Under the pieces are notes generated by a model. That model was not told the DNA's origin. It searched no databases and saw only the letters and a program-made list of their open reading frames with translations. A stretch of 64,000 nt of DNA, taken from contig JARUPZ010000011.1 of assembly GCA_031213475.1 (NCBI GenBank), positions 2,170,001 through 2,234,000 on the forward strand, written 5' to 3'. Made by a program: the position numbers and the translations under genes. This DNA is from Nereocystis luetkeana (taxonomy: Eukaryota > Sar > Phaeophyceae > Laminariales > Laminariaceae). Below are positions 1-64,000 of this stretch, one piece after another (the first letter of the stretch is position 1; each line of letters begins with the position of its first letter).

Positions 1-1668
1 AGGTACCAGGTAGTAGTACATAGTGCTACATAGTATTACAAGTAGATAGTAATCAGAGCCCACAATGAACCCAAAAACTAGATCCCCCCTATGTAAACAC
101 GCCATATTTTGGTTCTCATTACTACGTTCTCTGGCAGTAACATTCATTGTACATACTGAGAGTATTTGGGTGCAGTGGTAAGACGCGAGTCCACGAGGGA
201 AGACAGTGCTGAGCCCTCATTTTGCGATAAAAAAGCCTTCCAAGGCGCGAACCGCAGTGGCTAGGGGGGAGGAGAGTCTGCTACGTGACGCCGGATCTGA
301 GTTACGGCGAGGAGGGAGAGAGAAAAAATAGAACACAACGATAACAAATGGGAAGGGGGAAACAAAATATGGTAGGATATTTTTAACTTGATGTTTTGGT
401 GTAGCACTTACGAGGGAGAGAGAAAAGAAGGGCAAATATAATAAATTGGGAAGGAAAAAAAAACGTGGTTGGATAATTATATCTTGACGTTTTTTGTGTA
501 GTACTTGCAATACTCCCTTCAGTCTAATCCGTTTGGATGGAAGACACTACACTCCGTCCTGATGCTATGCAGAGCGCGAATCCTTGCCCTACAACCGACC
601 CATGCTGCAAAAGGGATACTACGTAGTAGCACCTAAATTTTCTGGGACTCTCCTACTGTAGGTTGAGGGACTCCAGCAACCGAGTTTGATGAACAAAAAA
701 AGTCTAAGCTTACAACCTTATAACCTCTCTGGGGGCCCGAGACAGCGACCAAAGCAATGATAAGTCTAGCGCTATCAACCACCTATGAACAGCGTCAGCG
801 CCCAGCAGTATGAACGGATAGGATAATGTTCTACGCCCGTGTCTGTGCAGTACGACTCCTTGCCTTGAAACTTGGACACCATGTTGTAGAACATCACCCC
901 CCAATCACGCGGTGGCCGTCGCTGTAGTCGTCACTCTTTATCGCCAATTTTCCCCCCTCTCTGTAGTCCCAAGAGGGTTGGGCCCGATACGCACAACCAT
1001 TACACTACCCGCAGGAGATGACTCTCCCGGGTAGCTATCTCCACCGCACCTGCCCCTCTTGCGGGTCAGGTCGGGTCAACGTGCCCTAGCGCCAATGGCA
1101 ACCGTAGACTGTTCTGATGCTGTAACGGGAACTATGGGTTAAATTGACACCCGACACGAATTTTGAACGTGGAAGTGTGGTGAGCTTAAGCTTTATTTTT
1201 ACCAATCCGCCGGAGGATTGAAGAAAACAAAATGAATCGGGTACAACAATGTTGGGTCTATAGTAGTTTGAGAGTTATCATGGTTGCTACCTGGTACAAT
1301 GGTTGAGTACCATGTCCGTCGGTGACAAAATAACGTTTGGTCTAAAAGAGCGCGACCCATACCGTAGCATGCATCAACCATTGCCTCATCCTTGAGTAGG
1401 CGGCAGTTCACCAACTCCCTCCCATTTCCGTGCCATGACACTGCTTGATTGCCTTCTCTGCCTAGGGTACGGGGCGGACAGCAGGTGCACGAGGCTCTCG
1501 GGGGACCCATGGCGATCGCTGTCTAGATAGAGGGTGGTGCTGCTGGGCTGGAGGGACCCTATCGAGGGGCGTTCATACGGAAGCACGCGCTTTGATGTGT
1601 CTAGCGGTTGTCGTGTTATCTGCTTGGTCAAAAGCGGGATACACTTCAGGGCTGTTTATTGGTCGGTT

Positions 1669-1786
1669 CAAACCTCACGGGTCAGGTCGGGCCGGGTCGA
1701 GTACCGGTGACCAGACCCGATCCGTGAGAATTTTGAAAAGCCTCCTGACCCGACCCGGCCCGACTCAACCCGACCCGTGAGGTTTA
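1669..1786. repeat. GC-rich palindromic MITE-like element
   Basis: The left end AAACCTCACGGGTCAGGTCG and the right end, which closes with CGACCCGTGAGGTTT, are inverse complements with a short central loop. The arms are rich in GGGTCGGGCC-type words. The shape suggests a small non-autonomous DNA element. A target duplication is not clear. Confidence 0.6.
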
Positions 1787-2284
1787 GAAAACACCTGGCT
1801 CGACCCGCGTATTGGGTTCATGGCTTGTGAAGAGTCCTCGATACCATGAGGGGGCTGCGCGCCACACCCCAGGCGAAGCACTTTCACCCGACCGTTCAAT
1901 TTGTTCCGCGTGTCGACTGAAGCAACTGGACGCGTCCACCTGCAAATACTTCGAGGACGCAGTGGCTCGTGATGATGTCCCGTGATGTTTTTTGTGTGCT
2001 GTACGAGTGGCTGTACCTCTGGTGTTGTCGCACACTGTGACTGTGGTTGACTTGAGTAGGGTCGAGAAATTTGTGGGGCGTTGTTCGGTTTTGGCCGCAT
2101 TTGCTACTCGTCCGTAGCCACGACACTGAGACGCCTCCTCAACGTGTCGATTGCAAGAACGGCGAAACCTCAAAGGGCTCCTTCACAAATCGATCGCTTT
2201 TCTTCCCTCGGCTGGCTGGTTCTCAAGCCTCCTTGCTTGGCTTTTTTTTTTAGTTGGCGGCGTGCTTGCCGACACCCGCCCCCC

Positions 2285-2450
2285 CTCCCTGACTCGCCCA
2301 GCAACTCACGGCGCTTCGCCCTTGGGGTAAGCAATGTCTGCCTGGTCGGTGAAAAGCCGACGTGCTCCCTCCCGGCATGGTAGGGATGCGGGGGTCTATG
2401 GTCATACGACTGAGGCTATGCATGACATGAGTACACCCCCCCCATCCTTC
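2285..2450. repeat. Partial copy of dispersed poly-C-tailed repeat
   Basis: The segment reading ACTCACGGCGCTTCG, then GCAATGTCTGCCTGGTCGGTG, a CGACGTGCTCC block and finally GAGTACACCCCCCCC matches the 3' parts of the repeats at 33846-34375 and 53452-53900. Only the 3' third is present here. Confidence 0.6.
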
Positions 2451-3141
2451 CCTAAAGTCATTCGATGTGGTGATAGGGTTTTGCTGTTTATTTTTGGTGT
2501 GAGATAGGAGGGATGTCGTGTCGGGAGATAGCTGCTTGCGAGTGGGGTTTTGATTGCCATCGAGAGTAGGGCGGCGCGTCCGGTGCGTGATCCATATATT
2601 GTTATCCTTCGACGCCCACGAGACTTAGCGGTTTGCTTCAAAACGTCGTATACCGCTGATGTGTTCGCACCTCATGCAGATGTTCATAATTTTGTTTTCA
2701 TGAACTGGAGAGTGGTATATCCCCGTTTTCAAATCAAAGTGTATTTTGTTTCTGTGTGTCTGTTCCTACTGTGAATGGGGGCCCAGGCGGGCCGAAATTC
2801 GTCTCGTCGCGCTTTTCCTGCAGTGAATGTGTCCGCATGAAATCATTTACCTCGTTTCGTTGTCTTGCAAGTTCCTCAAACTTATCTTACCGCCAAGATC
2901 AAGAGGGGGTAGTACATTTTCTTCCCGTGCTGGAAAGGGAATACATACCGTAAAGAGCCTCAAGTTCGCGCGGGGGTGTGAATCATTTTTCAGCGCTCTA
3001 TTTTTGCCGAGGGGGGGGGGGGAAGGTTGCCAATACCGAACAAGGGAGGCGTTTTCGGAGGTGATCTGGTCCAGATTGAGCCTTCCGAAAATACCGTGTT
3101 CGATTTGAGCCAGCACCCTTACCGCTGTTGAGATAAAACTA

Positions 3142-3251
3142 ATACGGGGGACCATAGTAAATAGGACCAAATGTTGTTCGCAAAAATAGCGAAATATACA
3201 CTGTAGGTGTTTGTCTGTACCGTAGGTCTTATTTAATATGCCCCCCCGTAT
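3142..3251. mobile_element. TA-flanked MITE, copy 1
   Basis: The terminal inverted repeats start TACGGGGGACCATAGT and end in the reverse complement, with TA at both edges. This copy carries an extra CACTG between two TA steps of the internal TATATA, absent from the other copies. Confidence 0.8.
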
Positions 3252-4294
3252 TGTCAATACCGCTGAAAAACGATCGCGCCACCCCTCTGCGATTCAACGC
3301 TCTTACTCCCCTTACGGTATTCTACTTTCATCCTCCGCAACCTCCGTCTTATACCGCCTGAGGTAGAATCTCTTCCGTGCCCTTAAGTGGGACGCGTGCT
3401 ACGATAAGGGTTGCAATCAGGCAGAGAGGTTGCAATTAGACAGCGAAACGCGTGCTACAATAGGGGTTGTAATTCGGGGTAGGTGTTGCAAGTAGGGGTA
3501 CTACTTTTCGGCAGACAAAAATGTTGACTGACAGAGCTCCTCAACGGAGGAACTGCCCCATCAGGCATGTCGCATAAGCCATACGCCTTATAAGGCATGC
3601 CTTATCGCTATTGTGTTGCACCACAGTATTACTCGTTATACACCTAGCCCATTCTTCACTCTAGTATTCCTACGTAGCGACTCTGTATGTTTGCAATTGT
3701 TAAAAAAACACTTATTGTGTCTTTAGGTTTCGCAATATATATATATATTATATATATATATATTATCTATATACTTAGTATTATGCACCGCCATGGAAGT
3801 GCCTCTTAAGCTGCGCCGGCAAAAAAAACGTATTGCCTATGTTTAGTTAAGGGGGGTACAGAGCAATATACTCGCGCTACTAGTTGTGGCGTACACATGG
3901 GGGTAAGCCCGCTACCACCGTGGCCTCTGTCCTCTGTGGTCCCTCACCGTGCCAGGAGGGGAAGTGAAAGTCACGACCACGTAGTCGAGATTTAAAACAC
4001 AACTACGGGAACGTTTGTGAGCCATCCCCGGGTGGGCTTTTCCCGAAGTCGCGGGAAGCTGCGAAACCAACACATCGATCAAAGTACAAACGCCGCCGTC
4101 ATATCATAGTGTACGTAGTCCAATCCGTATTTACAGGCGAACTACTGCTGTACGCGTGTGCTTTGTTTTTACCAGGAGTCGAAACAAGTTGCGAAACCAA
4201 CATATGACACGGTACAATGCCCTCGCGGTTTAGCCTTGTCCAAGCACCAGCAACAGAAGTAGAAGAAGCAGCAGCAACATGGCGCGTCAAAGCG

Positions 4295-4345
4295 CTAACG
4301 CATGTGCATCTTGTGGATGTCCACAGCCTTCATCTCGGACAGGTA
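4295..4345 (-). CDS. CFAP45: CFAP45-like exon 16 (residues 495-510, stop)
   Basis: Acceptor AACACAG is followed by YLSEMKAVDIHKMHMR and TAG. With exon 15 it forms GINPKYLSEM, the conserved end of the family. Confidence 0.85.
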   Translation of the reverse strand, partial: YLSEMKAVDIHKMHMR

Positions 4346-7300
4346 CTGTGTTGGGCGGAATCCATAACAAAACGAGCAGCGCGAACGAGCAAAACAATCG
4401 AGGCGTGGAAGGTGTGGTAAATCGAGTGGGAGAGCACGTACGATTATAGCCCAGACTTGCCTTATGGTGTGAGAATTACATTGCCCCACAGGGGAAGGAA
4501 CGAGGCAACTACTTCGGAATAGCCTGGCTCATTAAGATTCGTAGGGTTTTCGTATGGGGTAAAAATTACGGTGCGCCTCACGGCGGATTCTGGGTCTGGT
4601 GGCTTGCCACACCGCTCGCAGTTTTTGGCACGGCGGCGGACGTGCGCAGCGTCAGCAACGTGCCAAACAACAGTTTACGTTGAACGCGGAGTGGCAGGAG
4701 TTAGCATGCCTTAGCGCACCTCACGTTGAACGCATCGACTTCGTGGCCAACAAAGGGCGTACTTGTGACAGGTCTGTGCAATAGACGCACCTCAGCCAAT
4801 CACCACAACACGAACGCCCAGCTGCTTGCGCCAATCGGGATGAAAATACTACGCTGTACTCCTCGAAGTGTGGGATTATGAGCTGAAATACTGCGTCGAC
4901 GCCCTATGTATGAAGGGAGGAGGAGGGAAGCTTCGTGTTTATTTTTAACTTATCAAGCTAAAGCCGGGTAGCACTGACTAATCGATACGCCGCTCGGATA
5001 GCCTTTCGCGGAATCACGGGAACTAACAGCGCGGTAACCCACTAGCCTCTAGTAGGGGGGGCAGTAGGGGAGGGCAGAAGCAAGCTAGATCTATCGAGAG
5101 GATGGAGGTGCAGAAGAATGCAACAGCAATGTATACCATACCGACCGGAAATATGGATCGTGGCTAAATAAATGCTGTAACTGTTCTGTTGGAGCAAGGG
5201 CACAATGACGCAACGGTGTATACCGATCGGATTAGACGGAGCAAGGCTGTAAGCTAGCTGTTCTGTTCCAGCAAGGAGATAAAAAAAAGCACCACGGTGT
5301 AGAATGATCAGAAATATGTGGCAAGGCAGCACGAAAAAAATGTTCTGTGCACCGACCTTGGGGTTAATTCCCTTCTTCTCCATATCCACAACCATCTTGT
5401 CGCGCATGGCTTCGAGCTTCACGCGCTCCGTGGTGTACTCCTGCGTCGCAACGAAGGGTAGTAGTTGCCGATAGAAGCACGATGCGATGGAGAGGGTGGG
5501 TGCTTAACTTTGTTGGCATACCTTGAGGCACTGCGTGCAAAACAAGCTCGAATGCCGAGTTACGTACCCGAAGGGCATGAACCTATGTAGTAGGTCAGAC
5601 CAGAGTTACTATACAGTAGTTCAAAACACGACGTGTATTTTGTGTTCGGTATGTGCAAGTGTGGCGAGCTTAGCCTTTACTTTTACCCATCCGCCGGAAG
5701 ATTAAAACTAGGGGAAAAAACGTTCTGTTTGAGGTGCCACTTGTTTGTCCGGGGATGGAATACCCCCCCCCCCCCCTACCCCGAGCAGTTTTTTTGCATA
5801 CCCGGCTTTCATATTTTCAATAGATACGTCGGGCACAACACCAAGCACACGTCTCTCACTATCGTCGAGAAGTCAGTCGCCCGTGGACGGATTGTGCCTA
5901 CGCCTGCTCTAAGGGGGATCAAAGAATGATGAACGTCGGAGAGATTAAAAAAACATGACCATTCGGGGCGACAAGCCCCTACAGGTGTGTGCATCTGTAA
6001 ACGAAATGGGCATACATAACAGTAGTGCACCTCGTTCGGTTGAGTACCTACCAGGTCTAGGCTTTTAATAGTCGACGCAGGAAGAAAGGGCTGAAGTCTC
6101 CTGGCGACAAAAAAAAATGCAAGGCACTAGTGGGGACGAGAGCCTGCTATGTGGCGCTGGATCTGGGTTACAGTATGAGTATCAATAGGGAGGGAAAAGA
6201 AAGGCGAAGAAGATAGACGGAAAAAAAGAGAAGGAACTAAAAATCTGGCACCGGTAAGTATCTACTGTAGACCCGTGATATGGCAGAATGTGGGTTGAAC
6301 TTAGGGGTGGTGGCACTGTTCAGCCCGACCAGTTCTCACCGCCTCAACCATTGCATCGACCACTGCGTCAACCATTGGATTTATCAAACTACCACCCAAT
6401 ATCTTTGAATCCAATTAACATGTTTTTAATGGTCGATAGATAAAATCCCATCGAATTTGGTGTATCGGGCTCACACTACACCTGGTACTTCTTTATTATT
6501 CGAATTAGGTTGCTGAAGTTTGTTAAGCGAGAAACCTCAGAAAATGCACGTACTAGTAGGCGTTATATACACTTATCGTAGAACGGGTGCATCATCATTA
6601 TTACTGTACTCGTAGTTCTGAAATGATCGACGTTACAGAAGCACGCCCCGCTGTAGCAGTCACACACGGCTTGACCGCAGTGGACACGGCGGCCGAGACG
6701 TCACAAATAAAAAGTGCGCTAAGAGTAAAAAAAGGAACGTGTGCAACTTGTAGTAACTCGACGTACTTCAAGCGGGCATTATTCTTGCCTGCTTCAAGCG
6801 CCGTCCTTCTTCGAATTTGGCGGCTCGCTCCGCCTTTCTCCTTGCCTCGGCTTCTTGGACCTGAATCATAAACAATGACATAAATAAATAACTAAGAAGA
6901 GAGCGCCAAACCCGTCCGATCATTTTACACCTCGGACAGATCATCTACAGTATAATCCACAGATCATCTACAGAGCATTCACAGATCATCCACAGATCTT
7001 GCGCACTTCATGATCTAGATATTCACGGCAGATAGATTTCCGATCTGTGGGATCTAGCTCGCTCGTCTTGACCGGTGGTAGCCGTAGAACCTGCAAACAG
7101 ATCTACAGTAGTAGCACGTACTTCATGTGTTGGATCTACTGCATGCATAGTCTACACCGAGATCTCGCACATTAATTCATAACGGCAGGATGTAGGATAT
7201 AAAATCTAGACGATCTAGATTCGTGATCTGTCAAAGGTGTGCAGCTACTTTTTTTGTGGGGCTCATTTCTCACTTGAGCAGCTCCATGCCTCGATACCTG

Positions 7301-10300
7301 CAGTAGGCCAAACACTGACTTTAAGAACGACTGACGGTGCAACCCGATGGTCTAGTGTGGTAGAACCCGAGTGCAGTGGTACAGGAATGCATGCAATGCA
7401 GGAACTATCTGAACACTGGCTAGGAAGGCAGCTTCTCTTGTTCAGGAGGCTGTTTGTGTTGAGGGTGATTCGATAGGGGCTTGATTGATTCAAGGCATCA
7501 AGCCCACTCTGCTCTCCTTGAATGAATCCGCTATACAGACGGGCAAGGACACTTGTCCGAGGAACTTTACTCGGGCGCTTGTCTACTCTTCTCCTATTGG
7601 TTATCATAACCATTGTACTGAAAAGGAAACTTCAGAGCCCCGGGAATACTCTTAGGGTGGTACAGAGCTTTCATACCACGGCTATCCCATGATCATTCTG
7701 TAGTCCAATACTACTCCAAATCACAATATTATTCATACTAGGTATTTAGCAAACACCACTCTGGGATTCAATGTAAGGACCGCTTGCTCTTCATGTTAAG
7801 CTCTAAATGGTTCTTACATTTCCGTCCACAATGGTAAAAAGTAAAACACACTACGTATCTAATAATAGTGCTCCAACCATATTGGGTCGACAAAAATGGT
7901 ACTCCAACGATATTGCATAGACACAAATGGTACTCCAACGATATGGGGTATAAACACAAATGATGCTCTGTAGACACAAAAGATGCTCCGACGATACTGG
8001 GCAGACACAAACGCTACTCCAACGGCATTGGGTATATATAAACACAAATGGTACTCCAACGATGCTGGGTACGAGGGTTCCTCGGTTTAACCCTTTTAGG
8101 ACTGCAGTCCCGTTCTGGGGACAGACCAGTCAAATTCCAAGCGGTTTGCCCCCTGACTAAACGGGGCTGCTGACTGCAGCCCAGAGAGGGTTAAATAGCT
8201 CCCGCCGGCAGTCAGAAATGTTTAGGCCAAACAAAAAAAAAACCCGGTGGTCGCACGTTTTCCTGTACCGAAAGAAACACACACACGACATTTCAACGAC
8301 ACTGCGTAGCGCTCCTCGATCGAGGAGCCCCCTCGGTCGGAAAATGTTCGGCCGAAAACTTTGCTGCTCATATCGTAGTCTGGGTTGGCCGACCTGAAGG
8401 AGGATGGCGCTTCGGTGTTCCATGCATGCGGCGTGTTTGGCCTCACTCTCACGTCGCTCCCTTTCCGACATAGCAGCGTTGTATCTGAGGGATCAAGAAA
8501 AAAAAGTTATCAGGGGTTGTGATATGTGGCAGAGGAAGGGGTTAAATCGTAAACAGACGCAGTTGATACTGTCGCGCAAGGTCGGAGCGCACCGGGCGCA
8601 TTGGAGCTGCTCGCGCGAGTTGCCCTAGCGACGGCCACACTAATGTTCAACAGGGTAAGAGTCTATACGTCGACATGAACGATAGCCACTGAAGCATTGT
8701 TAGAGCTGCTGCGCGAGTTCCTAGCGACAGCTGCACTATATTTAACAGTGTACCTGGTAGGAGTCTACCCGTCGACGCAAATGGTGCCCATTGAAGCATT
8801 CCCTGGCTGAATAGCATGGTTGAACACCAATAAAGAGGTCAAGGGGTACACGGTGTCCGTCAGAGGAAAGAACCTGGTGAGCTACATACTTGAGTCGCAC
8901 ACTGCAGTTAGCTTCTTCCGATAGGTAGTTGCTCCCTTGGAACGATTGAAGTGTGCCCTTCACAGGTGGCCGGGACCCCGCCGTTTGCATAATGTGGGCG
9001 CAAAAACATCCTTGCGGAGACATTGAACAATGTAGCGCACCGTTAGGAGTACCGAACCGAGAAGTTGTCGACACCTTGTGGGGCTTGCTATTATATATGT
9101 GTTGTTCAATGTCTCCACAAATATGTTTTTACGCCCACATTGTGCAAGGGGGAGGTCCTGGCCACCTGTGTTCTTGGTGCTCGAAGCCGGGACGAACCCC
9201 CCGCCGGGGCGACCCCCCGCCGCGCACTACTCGTACCCCTCAAGGCTTCCGGACCAACTAGCTTCTATTTAGCTGGCAAGAACCTACCGAACATCCGGCG
9301 AGAAGAGCACCCACACCCACACACGCGCCTCCTCTATTGCATTCGGATGCTCTCCGAGCAAGTAGCACGAGCGTTCACAGAGTCTACGCTGCGCACTATG
9401 ATTAATTGTCATCAACTTTGTATGAACGAGCAAGGGTATTGCTCAACCTTTGACTTTTGTGGGACGAACAAGGGCTTCATACGTCGGCAATGTTAGATAG
9501 ATCATCTACATACCATTCTCACTTCATGGTCTAGATTTTTCAGAGCAGATAAACTCCTGATCTGTATGATCTAGCTCATATTTCTGGGTGGAAGCCATAT
9601 AATCTGGGCAGTCTAGGACTTGCTTCTTGGGTTGGATCTGTACTGTCTACAAAGTCCACACAAGTATCGTAGCGGATAGTTAGGATCTAAATGAGCTAGG
9701 TCGTGATCTGCCCGGCGTGTTAAGGGTTGTCATCAACTTCGACTAAGGGTTGCGCGACGAACACTGACAAGATGCACGAGTGAACCACCGACAGTCACGG
9801 TAGAGATCAGGGCGTCTGCGAAGAGTTTTGTTCGGGTTGGGTTTCTTGTAGTCTGTTTTCTATATACCGGCAAGTTCAACCCACCAAAAAAAATAATTGA
9901 TGTGGGAAAAGGTCAACAGTTTTTTTTAGAACCTGACTGTCTTAAATTGGGTCCCTCGGTGAGTAGGTGATCAAACCGAGTAACTTTTGATCGGCTAGCG
10001 CCTTCCAAATTACCCTGTTTAACCAATCAGCTCCTCACGTTTGTCGGTTCCCAATTATTTTTAGAACTCAGCCAAATTGGATTTTTGATTCGCGCAAGCA
10101 CCCTGCTTGGCATGGCAGCACAGAATAGCGCGCAGTCAGCGTCGAAGTTACACCTCCCACTGGTAGACCTACACTGACAAAAACAAGAACGAGTTTGTTC
10201 CCGCATAACACGCAAGGCAAGACACTCCACTCGAGCGAATTTCGAAGCTGAATTTGTCGACGACGGGGACAGTGATGAAATACCAAGCGATGCGTCTATT

Positions 10301-13300
10301 GGACAGAGATTTCGACGAGGCATTTCCAAAGCCACCCTCTTTCGTTGAGTGTCCCCCCCCCCCCCCCCCCTTAACCCTCTTGCTGTTGCTGTCCCGTTTT
10401 GAGGACAAACCACTCAAAGTCTGAGCACTTGTCTCCAAAACGGGGCTGCAGTCCCGAGAGGGCTGAGAGAAAATTGGTTTTTGGAACGCCATCTCATCAG
10501 GGCGTGTGGTATCCTGCGTGTTGTAGTCACTAAGACAGAACTAAGTTAATGTATTTGAGAGCGTGGAGTCGTGCACGCTGGTCTAGCGCCAAAAGTTGTG
10601 GCAATCTCAGCAAAGCTACGTACTCCCGCACCGAGCCTGCTTGGCTGCGTCAAGGTTTGCGCTCCGAATAATCCGCAAGCACGAGGAAACATGTTTCCGA
10701 GATGTAGGATTCGGCTTCAGTAAATTCAGTAAATTGTCACCAGTTTGTATATATCCCCATGGGGATATAGATTGTAGATCGATGTTGAGCTGGACGTACG
10801 TATATACAGAAGGAAGGTAGACTTCAACGCGCATAGTTGTTGGGTCCCCCCCCCCCCCCTCCGTTGTATTTGTATTTCTTCCGGGTGAGGGTCCTTATGA
10901 TGAGTGCTACTAGCAGATGTTGAAGCTCGTGCTGCACATTGTCGAAACGCAAGCACAAAACAAGTGATATAACAATGACACTAACCCTAATCCTAACCCT
11001 CAGAACAAGGCCAACTCGTCTCGAGAAAGGGCAGTCTCGATGCCGAGAGGTTAGCAGGCACTGACTGAGCGATCAATAACAGCAGAGGTGGAGAGTTGAT
11101 AGCGATCAGCCGACTGCACCCTTTCAACGTGAATTATCGCACGAAGTCAGTGGACATCTACTGGGTCGTACGCACCCTATATATTCTATGTATGAGAGGA
11201 GTTTACGGAAGGGCAGAAGCCTTCTGGTTGTTGGGGAGGGGGGAGCCCATCACCTGACCGCCGCTTCGTATTCTCCCTCCTCTAGCTGGGCCTCTTTGAC
11301 TAGCTGCGCCTTCTTCATGTCCGCCTGGCGCTTCCGATCAGCCTAATTCGCCAGCCGAACCGTGGCAAAAAAGCAACGGTTAGCGCACTGTAATAGCGCC
11401 ATATCGATATACAATACTACCGTTAGAGTGTAAACACTACAGCCGATACAACAGTACCGTCATAACCTCTACGGCGTTGCGATAAAACCGGAAACAATTG
11501 TACGCACCACACATCTTGAACTGCTCAAATCGACCGCTCAAATCGGTCTAACTTGCAGCTCACGTATTTGCGATACTTTTACTGATATGAAAAGCTGGGT
11601 ATCGACCAATTTCTGTTGACCTCACAGCTGACGTATTTAGAGTACAGCCCCCTCCCCCGGTGTTGATGGTCGTACGACTACAGCCATGTGTGGCATGAAC
11701 ATCCCCCCCACCCCCCGATAAATGCGGGCAGTATGCTGACGTCTGCCGTCGGACAACCAGTTTGGCTTTCTGCCCACGGCTCCGCTCCTGAAAACCTAGC
11801 TCGCAATGTAGATGTGCACGAGCCATTGCTCGTCGAATAATAAACGGCAGCTGTCACGCACGTTGAACACCTACAGCTCGGCGTGGCCAAGCAGTCCTCG
11901 CCGTATCTAAGACCGATGGAAAAACTACCAAAAGCTATCGTAGCGGCGTGGTAGTGTTTCCAACGAGCAACCTCGTATCATGCCATTTGATCCGCGACGC
12001 AGCCAGAAGCCATCGCCGCTAGACCAAATGTATCGCTAGTTTAACAAGTCGAAGACTCCGTCTTAGCTAGAGTGGCACAGCCCTTGCAAAGGGCGTGATG
12101 AAGACTAAGGCAACCACTGAAGACTAAGGCAACCACAACCACTGAATGGTAGATACGTAGAGTAGCTCCAGCGCGTTCACCGCACAGCATAACGCCACTT
12201 GCGAACACCTCTGATAAAAATGTATTGATACCAATCAGCATCGATCAGAAGATTTAGATACGTACGTCGTCGAATGGCCGGATAGTATCACCTGTAGCTG
12301 GAGTACGTCCTTCTGGCGTTTTTGCGCGGCGAACCTCTCGCGATGCCTCATCTCACGCTCCTGTCCGTCACCGAACGAATCGCGAAGTCAACACGCCGTG
12401 GCAATGCAAAGAAAGGGTGCCTGGCTGCACCTGACTGCTCGGAGCATGTTTCGAAACGAGTGGAGGGCTCTCGTCCTACTGTGTTGCCTGTGTTTCCTGG
12501 TATGTAGTACCTGGTATACAAATAGAACACTGACATGCATTTTGACTCGGCCGCCCGCGGTGCCATACCTCAGCTACAGAGTACATTGACGTGCACTTAG
12601 AAGCGGCGACTATCTTCTTATTGCTACGTACCGCTCTGGGCCGGAGTGTGGGAAACCCTCGGTCTTCATGTTTATACCCATCCCTCCTTAGATTTCTACG
12701 ATATTGTGTTTTACATCAGACAGACAATGTTTAGCTGTACTGTAGCTTCAACGCTGATCACCCATGAACAATCCCTCAAAGAAGAAGAACACCAAGCGAA
12801 CAAAAAATAATATATTTATCGACATGCAGTTTCAAACAGACGTCATGCATGCATACAAAATACATACACACATACATACATACATACATACATAAATACA
12901 TACATACCAGGTACATACTTACATACATACATACATACATCATACCTACATACATACATACATACATACATACATACATACATACATACATACATACCTG
13001 GTACATACATACATACATACACACACATGCATACATACATACATACATACATACATACATACAGACTGCGCTTCAAAGGAGAAGACCCCACGACGAAGAC
13101 GGGTTGGGCCGGAGCATTTTTTTTCGATGAACAAGTACGTCGTACAAGTTTGTGTTTGGCGTTGCTCTGTCTCAAGTGGAAGCTTGACCTTCCCTCGACT
13201 ACTGGTGATTCGTCTACGTTACGCTGGACGCCCCGTGCAAACGCGTTAGCCAGGTGAATTTGCAGACACCAAGAGCCTCGTACAGCTCTCGTCGAAACCG

Positions 13301-16300
13301 TGTAGCGCGCCGGCGGGTGCGGGCGTTCACGGTGGCCGAGCAAGAGGCATCAGCGGCCGCTACACTGGCATGTTACCATTGCGGGGGACCGTAGTAAATA
13401 GGACCAACTATTGTTCGTAAAAAAAGAGAATTATATAGGTTTTGTGTGTACCGTAGGTCCTATTTACTATGGTCTCCCGATATACCAATATATAGTAATA
13501 GTGCTCCCGTTCGCCTACAGCCAGAAACGGTACCAACGATTCTGGTATCAGTATGTCACTACGATAGTCATAGTAAGAGTGCTCCCCTTTGCTTCAAAAC
13601 CCGGTGACAGCACCACACAGTACCACACAGCACCACTGCTGCACGAGCTGCCTTACTAAAGCAACTAAACGCTGCGAGCAGTGGACGAACCACATATCTA
13701 CTACTTTGCAATCTACTATTGCAACGACTCCGCGCTCTGTACACGCCCGACAAAAGGAAAGACATCTCAACAAGCCGTACGTGCTCCCTTTAAGACTTTG
13801 GGGGAACCGAAAGCACTTTAAGTTTTCCCGACCCACCTTCTCTTCGGCAGAGCGCCTGGCCCTCAGCTCATCGAGCTCAGCGCGCTTGTCCATATCCCTC
13901 TGGTTCGTTGAAAATAACGGTCAAATCAATTGGCGGTGATTGGGTGGTGTTTTGACGATACTATATGTGCTTTGAACACGCTTTTGGGAGGGGCTTCATT
14001 TCATTTCATTGAGATGTTGAGTGGCAGGTCAGCGTTGAGGGACGTTTTTTGTGGGATTGATTGTGACGGGGATGGGTCAAATATCGAGTTCGCGTCCTGC
14101 CGACGATGCCTTGTTTTGGTTAGGGTCCCAGTCTGCTAGGCGTGCCGGTAAGAGGTTAATTTTTTGAAGATTTTGCTGGTACGTAGTCCAGCCCATCACA
14201 CGAATAACTTGATAACAGGGTACAGCAAGCAGCAGTTTTCCTGGCAGATTGCCCTAGGGGTTTCTGTTGTAGTTGGCCTATTAGACGGGGGGTTCGAGGT
14301 GGTCGTTGTTTCCCAGTCCTCCGAACTAAAATGCCGCGGAGAGAAAGAAGCGCGGCGTTTCTTCATCCACCGAGGTACGTAGCTTTGTGCTTTCACGCAA
14401 CTTCTGAACGAAAAAACGATCCGATCTGCCAATAAAATTCGAGCGTATTCATAGATGTCAGACTGAAGCCTTCACCTCATCGAGCCACCTGTCAGACTCG
14501 ACTTAACTCCACAACTTTTTTTTTTCGTTTGGGTCTCAAGTACTTCAGAACTGACCCCACATGTTTGATACGAACTACTTGGATTAAGTATGCGATATTT
14601 CTGCAGTGGTCCGCGGAGGCGGTTTGTAGGAGAAAAAACTGAGGTTGCCCAACTCCGGACTATGATGTGGTGCAGGTGGGATTGTGATCCTTGCATTTCA
14701 GCCTTGTCGTCTCGAACACGTACGCACGCACGCACGCACGCACGCACGCATACAACACTAACTACTCTTTCAGGAATAACCCGGTTACCGGGGTGCAAGG
14801 TGTCGAGTTCCAGTAGAACGTAGATTATTATATGAAATGTCATGCAACTGCCATGCAAGTGGGGGGGGGGGGGGTAAATCACTAATATACGCGTCGATCG
14901 AGAGCAGAAAAGCTCCGCACGTATTCACCTGCTGTCCTTCCAACAGCTTCTGCTGCCTGGCCTTCATCATCTGGTCTCTCTCGGCCTCCGCCACCTCTCG
15001 GAGCCGCATTTCCTCGTCCTGCGCAGTGCGTTGACAAACGCGGGGCACAAAAACCGACATCCGCAGACAAGCTCAGTACCCAAAGCGGAACAAATATTTC
15101 TGGTTTTTGTGCTGTGTACTCGAATACAAAGCACACTACGTGGTCCGCATTGCGTAGCCGCCAACACGTACCCATCGATCTGTCTACATCTAAACGACGT
15201 AGCTGAGTCCTGTGCAATCAAACAGGGCTGATCCGTACCGAGGGCTACATTAGGGTGCAGGTACGGTTGCAGGGCAATGAGCCACACCCTTCCCGGCGCT
15301 CCAGCACAGCGATATCGATGGGCCGAACTTCTCGGAGCGCCGTAACCCCGCATGCGCATAATGAGCACGACCGTGCCTGAGGGAGAAATACGTATACCTC
15401 ATGCGCTTGGCTCTTCTGGACAAGCTACCATCGGGTATGACTTCAACCCAAAGTGTAAACTGGACGTCATGGATCTTTTCGACTGTTTTAGGCTGGAGGA
15501 AAACAGCGTGAGTCAGACGACCCCCTCGAAACATCTCGCGACGAGATACGCACTCTACGTAGCTTTAGAGTTTTTTTGTTTCCTTTCATCATCCCATTCG
15601 TGCTGTTTGCCCTTCCTCTCCAGCTCCCTCCCTCCCTTTCGTAACTCAGATATACTATTAATGGTATGGTCACATAGCAGGCACCTATCCCCTACTACGG
15701 TTCTTGCCTTGCAGTTCTATCGTGAAAACAGTTCGGCGTTACATTGCCTCGTCGACTCGCGTCGAATCGTGCATGTAATACAATACACACGCTGCAATAT
15801 GCGCTATCTGCTAGCTGGTGGTTCCTTGAAAACGTAAGCAAAAGGCCCTTGGCTGGATTCGAACTCACGCAATCGGCCTTAAGACAGCAGTAGTCACGAG
15901 CTTCAGCCGCTCTAATGGGGGGCTACAGTAACACATATTATAGTACTGTAGTAACTAGTACTAAATACTATTTAATAATACATACTACCAGGTAATACAT
16001 TATAATACATACGACTACATACGACACACTACTACATACATACTATTAACACATACTAATACACACTAACACCTAATAATAAATACTACCTGGTAATGCG
16101 TACCGGGGGGGAGAAGGGGCGACACCTGTGAGACCACGGCTCGTCTAGAAGATCACTGAGGGTAAAACCTCCTACGAGTTAGGCTGGAAAGTAAAAGTGA
16201 TGACTAAAAATATATATATATACTTCGAAGTATATATATATACCACGTAGTAATCGTAACCCACGATAGATCGAAACAACACGTACCTCCGTGTGTTTAC

Positions 16301-19300
16301 ACAACATGCTTGGCTCTGACTACTTTTAATATTACTACTATTACTATGTCCCCCTGTAATCGTTCACCGGGATGACCGAACCTACTACTGTGCCAATTTT
16401 TCCCGGCACTCCAACGCGGCAATGTGGCGCGCCAAATTTACTTCCAATATGAATACCGTTCGCAAGTGCTGAGCGTCGTATTACGGGGGACCATAGCAAG
16501 GGTCTTAACGGAGAGTTTTTTTCTAATTTTTCGACATTTTTTTCGCGCGCTTTTTCAATCTTCCATATTTTCCTAACTTTTTTTTCCAAATGTGTGAAAT
16601 ATAAGGGGCTTGATTTTTTGCTTCTGGAGAATTGCACGAATAGTGACAGAACGCCTCCGTATATTGATACGTATCTTCCGTTATTTCCAAACTTTGGAAA
16701 TTATGGAAAAAACGCTGTACGATAAGAATGAGCTTAAATAGGACCAAATACTTTTAGTAAAAATGCGCGCATATGTAGGTTTTTGTGTGTACCGTGGGTT
16801 CTATGCACTATGGTCCCCCGTGATAGTACTATTATTATTACTATCCACACGAGCTGAGCGTCGTCGTGGTGCTGTCGCAGGATATACTTTTGTGAGGTTG
16901 AGGGAAAATCGCGTGAATCAGACGACCCCCTAGAAGCGACGCGCGACGAAATACACATGCACCCTCCTCGTAGCGGGGAGGACGTTCTCGGAGGTACGTG
17001 GACGGACGGTACCTTCATGGCCTGGTAGGCTAGGATGGCTTCGACTTCCTCCTGCTCCCTCTGTTTGGCCGAGCGGCGCACCTCAATGGCCGCATCGTTT
17101 GCCGCCATGACGGCCCCCCGAGCTTCCCGAACCTGATCAACGGCAGAAGCGTGTGTAACATTTACTGCTTCCCGCTAGAAGGAGCGCTGGTTATCGGGCT
17201 ACTTGAGTCAGTCGCATGACTGCGATATGTAGGCTAGTGGGGGGTGCTACATTGGCTCCTTAAAAAAGAAACAATCAATTAACTCATGCTAGACAGCTCA
17301 TGTAGGTCTGAGTAATGTCACCCATCCCTGGCCTCAAACAAACAACTGCGAACTTCGTACTAAGTGTGTAACCGCGATTAGGCCGAGACAATACGTCGAT
17401 ACACGATTTATTTGTGCAGTATGGAACCCACGATTTGCGACCGTGCGCATTGCCCGTGACGAACGTACACCACAAACAGCTTCGGAGTATACCCAACAAA
17501 ATATGGGCGCGGTTTCAAGTCTTGTCAGCAACGCCAATTCGCTCAAAACGATCAGATGATCGTTTGAAGGCCTTGAGGGTCGGCACTACTGGTAGTCACG
17601 CGACTGACTGAAGTAGACCAGCAGGTACTGTAGTTGGCTCTGCTAGGGTTAACACATACCTGGTATTGTTTGTACCTCTCGTGGTGATTTACGTAGTTGC
17701 CACTGCTGTCGGTTACAAAGCAAACACGTCTTTCTCGGCACGTTAACACTACCAGTACACCAACAGCTTTGCATTACCTCCAGGGGCTGGAAGTTAATCG
17801 ACCGGTTTAATCGGGTTGGTCGAGAACGACATGTTCGCGCCCTTAATGCCCCGACTTTGACGTCCTACATGCCAGGACCCGAATTTGTTCCGAGGCTACG
17901 TATCAAGGTCCGAAAGGTAATTCACGTATTCGGCTGCTGGTGGGTCATACATACTGCGGCATCGTTGACATCTACGGCACCGGTTCTGTGCGGATGTATG
18001 GAATACCGCGATTCTGGTGCCGCTCGCAACATATTCTTTGCCCCCCACCTTGCCGTTGTAGTCAACGTTTGACGCCGCTGAAGCAGGAAGGGGGACACGA
18101 AAAAACCGAATCGACACCCTACTTTACGTTTCAAGACCCAGATAGGAGGGGCATACTGACACCAAGTTGAATTAAACTGAAAAAAGAGGATTTTTTTATT
18201 CGCACAGAAACCCCATTCCACTTGTCTGTTTTACATTCTGACCCTTCAGGGAGTGTGGTATTGTTTTCTCTTAGCGTCATGTACCCCTGGCCGAGGCAAC
18301 GCCTATCTTCAAGATTAGCATTGCAAGTAAAAACAAAATCGCACATAAATGTGCAAGTGCTTCGAAAGGTATTACCAAGAAAGTGGTATCGAGACCGCGT
18401 CACATGATATTTGTGGTGGACTAGCCCTTCCGTCAAGCAGAACGGTCAACACACCGCACACAAAAGTGAGGAGGGTGTTCCCCAAGCCGACTTACCTGTA
18501 GATCTCAGGTCTCAGAGTGCTAGCATCGCTCGAGGCATGGTCGAACGCCGAGGAACGACGCAATCGGCGGTGCTCATTTTAACTATCACCGATAGTGTTT
18601 ACGACTCATATATAACCCAGCTTCGATAAAATGGTTGATAGTCCCTAGTACCGTACATCCTCGTTACATCTTCATCCCAGACGTTTACCTGGTTGTTAGG
18701 GTTAGGGTCTAGGTGTAGGGTTAATAGACTAGGTCGGGGTCTATATGCACGTAGAGGCTTATTTGAACAGTGGGCTTGCCTCGATAGCCTTCTTTTCTGC
18801 CGCCGCCTTGTCTTCGTCGGCGTAGCGTTGGATTACGTTCAGCATGGCGCGGTTTTCCTGCCAAACAAGCAACGCGATTGGAAGAGCTCGTCAACATAGA
18901 GGTCGGACAACATTCAGAAAGGCGGGGTTTCCCTGCAGAACGCTGCAACCGAGAGCATTCGTCCGCGTGGCGTTGGGTAACGTGCAACATGTCTATCTAG
19001 TACGGTTCCCCTGCGAAACCATGCATTTCAAAGAGCACTGAGCACTGAAACAGAACTTCGTTGGAGGCTTGGATCGGTTGCAAGAGCCCCATAGCGCTGG
19101 GTGGGATTACTCAATTAGTCGAGGGATACCTGCGCCACGGTGTCGTACATAGCACACTCAAGAAAATCACTCAAGCGCGTGGAAGATGTATCGATCTCAA
19201 GAAGCAGACACAGGATAACATTTAAGCCTAGAATCGGCAGCAGTAGAGCTATCTCAAACCAGTTGGACCCTGAAGCTAAGGAAGTTGGTGACTCCTTGCT

Positions 19301-22300
19301 TTTGGGTTTCCCAAGGCATATACCCTTGTCAGAGCTGATAAAGAACTGCGAAGTCCATGAACACCTGAATCATTGTGCTTGCTCAAATACCTACCTCTGG
19401 CGCCAAAATAGAGAAAAATAAGTCGTCGGGCTTGCCTGTTCCCTGGCCTCTAGCTTTATGAGCTTGGCCCTTTGCCTGGCCTCGATCTGTTCGCTGATCA
19501 CTTTTCGGTCTTCCACGCGTTTACTCTTCTTGGCCTGTTCCACTGCGTCCCTCCTCGTTAGATCCTTGAGGCGGTCCAACTGCCGTTGCGCGCGAGTTGT
19601 GTTTTACATCAGTGCAGTGCCGTCGGTATTACTGACCTGCATGCAGTTCCGTCGGTACTGTACTGTGTGCGTACAATAATAAAAGTCCGAAAACATCGGC
19701 TGTGAGATCGAGGATTTCGCTGAAACTCATACCAGGTGTAAGTTTGCAAGCTGTGGCTGTGTCTGATATCTCGATCGCGCGTACTGCGGGTTTTAGCTGA
19801 CCTCATGCAGGATGTATATCCCTCTTTGAGGGAGACACATGTTGAAGCCGCAGAACCCAGGGAATGTGGGTGTGTATATTTCAAAATGCCAAATACATAC
19901 TACTGTAGCTACTCAGGGGTTGCATGTAGCTTTACTACGAGTACATAGGCAGCATGCCAAGGGCGTGTATTGGTACGTCACACGGGGGTATGTGAATCAC
20001 GTGACTTCGGCACTCCAGACAGGAGTTATTGGTGGATGCATGATCATACTCTCTATTTTTTTGTACGCTATTTGTCCTGGATGCAGATACTGCAAACCTC
20101 ATTCACACATGGACTTCACACGAACCGAAGGAGAAGCACAACATGTCATACGGATGACACCGACTACTGGAATATGACCCTAACCGTTGATTCGACAACC
20201 TAAGACTCTAGACCCAACACCCAAGAAGAAGGGTGACAGTCGGCGCAACCCGAAGTGTCGGCGCACCTCCATGATCATGTCCATGCGTTCGTCGTAACCT
20301 TTCTCCGTGCCTTCTCTCCTCTCCTTTTCTGCAAGCTTCACCGTGGAGGGACAAGCCGATTTGAAGGGTGCAAGTTGAAGAAGGGGAGACTAAACAATAC
20401 AGACATACTTGTGCGAACACAGTGATGTCAGCTACCTAAACCTGTGGCTTGTCCCTAAGCCCGTAAAGGGTAAAACCTCTTGTTTTACGAGTTGAGCACG
20501 TGGAATTTAAACGCGATGGCTTTAAACGAAAAATATAAACCGAGAGTACCCTACAGTACCCCCGTCGCTTTCGGGGCACGCATAGGCCAATTTTGTTGTC
20601 GCATTTATCACTGCAGCATCAAGTAGTAGCACCATCACGGAAACGCGTGGGATCGAACAAAGCTGAAGCCCGCCGCTCCGTCTCGAAGGCATTCGTGGCC
20701 AATGGCCACATGACTCAACGCAAGAAGCACATGAGTACCCTCGCTCCCTACCCTCCCTCTTGTGGTCCGGCCGTGCTCACCTGTTTGTCACGGATAGTGA
20801 ATGCCGCCGCGCGCGCCCCGAGGGAGTTGAGCATCTTGACGAGGTCGTTGTTGGCATCGAGCTTTTCCGTCGCCATGTTCTTCACCATTTGGTCGTGCGC
20901 CGCTTGCTCAACCTTGGGTTATGTTTCACGGGACGGGACGAGCGGTACTCGTGAGTGCAGAAACCATGGCGGTTTTACGGGGGGAAACGTTAGCATAACG
21001 TCTGGTGAAGAGGAAAACATTTATTTTTTTCTGGATGCTTGGTACGGTGTGATCGTTGAACTTACAGGCCTAGCTTGTTCAATCACACATCTCCGCCGGA
21101 GAATGTAAAAACAAAAACGCCGGCGGGGACTGGCTGCAGATCTCTCTAGCTATGTCTCCGCGCGCGATCACCTCGGCTGTATGCGACCTATAGCTATTTT
21201 GTACCAGTCTTCTATCACGGTGGGGTCTTTACGAGTAGACTAGAGGGTTTCTGAAGAGTATTTTGCTGCATATTGCGGTATTCTGTACTACCATAGTCCT
21301 TTGTCCCGATGGGCTTTTCACGAGGTGTACGGATGGTCCACCCTACCGTACGAAAGTGGGAAATATTTGTATTACCCTTTTTTCAGTGATGCAACTACTC
21401 ACCTCAATGTCGCTCTTCAGCGCCTTCCGTTTAGCTTCTACTTCCATCTCCAGCATGCGCTGCTTGCGAGCCCGGGCGGCCCTTTGCTTCTCCTGATCCA
21501 TTAGTGGCCGCAAGAATGGTTGTTGATGACGTGGCAGACGGCGCACGCCAAAGACAGCGGGGCTAAATGGCAATAGCAATGCGTTTCCGCGAGAAACGAA
21601 GACCAAGCCCAACCCAAAGGGCAACCATTCCACCTGACTACCACGGTTCGCTACCTGATGTTCCTCGTGTAGTTTAGTTGGGTGTTCGGTAGTGGCAAGA
21701 GGTAGTCTTATGATATACGCCGGTCGTGAATCCATCGAGGAGAAATATTTCCGTATCGTCCATAACGGTGATTGCGGTACCGTTCACGTTATACGTGGAG
21801 GACTGCTACGGCAGTAGCTATTGGCTCATCATGCCTACTCGGAGGAACCGATCATAAGCTTCCCCCTGTCGTACTGTTACGTTTCGGCTGTGTGTTACTA
21901 GCGACAAGGAAATCCCTGTTGAGCACCTTACAAGGTCAGCGCTGACTGCGTACGCAGTACGAGTACGTGGTCCGCTTCTTCTGAGCGTTGTAATTCGTTA
22001 CTTTTGGGCCTAAATGTTTCGGTAGCCCAGTACCGAGTGCCGAAGAGCTCGCCCCGGAGATCGCCGACAGGATTTCATGATGTCATCACGGCTGCTGAAG
22101 CCTAATCTAACGTTTGTGGTCGGTTGTGTCGAACAAGCTGCCCTGCTCCTCTTCGTTGAATCGGATGCCATGCAAGAACACAATCACAATAACAACGAGT
22201 TATTTTTCCAGGTTTCACCCCGGCCGGGACTTTACCTCGTCCATACTATGAGTGCGTATGCACGTAGTCACCTTTTGATATCCAGTTGTAAAAAATAAGC

Positions 22301-24569
22301 TGCTTAGGGCCGTTCCTAACGGACCGAAAAAAACTCACGATTCGTGACTTTTGGCATTCCAAAATATCACGATACATGACATTTCAGTTCTAACGAAAAA
22401 GGCCGAAAAACGTCGCGTTTCGTGATATTTTCAAATTGTAAAAATTCCGATATTTCGAACCAAACGGTTTTTGCGAGTGGAGCTAACTCTCGCGAGAGGG
22501 GCACGGCCAGGCCGAGCCGGGCCGACCGCGCCTGGCCCGGCCCGTGGTATATTCGAATCACGGGCGGAAGCCTGACCCAGCCTGCGAGATTCCTATTTCA
22601 CCGACCGTCGGCCAAGCCCGGTTCGCGACATTTTGTCTCGCAGGGAGTCTCTGTTCGGCCTGGCCTGTGACATCCTCAGGTCATTTTCGCGTTTCTCTTC
22701 AAGCTGTGGCTCCTCCTCCTCGAAATTTGGAGGCCACAACCTCCTCGTTAGCCCGCGCTCAGCGGTGTCTTTGGGTAGTCGCCTGTTGTCCACAAGCGGC
22801 GTACGAAGCAGAGTCTGCCATGCCCCTATACCGACCTTCGGATACCGTTGGTGCACGTGGGTTGCGTAGTGCCTTGATCAGGCGTGATTGGAGACACGAC
22901 AAATGTCACGAATCGTGATTTTGTTTTTTTTTTGGGAAAAGCTAAAAAAAATGACGTCATGAATCGTGATTTTTTTGTCGTGATTCACGACAAAAAAAAC
23001 ACGATTCACGACAAAAATATCACGAATCGTGATTTTTTTGTTCGTTAGGAACGGCCCTTAGACGTGTTTTGTACAGTAGGGCGCATCGAAATCCATTTTT
23101 TCTGTTAGTAGTGCAGAAGTCACGCAGATTTACGTGAATTCGCCATGTGGTAAAACTACGACCAGGTGCATGCTCGTTGCGACGTGGACTCCGAGCCTCT
23201 CGGGAACAAGGCCCACCTCGAGTATTTTCTCTTTCGTCTCCCTTGCGGCCACTTCATCCGCAAGCGAAGTGATTATTGCTCGTTTCTTCATCTCAGCAAG
23301 CTCTTCCTCGGTGATGACAGTTGCCTTTGGGGGCACCTACTTGCGGCAGGACGGGTGGTTCAACGAGAGCCCAAGCAAAACACGGTCAGCACTGACGTGT
23401 TGTCTTGTAGCATAAAACAAATATTGGTGACGCTCCTTCGATCAATCGTCAAATAAGCTCTCAATGGCCGCAGCAGGACGGCTTGTCATTTGGCGTTTAC
23501 CGGCGCTTTCTGCATTTCAATTTTCGGGCAATTCCGTTGTGCTCGTCTTCAATCCTTCTTACAACAATGCTCTCTTCTGCTGTATATAGTGCCGAAATTT
23601 TCTATATTTTTCGCTAGAGTTCAAACTTTTTGTGTTACTAGCGCACCTTCGGCATGTTCTTTGGACTCGTCTACTCGGCCAACTAACGAGAAATCGGCCA
23701 TGCTTTCATCGGGCCGACATCGCATCGATTTGAGTTGTAACCGCCCTACGCTTACTGCTATTAATAACAACACGTACAAACTGAGTTCTATACTGTACGA
23801 GGTACGTGACGAGCGGTGTGCAGTAGCCTTTTTTATCTACACAATTAGACTAACATACGGGACACAGTGGTCGTACTCGTATAGAAAACGGGCAACAGAC
23901 GCCGTTGCAGTTACCACACCGCAGTGCATATGCACATATTTCCTACCAGGTATTAATATTATCAATATTTCTGCATTGGCGTGTCGTGAAAGCTGAAAGT
24001 GTTCGCCACTTGGATTGGTGGTTCAAGCCGCAACTCTTGACTGGCCTCTACTGCTGTCTATATCTGCGCTCGATAGCAATGCTACCAGCCTTACGCCATG
24101 CCCTGCTAGCGGTTTTGCGTGCAACTCTCGAGAAAGTGGGGCGATGCCGTACTCGACTCATACAACCCGCGCATGGTTACCGGGTATACCGAGACTCTCG
24201 ACACAACATGTTACAGGACAGTACCTGGTAGTACTTTAGTATCCCTTTGATGTATGTGCATGATTGCGGTGGTCGGATCGAACTCTTGCACGGGCTGCAC
24301 GGAGCTTAACCCCCCCCACCCCAGACGCCGAATCCCCTGCGCTGGGCTACAGATAGGTCTGATAATACCCAGACACCGATCAACCTTCGTGAACTCACGT
24401 GTCCAATGAGAACCTTCTTCCCCTGCCCTCTCTTCGGCTTGCTCGACCCGAACAGCGACTCATCCACATTGCTGTCGCGAGAGACAACCCTGTACTTCTT
24501 CGACCCGCTGGAACGAGACGAGCCCGTTCGGGATGTTTCGCTCCTCGCGTCTGCTGTGGCCATCGCCAT
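4295..24569 (-). CDS. CFAP45: CFAP45 (CCDC19) orthologue, axonemal microtubule inner protein, 16 exons
   Basis: Joining sixteen phase-compatible exons gives a 510-residue protein starting at ATG 24569 and ending at TAG 4295. The animal family member is about 550 residues. Diagnostic blocks fall in the right order: a KYRVV...VDESLFG motif near the N-terminus (about 25-41), an AFTIRDKQ motif (about 164-171), DERMDMIME (about 186-194), a VISEQIEARQ stretch (about 222-231), FEEGRRLK (about 458-465) and a KLEAMRD...GINPKYL C-terminus (about 474-496). Almost everything between is charged helical coiled coil rich in Arg, Glu, Lys and Ala. In known cilia this family lies inside the A-tubule of doublet microtubules; the role here is inferred from homology. 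All exon joins preserve frame, and 14 of 15 introns are phase 0. Three introns use GC donors. Relative to animal proteins the link between VDESLFG and the EEEL block is short, so a small exon could be missing in intron 1. Confidence 0.92.
5357..5440 (-). CDS. CFAP45: CFAP45-like exon 15 (residues 467-494)
   Basis: Acceptor ACGCAG and donor GTCGGT bound a segment encoding EYTTERVKLEAMRDKMVVDM and ending KKGINPK. It matches the family C-terminal K-x-LEELR...GLPEKY region. Confidence 0.87.
6789..6860 (-). CDS. CFAP45: CFAP45-like exon 14 (residues 443-466)
   Basis: The 72-nt exon encodes VQEAEARRKAERAAKFEEGR and ends RLKQ. FEEGRRLK is identical to the animal CFAP45 motif as I recall it. The donor is GCAAGA, the third GC-AG intron of this gene. 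Confidence 0.88.
7861..8072. repeat. Tandem repeat, unit about 36 bp
   Basis: About six degenerate units of the type ACAAATGGTACTCCAACGAT followed by ATTGGGTAGAC lie in CFAP45 intron 13, directly beside the palindromic element at 8087. Confidence 0.75.
8087..8194. mobile_element. TTAA-flanked near-palindromic MITE, copy 1
   Basis: TTAA occurs at both edges. The left arm is AACCCTTTTAGGACTGCAGT; the right arm is its imperfect inverse ending GGGTTAA. It is one of nine related copies in the window. Confidence 0.75.
8394..8484 (-). CDS. CFAP45: CFAP45-like exon 13 (residues 412-442)
   Basis: Acceptor CCTCAG supplies the A that completes the split Arg codon from exon 12. The exon encodes YNAAMSERERRESEAKHAAC and ends SAILLQ. 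Donor is GTCGGC. Confidence 0.85.
8599..8800. repeat. Tandem duplication (two ~100-bp units)
   Basis: The unit at 8599-8697 (GAGCTGCTCGCGCGAGTTGC ... CACTGAAGCATT) recurs at 8699-8800. The second unit differs by a precise 7-bp insertion CCTGGTA after a TA, creating TACCTGGTA at 8751-8759. Confidence 0.8.
8958..9175. repeat. Foldback (inverted repeat), ~77-bp arms
   Basis: The left arm runs CACAGGTGGCCGGGACC to CGGAGACATTGAACAA. The right arm from about 9101 (TTGTTCAATGTCTCCACAAA to GGTCCTGGCCACCTGTG) is its imperfect reverse complement. The loop is about 65 bp. It lies in CFAP45 intron 12. Confidence 0.75.
10371..10467. mobile_element. TTAA-type near-palindromic MITE, copy 2
   Basis: It starts TTAACCCTCTTGCTGTTGCT and ends CAGTCCCGAGAGGGCTGA after a run of C. 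It is more diverged than the copies at 39206 and 44330. Confidence 0.65.
11254..11342 (-). CDS. CFAP45: CFAP45-like exon 12 (residues 383-412)
   Basis: Acceptor AATTAG precedes ADRKRQADMKKAQLVKEAQL, and the exon ends EYEAAV plus two bases (AG). Donor is GTGATG. This is the only intron in the gene that is not phase 0. Confidence 0.85.
12292..12360 (-). CDS. CFAP45: CFAP45-like exon 11 (residues 360-382)
   Basis: The 69-nt exon encodes EREMRHRERFAAQKRQKDVL and ends QLQ, matching the DREWRRKEKE segment. Acceptor GGACAG; donor GTGATA. Confidence 0.85.
12849..13064. repeat. (CATA)n microsatellite interrupted by TACCAGGTA and TACCTGGTA
   Basis: About fifty CATA/TACA units fill part of CFAP45 intron 10. 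The period is broken twice by CCAGGTA and CCTGGTA placed exactly after a TA (near 12905 and 12995), with the CATA register resuming afterwards. Confidence 0.9.
13379..13483. mobile_element. TA-flanked MITE, copy 2
   Basis: It starts GGGGGACCGTAGTAAATAGG and ends GTCCTATTTACTATGGTCTC. One terminal base differs from the consensus. Confidence 0.8.
13837..13899 (-). CDS. CFAP45: CFAP45-like exon 10 (residues 339-359)
   Basis: The 63-nt exon encodes RDMDKRAELDELRARRSAEE followed by K. It aligns with the Q-x-x-LRAKRNQE segment of animal CFAP45. Acceptor AACCAG; donor GTGGGT. Confidence 0.85.
14718..14750. repeat. (ACGC)n microsatellite
   Basis: About seven perfect CGCA units in CFAP45 intron 9. 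Confidence 0.85.
14929..15018 (-). CDS. CFAP45: CFAP45-like exon 9 (residues 309-338)
   Basis: The 90-nt exon is bounded by acceptor GCGCAG and donor GTGAAT. It encodes DEEMRLREVAEAERDQMMKA and ends LLEGQQ. Phase 0 at both ends. Confidence 0.85.
15570..15715 (+). repeat. Dispersed repeat with CAGAT...TCACATAGCAGG core
   Basis: It contains AACTCAGATA then GGTCACATAGCAGGC, with a pyrimidine-rich 5' part (TTTCATCATCCCATTC). Related copies are at 238-340 and 6110-6210 (minus), 28600-28725 (plus) and 62165-62215 (partial). It could be a short interspersed element; no transposase or RT sequence is seen. Confidence 0.55.
15845..15925 (-). repeat. tRNA-like (B-box-bearing) segment
   Basis: Read on the minus strand it has GAGCGGCTGAAGCTC, a four-base D-arm-like stem and loop, and GAGTTCGAATCC, a canonical T-loop. 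The anticodon and acceptor stems do not pair properly, so a degenerate tRNA or tRNA-derived SINE head fits better than a working tRNA. Confidence 0.4.
16200..16245. repeat. AT-rich perfect hairpin
   Basis: TATATATATACTTCGAAGTA followed by TATATATATA forms a near-perfect palindrome centred on TTCGAA, in CFAP45 intron 8. Confidence 0.7.
16479..16825. mobile_element. TA-flanked MITE, copy 3, interrupted
   Basis: The left end TATTACGGGGGACCATAGCA is separated from the rest of the element (AATAGGACCAAATAC ... GGTCCCCCGTGATA) by about 233 bp of unrelated T-rich DNA at 16501-16733. The element was split after it inserted. Confidence 0.7.
17013..17132 (-). CDS. CFAP45: CFAP45-like exon 8 (residues 269-308)
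   Basis: The 120-nt exon is bounded by acceptor GATCAG and donor GTACCG. It encodes VREARGAVMAANDAAIEVRR and a helix ending LAYQAMK. Phase 0 at both ends. Confidence 0.85.
18780..18857 (-). CDS. CFAP45: CFAP45-like exon 7 (residues 243-268)
   Basis: The 78-nt exon encodes ENRAMLNVIQRYADEDKAAA and ends KKAIE. It aligns with the EKEQMLEYMEQ segment of animal CFAP45. Acceptor TGGCAG; donor GCAAGC, again GC-AG. Confidence 0.85.
19436..19579 (-). CDS. CFAP45: CFAP45-like exon 6 (residues 195-242)
   Basis: Acceptor CGGCAG is followed by LDRLKDLTRRDAVEQAKKSK, then RVEDRKVISEQIEARQRAK, matching the R-x-x-IVEQ block of the family. The exon ends at CAG followed by GCAAGC, a GC donor. Phase 0 at both ends. 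Confidence 0.87.
20267..20335 (-). CDS. CFAP45: CFAP45-like exon 5 (residues 172-194)
   Basis: The 69-nt exon encodes LAEKERREGTEKGYDERMDM and ends IME. It aligns with the ILEK...EEKRLDQMME block of animal proteins and directly continues IRDKQ of exon 4. Acceptor TGAAG is weak but is the only nearby one that keeps phase 0. Donor is GTGCGC. Confidence 0.83.
20781..20912 (-). CDS. CFAP45: CFAP45-like exon 4 (residues 128-171)
   Basis: The 132-nt exon is bounded by acceptor CCAAG and donor GTGAGC. It ends in AAAFTIRDKQ, which aligns with the conserved C-x-x-IRD-x-Q motif of the family. Phase 0 at both ends. Confidence 0.87.
21403..21492 (-). CDS. CFAP45: CFAP45-like exon 3 (residues 98-127)
   Basis: Acceptor GATCAG and donor GTGAGT bound a 90-nt exon encoding EKQRAARARKQRMLEMEVEA and following helix. 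Phase 0 at both ends. Confidence 0.85.
22304..23060. mobile_element. 757-bp non-autonomous element with terminal inverted repeats
   Basis: The left end TTAGGGCCGTTCCTAACG is the exact inverse of the right end CGTTAGGAACGGCCCTTA. Subterminal arms carry several CACGATTCGTGA-type palindromes in inverted orientation. The interior is GC-rich with no transposase ORF. It sits in CFAP45 intron 2. TTA at both edges may be target duplication or part of the termini. Confidence 0.8.
23217..23336 (-). CDS. CFAP45: CFAP45-like exon 2 (residues 58-97)
   Basis: Acceptor GTAG precedes GTGCCCCCAAAGGC, and donor GTGGGC follows ATACTCGAG. The exon encodes VPPKATVITEEELAEMKK and following helix, matching the EEF/EEL block of animal CFAP45. 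Phase 0 at both ends. Confidence 0.85.
24399..24569 (-). CDS. CFAP45: CFAP45-like exon 1 (residues 1-57)
   Basis: The chosen start is ATG at 24569, giving MAMATADARSETSR; a second in-frame ATG follows two codons later. The exon carries the conserved KYRVVSRDSNVDESLFG block. It ends at CAC followed by donor GTGAGT, phase 0. The open frame continues upstream only through non-ATG codons and downstream into the intron. Confidence 0.88.
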
Positions 24570-25425
24570 GGCAACCCTTCCCCCCCTTTCACAGCTTACG
24601 GCGCGGTGCGGCCGGAGTGCAGCAAGTCTGTTTGCTTGCTCGAGACTCCGCGAAGTCGATGTCAGATGGAGCAACAAAAATCTCGGCAAAAAAATAGTGA
24701 CGGTTTCATTGTTTCCAGTATCTCTACCGACCGAATACCACCGACCGACTACCGACGAAAATACAATAAAATTTAGTACCGCTTTGGTCGGGCGGAAATA
24801 TAGGTTGCGTTTGGTCTATATATTTATTCAACAATGATCCTTATGATTTCGTTCAGAGCACTCTCGCGCCCGACTTATCACCCAGCCGCTAGCTTGAGAA
24901 GTTGATCAGTATAATGAATAATTACTCACCAATCGGTTGAACTCACAGCTGACGTATTTTGTATCAAATTAATCAACTTTGATCTGAAATATAAGGAGCT
25001 TTGTGATATAAATATGAAGATTAAGCACTCCTTATTTTTTCGTCTAAAATGTCAAGAGTGGTACAAAATTTAGCCGAGCTTTTTTGTGAGAGTTGCTGTT
25101 GAAAGCAGCGTGGACCCCAGCACACCAGTATCTCAACCAACTCCAACGCCTGAACTTCGTCAGCCTGAAAGCAACGCACGACACCGCAGCAAGGCTGCCT
25201 GTCTGTCTTCTGAGCCCCCCCCACCGTTGCTAGCGGCGGGGGGTGTGGTCCTCTAGCACGACTTGGGGGCATCAGGAACCCAGCTCGCCCTGCTGCTGAT
25301 AGCAGAGGCAGCACGCCAGTACGCACTACTTGGCCTTTTCCTGCTTCTTTTCGCAGGCTCTCTCTTCTGCGCTGCTGTGGTCACACTATCACAGCAGCAA
25401 CAGCAGATAGTAGCTGCAGCGAGCG
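24570..25425. promoter_or_regulatory. Head-to-head intergenic region, probable bidirectional promoter
   Basis: The region lies between the start codons of the minus-strand CFAP45-like gene and the plus-strand CH/IQ gene. It must hold both 5' UTRs and core promoters. TATATATTTATT near 24818 and CTCACAGCTGACGTATTT near 24943 are visible, the latter also found at 11622-11640. No known factor site is assigned with confidence. Confidence 0.5.
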
Positions 25426-25857
25426 ATGAAGTGGAAGAAAGAAGCCTTCGGCCTCGGCCATGGCAAAAAGAAAAACGGACCAACGAAGGACAAGAAGTCG
25501 CCGGGATCAAGCTCTAAGCGCAACAACAGCTCGCGTGATGCAGCAGTGGTGGAATCGCCCGCCCCTACTACCCCCCGTGTTCCCAAGTCCAACGGGCCCG
25601 GCCTCGGCACAGTGAGAGTTGGGATACTCCGATCGGAGAGTGCCCCGATATGTACCCCGACCCCTAGAGCGAAGCGCCAGCTTATATCGGATCTTCTAGC
25701 TGCTGACGGGGGCGAAGGGGACGAGGACGAGCACGAGCCGACTACGGCGTCTCCCGCGCTTCGCAGCATCATCTCCAACAAGTCTTCGTCGGGCAAGAGT
25801 TTCGACAGAGAAGTCGGAAATGGGGATGCTTTTTCGTCGTATAACCTCGAGGAGAAG
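25426..25857 (+). CDS. CH/IQ protein exon 1 (residues 1-144)
   Basis: ATG at 25426 begins MKWKKEAFGLGHGKKKNG. The exon is basic and Ser/Pro-rich, with an acidic patch (GDEDEHE), and ends SYNLEEK before donor GTATGT, phase 0. No domain is recognised before the final residues, which begin the CH1 helix. Confidence 0.8.
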
Positions 25858-28800
25858 GTATGTGACTTTCAGTACGGCTTTGCTTTACTCTGCTTCGCTC
25901 TGCCGCTTGCCCCATCACATAACTGATATTCCAACTCACAGAACGCAAACGTGTGCGAGTAGTAGTGCCTGGTCCACGTACGTGTTATCATACAGAGTAG
26001 TACGCACCGCTGCGATATTTTCCAGTAGAGCGGTGGTTGTTGGTGGCAACCGTTGAGAACGTGGGGTGGGGTGGGGTAGGGTGGGGTGATGTGTGTTGCC
26101 TTGTGTGCGCCATGTTGACGATGGGTATGCTCTTACGACCTGCGACGATCCGAATTGTTTTGCCTGCCGGTGCATCGCGCTTACGATACGCTAGCGGTCA
26201 TCGATACGTACGCATGCTGTCGTCATGTGTCATGTTGCCCCAACCCGTACGTACTGGTTTGCCTCTACAGCAGTACGTACTTCTCTTCGGCGCCCAACAG
26301 CGCGTACCGATCGTGCCTCGCATATGATATACCCCCAAGAAGGACGATAGGGGTATAGCAGTATGATACGAAATTTTGTTGTCTTCAAGAGGTCATGATT
26401 CCTTCTGCCCTTTTGCTGGTACGTATCTATCTGCAGTACCTATTATCTGGTTATTATTAATAATAGTATTGTAGACTGCAGCAGACTGCTGTGTGCTTGG
26501 TGCTTGGTTTGCTTTACGAGGGGTTTGCTCACGTGTGGCGATTCATGTCTGCTGGCGGATTCCGACCACTGGTTGCGATTGATTGCCTCGTGACTCGTGA
26601 CGTGTCATGCGACAACATGCAATACACCAAAAGCACACCGCACCTCACTATTACCAGGTAATTGGTGCAATAGTAGTGCTAAGATTATACCCTGTACTTC
26701 CGTACTTGTAGTTCCTATGATCCGTGCGTCATGGGTCACATTACCCATACGCTTCGTGCTCCAATAGATTATCGGATAGACTATCGGGCCATCGGCCACA
26801 TGGATACGAGGTACTGCTGCGGTATACCTACTGCTGTACTCCTGCTGACTCAGTACGAATGTTGCGGCTGTGGTCTGTGTTGAATCTGGTACTTCGGCGG
26901 CACAGGTAGGGTGAGGGCGGGTCTGGGTCGATTTTCAAGTGTTGTGTCGAGTGGATGGATTTGATTGGGATCATCTCGCTGCTCGCTGCACAGGGGGCTC
27001 ATAATTGACGCGTCGTAATATTGATGTGTTCATTGTTGATGTGTTTATTGTCTGTTGTGGACAACAGAGTACATCTACAGCAGTAATACCTACAGCACCA
27101 GTACGGGGTAGGAACTAAAGCAGAGACCGTCCACATGTCCGTACAAGTAGAAAGTTAAAGTTGTCCGTTCGGTCCTCTCGTGGCCGCAGCAGCAGCTGCA
27201 GCAATGGCGCTTGATGGGACAATGTGATCATACGATATGCATCCGGACATCCGGACCAACACGCTCACGTATCATATACCAGGTATCATCTACTTACATG
27301 TGAAGTGCCCGGTATCATGTACGAACCTGTTTTATCGAGGAGTGATGAATGAGGCAGCTGGCCAGCTGCGATGAGCTTCAAATGCTTGAATGAGCTCTGA
27401 ACACTTCTGTTAAACGTCTTGTTTATATAGACTTCCAGAGTGTACGTGTGATTCAGGGGGTAGGCGGCATTACGTAGCCGTACAGGCGGACTAACCACAG
27501 CAAGCTACCGGGTACCTGGTTGCTATCAGTACATCAAGCAGGGTTGTACCTGGGTGCCTGATGCATATTATACGACATACCAGGTACCAGTTACCGGTAT
27601 GTAAATATACCTGGTCATAGTGCTGCTGCATATATAGGGTCTTGTCTGCAGAGTCTACATACAGCCAGTCTACTGGCGGGCTGGTATGATATTGATAGCA
27701 GTATGCACTGCTGTAGAGCCTGGCAACCCGGAGTGTCATGCCGTGTGTCGTGCGTCGGTCTACGTACGGAAGCTGTACATCCATCTTGATGTACCCGCTC
27801 CCGCTGCCCCCCCACCCTCCCACCCCCACCCCCTCCTCCAACCCCGCCGCATGCCAGTATTAATATTAATAGTGCGAGTACTGGGTACCGGTACTCATGA
27901 TTACTGCTGCAAAACAAACGACATGCTCAGGGCACACTATACGCATTTCCGGGATCAAATTAATACGTGGATACGTGTGTACCCTATGGACAGCAGTATA
28001 CGCATGATGTATGATACGTAACATAATGTCGTATCAAATTATTACGCCTAATAATAGTACAGCAGTATACGTATATATCGAGGAGCGAGCCGTATTAACA
28101 TATCACGACTTGATGCTCTCCTTGCATTGGCGCTGCTTCATTTGTGTTTGCGTGAAAACCCCAGGTGGCGTTTGCGTGCCATCTCAATCGGTACTTGCTC
28201 GGAGACCCGTTCCTGAAGCACCTGCTGCCGCTCGATTCCGGAGGCGGCGACTTCTTCAATAAGTTCCACGATGGCGTTCTCATGTGCCGCCTCGTCTGCC
28301 TCGCCATACCCGGCTCCGTAGGTAAGGCCAGTATTTATAGCTGGAGCTCCCCAACTTCCAACTTTTGGTGTAAATGCAGGACGGTTCGGCCAAGTTTTTC
28401 CTACAGACCAGGCTTTGGTCTGATTGGCCGAGGCTGGCCTTTCAGCGGCCCCGCCTGTTTTTTTATAGAAGAACGTCACCGAAACACGCTGCGGAGCCGT
28501 GCGCGCGACCTGGCGTCTCTGCCGACCTCAAGATCCCCAAAGGATTCGGGTTAGGGATACATAAGGATTTACCGGGTCTGGTCTGGTCTGGTTTTTTTTT
28601 TTTTTTTTTTTTTTTTCCATCCCATTCATTATCTTCGCACATCTTCTTCTCTCTCTCCGTCCAACTCGTAACTCAGATCCGGGGTCACATAGCAGGCTCT
28701 TCTCCCCCCTTCCCGCTACGGTTGGGTTAGTCTGGACTGACGTGTAAAATTGAAATTGATCACCAACAGCCTGTGCAACTGCATCCTGCACAAAACTCGT

Positions 28801-31800
28801 GTAGGACATGTGTCGTCAATTTCAACCTTGCACGTGGACCCAGACCACCACAACCCAAGGCCTGACCCTAACCCTAACCCGAACCCCGAACCCCAACCCT
28901 TTGGGGGTCTCGAGGTCGGCACGGGCAGTGACGCGACTCCGCCGCGTGTTTAGGTGACGTTTTTCCCAAAAAAAAGCTGCGCGGCCGAAAGACCCGCCTT
29001 GACCAATAAGACCTGCACCCGCTCCTGCCTGCACAAAGTTTTTGTGCAGGATGCAGCTGCACATAGCTCGAGTCAACAGCCTACGATAAAATTATAACGT
29101 TGCCGTCCGGCAGTTACGGTCAGCCCAAACTTCCGAGCTTGATTCATTTTTCGATCTTCCAACACGTTCGTACCATACTGTTTGTTTCTGGTGTAGCAAG
29201 TGGTATGCCAAAGCGAGGCGTGCAAGGGCCTCCGAGTCCTAGGTGGTACTACATTACAGGACGCCTACAAGTAGTAGTATTAGTCGGGAAAGCTGATCCA
29301 GGCGTTCTGTAGAATGTGTAGCTCAGTAAGCGGCTTCTGAATACCTGGTATGTTAGTTTCCGATACAGGCCAGCCGGCTTCCTTCGTGCGTACTTGCTCT
29401 CTGAGTGTTGAACTTTCAGGCAGTATGTATGCCAAACTCGTGGGTGTCAACTGTGAAGTTGTGCCTCCCATGAATAGTGCCCCACCGCTGGGTTCGAACG
29501 AAACCCTACGACTCGTTGGACGTACGAGAGAAAACCAACCCCTAGGGACCTGTTGGGTTCACGGACCGAATCCCCCTAACCGCACGAATCGTAGGGGTCC
29601 GTCGGATTCGCGATAATTCCTATCGATAGGGTTCCGTTGGATTCACAGACCGGACCCCCCTGCGCGCCCGCACCCGGCTAGGCTGACATGCCACCCCTTG
29701 AGAGCGGCCACCCCTTCCTTGTCTGTTAAGAGCAGTCCGGCCTGACGCGCGTTGCGCGACCATCGAACGCAGTCTCCCTTGACGCGCCTCCCTCGAACTC
29801 ACGTTCTGAGAACCCCTGGAGTCCGTTGGATTGACGGGTCGGATAGGGGTCCTTTGGATTGACGGACCGTTGGATTCACAGACCGGGCCCCCCTTGTTGT
29901 TGTTGTTGTTCTCACACTAACTCACAATACAATGCAGTCCGTGGTCGCAGGACAGGCTCCAATAACTCTGGAGTGGAAGAAATACCTCAGGTAAAACAGA
30001 GGCAAAAAACAAAAAACAAGCATACGCACTCCACCACTGTGGACACCAGGGAAGCAAAAAGGAGACTATTAATAGCAGACAAAAACCTAAAAAAGAAGAT
30101 GAAGCGAAGCGAAAAAAACAAAACAAAACAAAAACAGAAGCAGATGGCAAAACGCAAAAAAAGGCGAAACGGACCATACTAACAAAGACACAAAAAGGTA
30201 CAAACGGGAATGAATGAAAAATGAAAAAAAAAATAGAAAAAAAAGGGACAAAAAAGCGATAATCACGGGCGGGGGGGAAAGAAAAGACGAAAGGCAGGCA
30301 CTGGAGCATACAGACACGCAACGTTGCCCAGATGGCACCATGCTAGTTACTTGGGTCCCAAAGAAGGGAGGGAGTGCATCATGACGATTATGGCCATAAC
30401 CAGGCTTCAGTCTGTTGGGCAGACCACCTCCCCCCCCTCCCCCCCCCATTCCCCCTCGTCCCCCTTTCGCCCCCCCCCCTAATCCCTGCCATATCCGCCG
30501 TGTTTGGGGGGGCACTAACTACTCTGTAGGTTGTGAAGAGGCTATGGATAGATAGCACGTGACAGATAGACAGACGTGCCTCCTCTCGGAAGCAGTCTGT
30601 GCCGATGCGCAATCCTTGAACGCGGTCTATTATTTATAGGGTGTTGACGAATAGTTTGGTTGGGTTGGGTGGTTCCCAGTATAGAATAGCAGTCCGAACC
30701 CACGAAAAGCGGACAAAAAGTGACCGAAATTCCGTTTTCAAAATTTTAAGTATTCTTGGCTTGGGTAACCCTGTGCGGTGGTAAGTTAACAAACGCAGCA
30801 ATTTCTGATTCACCTGTTTGGCCAATCAGCTCCTCGTGTTTGCCAGTTTCAACTATTCATATTTTGATAACCCAACCAAAGGGGATTATCGCGAACACCC
30901 TACTGTAGTTAATTAACCCCTTTGGTACTGCAGTCCCTTTTCGGGGACAAACCAGTCAAATTCTAAGTAGTTTGTCCCCAAACGGGACTGCGGTTCTGAA
31001 AGAGTTGAGACGCTTTTGTTAAGGCACGTCAGCTTGACGTTGAGGCTCAGTGCCTTATTTGTAGGCACGCTCCGGCTGTATTTGTCAGACGTGCGTTTCT
31101 TATTCGTGAGGGCTTTTCTTAACCGCTTCATCTCTTAAACGGGACGTTTTCCTATTTTTTTTAGAGGATTTTGGCGGCAGGGGACTGGATATTATCCGGT
31201 TGATTTTGAAAAAAAAGTGATCAAAATCGAAGGAAAGCAGGAACTCCACACTGCGGGAGGAGTCCAGGGTGTGTTGGGTGTTGGGTGTTGTACAAAGTGC
31301 TCTAGTCCGCGTTTCTGGTTCTATTTGGCGTTCTCGAATTGGGCTTCGTTTATTATTTGGCGTGGGCGTCAATCGCTGCTGTTTCTTAGGCGGTGAGTTC
31401 CTGTCTTGTGGGCCAGTTAGAAGCTATACATTTCTAACGCCGAATTCCTTGTTCGTGAAAGGCCGAGCCTCAATCTCTCACGGGTATATTTATTCATAGC
31501 GGGCCTTAACTGCTGTATAGTGCAAGCTGACATGCTACTCTCCAAGTAGCGTTCTAGTAGTGTTAATGCTATTAAGAGGCAGTGTTCAGTGTTGTTTCCG
31601 TTAGGGTTAGGACCAATACATACACTACACCGCAGTAATATTGATATGGGTGTTGTGCACCCAATTCTGCGGTAGATGGTGGTAAGGATGTGTATATCTA
31701 GTAAGACATGACTGCCGCCTGTTTGATGTGTTGGGTGCGCGTGCGTGGTCTCGTATGAGCATGCATGCATGCCCACACACCCTTTTCCTTGTGCTCGTGT

Positions 31801-34800
31801 AACTGTTTCTATTCTATTTTTTTTGTTCTTGCATCGTAAGAACTCAATACCTGTGTGTTTGTTGGCTCGTTCGTGACCGCGTCGATGAGGAACGGAGCTG
31901 TTATTAGCAAGCATTAATAGCTACAGTTTCCAATCGTAGGCAGCATTGATATACCGAATGGCACTATAACACGGGTGCTAAGGTAGCCTGCCCCCTCAGA
32001 CGTACCTCAGCGCTGACTTCATTCATTCATTTATTTATTTGACAACGGGGGAGGTGCGCTGCAAACGCCGAGCGATGTGGCTATGTACGGGAGTATCTCG
32101 ACGGCACCTTTCCATCGCCGCCGTTTTCGTAATGTGTTACAGAAAAAACAGTACCGTGAAAAGCCATTCTGAAGTTATTTGCCGTTTCCAGGCCAGTGCG
32201 TTGCTTTTTTTTCATCCGCCAGTGTGAATTTTCTGTAGCACTACAAGCATCTACATACGTACTCGCACCAGGCACCAAGTACGTACTTGCTTCGATGTAA
32301 GATGGTGTCTTGAAGGTACACTCTTTCACTCGCATGCAGGTTCGTTGTACTGGTACATAGGTATCTGAACGTGCTTGAAGTTTCTGGATCAGGGTCATAC
32401 CACGAAAGGCGCAAACTACTACGATGTGCGCTGTTTTCAAGAATACAAGTCGCGTTTACTGTACTCGTAGCTTGTTTATACCTGGTGCGCAGTCGCTATT
32501 AACTTTCGCTGTTAGCTGTCGCTACTGCAAATATCGTATTTGTGAAGAGCTTAATATACGTGGTTGGAGCTTTTTGAGGGCGCACTTGCGAGGTTACATC
32601 CTTTTATCGTTCTGTCTCGCGCAGGCCGATTTTGTGTGCAACTCTAGGAATTAACACGCTGCTCTTTTCAGAGTAAAGTCGCCCGGTGCAGACTCCTTTG
32701 GAGAAGATGTATTTTATGATGGAAGTTAGAACATGGGCACGGGTACCTTAGGTTGAGCATCGTCTGTCGAGGGGGGCGGCGGTATTGCTGTGCTCCTGTG
32801 CGGAGGGAGCTGTCTGAACCTCTCCCGCTATGGTTGGGCACGCAGTCGGTAGCATATACCAGGTACCACCAAATTGTTGGTGGGCAGTGCCCTCTTCCGT
32901 ACACGGCAACGATTTGCAACACGCACGACCACCCCACCCCGGCTCTCCCTTCCCCACTGCCCCCTGCGACCTGACGCGCACATCGTATCGCCCAATCATT
33001 ACCTTCCTTGGCGGCTGGCTACTCGTACAAACGACGTACATACTAGAAGCATTGCAATAGTATATTCAAAGAAATACGCGAAAACACTCTTGTCCCTCCC
33101 CCCCCCGCCTGCGCACGCACGCGCACAGCTGATTCGAAGATTATCGAAGGTTATCCCTTTTTCCGCTGCAATATGCTTCCACACTAAATTCGAGTTGTGT
33201 CCCTCAAAAAATGGGTGCACTTCGAAAGGGGCGACTAACTGACTGACGTCACTGACTGACTGACTTATCATGCAAAGAGGACGTTCAGTGCAAGCAAGCA
33301 CTGTACTGCATCAAAGATGGTACTTCGTTCGCTCATTCCTTCCTTCCCATCAAAGAAGGCGTACTGTACTGCAATAAAGATGGCATCAAAGAAGGGGTAC
33401 TGCACTGCAACAAAGATGGCATCTCATTCACCTATTTCTTACTTCCCTTGTACGCATTCCTTCGCTTGCTTGTTTGCACAGCTGACTCGAAGATCAATGT
33501 CCCTGTCGGCACGGAGCCCCTGGGGCTGTACAAGGCCACGGAGAACCTCAACGTGGCCCTTACGGCGGCCGAGGCGGCGGGTCTGCAAGTCGTTAATATC
33601 GGAGCTGCGGACATCATCGAAGGGCGTCCAGCCAGCATCCTCGGCCTCTCGTGGCAGCTCATCCGAGTACACCTGCTCGCTCAGATCAACTTGAAGGTGC
33701 GGCAAACGGGCACCATCTTGGGGGATAGCGTATACAGTAGCGTAGTACCTGGAAGAATACACGCCGCCGCCCCCGCCCTCCTCCTCTCATCGGGGTAAGA
33801 TATTACCTGGAGGAATACCTGGAAGCCCCCGCCCCCGCGCCCCCCTACGTATTTTGATTGGGTTGGCGCGAGCGACACTGTAAAACATGCCGCTCCAAAC
33901 ACCAGATAGATGACCAGGGTATCGTTATTAATATTTTTTTTCTTGGCGGTCGGTCACAGCTGGCGATCTACAGCTATATATCATTTGTGCGTGGTGGAGC
34001 ACCTTTACTCCGCGCAAGGGAAATGATCGTATCACGTGGTGTTGGTGATGAGGCACCCACGAGGCAGCTACGCAGTGGTACCCCCATTGCTAGCTCGTGG
34101 AAGCGGACACACCGGAAAATGAATCAACTCATTGAAGCTGTCATCCGTATGTACGTCCGCCTCACAAGCGGTTCTTAGTAGGATGCAGCTTGCACCACCT
34201 TTCATGCCGCTCGCGGGACGGACATCTTACGGCGCCTGGTGCTTGGTGAAATCAATGTCTTGGTGTAAGCAATGTCTGCCTTGTCAGTGAAAGCCCGACG
34301 TGCTCCGTCTCGGCATTGTAGGGATGCGAGGGTCTATGGCCATTTGACTACGGTCATGCATCCCCCCCCCGCGCGCCTCCTTTCTCTCGGGAGAGAGGGT
34401 GGGTGGATGGGTGGGTGGGTGAAAGCGGGCGGGTGGGGTGTTCTCGCAACTGTGCGATAGGCACAATGCACGCAAGCCTTGGGGAGGAGTGGTGTTTGCT
34501 TTCACGTCGGGCTATGAGAGAGGGCATGGAATAGTATGATCCCTGGTACCTTGTTTTTAATCGCCCGCGATTTCCTTGTCTTCATATAGGTCGTTCGTCA
34601 ATTTGTCATGAGTAATTGATCATGGAGGGTGTGAGTATGAGGTCAGTCAGTGATTTACTTCCCTAGCGGAGTCTACAACAGTAGTAGGTAGGTGCAGCAG
34701 GTACAGTTTTTTTTGGGGGGGGGCAATAGTGCCAATGGAAATCAGGACGATGTGATGCGGAACATTTCGCCCCGGAGCTGATAATTATTACCTGGTACGT

Positions 34801-37800
34801 CATACGAGTATTTATTTTTGTCACCAAAACTTCAACGCCGCATATACATACTACGGTGTACCAGTGTGTACCAGTGTACCTGGTACCAGAAATACTATGC
34901 CAGGTGTACACTACCAGGTACTCTAAATGATTATGGTACTGCTTAAATATGCTGAATATTATCACCAGGTGCATCCGTAATGAAATCGGCGTTTGTTTTT
35001 AAATTGTCCTTTTATTTGTGTTTTTTTTTTCAAAATCATTGTGGCATCGTGGTGGAAGGGCTGCCCGGACCTGATTCACCTGATGGAGGAGGGCGAGGTG
35101 AAGGAGGACTTTTACCAGCTTCCTGCGGAGGAGATCTTGCTGCGCTGGTTCAACCACCACCTCAGGTCCCACACCGATCACTATCGATGCTCACCGACTT
35201 ACCACTGCAGCTCGCATGATGACCTAGAGTTTGACGTCTACAAGTAAACCCATAGCCTAATGTTAAGAGTCATGGCAGTAGCACACGGACAACATGGTTG
35301 ATGGATAGACTTAGACGAGTTGTTAAAAAAACATACCAGGTACCTAGCCGAGAGTTAGATTTATAGAAATCGAGTACCAGGTACTAGTTAAAAACATAAC
35401 CGAGAAAAGTTACCTGGTATAGCAGGGGGACAGTAGTAAATAGGACCCAATATTAAGAGTGAAAATACGGAAATATATAGGTTTTTGTGTGTACCATACC
35501 TGGTAGGTCCTATTAAATATGGTCCCCCGTAATATTAATAGTTGAAGAACTAAGTTGTTGACGTTCCTGCGTAGGCCGTATGAGATTTACGGAGGCGTTC
35601 CCTTTTTAAAAGAAAATTGGCTGTAGAAACGGCGCTCAGCGGGGCGACCCCTGCACTAAATCCTAGCGGGTATACTACGTGGCAAGGCTGACATGGCGCC
35701 TTACTTCGGCGACAACCTTGACCGTAGACAAAACAATTTACCGTAGTATATTCCTTGTTGGCGGGCCCATGCTACTGAAAGTAAACATAAGGAACTTTCA
35801 GGCATTAACATAAAGACTAATCGTTCCTTAAATTGCCGCCCTGAGTGGTCGTTGAAAAAGGAAATTTGTACCTGTTGCGGCACTGCAGTCCATCCTAGTT
35901 TTTTTTGTGTACGTCTTATGATTTGGTGTGTGCTGTGGTGTGGTTGATACCCATATATATAGTGCCCGCCGACAAAGCACGGCGATTATTTTGGCTGTCA
36001 GGGATACAATGCTATATTTTGTAGTGTTGTCGGTCTTTTCGAGTTGTCGATTTTAATGGCGATGGTATTTTAGTGGCATATACGAACAGAAGCACGCACG
36101 TCATGTATTGTACACGTGCTGACGACATGCGTGTGTGCATGCATGCATGATGGATCAGGTGGGGTGGAAGCGAGCGGCGCGTGTCCAACTTCGGGGAAGA
36201 TCTGTCGGACGGGAGGTGCTACATCACGCTCATGAAGGTCAGCGGCGACTGTAATAGACTCGGTGTGCTCGGCGTACTGTTTCACTCTTCGTGACATTCT
36301 ATAGATTCTATTCGCACCAGTGTAACATCACAACACCACTCAATACAGTACAAAAGGCCTGCCGAACACAGTAGAAGGCCTGTAAAAAAGAAACCAAAAA
36401 GCGGTGCAACGCACGCCGAATACGGCACAGCGCCTACCCAGATTTTCATTTTCATCATTTTCGCAGCAGGGTCATGTCGCCTGCCAATTGCAGTACAACG
36501 CCTGCCGAATACTGGTACAGGACAACGCCCGCCGAATACAGCAGTACCGTAAAAGGCCTGCCGAATACAGTCCAAGGCTAGCCGAATAATGCTGTACGCG
36601 CAACGCCTACCGAATAGTGCAAAATGCCTGTCCAATACTACAGTGCAATGCCTGCCGAATTTATTACCGACAGTAAGACCGTACGAGACCTGCAGGGGTG
36701 TTGCCGGCACCCGTCCAGCAAGAACACTCCCCTTGTCATGATTTTCGGCGACGATTTTTTCATCCAAAGCATGCCTTAAGGGGGGCCCACACTACGAAAA
36801 TGGTTGCGTTGGGAGGATCTCGTCGAGATATTTCCATAGACGTATGTATGTAGGCGTTTACTCTCTCCCCGTTGTCGATAACACCGGCTTGGAAACCCAT
36901 CCGAGGCGGTGTGCTGTCTTGGTATTGGTACACGTCAATCTTTTTGTTGTTGACCCTATTACGGGGGACCATAGTTAATAGGACCTATGGTATAGATAAA
37001 AACCTACATATTTAACCATTTTTACTTACAATATTTGGTCCTATTAACTATGGTCCCCCGTAATAGATTGACCACGAAGACCATAATGCTGATGATGACG
37101 ATGCGTTCACAATTTGTCCCAGGGAGTTTATTCATGGCTGTTTTACTTCCTACTGTACGTTATGGTGCTACAGAAGCTTTGAGAGGACAACGGGGGACGT
37201 ACCTTCAGAAGTTGATTTTGCATGGGCGGCTGATGTGATGTTTATTACCTTGACATGATTCATCATGATAATTGCCAGGTATTTTAGTAAAAAAGGTCAA
37301 GAAAAAAGTATCAGGTACCAGGTATATATTTGATACGAGCGTTGCAACGTGACGAAATAATGACTAATGATCAAGAAAAAAAGCGTCCTTACTCCGTATT
37401 TGGTACCTCGTACCAGGGTCCGAGTTATTATATGACAAAAGCGTGACGAAACTCATGAGCTACCGGCGAAACCAAAGCCATACTTTGTACCCCGCATTTT
37501 ATTTCACACGTTAGTTTGCTTCCTTTTTTGTCCGAAGTTATCCAATAAAACATGCTGTGGAAGCCAGGGTCGGAGATATCGTAGATCTCATAACAGGCAC
37601 GTGCGAAGGACACGTCACCGGTGAAGCACACCAAATATCGGGTCACGAGCGGTCTCACGTCACTGACGGTGTTGACCCGTCCCCGGGAGATAGCTATCGG
37701 GAGATTGTTCCGCCGCAAGACTCTGGGGGGACAAAAAGTCCTCCCCACGGAGTCAGACAAGGTCTAGCATCTCCTTGAATGTCAACGAAGAACTCTGTTC

Positions 37801-40800
37801 GGCTCACGTCGACCGTAACGACGGCTACAAGGGACCCTCGCCTCGCGACCTCACCACGGCGACTTCTCCGCGACTTCGACACTGCGACGCCTCCGCGATT
37901 ACATCGGTACGAACGACGATTACGAGCACAGGTGCTAGCTACATTGGTGACCACCGTGGGATTCGAACCAACGAGTACGAATACACGACGGTAACAATGA
38001 TGCCCAGTTGCTTCGATCTGTCGCGCTATGCATGGCCACCATGTTGTGCGTGGTTGAGTGTACGCGTTCTGATACTGAATTGCCCTGAGGTCGATACGGC
38101 GTCGTTCGGGTATTTTAGTGTCCCGAGAATATGTTGCAGCTCAGTGCTGCAGGCACCGTCGGAGGCACGCTGCTGTCTCGAGGCGGACCGGGTCTCCGGG
38201 GGGGAAGGGGCTCGGTCCCGCCAGGACGTCCTCCGCTAAACTGGAGGCCTGGGCTGCATTTTCCTCCGGCTGCTCGTCATCGCTGGAGTTGGGCTCTTCC
38301 TCGTCGGCTAGTCGTCGTCGCCGCGGCTGGGCTCGATGTCGTCGTCCGCGGGGCTGGCCACCTCTTACTCGCTCGTTTCGGGCCCGTCGGCTCGGCGTAG
38401 CCCAGCAGCCCCGCCAGCAATAACTTCCAACCTTGGAAATTGACCGATGAGAAAACTGCGAGCGCGGAATGTCTTTCTTGCCAGCTGAAAAGTAATCACG
38501 ACCCACGACTCCTTCCACAGCCTGATGCCCTTCAGGGGGGTGCTGCCAAACACGACACCTGCAACTATTAATAGCAAGCAACAAATGTTTTCCGTTGTCC
38601 GCACACTTCCCCTTTTTGCCTACCGCACGTCGCAGGAGCTGAACGACAACTTCAAGGGCGACGAGGGCGACTGGCCCGACGAAGACGTGAAGCGAGCGCA
38701 GTTCCGCCGCGCCTGTCTGGTCATTTCGGGGGCTGAGGGCATCGGACTGGCTCCTCTCATCCGGCCGCGCCACATCAACAACAAGGCTCAGCTGTACAAC
38801 ATTGCCTTTGTGGCGCAGCTGCTGAACAGAAGGCCACGCATTCACCGGGAAAGCTTGCACCTTGATGCTTCCGTGGCAATGCAGGTTGGTTGGAAATGTT
38901 GTTGTTTGGTGTTGGCGGTAGCGATGGTGTTGGTGTTGGCGGTAGCGATGGTGTTGGTGTTGGCGGTGGTGGCGAAGGTGCACGAAAGGCGTGCTCAACA
39001 GGAGCCCACGCATTCACCGGGAAAGTTTGCACCTTGATGCTTCCGTGGCAATGCAGGTTGGTTGGAAAAGTTGTTGTTTGGTGTTGGCGGTGGTGTTGGT
39101 GGTAGCGTTGGTGTGGGTGTCGGTAGGTGCGGGGGGGTGGTGTTATGTTGGTACGTGTTGGGTGTTGCTTTTGGTGTGCTGGTGTAAGCGCACGAAAGGC
39201 GCCCTTTAACCCTTTTAGGACCGCAGTCCCGTTTTGGGGACAACCTACTCGAAAATTGACTGGTTTGTTCCCAAAACGGGACTGCGGTTCTAAAGGGGTT
39301 AATAGGAGGCCTCGCTTTCGCGGGAATTGTTCGCACCTTGCTTGAATTATTTGCACCCTGGTTGATTTGCCCCGTGGCAATGCAGTCTGGTTGAAAAACT
39401 GTCGCTTGGTGTTGTTGGGGTTCGTTGTGGTAAGTGGTCGTGTCGGAGTTGGTGTATATACAGCAAGTATGTAACTATAATAATCCCGTGTTGAGCACGA
39501 GGCCTCGTATTCACCGGGAGAGTTTGCGCCTTGATGCATCCGTGGCAATGCAGGTTGGTTACGAGTAGCCGGTGTTGGTGTTATTGGTGTTGGTGGTGTT
39601 GTTGGTGTTTTTGGTGGTGTTTTGTCGGTGTTGGTGTTGTTGGTGTTGGTGGTGTTGTTGGTGTTTTTGGTGTTGTTTTGTCGGTGTTGGTGTTGGTGTG
39701 GGCGTTGGTAGTGTTCGGTGCGGCCGTGAATACACGAAATACGTGTCCCAACACAACTACGCCGCCACGCCCCGCAGTGACCAGGAGAGTTTGCACCGTG
39801 ATGCATCCGTGGCAATGCAATTTTGGTGAGGAGCCGTCGATTGATGTTGGTGTTGGTGTCGGCTGTAGTATTTGTTCGTGTCGGTGCCTCACACCTTTCG
39901 GGTCGTTCCTAAACACGTGTTCGTTTCGACTGCAAGGGGGTCATTCGAGCTCCTACACTTTATCCCCTAAACCCCGAGTTGGAAGAAAACAATGTGCGCA
40001 GTCCGATGCTTTACCAAGCGGGCTACGTAAATACAGCGAAAAAATAGAAATGCTCAAATGTAATGCAAACATATTGAGTAGTCCGTCCGCCCCTCTATTG
40101 CTCCGCCCGGTCATTGAGAATTGTTTGGCTGCAAACTGTGGCTTTTTTTATTAACATTTGTCGCCTCTTTTGCTCCATTCTCTCTGGTTACTCTATGTTC
40201 GTTGTCAATTTTGTTTCTCGTTTCCTGTGTGCTCGCCGTCCGCAGGCGTGGTACCGCATGGTGACTGTCATGAGGCGCACCACGCCCCTCATCAGGAGGC
40301 GCCGGAGGTCTGCGAGCACACTTAGCCGGGCGTCCCGGCGGTGGATGCGTCATCGCACTCGCACCCGGGCGGCAATCACCCTGCAGGCCTGGCAGAGGGG
40401 GGGGGCGGGGAGGGTGGCGGCTTCGACACGCAGGTGACGATCGAGGGCAGAGTAGACCATTTCAATTGGCCCAGCCTGGGCAAAATGGTTGAAGTCTTGT
40501 TGACGTTGATTCCTGAACCTAACCCGACCACCTTGGATTTTCTCGGAATGTTCTAGGAATCTAGGATGTAGTGCGTTTGTGTGGACTTTTATCCATAGTG
40601 TCGAAGCTGGACCAGGTCGTAAATACTACTGTTCTGATGATGGGCGAAAGCTACGTGTATTGCTTGTTTTTGGAAAGCGTAACATTGTTTTGATATGATA
40701 GCGTGGGAGTCGACGATGGAAAGAGCGTGGGATTGTTGGAGAACCTTCTTGGAGTAGCGTGGGATCATGGGAGCTCAGCGTGTTTCGACTGGATGATTGG

Positions 40801-43800
40801 AGGGTGCCTGCTGCAGTGTCGATGAAAAAGCGGAAAGCACAAATGGACTCAGGCTGGTATTGCGGGGGACCATAGTAAATAGGACCCACGGTACAGACAA
40901 AAACATACATTTTTTGGTCCTTTTTTTACGAAAATCATTCGGTCCTTTTTACTATGGTCACCCGTAAGAATGCGTTGGCCTTGTTCGTGTTCGTGTTGGC
41001 ATTGTACTTGGAAAGGGTAGAGGTGCAAGGCGGGGGTGAGGGGGTTTAGGGGGGAGTGGCGGAGAGGGGTGAGACGGGAGGGGGGCATTTTGGTACTCAC
41101 GCGCTCTGTACAAAAAAACACTCGCGCGTTGCGTTGATCATTCTTGGATCAACGAGCAACATGTTATATACCTGGTACCTGCTAGTGTGCGGGTTGCTTT
41201 GCTGAGTGGTATCACCCATGGTATGCCAATGTCTGCATAGTCGGCGTCCGAAACCTAGAGCCGGCTCCACCTACCGGATGGAGCCCACCACTCCACTAAC
41301 GAACACTACTGCTGTAGAGTGCCGATTATTGATACTAGGTAGTTTGGTTTCGATGCCGTTTGATGCGTGAGGTGGACGACTCCAATGCTATCAGTGCTGC
41401 CGTACGTGTCCTCCACCCCACCTCTGCAATGAACATCGCCTCTTTTACTTTTACGTGAGAGCATTCCAACATTTTTTCCCTGGTAATTGCGTGATGGACT
41501 GGGTCGACTTTTCTGTAACCCCAACACAGGTTCGAGTTGGCTCTGGCGGCGAATGTAAAGGTGGTGGAGAAACAGCGAGCCGCAGCTGAATTGAAGGCGT
41601 CGGAAGCTAAGTTGGAGGCGTCGAGGTTGGAGGCCGTAAGGGTCCGGGAGAAGGCAAGAGAGCTGCGCGAACGAGAAGAGCACGAGGCGGCGGTGGCGGC
41701 GGCGGCTGCCGTCGCAGCGGCGGCTGCGACGACGGCCGCAGGCACCGTGCAGAAGTGGTGGAGAGGCACGCGGACCAGGCGGACCCTGAACGCGGTGCTC
41801 CTGGAGAGACGGATGGCCTTCTTGTCTGCGGAGCGCCGGCGGCAGGTGAGGGTGTTTGCGGAAGCTTTATCGGAACGAGGAGAGGGAGTGTTGGGGTTGA
41901 TGGTTGCGGGCATCTTGTTTTTTCTTAGATAGGTGGGGGGGGGGGGGGGGGTCGGGGGGGTCGGGTTTCGATTGCTCGTTTTGTTTGTTCGCGTGCGTGC
42001 CGGTAGGGATGAGATGGGAAAGGTTCGTTTTTCTTTTCTGTGGGGTGGTGTCGATGTGCCCTCTTTGTGCCGCAGCTCCAGTCCTCGCAATTTCGATTTT
42101 TCAAGTTGGGTCCGGGCGACAGATGCGCTGTGCTTGATTGACTCGGCTGGCTGACTGTGCTGTCCTGCGGTACCTGACATGCTGCCAATGTTGGCGCTAT
42201 GGTGTTTTGTCGTACTGCCATTTTTGTTTTATGAGTTTTCTGAGTTGTTGTCATGCCAATCAATGCCCGAGCAAGGCAAGGGGGGGGAAGTAAGGGCCGT
42301 GGCAAGCGTCGGTCGAGGGAGATGATACCATGATTTTTCGTCCCATACCACAGGAACTTTGCAAGAGCAGGGCAAGTAGGCCCCGAAGCGCGCAGCGTTT
42401 CCCCCCAGGGTTGTCCCCGACAAACAGAACACATTTGTCTCTGGCATTCTTACACCTGCTAATGCTTGTTGTGCATGCTGAGGATGCGTGCGTAATGGAT
42501 TTCGACGGCGCGTTTGCTGGGGCCTTGAGTTCCCTGGTGTTATCGTAACGTCTTTATTTTGCCATCATGGCACAACGGTGGTACGTACCTACGTGGCTCT
42601 GGTTGTTAGCCTCTGGGTGTCTGTGGCCATCATGGGGAACACCCACCCCACCCAACCCCACACACCCCGTGTGTTTCGGTCACACGTCGCACGGTTCGGT
42701 TGACCATATGCTTCGTATCGTTTTTTGTTTTGATGGGATACTGCTGTTGCTGCAATACGAGAATCAATTGTGCACTACCAGCACCGAGTACGGAATAGCT
42801 CTACTGCTGTAGGAGCAATTGCACCTTGACACATGTTGCTGTATTATATATCATGGTGTGTACAGGTACGTACTATGAAATACCGGGTACCGGGTGCGTA
42901 TACATGACACTTGGGGAGGAAGCATTTGCACCTTGATACCTGTACCTGTACTGCTTCATTATCGCACCAAAACGTGCGCTATGGATTAGGAATTGGAGGA
43001 GCACTTGAGAACCACCCGGGCGTTGACACCTACCGGTGTGCTTTCTTTTCTTTTCTGTGGGCGATGCATCTGTCGTGTGTTTCTTATTGTGGAGCACCTG
43101 CCCCTTGACTCGATGAATCCGCCCCCTATAGTCCGTCACGATGTTCGCTTTCCTTAAAATATTTTTTTCTTCTTTCTGCCGCTTTTTGTTGTTGACATGG
43201 CTTGCTTGGACGCGAAGGAATTCTCCGAGGCGAACATGAAGGACAGCCAGGTAAGGGTAAGGTGCTAGGGTGCAGGTCTGTCTCCTGCTGACTATGGTGT
43301 GATGGGCTTGGCCGGGATGGGTTCATGGATGGGCACTAATGGTAACAGGACAGGAAGGGTACATGTAGGCAGGGAGTAAGAGCACAGAACAAGAAAACAT
43401 ATCGAAATGACGCCGGGAGAAACTGTCTGTTGTATCTGCGTACTCCCAGACCGTTTTCATACAACCATTTTGTCCGCCCCGGCCACTCAACATTCGTGAC
43501 AGCCGGCCAACACGCAGCTTGTCGATCCCGGTATACGATAGTAGATGGTTCTACCAGTTCTACCGGTATACCGACAAATGGTAACTGTTTACGTAGATGG
43601 TACAAGGTTGTCCCGGTATACGATATTAGATGTAAAATGGGTGTACAGGTAGATGATAGATGGATGAACTACACCGGTGTCTTGTATATATCCGCCAGAA
43701 GTTGCCGGTTTTCGTGACGTGCGCCTCTCGTTGGTCGACGAGCACAGGTGCGGCAGAACGTGAGCCATGTTGTTGCCCCGGTAGGGGTATGGCGGAGTTG

Positions 43801-46800
43801 CACATGGAACAAGACTCCCCCCCCCCCCCCGGCCCCCGCCCGTGCGCACTGACTGTACATCCCCCCCCCCCCCCCCCCCCCCCCACTTCCCCCGCGTGCA
43901 CTATAACTGCTGTACATCGCGAACGGAAACAATGGGTCGTGATCTTATTGGCTGACGAGAGCACAGGTGCGGCAGAACATGAGCCGTCGTACTTCGGCAT
44001 CGTCGTCCGTTCGCTTATCAGAGGACTCGCCCATCGCTGGGAACTTGGTGTCGTCCTTCCCGACGGAAGAGTCCGCTGGTGCCGACAAGTCTGTCAGCTG
44101 GTTCGATAAAGTCTTCAAAGGCATTTCCTTCGCGGGAGGCCCGAGCAGGTACTACAGTAGTAGGTGATGAACAATGGTGGGGGTTGGGGCGGGGTGGGGT
44201 CGAGTCGAGGGGGGGGGGGGGGGGGGGGTGATGAGTGTGTATTGTTTTGTTTTAGGTAGTTCGATGGTCGCATTGCTTGTGCATACGGCCAGTCGGCTGG
44301 GTCGATACAGTCGTTGAAGGCGTTTCTGGTTAACCCCTTAAGAACCGCAGTCCCGTTTTGGGGACAAACTACTTGAAATTTGACTGGTTTGTCCCCAAAA
44401 CGGGACTGCGGTTCTAAAAGGGGTAATTACCAATCCCTACTATTAATAATACTTACTACTCTACTGGGTTTTGTGACGAGTGCCTTGCCTCCTCGTTATC
44501 CTCGAAAACCGACGCGGCTAGGTGACCAATAGTTAGAAGGTGGTGGGGGCGGGGATGGGGGGGGAGTGGGGATTGGGGGGGGGGGGGGGCATGAGTCAAG
44601 AATATACATTGTGTGTAGTGGTGAAACGATGGTCGCAACGTTTGAAGGTGGTCTGCCAGTTGGGTCGATGAAGCCGTCGCAGGCCCTTCCTTCGCGTGGG
44701 GATCCCAGCAGATGTCGAAAACTTGAAGGCCTGCGGAAGCTGGGGCGTGGGGGTGCGGACTGGGGTCGGTGGGTGGGTGGGTGGGTGGGTGGGTGGGTTG
44801 ATGGCTATGTATATTCGGTTGCGGTGATTCGGTCGTCACATTGTTTGTAAATGCGGTGGGCGGTCGAGATGATGTGATAACGCTCGAATCTTGTACCAAA
44901 GATACCGTAGGTCACATGCAATGGCGTCACCAATGTCGTTGGAATATGAAGAACACAATTTTTCTATTTAGTGGGGTTCACGTTGCGAAGGTCGAGCGAT
45001 GCGTTCCGTGGGACGCACACCCGGGGTACGTTACGGTACAGCAGTATCAGTTTTATCTTCTTGTCCCGAGCAAGCGCACTTGAACTCGAACGCGCGCGCG
45101 GGTAGCAGCTCTGTGGAAAAATACAGACTATTAGGCCAGTCGTCGCGGCAGAAACTGATGCAAGCCAATTTCAAGGATTTTGCAGCATAAGGTAAATCGC
45201 ACATAGGACAGATAGATCATCTAGATATACCATCTTTAGATAGATAATCTAGATCCTAACCCCCCGTTGTGAGCTTTTTGTCCAGGATCTGTGCAGTACA
45301 GATCCAGTGCAGGGTCTGTACCGTACCGGTCCAACCCAGGAAGTATCTCCTAGATTATGCAGGCTGTAGGGCTCCCACCCACCCGGCAACATGTGTAGAT
45401 CATAATATTAACAGATCAGGAATGCCCATAGCAAATCAGTAATTATTGTATCTTCCCTGAACTATCTAGATCACAATGCAGGAATCTGTTATGCTACGTA
45501 TTAATAATCATGTGCAGATCAAATATGAATAGATCAGGGATGTTCGTAACAGATCAGTGAGGAGTGTATCTTCCCTGAACTATCTAGATCATGACGCAGG
45601 AACCTATTATTCTAATCATGTGTAGATCATAATATTAATAGATCAGGGATGTTCATAACAGATCAGTAAGGAGTGTATCTTCCCGGAAATATCTAGATCA
45701 TGACGCAGGAATCTATTATATTAACGTTTAGATCATAATATTAATAGATCAGGGATGCTCGTAACAAGTCCGTGAGGAGTGTATCTTCCTTGAACTACGT
45801 AGATCATGACGCAGGAATCTGTTATACTAATCATGTGTAGACCATAATATTAATAGATCAGGAATGTTCGTAACAACTCAGGAAGGAGTGTATCTTCCCT
45901 GAACTATCTAGATCATGACGCAGGAATCTATTGCACTAGTCATGTTGATATCAATAGATCAGGAATGTTCATAGCAGATCAGTGAGGAGTGTATCTTCCC
46001 TGAACTATCTAGAGATCATGACGTAGGAATGATCTGTAGGTGATCGGTCCGAGTTGTGGTAAATATACTATCAATAGGTACTTATATATGGGTTACACGG
46101 TTCCCCTCCGGGATTGTGGTTAGGTTGGAAATCCGGGCGGTTTCGCGAAGAGGGAGGGATAGGACAGCAGGCGTTCGCTCCCATCTACTCGTACCTCGTG
46201 CGTAACCGTAGCCGTAGCCACAGGACAAGTAACACCGACCAGTCCAAGCGAGTTCATACAGTAGTTAGTTTTATTGTCGCCAAACACACGTATTACACGC
46301 AAGCTGTGGCGAGTCAAATTAACCGCCAGCCGTCGCGTCGTTTCTTCCCCTGTTTTCGCCCCCTCGCCGGGTCCACAGCAGTGCTGACACGTCGACGAGG
46401 GAAAGCAAGGCCACTAAGCGGCAAGAGGCTGCAGCGGCCATGGTCATCCAGCGCTGGCAACGAGCGCACGCGGACGCCAAGACGGAAACGGCGCGAGCGA
46501 AGCAGGAGGCGAAAGATAGGCGCTGGGCGGTCGGAGCGTTGCACAAGGCGTACTCGATCAAGTGGCGCTTCGAGATCGCAGCTCGAAAGGAGGCGCGGCA
46601 GAAGCAGAAGCAGCGGGAGGAGGAAGAAGAGGAGGAGGTGCGTGCGCGTGCGTGCGTGCGTGCGTTGCGGTGAAGTCGGACGGAGGTTGCTTGGATGAAA
46701 CGCGCGGAGTTCAGCAGAGGAGGGGGGAGGCGGGTGGTGATGTTTTATTGTGTCGTCCAGTGCTGAAAGGGCCTTTTTTATATTTTTATTGTTTAAAAAC

Positions 46801-49800
46801 GACCGTCATGGTTCGGGATGGATTAAAGCATATCGATCTTCATATTTCGGGACAGATTCAATCCAAACGGCCCTTGTTACTGGAGTATTATTTTTTTTCC
46901 GGGTCATATTCAATCCAAATGGTCCTTATATTCGGTATAAATGATGGTCCTTCTGTTCCGGGATAGTCCAATCCAAACGGTCCTTATATTCGGTATATAT
47001 TACGGTCCTTATGTTTCGGGATAGATTCAATCCTCGGTATAGATTACGGTCCTTCTGTGTCGGGACAGATTCAATCCAAACGGTCCTTAAAATTTCGGGA
47101 TATCTTCAATCCAAACCGTCCTTGCAGTTCGGGATATATTCCGATCCTTATAGATTGCGGTCCTTCTGTGTCGGGATATAGTCAATCCAAACGGTCCTTA
47201 CATTTCGGGATATATTTAGGTCCTTGTATTTCGGGACATATTAATCCCAAAGACACATCACGGTCCATTTATTTCGGGACATGTTCAATCCTAACCGTCC
47301 TTATATCCTTAGATTCCGGTCCTTGTGTTTCAGGATATATGTAGTCAATCGCAATAATCCTTATATTTCGGGATATATTAAGGTCCTATTACGGGGGACC
47401 ATAGTAAATAGGACCAAATATTGTTAGTAAAAAAAGCTAAATATAGAGGTTTTTGTGTGTACCACAGGTCCTATTTACTATGGTCCCCCGTAATAGCATT
47501 TCGGTACAGATTCCATCCAAACGGTCCTTCTATTTCAGGATGCATTCAATCCAAACCGTCCTTATATTTCGGGATATAGTCAATCCAAAAGATATTTCTG
47601 GACATATTCAATCCAAACGGTCCCTATCTTTTTGGTGTAGGACTGGTGTGGTGTTTGGTACTGCTATATGGTGGGACTGCCCCATCGCCCATCTGCCTCC
47701 CCCCTTCACGCGGCTGTCGGTTCTTGTTTCCCCCTCCGTGGATCCAAGGCAGGCTGCGCCACCTGACTCTCAATCAACGCTGGGCAGCGGCGGAAACTGC
47801 TAAAGCAACGAGTAGTGTTGTTTGAGTTCGACTCAAGCCACGCTGCTCGTTCCTTCAGCCGTCTCCGCCGCTGCTCAGCGTTGATTGAGATCCAGACGGC
47901 GCAGAGCCCCAGATCTGCGTTGGGTCCGAGGGGTGTACTGATATCATGCGTGGCCGTAGTCGTGTGACTCGTCCCTCTATTACGGGGGGCCATAGTTAAC
48001 AGGACCAAATATTGTTAGTAAAAATGGTTAAACATATACCCTGGTAGGTTTTTATGTACACCATAGGTCCTGTTAACTAGGGTCCCCCGTAATAGTCGTG
48101 TCCGTCTCTGCTGGGCGTTGATTGGAAGCTAGATGGCGTAGAGCCACAGCAGTGCCTGCATTCGCCTGCGTTGGATCCGACGTCGGGAGGGAGGGGGAGC
48201 GAGTACAATGGGCGATGGGGTAGTTTCCGTCGTATCAGTTTTGTTTATTTTTTGTCATCGCTTTCACTTTCCACCTTAACTCGTCGGAGGTGTTACCCTC
48301 AGCGACCTTCTGGACAAGCCGTGGTCACAGGTGTCGTCCCTTCTCCCCCCCCGGTACGTGCCTTTATTTTGTGTCGCGCAGAGGGTTCAACATTCCCACT
48401 GCTCGTCGATTTTCATCGAATGTAGCTAACTCACGCTCTCGCGCTTTTCGCTATTACGGGGAACCATAGTTAATAGGACCAAATATTGTTGGTAAAAATG
48501 GTAAAATATATAGGTTTTTATGTATACCATAGGTCCTATCAACTATGGTCCCCCGTAATAGTCAATCTTTTTATGCAAGAAAAAGTCCTTACAAGCATGC
48601 ACTCGGTGAGACTCGAACCCACGAAATTGATCATATACGAGCGTAGCGATTTCCGAATTACGAGGAACGAGCTTCGATTTTTCCCCACGAAGGCAGTTTG
48701 TACATAGAACGACGATCTCTCAGGTAAAACCTGGAACAACAAACGTACCAGGTAATAATATGGCCGTGAGGCCTGGCGTAAAAATCCGTGTCTCGCGGAG
48801 GGCTCGGATCGCGACTTGATTGCGCTGTTGATTTTTTTTTTTTGTTCAATGAAAGTCCCGGTTCTGTTCATATTTTCATTGATGTTTTGTGTTTTGTGGT
48901 TTTTTTTTTTACGAAGTTACGGTTTCTGTTGTTTTTTTCATCGGTGTTACATGGTTGTTCTTTCTCTTCTCAGGCACGCCGGAGTGGAGAACGCAAAGGC
49001 ACGAGGGGCGGGTTAGGTGGCCTCTGGGCAGACCTCGTGAGGTAAGCCTAGTCAGCTCAGTCGAGTCGTGGATAAGACAATTGCAAGTAACCGAAGCATC
49101 CATAAAAATGGTTGACTTTCTTTGAGATAACTACTCTTATGGCAAAATAGACATTGTTTACCAGTATACCGTACCTGGATACTGTCTGTACCACCCCCGT
49201 TTTCGATTTTTGGATATTACAGCTGAGTTCGATTTTTTGTTTTCCCTTATGAAGACAACACCCGGAGATGTACTCTGGATGTCCCCTGGCGACCGCAGAA
49301 CGCTCTTAAACACTATGTACGCACCGCCATTTTTACTACTGAAACGTATTACATTCATCCCCAAGATTTTCCTCTGCGACGTCCCCCGCGCCGTGTTATT
49401 CGGGTTTTCCGCCGTTTTTCGTATCTCCATTTCCTTTGTTCCACTTTTATCGTTCTGCGACGTCCGCCGGGTCTTGTTGTTTTGTTTCTGCAGGCACGTG
49501 TCTTGGAGGTCCGAATCAGACAGCGACAGTGACAGCGGGTTGTTCGGGAAAGGAAGACGTGGACGCCTCCAAGCAGAGAAGGTGTGACCAGCGGCCAGAG
49601 TTACAGCAGTCGTGATTTTAAGGCCAAGGGTGTACCAACATATTGATGTACCAGGTATACACTCCGGTTGTGATTGAAGATCTAGGATGTGCTTTGTGGG
49701 GTATAAAGTTTGGTTGAGATCCGAGACGGAGGTGTGTTTAGTAGCGTGTAAGCGCTGGGGAACCCGGGTGCCAAACCTGGTTGTTTTGGTCATACTCGGG

Positions 49801-52800
49801 TAGGTACCTGGGTACCAAATCTGGTTGTTCTGGTCACATACCCCGGTAGGTACTTGGGTAGGTACCCGGGCACTCCAAGAGAATGAACCATACCAAACAT
49901 CTCCCTAGATTTAAACCTGGTAGATTTCAACCCTCACGGCCGCGCGGTGGCCCAATATATCCCCAAGTTTCCTTGGCTGCTGCGGTGTGATACCTTCTTC
50001 GCTTGCCATTGCTTTCAGGTACAAAATCTCAGTTGGCTACTTGAAGCAGCCGGTGGATTCAGACCGCTATTGCTCTGTGGCAGTGACGACAGAGATCCGT
50101 TGGATCTGTTACATCATTCACCGCGTGGCTAACTGCACTAAACACATACCTGGTACCATTACATGCACGTACACGACAAGTTTCGGACGTTCCTGCGCGA
50201 ACCCCGTCAACTGTTTTGCTGTTGCCGCGGACTTGGCTCCAACGATCGCCCTTTGCAGTGACGACAGAGATCCGTTGTAGTTGTCTAGAGCACCGATTGG
50301 TTGCCTGCCCAACAGGTATCTGGTATCTATGTATTCATTGCTCACAGCAAGCACCGGGAGGGGCTTGGATTGCGTCGATCGACCGACTGCCGTGTTTTGT
50401 TGCCGCGAGTTACCGACAAGAGAGGACGCCTTCTGTACAACGATCGTGGCTACCCGACAACGGCTATATTACCGTATCACACAGAGTGATAAGATAATAC
50501 ACCACCCCCTGGGACAAAATTCCGAGCCGAGTATCTCGAATCCCAGGAGGGCACGCACATAATATCCATCGAAAAACAGTGGCTTTGGAAATATCTCGTC
50601 GGCATCTTTGCAAAGACACATCGCTCGGCCTTTGTCGAGAAAATCAGCCTTGATATCCGTTCGAGAGTGTGTGTTATCGTGCGCGTCATACGGTGTGTCG
50701 TCCGACAGCGATTCTGCTTATCTATGTATACATACGTAACGATTGTGGTTTCCTCTGTACAGCACACACGCCGATTGTGTGGCTCGACAACGATTGTGTT
50801 GTTGGACAAAGAGCATACTGCTGCTATCCAACAACGATGACGAACGTGTTATCCGACGACCAACATGCTACCCGACCACGGAGTCGTGCCTTATGTACCG
50901 AGTTGTCCTCTGTACAGCGAATAATTTTATCCGACAGCGATTAAAATGATTGCCTGATTGCCTGACCGGGGGAGTACACTAAGAAAACAAACCGGACACG
51001 CCACTAGCCATTTGCGAGACCCAGACAACGGAATATAATAATACCAAGTAAAATACAACGATGACAACAACAAAAATCTCGTTTTTCGTAAGCTCGAAAA
51101 AAAAGCCCACGGCGCTGGTTTGTCTTTCATTTTGACGTTCGGGGAGGAGCGTAGATGTCGGTTTCTTCTTTTGCCGAGCACCCCGGGCGTAACACGAGTA
51201 TGTTTTACCCCGACATGAACACCTGCTGCCGATACCGGTATCGCTGCTGCTCGCACAAGGTGGACGAGGAGGGCGATTGCTGCGATGAAAAGGGCCATGG
51301 TGTGCTAACGTCGGAGGTTGAGGCCTGGAAGTTGTCGTACATCACCAAAGAGGTGCTTGGCTTTTCTAAGGCCATGAATGCCCAGGAGGCAAGGGCTCGC
51401 CTCCACTCCAAACGCGGCACCGACGGTGAGAGGGGTAAAGCTACTGCTGCTGTACCAGGTAGATATTACACTTTGCTGACTAAATGTCGCCGACTAGCCA
51501 TTCGTTGGCTGTACATTACGGTAGGTTTCCTGCGGTACTTGGAGAAGATGGTGAGAGATCGGAAACCGTCTCGAGAATGATCTGTTGGTTGTTGTTCCAG
51601 AGATAAGTAGGCGTTTTGGTTCATAATCTTTGGCTAGAATAACTCACTCTGATAGCAGTAGCGTTCGGACTGTTTCGTTGATAGCGTGAGTGGGAATACG
51701 AAGTGGATAACAGCACGGAACGGTGCGGACAGACTGGTAAAACACGCCAATAGACAGGGCTGCTGCTGGGCCAGGTATATCGGGATTTCTACTGTAATTA
51801 ATTAGTGCAGTACAGCATCGTTGCTTTATTTAGTTCGTACCGGGTACTTCGAAGTAAATATATATTTGACGAATAATGAGGCGTGTCTGCTGCGATCAAC
51901 TGACGATTTGTGGCTTGAATTGCGTTTTTTGTTGTATACCTGGTAGTAAAATACTTGTAGTAAAGTTGGGTGGTTGGCTTATTCTGCTCTCCCCGACAAA
52001 TACCTAGCCGTGTGGTTTTCCAGCCAACTGAGAAGCCCTAGCAAAATCAGAGGCGCCTTGCTTCCTTACCGCATGAGCTTGATGCACAACAGCTGCTACG
52101 TTATTCTTCGCGTCGCGGATACTATGATCTCCGTCGCGTTCTGTGTCCGTCCGCACTATGAGGGTTGTCCGGCAGTCTTTTTATGCTTGATAGATACTAT
52201 TTCGGGGGACCATATTTAATAAGACCTCCGGTACACACAAAAACCTATATATTTCGCTATTTTTACTATTAATAACAATATTTGGTTCTATTTACTTTGG
52301 TCCCCCGCAATATGAGCGGGGCCAGCCATAAAACGGAGAAAGCTTCCTGAAGTCGTATCTCGTGAACCACTGTGACTTGAACTACATAAATTGGAATCAC
52401 TTACCCTGACACACCACTGCTTGTACCAAAAAAGTTGATAAAAAAATCTACTAACCTTTTCGCCGAGATATTCGCGAAAAGCCGAAAAAAACATATTTTT
52501 TTTTCACTAATTTCTCAAGAAATTATCGTTTTCGATCAAGATGAAATGTGGTGGAGACAGAGCTGACGGCATATGGGGAAGGTCAATGTGAGTTTCGTTG
52601 CCCAATTCGCCACCCACCCATCAAAAGGTATGACCAAAACTCGATTCCATATATAAATCCAAGTAATTACGAAAAAATGGCCCTTCTGCGACGCGCCGCT
52701 CATTTTTGTTTTTTTTGCGCTGAAGTTTGAATCGCATATCCAAAGGCACTGAGTGTCGACCTTCAGTGGTTTCTTGTTTTTTCACTGTTTTTGGTCGCTG

Positions 52801-54274
52801 TTGTGTCTTCTCGGATTGTTAGAACGGTCATATCTCTCGGGGAAATAAAACGAAATTTCGGATTGTTGAAGCGGTAATATCTCTCTGAAAACTACTACCT
52901 GGTACCTGGTAGTGAAATAAAATTAGAAGGTCGACACTAAAAGCGTCGGTGAGTGCATTGCATGACTACACCGTGTCGAAACGTCAGGTCCAACTTCGTG
53001 AAATTGATGACCAATACAACGTTTTAACCTTGTTTGAGGCTGGCCCAGGTCGTATGCACAGCAAGGTATACACTATAGCGGTACCTAACTACGCCTGTAC
53101 GTTACAAATTTATGTTTACTTTGGTATGGTCCGGTACAAGGTAATGCCGTTCATTCACCACAAGTTGAGCTTCACCTTGGGTTAGCCATGGTGCGATGCA
53201 ATTGAATATTCTACACCACTGTACAAGTTCATCTTCTCCTTAGAAATGATTTGAGAAATTACCCGGTAGCCTCTCCCTGCGTCATAAATTATTCGACCAC
53301 CTGCCTTAGATCTTAGATAGCTTTCTAACCCCCCCCCCCCTCCTTGCTCCGTCTCGAAAGGGATGTGTGGTCAAGGGTCAAATGACTAAGGCAAGCAACA
53401 AATGAGTACCCCCCCCCCCCCCCCTATCCTATGTATCATACAACAATATAGGCTGGGTTGGCGTCGGTTGGCAACGAGACTGTAAACATACCGCTCATTA
53501 CGTAAGCTAGACTAGACAAACAGGGTACCGTTTGTTTTTTTGTTAGCTTGTTTTCGGCGGTCGGTCACAGCTGGTGGTCAAGTTAGATTTTTTTTTTGAT
53601 CGTATATTGTACCTGGTAGTGTTTATGTTAAGGCACCCAAGAGGCAGTTATGTAGTCGTCCCATTGCTGTCTCCGGAAGTGGCCACACCGGAAATTAAGT
53701 TAACTCATTGAAGCTGTCATCCATATGCAAGGCCGCATTTCATGCGGTTCTTAGTAGGATGCAGCTTACCATTCATGCGACTTACCAGACACCTCACGGC
53801 GCTTCGCGCGTGATGCAAACAATGTCTGTCTGGTTGGTGAAAACTCGACATGCTCCATTGTAGGTATGCCCATGCATAATATCGAGTACCCCCCCCCCCC
53901 CCCCATGTTCCATCCCGAAGGGAATGCGTGGACAAATGGTAAAATGAGTAAGGCAAGCAACAAATGAGTCACCCCCCCCCCGCCCGCCATGTCATACGAC
54001 TACGGCCATGCATGAGATCGAGTACATCTCTCCTATCGAGTACACCCCCCCCCCCCCATGCACGACAATGAGCACGCCCACCCCCCCCTCGCTCTCACTT
54101 GGTTCTTTCTTGAATGTCGGTTTGTGTAATGCGTACCTTTTTTCTGTTTCAGATCGCTCGTGGACACCTCCGGAGGACTCTCTCACTCCGGGAAAGGTGG
54201 TGGCTATTGTGTCCGTCGTCTTGTCCGTGGTCTACGAAACGGCTCTCGCAAACGCCGCAGCTGTCGGGGGTTAA
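25426..54274 (+). CDS. Fimbrin/plastin-type tandem CH domain protein with IQ motifs and coiled coil, ~15 exons
   Basis: Phase-compatible exons from ATG 25426 join into about 920 residues. Residues 1-144 are basic and Ser/Pro-rich. Residues 145-268 form a CH domain with FHDGVLMCRLVCLAIPG and VVNIGAADIIEGRPASILGL. Residues 269-397 form a second CH domain with LPAEEILLRWFNHHL and YNIAFVAQLLNRRP. Both resemble the first actin-binding domain of fimbrin/plastin, and the exon 1-2 join YNLEEK/VAFACHLN matches the family's EEEKVAFVNWIN. Fimbrins continue with CH3-CH4; here IQ-like segments follow (about 455-470, 547-562, 670-685), with an Ala/Glu coiled coil (about 480-545) and basic, Ser-rich and acidic stretches. 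No EF-hands are seen. The likely role is calmodulin-responsive actin or cytoskeletal binding, by inference. Exons 1-8 are firm, 9-13 moderate, and 14-15 and the true 3' end uncertain. Confidence 0.75.
25858..28164. other. CH/IQ gene intron 1
   Basis: This 2.3-kb intron has many TACCAGGTA and TACAGCAGTA words, a G-run cluster at 26059-26091 and no recognisable nested gene. Confidence 0.6.
26059..26091 (+). other. G-quadruplex-prone G-run cluster
   Basis: GTGGGGTGGGGTGGGGTAGG and a following GTGGGG give five runs of at least three G with one- or two-base loops, about 200 bp into intron 1 on the coding strand. Confidence 0.7.
28165..28321 (+). CDS. CH/IQ protein exon 2 (CH1, first half)
   Basis: Acceptor CCCCAG precedes VAFACHLNRYLLGDPFLKHL, then FHDGVLMCRLVCLAIPGSV. 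The DG-x-x-(L/M)C-x-L-x-x-x-x-x-P core is the hallmark of fimbrin CH1. Donor GTAAGG, phase 1. Confidence 0.88.
28388..29060. repeat. Inverted pair of ~170-bp repeats (foldback)
   Basis: The segment around 28388-28555 (GGCCGAGGCTGGCCTTTCAG, AACGTCACCGAAACACGC, GACCTCAAGATCCCCAAAGG) recurs in inverse complement at about 28870-29060. A poly-T tract and further short inverted repeats (GCATCCTGCACAAAA) lie between. CCCTAACCC words lie at the inner edge of the right arm. Confidence 0.7.
28600..28725 (+). repeat. Dispersed CAGATCC...TCACATAGCAGG repeat copy
   Basis: It contains CCATCCCATTCATTATC, AACTCAGATCCGGGGTCACA and TAGCAGGCTCTTCTCCCC, as in the copies at 238-340 (minus), 6110-6210 (minus), 15570-15715 and 62165-62215. 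Confidence 0.65.
29537..29893. repeat. Degenerate repeat of CCGTTGGATTCACGGACCG type
   Basis: Five or more imperfect units built on GTTGGATTCACAGACCGGAC and its variants, partly inverted, in intron 2. Confidence 0.6.
30913..31008. mobile_element. TTAA-type near-palindromic MITE, copy 3
   Basis: It starts TTAACCCCTTTGGTACTGCA and ends GACTGCGGTTCTGAAAGAGTTGA. The right TTAA has decayed to TTGA. Confidence 0.7.
33482..33696 (+). CDS. CH/IQ protein exon 3 (CH1, second half)
   Basis: Acceptor GCACAG completes the split Ala codon. The exon encodes ATENLNVALTAAEAAGLQVV and NIGAADIIEGRPASILGLSW, ending LLAQINLK, aligned with plastin NLNLAL...VVNIGAEDL...GLLWQIIKIGL. Donor GTGCGG, phase 0. Confidence 0.9.
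33846..34375 (+). repeat. Dispersed ~500-bp repeat with poly-C tail, copy A
   Basis: It runs from GGGTTGGCGCGAGCGACACT through CGGTCGGTCACAGCTGG, GAAGCTGTCATCCGTATG and CGGTTCTTAGTAGGATGCAG to GCATCCCCCCCCC. It aligns along its length with 53452-53900 and with the partial copy at 2285-2450. No ORF is evident. The poly-C end may be diagnostic of the family. Confidence 0.75.
35059..35165 (+). CDS. CH/IQ protein exon 4 (CH2 start)
   Basis: Acceptor TGGAAG precedes GCPDLIHLMEEGEVKEDFYQ, then LPAEEILLRWFNHHL, matching plastin LSPEELLLRWANFHL. It ends phase 2 at donor GTCCCA. Confidence 0.87.
35422..35533. mobile_element. TA-flanked MITE, copy 4, carrying a TACCTGGTA insertion
   Basis: It matches the family except that the internal ACCGTAGGTCC reads ACCATACCTGGTAGGTCC. 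That is a 7-bp CCTGGTA gain right after TA (word at 35497-35505). Confidence 0.85.
36159..36237 (+). CDS. CH/IQ protein exon 5 (CH2)
   Basis: Acceptor GATCAG precedes WGGSERRVSNFGEDLSDGRC, then YITLMK, matching the plastin NFSADIKDSKAYFHLL region. A second possible acceptor 12 bp downstream (GGAAG) would keep frame and shorten the linker. Donor GTCAGC. Confidence 0.83.
36957..37065. mobile_element. TA-flanked MITE, copy 5 (inverted)
   Basis: Both ends are intact, from TATTACGGGGGACCATAGTT to its inverse complement ending GTAATA. The interior is in the opposite orientation to copies 4 and 7. Because the reading is palindromic at the ends, orientation was taken from the ACCTACATAT interior. 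Confidence 0.88.
37930..37975 (-). repeat. tRNA T-arm-like segment
   Basis: The minus strand has GTTGGTTCGAATCCCACGGT, a perfect T-loop context, but no pairing D-arm or anticodon arm upstream is obvious. It is possibly the remnant of a tRNA-derived SINE. Confidence 0.3.
38141..38604 (-). pseudogene. Possible decayed antisense gene fragment
   Basis: In intron 5 the minus strand contains an acidic, codon-like stretch ADEEEPNSSDDEQPEENAA and, in another frame, LWKESWVVITFQLARKTF. The two are separated by a frame change, as in a decayed coding sequence. No family is recognised; a transposase N-terminus is one guess. Confidence 0.25.
38636..38884 (+). CDS. CH/IQ protein exon 6 (CH2 end and linker)
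   Basis: Acceptor GTCGCAG precedes ELNDNFKGDEGDWPDEDVKR, with LYNIAFVAQLLNRRP closing CH2. It then encodes RIHRESLHLDASVAMQ before donor GTTGGT. The 3' end of this exon with its splice donor is repeated several times in the following intron. Confidence 0.85.
38831..39835 (+). repeat. Tandem copies of the exon 6 3' end with its splice donor
   Basis: The exon 6 end (CGCATTCACCGGGAAAGCTT ... GTGGCAATGCAG, donor GTTGGTTGG) recurs at about 39003-39065 and 39505-39560, with degraded versions near 39325-39385 and 39779-39835. Intervening DNA is TGTTGG-type simple sequence. Copies 2 and 3 keep the codons RIHRESL(H/R)LDASVAMQ, mostly with synonymous changes. Confidence 0.8.
39206..39302. mobile_element. 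TTAA-flanked near-palindromic MITE, copy 4
   Basis: TTAA occurs at both edges. The arms are AACCCTTTTAGGACCGCAGT and CTGCGGTTCTAAAGGGGTT, with GTCCCGTTTTGGGGAC words facing each other. Confidence 0.85.
40246..40433 (+). CDS. CH/IQ protein exon 7 (Arg-rich, IQ motif)
   Basis: Acceptor CCGCAG precedes AWYRMVTVMRRTTPLIRRRR, an Arg-rich helix, then RAAITLQAWQRGGAGRVA, an IQ-like motif with the central LQ-x-x-x-RG. It ends phase 2 at donor GTGACG. Joined to exon 6, VAMQAWYRMV also has IQ spacing. Confidence 0.72.
40858..40967. mobile_element. TA-flanked MITE, copy 6 (diverged)
   Basis: The left end GCGGGGGACCATAGTAAATA is intact. The right end reads ACTATGGTCACCCGTA with one change. The interior is diverged, with GGTCCTTTTT repeated. 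Confidence 0.75.
41530..41845 (+). CDS. CH/IQ protein exon 8 (coiled coil and IQ motif)
   Basis: Acceptor ACACAG completes the split Arg codon. The exon encodes a heptad-rich helix (LKASEAKLEASRLEAVRVRE), an Ala-rich stretch and AAGTVQKWWRGTRTRRTL, a clear IQ-like motif. It ends SAERRRQ at donor GTGAGG, phase 0. Confidence 0.8.
43219..43251 (+). CDS. CH/IQ protein exon 9 (microexon, 11 residues)
   Basis: A 33-nt segment EFSEANMKDSQ between acceptor GCGAAG and donor GTAAGG is phase 0 at both ends and fits between exons 8 and 10. The AG is the first after a long pyrimidine tract. The upstream in-frame ATG (43197) is not needed. Confidence 0.5.
43731..43885. repeat. Partial copy of the exon 10 splice-acceptor region plus poly-C tracts
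   Basis: CGACGAGCACAGGTGCGGCA followed by GAACGTGAGCC resembles the exon 10 acceptor at 43953-43985 (GACGAGAGCACAGGTGCGGC, AGAACATGAGCC). Two long C runs (43818-43831 and 43860-43883) follow. Confidence 0.6.
43967..44148 (+). CDS. CH/IQ protein exon 10 (Ser-rich)
   Basis: Acceptor GCACAG precedes VRQNMSRRTSASSSVRLSED, and the exon ends SWFDKVFKGISFAGGPS plus AG at donor GTACTA, phase 2. An alternative in-frame acceptor lies nine bases later. It has no known domain. Degraded copies of its 3' end lie downstream. Confidence 0.65.
44100..44870 (+). repeat. Degenerate tandem copies of the exon 10 3' end with G-rich spacers
   Basis: The exon 10 end (CAGCTGGTTCGATAAAGTCT ... CCGAGCAG) has decayed relatives at about 44285-44330 (TCGGCTGGGTCGATACAGTC) and 44655-44715 (CAGTTGGGTCGATGAAGCCG ... 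GATCCCAGCAG). G-runs and a TGGTCGCATTGCTTGT-type segment accompany them. The unit length is about 350 bp. Confidence 0.6.
44330..44427. mobile_element. TTAA-type near-palindromic MITE, copy 5
   Basis: It starts TTAACCCCTTAAGAACCGCA and ends CTGCGGTTCTAAAAGGGG. This is the most perfect palindrome of the family. It lies inside the exon 10 tandem array. Confidence 0.85.
45396..46036. repeat. Minisatellite, unit ~109 bp, about six copies
   Basis: The markers GCAGGAATCTGTTAT (45478, 45811) and GCAGGAATCTATTAT-type variants (45596, 45705, 45920) are 102-118 bp apart. Each unit contains AGATCATAATATTAATAGAT and GTGTATCTTCCCTGAACTAT. Single related pieces lie at 6920-7230 and 9495-9715. Confidence 0.88.
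46379..46637 (+). CDS. CH/IQ protein exon 11 (IQ motif, charged helix)
   Basis: Acceptor CCACAG completes the split Ser codon. The exon encodes AAAAMVIQRWQRAHADAK, an IQ-like motif, then ALHKAYSIKWRFEIAARKE and a run of Glu before donor GTGCGT, phase 0. The longer overlapping reading frame in this stretch has no family match and breaks phase. Confidence 0.72.
46826..47640. repeat. Degenerate minisatellite of TTTCGGGATATATTCAATCC units
   Basis: About 18 units of 35-50 bp built from TTCGGGACAGATTCAATCCA and AACGGTCCTTATA fill most of this part of intron 11. The array is split by the MITE at 47387-47495. Confidence 0.85.
47387..47495. mobile_element. TA-flanked MITE, copy 7 (best consensus)
   Basis: Both ends are perfect (TATTACGGGGGACCATAGTA and inverse, ending CCCCCGTAATA). 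The interior AATATTGTTAGTAAAAA and GGTTTTTGTGTGTACC gives the family reference. It is nested in the minisatellite at 46826-47640. Confidence 0.92.
47978..48094. mobile_element. TA-flanked MITE, copy 8, with an 8-bp insertion
   Basis: It equals copy 9 except for CCCTGGTA inserted after TA in the internal ATATAGGTTTTT, giving ATATACCCTGGTAGGTTTTT at 48035-48051. Confidence 0.88.
48452..48560. mobile_element. TA-flanked MITE, copy 9
   Basis: It starts TATTACGGGGAACCATAGTT and ends AACTATGGTCCCCCGTAATA. The uninserted interior serves as the empty-site comparison for copy 8. Confidence 0.88.
48598..48675 (-). repeat. tRNA-like (B-box-bearing) segment
   Basis: On the minus strand GTGGGTTCGAGTCTCAC forms a complete five-pair T-arm. 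Upstream GGAAATCGCTACGCTCGTAT is D/anticodon-like, but the acceptor and anticodon stems are imperfect. A pseudo-tRNA or SINE head is likely. Confidence 0.4.
48974..49041 (+). CDS. CH/IQ protein exon 12
   Basis: Acceptor TTCTCAG follows a strong pyrimidine tract. The phase 0 frame reads ARRSGERKGTRGGLGGLWAD then LV plus AG, with donor GTAAGC. No domain is recognised. Confidence 0.6.
49494..49581 (+). CDS. CH/IQ protein exon 13 (Ser/Asp-rich)
   Basis: Acceptor TCTGCAG completes a split Arg codon. The exon encodes HVSWRSESDSDSDSGLFGKG then RRGRLQAEK at donor GTGTGA, phase 0. The SDSDSDS run resembles a casein kinase 2 target stretch, which is inference only. Confidence 0.62.
49582..51154. other. 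CH/IQ gene intron 13
   Basis: It contains a ~25-bp direct repeat GCAGTGACGACAGAGATCCG (50080 and 50255) and a stretch (50370-50950) of degenerate CCGACAACGATTGTG words. An open stretch after GCTTTCAG at 50019 (VQNLSWLLEAAGGFRPLLLC) is phase-compatible but has no family support, so it is not called an exon. Confidence 0.5.
51155..51425 (+). CDS. CH/IQ protein exon 14, 5' boundary uncertain (Cys-rich)
   Basis: An open frame includes CCRYRYRCCSHKVDEEGDCC, then VEAWKLSYITKEVLGFSKAM and NAQEARARLHSKRGTD. Phase 0 starts are possible after CGTAG (51155) or after CACAAG (51260). It ends phase 1 at donor GTGAGA. It could instead be the first coding exon of a separate gene, because ATG stands at 51155. 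Confidence 0.5.
52198..52312. mobile_element. TA-flanked MITE, copy 10
   Basis: It starts TATTTCGGGGGACCATATTT and ends TTACTTTGGTCCCCCGCAATA. The inverted interior includes an extra ATTAATAAC. Confidence 0.8.
53452..53900 (+). repeat. Dispersed poly-C-tailed repeat, copy B
   Basis: It aligns with 33846-34375 through CGGTCGGTCACAGCTGG, GAAGCTGTCATCCATATG and GGTTCTTAGTAGGATGCAGC, and ends in GAGTACCCCCCCCC. It carries TACCTGGTA at 53610-53618, where copy A has a plain TG in an otherwise length-matched stretch. Confidence 0.75.
54153..54274 (+). CDS. CH/IQ protein exon 15, provisional terminal exon
   Basis: Acceptor TGTTTCAG follows a good pyrimidine tract. The phase 1 join gives DRSWTPPEDSLTPGK and then reads through to TAA at 54272-54274. 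GGAAAG followed by GTGGTG could be a donor instead, in which case later exons would follow. Confidence 0.45.
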
Positions 54275-57200
54275 ACCGATTTTGCTGCCGCTCCCCCCAG
54301 CCCTGTCTACAACCATTATAACCCCATTTCGGGGACAAATGCCTTGAACTTACACCGAGCTATTTGTTTCTGTACAATGTAGTTGTAAGAGGGTTACAAC
54401 CCTAGCCCACGCCAGGGGGACCGGAAAAGGTGGAGTCGTGCGGAGTCGTGCGGTCTAGGGCTAGAAATATATATACATATCATACTACAGCAGGCGAGTA
54501 CGTACGCACCGCGATCGATCGATTGATGCCCTCCTTCGGTACTTTTTGACAACCAAGAAGCCGATGATGGCGTTTCTTTCTTTCTTTCTTGCTTTCTTTT
54601 TTTCTTCGTTTCTGTGGTGGCATTGCTTGCTCGCACCAGTTTTTCGAGATAGCGAGGTTGTAGACTCCTGAACGATCGGCCGACGTGGGATATAGGATGA
54701 GGTAGGATAAGAGGATGAGGTGTAGAGTAGTTTTGACCGCAAGGTTGTAGATGGCAACAAGAGGATTACGTTGTAGATTGTATGGGGAGCCTACCACCGT
54801 ACAGGGCAGAGTCATTTCGATGCATGCGGCGCAAAAAAAAAAAACAGCACGTATCTCGATTTTGTCTCGGGGGGAGGCATGTCCTTGTTTGTTGTGTGTG
54901 GAATGGTCCTGTTGTGGTGGAGAGGACGGTGCAGATCCCAGCGCTTATCTATCTTGAGTTTGGGTCGGAGAATCATGTGCTGTTGAGCGTGGGGTGGCCC
55001 ACCGTGTGCGGAAATATATGGCGCTGTTGGTATTGATACTCACAACCAAACGCCCCTTAAATTTGCAAACATAGCGCCGTGGAGGTGGGAGGGAGAGGGC
55101 GGTTCAGCTCGAGCTGGTTGTCTTCTCGTGAGATTGGTATGGAGTTTTTGCGCGTTTTTGCGGTGACGGAAGCAGGCGCGGAAGGAAGCAGGCGCGGAAG
55201 CATTCTTTTCGAGCAGAAACCTTAAAATATCATATGTTCGTGGGCTTCGGGAGACATTCTGCTTCGAGCTGAGTGAACATCCTCGCGTGTTTTCTTGCGT
55301 ATGGGGAGCTCGCGAAAAGGCTCTCAATCACCGTTACTTAGGACTACATTGTCTTTTCGGCAGGCGCTCTCACATTGCCCGATATTTATTGGTTGGGATT
55401 GGTAAGGAGGCGTGACCCATACCGGGGGGGGGGGGGGGGAGTGCCTGTTTTTTTTTTTTTGTCGAGCTCGGAAGGGGCCATGGGTACTTTTAGACGTTTT
55501 TTACGCAGCCAGCCGTCTGCGTGATTATTTTGAGAGATGCAAATACAGTACGAAAAATGCCCAAAAGAAGATACGATAGATCAAAATAGTCGTAAGCTAA
55601 CTTATTTGTAGAAAAATTGGCAATGGTTTGCATTGAGTCATTGAATGCGAGGTAGAGCCAAAAGTATCGAAAATAGTTTTGATATAACATGAATGTTCGA
55701 AGTTATACGTGCACGGTACGTACGTACAGCACGCAGTCTGGTTATTTTTATTGTTTTTGTTGTTCTGAACCCGCACCTTTGGGTGTAGGGTGACGAAAGA
55801 CTCGCGCCTTGACCTGGTTTTCAGGCCCCACTAGGGAACTGACCGTCTATTGCCACCACCACGCTTGGTGTACTGTTGGGTTTCGGGGGGGTAGGCGAAT
55901 AGATGTCACCACTGGTCACCTATCACATGGTCAGCGCGGAGTTAAAACGTACGCTAGGTAAATGGGTATCATAGACAGACGCGGCTGGAATATCCTCTTG
56001 ATTTGTCGTGTTTGCATCACGATTCAGACAGCTTTGTCGCCAAACGCCACCGCCATACCTCGCCTGGGGAAGAGGGCGAAGAAGCGAGGGTGGTCTTGGG
56101 ACGCAGGTCTTCATGGTTGTCAATTTCACGCCGTCGCTGGCTTGTGATTGGACACGCGTTCTTTATAGGGTGCGCGGGCTACAAGAAAGTTAATGGATCT
56201 CGATTTTTGTTGTTGGGCATATGTATGTGGTGTTTGCTTGCTTTCACGAAAGACGGAGGACGCGCAGTGACGGGCTTGTGAAGAATAATTCCCGAGTGTT
56301 GGCTGGTGTCTTCGGTGTCGTGACGTAAAATGGTTTCATGTTCATTATTATCACAGACCGTTCCACGTAAACTTTCCTGTGTTGCGATTGCAGGGTGCGC
56401 ACGCACCAGAACAAAGATAGAACATGTAAGTTGGACCTGTATTTTCGTTTCTAAAATTGAGTGAGGGCAATAGATGCGCCCGCGGCCGACCCAAGAAAAA
56501 AGACCACCACTTCGTCGCATTCACGCAATTAAGTATATATTCATCATCGGTGCACGTTATAATAGCATGTTTCGTAAAATGAGGGTGTATTTTCGTACGT
56601 AGGGGCGGGCAGGCTTCCGGCTTCCATTGTCGCTCGGAGTCAGAGCCGTGGGTTTTTCTTAGAGGCGAGAGGAGACATTCCGATATACAGATATCGGCAA
56701 ACGAGCTTTCCCGTAAACATCACCGCCGTATGGACCAGGCAAACCACAACATATTGATGGCTGTTGTGGGGTGGGGCATCCTGCTCCCGCCGTGCTATTG
56801 TACTGCTGTGCTGGCATATATATGGCATACCGCTCTGTCCCGTAATATAGTAATCATATTTAACAATGAGGCGCGCGAGCGCGAAGCGCGTGCCTTTTGT
56901 TCTTGGCTTTCCAAGGAAAAAAAGCAGACGTTCAGTCTGAGCCAAACCTCGCCTGCTGGGGTGCCGTCTGTGCCGGTGCCGATTGGTCTCTCTCCACACT
57001 CCCACGAACTCCAACTGCGACTTCGCAAAAAAAGAAGACTAGCAAACTGAGAACAGCGCTCGAGAACATTTCATCGAGGGCAATAACAATTAAGTATACA
57101 CCAGGTATTCATCCTCGGAGCACGTACGGTAAAACTTGAACGTAGGACGTAGGACCCAAGCTGTTACTACGGTAGTTCTTTACATGGCAAGTGTTACGTA

Positions 57201-57584
57201 CGTACCAGGCTGAACCTCTCACGCGCCTAAAACGTTATTTCAAAAGTCTATTTTCCCCAGGAGGAAGGACTTTGTACTCGAAACGCGGGTCGAGTCACGT
57301 GTGCTACTGTAGTTCTAGAAGGGGTGGGCTTCTGGAAGGAAACGCGCCGACCGCCGTAAAAAAAATGGCAAAAAAAATGGCAAAAAAACTGTTCTGCACT
57401 GTACTGTACGTACACGTTTGAGTTTTCTATTCTTGACGTTGGTCTCAAAAAGTCGCTTTTTGCCCTTCCTTTACTGTGTTCCGTGGAGGGGCGCAATCCA
57501 CGCCCAGATTTTCGGCAACGGTCTACGGTAGGCTGCATGGGGCATACCTCAAGAGATAAAAAGTGTGCTCGCATCTACGCCGCA
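54275..57584. other. Downstream region with possible extra 3' exons
   Basis: No independent gene is recognised. Three splice-bounded open segments, 56028-56107, 56393-56428 and 56935-57049 (ending TGA), could be appended in phase if exon 15 ends at 54195. They lack a family match. A TTTC-type short tandem repeat lies near 54573-54605. Confidence 0.35.
54317..54398. mobile_element. TTAA-type near-palindromic MITE, degenerate copy 6
   Basis: ATAACCCCATTTCGGGGACA and GTAGTTGTAAGAGGGTTACA resemble the family's left arm and right edge, but much of the palindrome is lost. Confidence 0.4.
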
Positions 57585-57681
57585 GTAACCCTTTTAGAAC
57601 CGCAGTCCCGTTTTGGGGACAAACCACTCAAACTTCAAGTAGTTTGCCCCCAGAACGGGACTGGGGTCCTAAAAGGGTTAA
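57585..57681. mobile_element. TTAA-type near-palindromic MITE, copy 7
   Basis: It starts GTAACCCTTTTAGAACCGCA and ends GGTCCTAAAAGGGTTAA. The right TTAA is intact and the left is GTAA. Confidence 0.8.
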
Positions 57682-60572
57682 GCACCGCACGGAAAGCTGG
57701 CTAACTCTGAACTCAGGGCCATTTTTATCGAGGAGTGTTTTGTCCGAAATTGCGACCATGTTCCAGTTTTTTTGTTCTCATGACCCCCCCCCCCCGGATT
57801 TTCGTGCCGTAAATTCCTGAAAGAGGAACGGTACGTAGTAAGCGTTTCTGATTTTTTGCCCTCCGTTCAATTTCTTGAGTTATTAATGGGATATTTTTGT
57901 TCCCCCTCTTTTTCGTCCTTTCTTTTTCAAGATTCCATAATTAAAACGACCCTCAGTGTGTAGCCCTAGCCCTTTGGGACGGCAGAGGGGAACATGATTC
58001 GAGAATACTGTAAGTTATTATAGGCATGCCGCAGGCGCGTTCCGGCAGGCGGCAATACACTAAAGTGAGATTCAGGCAAATTCAGGCAAGCGAATTCAGG
58101 CAAGAATGTCTGAATGTGCCTTAAATGCGCCTACCTATCAAAGTGACTAGATTATAGCACAACATCGGCCTCACGAAGCAGCTCGAGTAGCCCGGGCTGC
58201 TGGGGTAGGGGATGTCACCGAAAGGTAACCGAAATGTAACCGAAACGCAAAGAAACGTAAATTCGGTACTCGCGCTGTTACATACGCGTGCTTGATAAGA
58301 GCGCGCTTGTCGCTTTACTATATCTGGTACCTGGTACCAGGTAGGTCGCTATACCTGGGGGTACCAAAACGGTTTCGTATCAGCCAACGGATGTGCCCGT
58401 AAGAACGGTCGGGGGACCTCATTGCCGACTGTAACCTTGCGTGTCGTTCCTAACCCGACATCGAAGGGGTACTATCAGCACGTCCGGGCGGCCTAACAAC
58501 ATCGAGGTTCCTCCATGGTCGAGAGGGTGTCCCTATGTCCCTATATTGATGTAGGAGCGTGTTGAACAACATCCGGGCAAGTATAAAGGGTGCCCCTATG
58601 AACTCAAGGATGTCCTCCGGGGAGGTGGGGGGGGGGGGGGAGGCGGCGTAGTTATTTGGTGCTTGCCTTGGTAACTTGACCATTGTGGGGGCGCGGGGGA
58701 ACTCGCAATAGGAGTCAAACAAAGGAGGGGAGGGGAGGGGAGGGGGGGTGCTTTTGTCATGTCATGCACGGCCGTAGTCTTATGGCCATAGACAGCGACA
58801 GCGATCGTAGCGGTACAGAGGGGGGAAACAGGTTCAGGAGTAGTCGCGGTGAATGTAAGCCCGATAAGTTAGAGAACGTGGGGTCCGTAGGCCAGGGGCA
58901 CAAAAGGGTCGCATGCCGAGACAAAACAATAGGCGCATGCCACGTATCTTATACGTGCGGTACAGTAGTAGGGGAGCACCGAGTCGTTTCTGAGGCTCCT
59001 AGCATTGGCGTCGACATTCAAATTCGCCAATTCGCCCATTCGATTGACGTTCTCGTTCGCTAGTCATCCCATCCTTAACCGGTACCGACAACACCGGCGA
59101 TAATCATTATTCCACTTTGAGGTACAGCAATCCGCAACATTTCCTCGTTCAAGGAGCTCTACACTATTATTAGTACTGTTGCTATTAATAGTACAGTGCA
59201 GTACTACCTCACCAAACAAATAACTTTGAGAAAAAATGAAAACGGAAAACAGATGAAAAACAATCCCATGGCCGAGGATTGTATGGGATGCCTTATTCGG
59301 TCGTTCCTCATTATTGCCCTTACGGAGCCCCGTCAGTCAGCCTTTTAGGACCGCAGTCCCGTTTTCGGGACAAATTGCTCAAGATTCGAGTGGTTTGCCC
59401 CCAAAACGGGACTGCAGTCATAAACGGTCAAGAGGGGGGCTATTATAAGCCCCGAAAAAAGTGTCTACCAGTCCAATAAAAAAAGCGTGCGTGTTTAAAT
59501 CACAGTAGTAGCTCCACACCTCTGCAGTTTCTCCCTAAAAAATTATGATAGTGGACGGCTGGGCTCCTACCGCGACGAACGTCTGCAGCCGACACATACA
59601 TATACGAGCGGTCCGCTCCGACTCTGGCCTTCTCGGGCGCCCTGTACGCGTTGAGCTATGTGGCCCACCCGAACACACCATATACTACATACACTACTGC
59701 TTGCTTCGTACCTGGTACATAGCACGCGTCATGAGCACACCACGAAACGGTACGTAAAGGGCCGACAGCGAAACCTAACTCTTGCCGCCTCAGCAGCAGT
59801 TCCAACAGAAATAAACACTCGCGTAAGGGGGCAGGACGACCGACCAATACTACTGTGCGAACGCGCGATCGGTGGTGGGCTGCGTATTCAGCCTTCTTGC
59901 AAAATGTATCGTGCTTCGGCCGATTAGACCAAGACCAACAAGTGTTCTTCTCGTTTTCCGAAGCGCGAAGAAAACCAGAAAAACAAAAAAAGCTCCAACT
60001 TAGGCCAGCATTCCTTTTGGTGTTACAAGACGAAGGGTATGTTCAGACTGATAATGGTACAGCATAGAGTAGCGGCGATTGCCGTATCACGAGCCACGAA
60101 ACACTCCCCAGGCTGACGCGTGCACCGTCCCGTGGTGCCACACCCAGCTAGATAGGTGGACTCACAGAAGCACATGCACGCAGGTAGGCAGCAAAAAGAC
60201 AGCGGTATCATGTTTCCAGCAGTTGCCCATGTCGCAGTTGTAGTTCCTACCTACTGGACTCTTTTGCCTCGTGCAAGGCGTGATAACAATAGGTAGCTTC
60301 GCGTCCCAACCGGGGAGAAATTATCACCAGGCATCGCACTTCAAGCCCTATCGAAACTAACGCTATAGTTAAACACCACGAGTATTATATATACCCTGGT
60401 ACCTGGTAATAATAGCATTGAGCATTGCTCTTCATACGAGGCATCCGAATGGTATCGGAGTTCAGGCAATGCGACACAAAAACGACGAGCGCGATATAGT
60501 CAAACGCCTAGGAAGAGCGCGGAGGAGTGCGAGTGCCCCCATGCTGATGCGCGTGTCGAATAGCTTCCTTAT
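57682..60572. other. Intergenic stretch without a recognised gene
   Basis: I see a poly-C tract (57785), a run of TTCAGGCAA repeats (58071-58110), several TACCTGGTA words (58329-58346, 59708, 60400) and the MITE at 59339. No ORF here shows family features or splice-consistent partners. Confidence 0.5.
59339..59431. mobile_element. TTAA-type near-palindromic MITE, copy 8
   Basis: The arms CCTTTTAGGACCGCAGTCCC and GGGACTGCAGTCATAAACGG face each other. Both edge TTAA motifs are lost. Confidence 0.7.
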
Positions 60573-60870
<298 letters not shown>

Positions 60871-60962
60871 TACCAGTACTTGGGGCACCCTCCCCTCCCT
60901 TTTTTTGAAAAACTAAAGCTCAAGATCACCACACTTCCACCTTTAACAGACAAATCGGAAAA

Positions 60963-61283
60963 ATGGGAACGAAGCCTAAAATGAGAACCAAGCCGTATCT
61001 CCAGAACCATGTGGTGTATCAGAGAACCGAAATGATCCTGCGAAACCCCTTGGCCAGCCCTGTGAGAGGAGCTCGTCAGAACGGTCATGCTCCATCTCGT
61101 GCCTTCGGGTGGGCGCAAAAAGCGATATACGCTGGCTCTATTGTGATTTCTCTAGATGCTGGCTACCGCGGCGATGCCGAGGACTTCCAGCCTGAGCGAC
61201 AGCTCATTCGAAGGCTGCTGTACAGCCCCACAGGACTGTCAACTTTTTTTCTTGGAGTTGTACACAATTGGTTTGCTTTCTAA
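60963..61283 (+). CDS. Unassigned 106-codon ORF
   Basis: ATG to TAA encodes MGTKPKMRTKPYLQNHVVYQ, then NPLASPVRGARQNGHAPSRA and GYRGDAEDFQPERQLIRRLL. Composition is ordinary rather than low-complexity. No family is recognised, and no promoter or splice partner is visible. The opposite strand is also open for part of it, so it may be chance or an exon of an unseen gene. Confidence 0.22.
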   Translation: MGTKPKMRTKPYLQNHVVYQRTEMILRNPLASPVRGARQNGHAPSRAFGWAQKAIYAGSIVISLDAGYRGDAEDFQPERQLIRRLLYSPTGLSTFFLGVVHNWFAF

Positions 61284-61485
61284 AAAAAACCGTCCGTTCC
61301 CATTTTTTGTTTCGTTCCCATTTTTCCGTTTTGTCTGTTCTTTAGAATACGTACGTGTCGTGTGTCAACTTAACCCGTGGCCCCCGTTGCGACAGCAGAA
61401 TAGCCGGCTGCTGCTGCTGCTGCTGCTACCACGAGCGCGTGAGCATGTCGACCCGACCTAACCCCCGAGAGGGGCAGGTGCAAAA

Positions 61486-61558
61486 CACGTTGGCGGGACT
61501 TGAACCTGCAACTTCCGGCACGTAAGACCGGCACTCTAATCAAGTGAGCTACGGAGGC
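61486..61558 (-). tRNA. Pseudo-tRNA, Val(TAC)-like, or tRNA-derived SINE head
   Basis: The minus strand has a D-arm (GCTCACTTGATTAGAGT), a five-pair anticodon arm with loop CTTACGT (anticodon TAC) and a T-arm around GGTTCAAGTCC with one mismatch. The acceptor stem (GCCTCCG against CAACGTG) does not pair, so it is unlikely to be functional. Confidence 0.4.
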
Positions 61559-62164
61559 GTCTTGGGACGAACCACATCCCCTATACCGTACTCCAGCATC
61601 TTTCTTGGTTTGTTTCTTCTTTTGTTTACCGCAACCCCCCCCGGACCAATTCAGTTTCGAGCCCCGATTGCGATGGGAAATGAAGCGAAAACGCGTTTTT
61701 TTCGTCTACAGCGGCGCTTCCAGCCGGGCCCCCACACCAGCCAGGGGGAGGGGGGGGATTGGCCGAGCTATGCTCGGCGTTTCTCGCTTCGCTCGGCCAG
61801 TATACTGCTGCCACCCAGTACACTGATTGATTTTGACAACAGTACAATCGCTGCTGACTGAGTTAGCTACTAGTGCCCAGTGTGAAGGTGTTGCTACTCC
61901 CTAGGGGTGCAGGGATGTCGGTCGGTGCTGGCAGTTGCTCATCCATCATATATATATTGTTAGGTCCATTCCATTGTTGCCGCTCCCGCTCCATCCAAGG
62001 GCCTACATAAGGGTACAGGATCAATGCTACAAAGAGGGGAACACGGCCGCAGACTATTGCGGTTCCCCTAATCTACCCTGCGCACCTTTTTTGAGAGGTA
62101 TGGCACCACTTACTTCAAGAATCCTAAGCACGCACACGTTCCCATACCTACACGTATCGTGCGG

Positions 62165-62215
62165 ACTCAGATCCGGGGTCACATAGCGAGGCACTTCTCC
62201 CCCCCCCCCTCCCCC
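62165..62215 (+). repeat. Partial copy of CAGATCC...TCACATAG dispersed repeat
   Basis: ACTCAGATCCGGGGTCACAT followed by AGCGAGGCACTTCTCCCC matches 28675-28710. Confidence 0.6.
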
Positions 62216-62379
62216 AGGTTCGTGCTTCGTTTTTACCTCGAGAAGACCTTTCAGCCATTTCTTCCTTTATCGACTCGCGTCCTATTGCGCCTATCATACC
62301 CACGCGACGCGCTCTCAGCAGTTGACTCCTTTTGTATGTTTTGCGAAGAAATAAATTATCACCACGGTAGGATTTCAAC

Positions 62380-62489
62380 TATTTACGGGGGGTCATATTA
62401 AATAGAACCTACTGTACACACAACAAATTATATGTTTCCCTATTTTTACTAACAATATTTGGTCCTATTTACTATGGTCCCCCGCAATA
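62380..62489. mobile_element. TA-flanked MITE, copy 11
   Basis: It starts TATTTACGGGGGGTCATATT and ends TTACTATGGTCCCCCGCAATA. Interior orientation matches copies 5 and 10. Confidence 0.82.
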
Positions 62490-62846
62490 ACAGAATCAAC
62501 TCTAATCTACCACTGTAGCAGCAATAAGGGTACCACTGGACCACCGGGGCGACCGTGTAGGACATAATATTAACAATTATTCATATTGTTCGTAGTCGTT
62601 GTGTATCCTGGTTTATGTAGCAAGTAACATAGAACATGGTTCAAGTAAGAGATAGTATGAGTATGGTATTCTGGTTTATGTACCAATATTATCTAGAATA
62701 TAGCGTGCTTCACGGAAGAATTAGTAATCTGGTAGTCGGGCTGTTTTATATTGGTTTCAGTATAGAACATGACTCATGTAGGAAATAGTACAGCAGACTG
62801 GTTAATGTACGTGCCATTTATGGTTACAGTAGTATAAAAACCGTGC

Positions 62847-62944
62847 TTACCCCTTTCGGCACTGCAGTCCCGTTTTGGGGACAAACTCCTCAGAATTTGA
62901 CGGGTTTTGCCCCGAAACGGGACTGCAGTCCTAACAGGGCTAAT
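62847..62944. mobile_element. TTAA-type near-palindromic MITE, copy 9
   Basis: It starts TTACCCCTTTCGGCACTGCA and ends GACTGCAGTCCTAACAGGGCTAA. The internal GTCCCGTTTTGGGGACAAAC is intact. Confidence 0.78.
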
Positions 62945-64000
62945 AGAGAAAAAATGACGTTTTTTTTGTATATACCTACAGTAGTACTCAAGTGCGGTAT
63001 ATAACACGGTTTAAGCAAGATCTATTCTGTAGTAACAGTTCTGGTTTGTATGGCATTTAGTATAAAAGTTGCTTCATGTAGGATATAGGGTTGGTAGTCT
63101 GATTTATGGTTCATACAGGAAATAGAACAGCATTGTTCTGGTTTGCATAGCACTTCGTACAGAACATTGCCTCTTCCAGATCATCTCGGTGACCACCCAG
63201 GTCGCGATTTGGCGCTGAATGCGTAAGTCTAAACTAGCCCTGAGGAACCGCCAGGCCGCAAGGGGAAGGGAGGAAGAAGCCGGAGGAATGCGGCCAATGG
63301 TCTGGGGATGGAACGTTGATGAGGAATAGGATATAATATACCGGTAGCTAAAATGAAATGATGTGGGGAATGGAAAAGGGGAAACGGCTGGCAGAGAAGC
63401 GTATGAGAGAAACTGCTGATTTACGGAAGGACACTCGGTGTATATGAGAACAGCATCTACGCTATATTGTTGGAAGACAAGCATAATAATAATAAATGAA
63501 ACAGTACACACATATCGGTATAGTATGCGTAGTGTTATGGTCTACATATGTGGGAATTAGTACAGCCTGTCCGGCCGGAGGGCCTAAAAAACAACCTCCC
63601 CCCTCCCCCCCCCCTATTTTTCGATTGCCAAAACAACGTTGTGTGGTGCAGTGTGGTGTTGAGAATGTGTTTGTCGCGGAGGTTCGACTCATATGGTGCT
63701 AACAACAGCGGAACAAAGGCTGTGGGCGGCTGTTACAGTTATCGATGAGCGCTCGTATAGATCGACCGTAGACCGTTCGTTGACGACTACCAGGTGGACC
63801 ACTAAACGACTTGAAAACGACTTGCAGTAGTAGAAGAAAAAAACAGGGAGTGACGGGTCGGTCACTTATCGTCACCAACCAACGAGGCGCGTTCACTCAC
63901 GGCGCACGGCAGACAGAACACGTGTTCCGCACTAAAACCTACCAGTAGCAGATACGGTATTGGCCACCATCCGTCACGGGCATTTTGTGACGGCACTGAG
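62945..64000. other. Terminal intergenic stretch
   Basis: It holds weak repeats of the GTAGTCTGATTTATGGTTCA / TAGAACATGG type (continuing from 62600) and a poly-C tract near 63600-63613. No gene is recognised. Confidence 0.5.

Follow-up and report, generated by a model that had tools for sequence, protein, structure and literature searches.

A nine-letter word at TA sites in the genome of the kelp Nereocystis luetkeana is probably a transposon excision scar

The window analyzed in this study is a stretch of 64,000 nucleotides from Nereocystis luetkeana (assembly GCA_031213475.1, contig JARUPZ010000011.1, positions 2,170,001–2,234,000 of the forward strand). It contains an exon at 33256-33798 that matches the calponin-homology domain (E 2.6e-07) and may be fimbrin/plastin-like, and on the minus strand, at 61492-61552, an Rfam tRNA match of 35.9 bits for which ARAGORN made no call. 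Many poly-C/poly-G runs were detected (85 and 54 overlapping 9-mers of CCCCCCCCC and GGGGGGGGG, respectively), and a MITE of approximately 110–130 bp with inverted ends CGGGGGACCATAGTTAATAGGACC was found in many copies, often scar-bearing, both in the window and in the sampled loci. The window also contains the nine-letter word TACCWGGTA, written TACCAGGTA or TACCTGGTA, whose copies are referred to as scars below. The features are as follows (scars are unstranded and were identified by the exact word unless another basis is given):

4..12, scar TACCAGGTA
1288..1296, scar TACCTGGTA
8751..8759, scar with an empty sister at 8601-8698 in a local duplication (exact word and alignment)
12508..12516, scar
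12905..12913, scar within the CATA array, which is in register afterwards (array comparison)
12995..13003, scar within the CATA array, which is in register afterwards (array comparison)
15986..15994, scar
16087..16095, scar
17657..17665, scar
23944..23952, scar
24222..24230, scar
26652..26660, scar
27277..27285, scar
27578..27586, scar
29342..29350, scar
32857..32865, scar
34789..34797, scar
34877..34885, scar
34912..34920, scar
35334..35342, scar
35375..35383, scar
35411..35419, scar
35497..35505, scar within a MITE copy, TA in empty sisters (repeat-copy comparison)
37316..37324, scar
41169..41177, scar
48037..48046, 6-nt variant scar TACCCTGGTA within a MITE copy, TA in empty sisters (repeat-copy comparison)
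48746..48754, scar
49649..49657, scar
50147..50155, scar
51453..51461, scar
51937..51945, scar
52896..52911, tandem double scar TACCTGGTACCTGGTA
53610..53618, scar; the sister near 34036 is length-matched without the scar and has TG there (alignment)
58328..58343, tandem double scar TACCTGGTACCAGGTA with mixed centres
59709..59717, scar
60392..60408, 6-nt variant scar TACCCTGGTA, whose last TA is common to a scar TACCTGGTA (60400-60408)
35425-35546, 36956-37066, 47386-47496, 48451-48562 and 52195-52310, MITE copies (others exist)

A preliminary description of this DNA had counted about 37 copies of the word where about 0.5 were expected, and a recount gave 37 exact copies in the 64-kb window versus 0.49 expected under a first-order Markov model. 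The span of 12849..53618 assigned to them there does contain copies, but start positions were shown to run from 4 to 60400, i.e., through the whole window. In the whole assembly (465,085,209 bases, 1,987 contigs) TACCWGGTA was found 182,395 times, or once per 2,550 bases (~2.55 kb), compared to 1,744 times for a control consisting of the word reversed but not complemented; the word is thus enriched genome-wide, and a chance origin is ruled out. Since TACCAGGTA and TACCTGGTA are mutual reverse complements and therefore one word, their near-equal numbers and the A/T balance carry no information. In a 310-kb set made up of the window and the first 35 loci, including a plastid locus (L018, from the low-GC contig C300), TACC-N-GGTA occurred 133 times with T (67), A (57), G (5) or C (4) as centre base, whereas the same arms occurred 21 times without a centre base and 14 times with two centre bases (4.7 expected each), and nine control arms at one centre base all gave counts of 16 or lower. 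When two-base arms around a one-base centre were counted in 300 kb, TACC-N-GGTA came first (133) and the next arm occurred 16 times. The plastid locus encodes a chlB of 510 aa that shares 99% identity with a cluster whose named member is Undaria peterseniana, compared to 91% for Sargassum polycystum and 90% for Ascophyllum nodosum, which very probably places the genome among the Laminariales, provided that contig C300 comes from the same organism. The density of scars was uneven, ranging from 0 to 18 per 10 kb across the sampled nuclear loci; the locus with 18 scars in 10 kb (C100:10001-20000, L017) lies on a 58-kb contig and has ~4.6 times the genome mean. A near-palindrome, TACTCSGAGTA, was considered as a second scar-like word and rejected, as its 14 copies form one local array (L008, 2881-3415).

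Comparison with empty sister copies showed that the word arises by insertion of 7 bp with duplication of TA, as had been claimed earlier: one TA (in some cases TG) is present in the empty sisters and two in the scars. Six internal comparisons had been put forward for this, of which five stand and one, at 53610, is weak. The gains of 7 bp in the MITE copy at 35497 and of 8 bp (CCCTGGTA) in the MITE copy at 48037 were confirmed by comparison with several MITE copies, in which the empty site has TA; the scar at 8751 corresponds to a gap of 7 bp in the alignment of a local duplication (73% identity) and leaves one TA after removal, and both interruptions of the CATA array, at 12905 and 12995, were found with register kept beyond each. 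At 53610 removal of 7 bp restores the length, but the flanks align poorly and the sister has TG for TA.

Repeats in the window and in the first 20 loci were aligned all against all, and after filtering for identity and cleanly aligned flanks there were 23, 31, and 8 gap positions for indels of 6, 7, and 8 bp, respectively. The commonest 7-bp class was CCWGGTA, whose 10 gap positions came from 8 distinct insertions, two of which had each been counted twice under alternative gap placements; an example of an empty and a filled site is AGTTAATA-GGACC versus AGTTAATA-CCAGGTA-GGACC. In a stricter test, for which the two 40-bp flanks of each scar were joined by TA and ungapped sisters were sought in the sampled DNA, an empty sister was present for 14 of 129 scars, these 14 being partly non-independent (L014 has a tandem pair, L014 and L016 share homologous scars, and two lie in one CATA array). 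TA was found in at least one sister for 13 of them, and by best sister 10 had TA and 4 had TG, so that empty sites are mostly TA but not in every sister. Other TA-N5-TA words had an empty sister in 29 of 1093 cases, and the 15 of these that were inspected lay mostly in microsatellites and in the palindromic MITE. The corresponding figures were 1/5 for 6-nt words, 1/10 for TACCSGGTA and 0/21 for TACCGGTA, which is enriched but is at most a candidate scar.

Besides the 5-nt scar, a 6-nt variant, TACCWGGGTA, was found genome-wide 6,505 + 6,495 = 13,000 times, compared to 380 + 391 = 771 for the control. The variant was predicted to be CCAGGG/CCCTGG (one word) and not CCTGGG/CCCAGG. This idea was formed on 12 early cases, with 5 to 1 for the predicted polarity in sampled DNA and 6 CCAGGGTA versus 0 CCTGGGTA at 27 CATA-array junctions, and then tested genome-wide. 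Among the first 100 of the 13,000 listed, all on contig C1, there were 93 TACCAGGGTA and 7 TACCTGGGTA, or 87 to 7 when a 528-bp-period array contributing seven of the 93 was counted once. Slippage in a GG run of the finished scar was rejected as source of the variant, since such a run is present on both strands and its expansion predicts 1:1.

Enumeration of overhang pairings by computation showed that 5-nt CCAGG overhangs can be joined to CCAGG through 4 Watson-Crick pairs or to CCAGGG through 2, and that CCTGG overhangs would give CCTGGG. A 4-nt CCAG overhang also gives CCAGG and CCAG, as well as CCAGGG with poorer pairing, while a 3-nt CCA overhang gives CCAGG/CCTGG by one-base overlap and CCAG/CTGG by two-base overlap, and no CCAGGG/CCCTGG. 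Given its polarity, the 6-nt variant is thus best accounted for by CCAGG (at minimum CCAG) overhangs, and not by CCTGG or 3-nt CCA. The excision-footprint pattern with CC(A/T)GG-type ends proposed in the preliminary description is supported, and the variant narrows the ends of the element, which would read CCAGG rather than CCTGG with an overhang of about 5 nt.

We consider it probable, at roughly 0.75, that the words are scars repaired after the excision of a cut-and-paste transposon that targets TA and has CCAGG ends and 3′ overhangs of about 5 nt. TACCWGGTA would as a rule be what was left by a DNA transposon that inserted at TA, duplicated it and later departed. The ends of this transposon would read CCAGG inward from the TA, and after its excision about 5 nt (CCAGG) would protrude as a 3′ overhang on each flank. 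The two overhangs would pair as C:G, C:G, A:A mismatch, G:C, and G:C, and repair of the mismatch either way would give TA-CCAGG-TA on one strand, whereas pairing slipped by one base would give the 6-nt scar CCAGGG/CCCTGG. Both the overhang length and the repair route are deduced from the products, which likewise suggest that a transposon made the scars. Shorter words were also found in excess, namely TACCAGTA (28) and TACCTGTA (18) compared to 9.1 expected each, TACCGGTA (21 versus 4.6) and the end-to-end product TACCATGGTA (2 versus 0.29), which might represent decayed scars, variants of repair or the outcome of 3–4 nt overhangs. Half-sites without a TA after them had A and T centres in equal numbers (55 to 55), with no excess of A.

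An ordinary mariner with CCAGG ends might also have made the word if it cut 3 nt inside the element, the resulting CCA overhangs being joined by a one-base A:A overlap and filled in to TACCWGGTA. TA target and TA duplication are seen here, the terminal repeat of Mos1 begins, according to the preliminary description, with CCAGG, such an overhang gives CCAGG/CCTGG and CCAG/CTGG, and both TACCAGTA and the end-to-end product TACCATGGTA exceed expectation. However, a CCA overhang gives no CCAGGG/CCCTGG, yet this variant is strongly enriched and polarized, and TACCATA, the full-overlap product of CCA, was at background (38 versus 36.6 expected). Besides, profile searches of the genome with DDE_3 and Transposase_1 gave no match, though the sensitivity of both was limited, one of them gave no match in a control genome either, and neither proves absence. 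Taken together, we regard an ordinary mariner as an unlikely source.

A TA-flanked transposon with CC(A/T)GG termini, the search for which had been proposed earlier, was not found in ~0.3 Mb: inverted-repeat screens of this DNA detected no element with TA-CCAGG ends, and all paired CCWGG ends with matching inner sequence were at scars or inside longer repeats. One such pair (L014:7022-7629) was rejected as an element because it belongs to a longer inverted repeat that runs outward past both TAs, and TACCAGGCGGATTAG was rejected as an element end because in L014 and L016 it lies within a longer repeat. A large-insertion screen did not yield a source element. No terminal repeat common to the junctions was seen at the 47 junctions read, mostly short (27 CATA and 20 MITE). 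For the CATA array, all 27 places at which TACCWGG is followed by a base other than T were read ~64 nt inward; six of these were 6-nt scars and several were identical contig copies, and no inner sequence recurred like a terminal repeat at any of the 27. Four CATA places were followed over 3 kb; the array did not resume at them, nor was a convincing partner end detected. For lack of such a partner end in the 3-kb reads, CCWGGGGTGYGTT, a candidate terminal repeat from L037 and L040, was rejected. For the MITE, 20 of 54 places were read ~96 nt inward (A 17/21, C 2/3, G 1/30), and the MITE continued at 18 of the 20, the exceptions being L070 and L086. Of the 17 A-type places (L067–L083), 16 read TAATA-CCA-GGAC, so that the scar site has a CCA of 3 nt and the second TA is missing. 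Either these copies belong to an inherited subfamily of the MITE, or microhomology repair between the two GG pairs removed GGTA from a scar. Two of the 20 MITE places were scars with TA changed to CA.

Transposase of the DDE_1 (pogo/Tigger) type was present, with 28 matches in the genome. Within the 1.5-kb flanks of the 15 loci fetched, no matching CCWGG pair was found; TA-flanked repeats starting with CAGTACCGGCC (CAGTACCGG) were found in two of the 15 (L031 and L034), and a third locus (L030) contained a long inverted repeat. The elements at L031 (235-2422) and L034 (168-2399) are of pogo type; their repeats CAGTACCGGCCCGCTAGTAAGAAAC are flanked by TA, and in-frame stops interrupt the transposase match. 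In L022 (910-2157) an open DDE_1 transposase-like frame of 415 aa was found, with an HTH_Tnp_Tc5 match below cut-off and no terminal repeats seen within 1.5 kb. Neither an Rfam search nor a Pfam search of 10 ORFs of the window gave a lead on the source of the scars. The source element looks to be much rarer than the scars, extinct, or of a kind missed by these screens, the sampled DNA setting a loose limit on its abundance.

The lack of a source element in the screens of ~0.3 Mb and in the junction reads would fit a micro-insertion process without any element, in which an enzyme cuts TA with a 2-nt stagger and repair adds a 5-nt block. Such a process requires some source for one fixed 5-mer and leaves the preference for CCAGGG over CCTGGG unexplained, whereas paired overhangs predict CCAGGG; we find it improbable, and the self-limited micro-insertion offered as an alternative in the preliminary description is not needed.

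The scars are heritable and of mixed age. In 300 kb with 124 exact scars, one-base neighbours of the word numbered 111 compared to 59.4 expected, and the excess of 51.6 consisted of 42.4 transitions and 9.2 transversions, corresponding to ~0.42 changes per scar or roughly 5% per site. Some scars were copied together with their host repeat, and the number 182,395 therefore refers to copies and not to events. A long inverted-repeat family (L014 6980-7680 and L016) carries the scar at homologous positions in both arms and an extra CCTGGTA in one arm, and in a 528-bp-period array (G000:C1:1305185-1308353) seven units carry the 6-nt scar TACCAGGGTA, amplified with the satellite. Tandem double scars had mixed centres in 2 of 7 cases in the sampled DNA and in 3 of 8 among the genome-wide matches listed; therefore, repeated hits are likely to have occurred besides tandem duplication.

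The copies inherited in the L014 and L016 inverted repeats and in the 528-bp-period array might suggest that repeat families contain the word as a fixed component, or that it is a conserved binding motif, and that copying or selection spread it, but this very improbable reading is largely refuted by the 12+12-bp flanks, which were distinct for all 113 of 113 full-flank scars in a 248-kb sample, and by insertions into microsatellites and MITEs with empty sisters. Since the flanks are all distinct, a single repeat family is rejected as the carrier of the word; a binding motif is rejected because insertion is demonstrated.

The flanks also revealed a target preference. Compared to all TAs, 226 distinct flanks (both scar sides, flanks with another scar being dropped) gave chi-square values (3 d.f.) of 58.7 at -7, 46.5 at -6, 17.6 at -4, 21.3 at -3, 13.6 at -2, and 22.8 at -1, with 5.2 at -5 and at most 8.1 at -8 to -15. 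A or T was preferred at -7 and A at -6, and T was avoided at -4, -3, -2, and -1; the pattern is symmetric by construction, as each scar contributed its two strands. A bias confined to the seven bases next to the TA is the kind expected of a transposase target.

If the reading as excision scars is true, the ~182,000 near-uniform scars would be a genome-wide and datable record of cut-and-paste transposition, which is usually hard to see after the departure of the element. They would also show overhang length and repair outcome, so that end joining in the alga could be read from its genome, and insertions of 7 bp, being so dense, could contribute heavily to small-scale variation. We tentatively suggest, though at somewhat less than even odds, a TA-targeting type of transposase that cuts 5 nt inside the element and has few resident copies, its scars vastly outnumbering the elements (7 bp per 2.5 kb). 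Such a 5-nt cutter would possibly be a new type of transposase. No description of such scars in an alga was found in the literature searched, and among the listed matches to papers containing the word as a letter string, none was by its title on transposon scars.

The usual Sleeping Beauty scar, TAC(A/T)GTA, has a central A:A mismatch. Sleeping Beauty is described as cutting three nt inside the element and leaving 3-nt 3′ overhangs at the donor, end joining of which gives a footprint identical to the overhangs (PMC7827188); the kelp scars differ from Sleeping Beauty/Tc1 in that the overhang would be about 5 nt, that no source element was found in our screens and that they occur at genome-scale density. 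Mos1, other mariners and ISY100 (Tc1/mariner/IS630) share the TA target and the TA duplication with the kelp scars, and their in vivo footprints match a 5′ cut 2–3 nt inside the element (PMC2170065, PMC2642840), whereas the dominant kelp scar is 5 nt and its variant 6 nt, the position of the kelp cut being read from the products. If true, a 5-nt stagger in a transposon that targets TA would be outside the 2–3 nt range given in these papers. The Tc1/mariner-like identity proposed in the preliminary description is not adopted, because the footprint exceeds that range (PMC2170065, PMC7827188, PMC2642840) and no matching transposase was found, DDE_3 and Transposase_1 giving no match.

The pogo/Tigger (DDE_1) elements of the same genome have TA-flanked terminal repeats, but their ends (CAG, CAGTACCGGCC) would not yield a CCAGG scar, and pogo/Tigger was rejected as source on the basis of this incompatible terminal repeat, seen in two of the 15 loci fetched out of 28, despite the presence of its transposase. 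A mild excess of TACAGTA (51 versus 22.5 expected, ~2.3-fold over Markov) and TACTGTA (58 versus 23.7, 2.4-fold) in the 310-kb set fits the DDE_1 ends CAGTACCGGCC and not CCAGG. Passer, of the pogo superfamily, is a cut-and-paste element with short footprints like the kelp scars, which at 5 nt are longer than the 0 to 4 bp given for Passer (PMC9976928). PIF/Harbinger has a 3-bp target duplication, TNA or ANT (PMC12477816), and piggyBac targets TTAA and leaves no excision footprint (PMC7351741); both were rejected, since the duplication in the kelp is TA only, not 3 bp, and the scar is a 5-nt scar at a TA target. In rice, footprints of mariner-type and other transposons have been compared genome-wide, and 8 of 94 excisions were reported to be perfect, the rest showing deletions and/or filler (PMC4423477), whereas in the kelp one scar form dominates.
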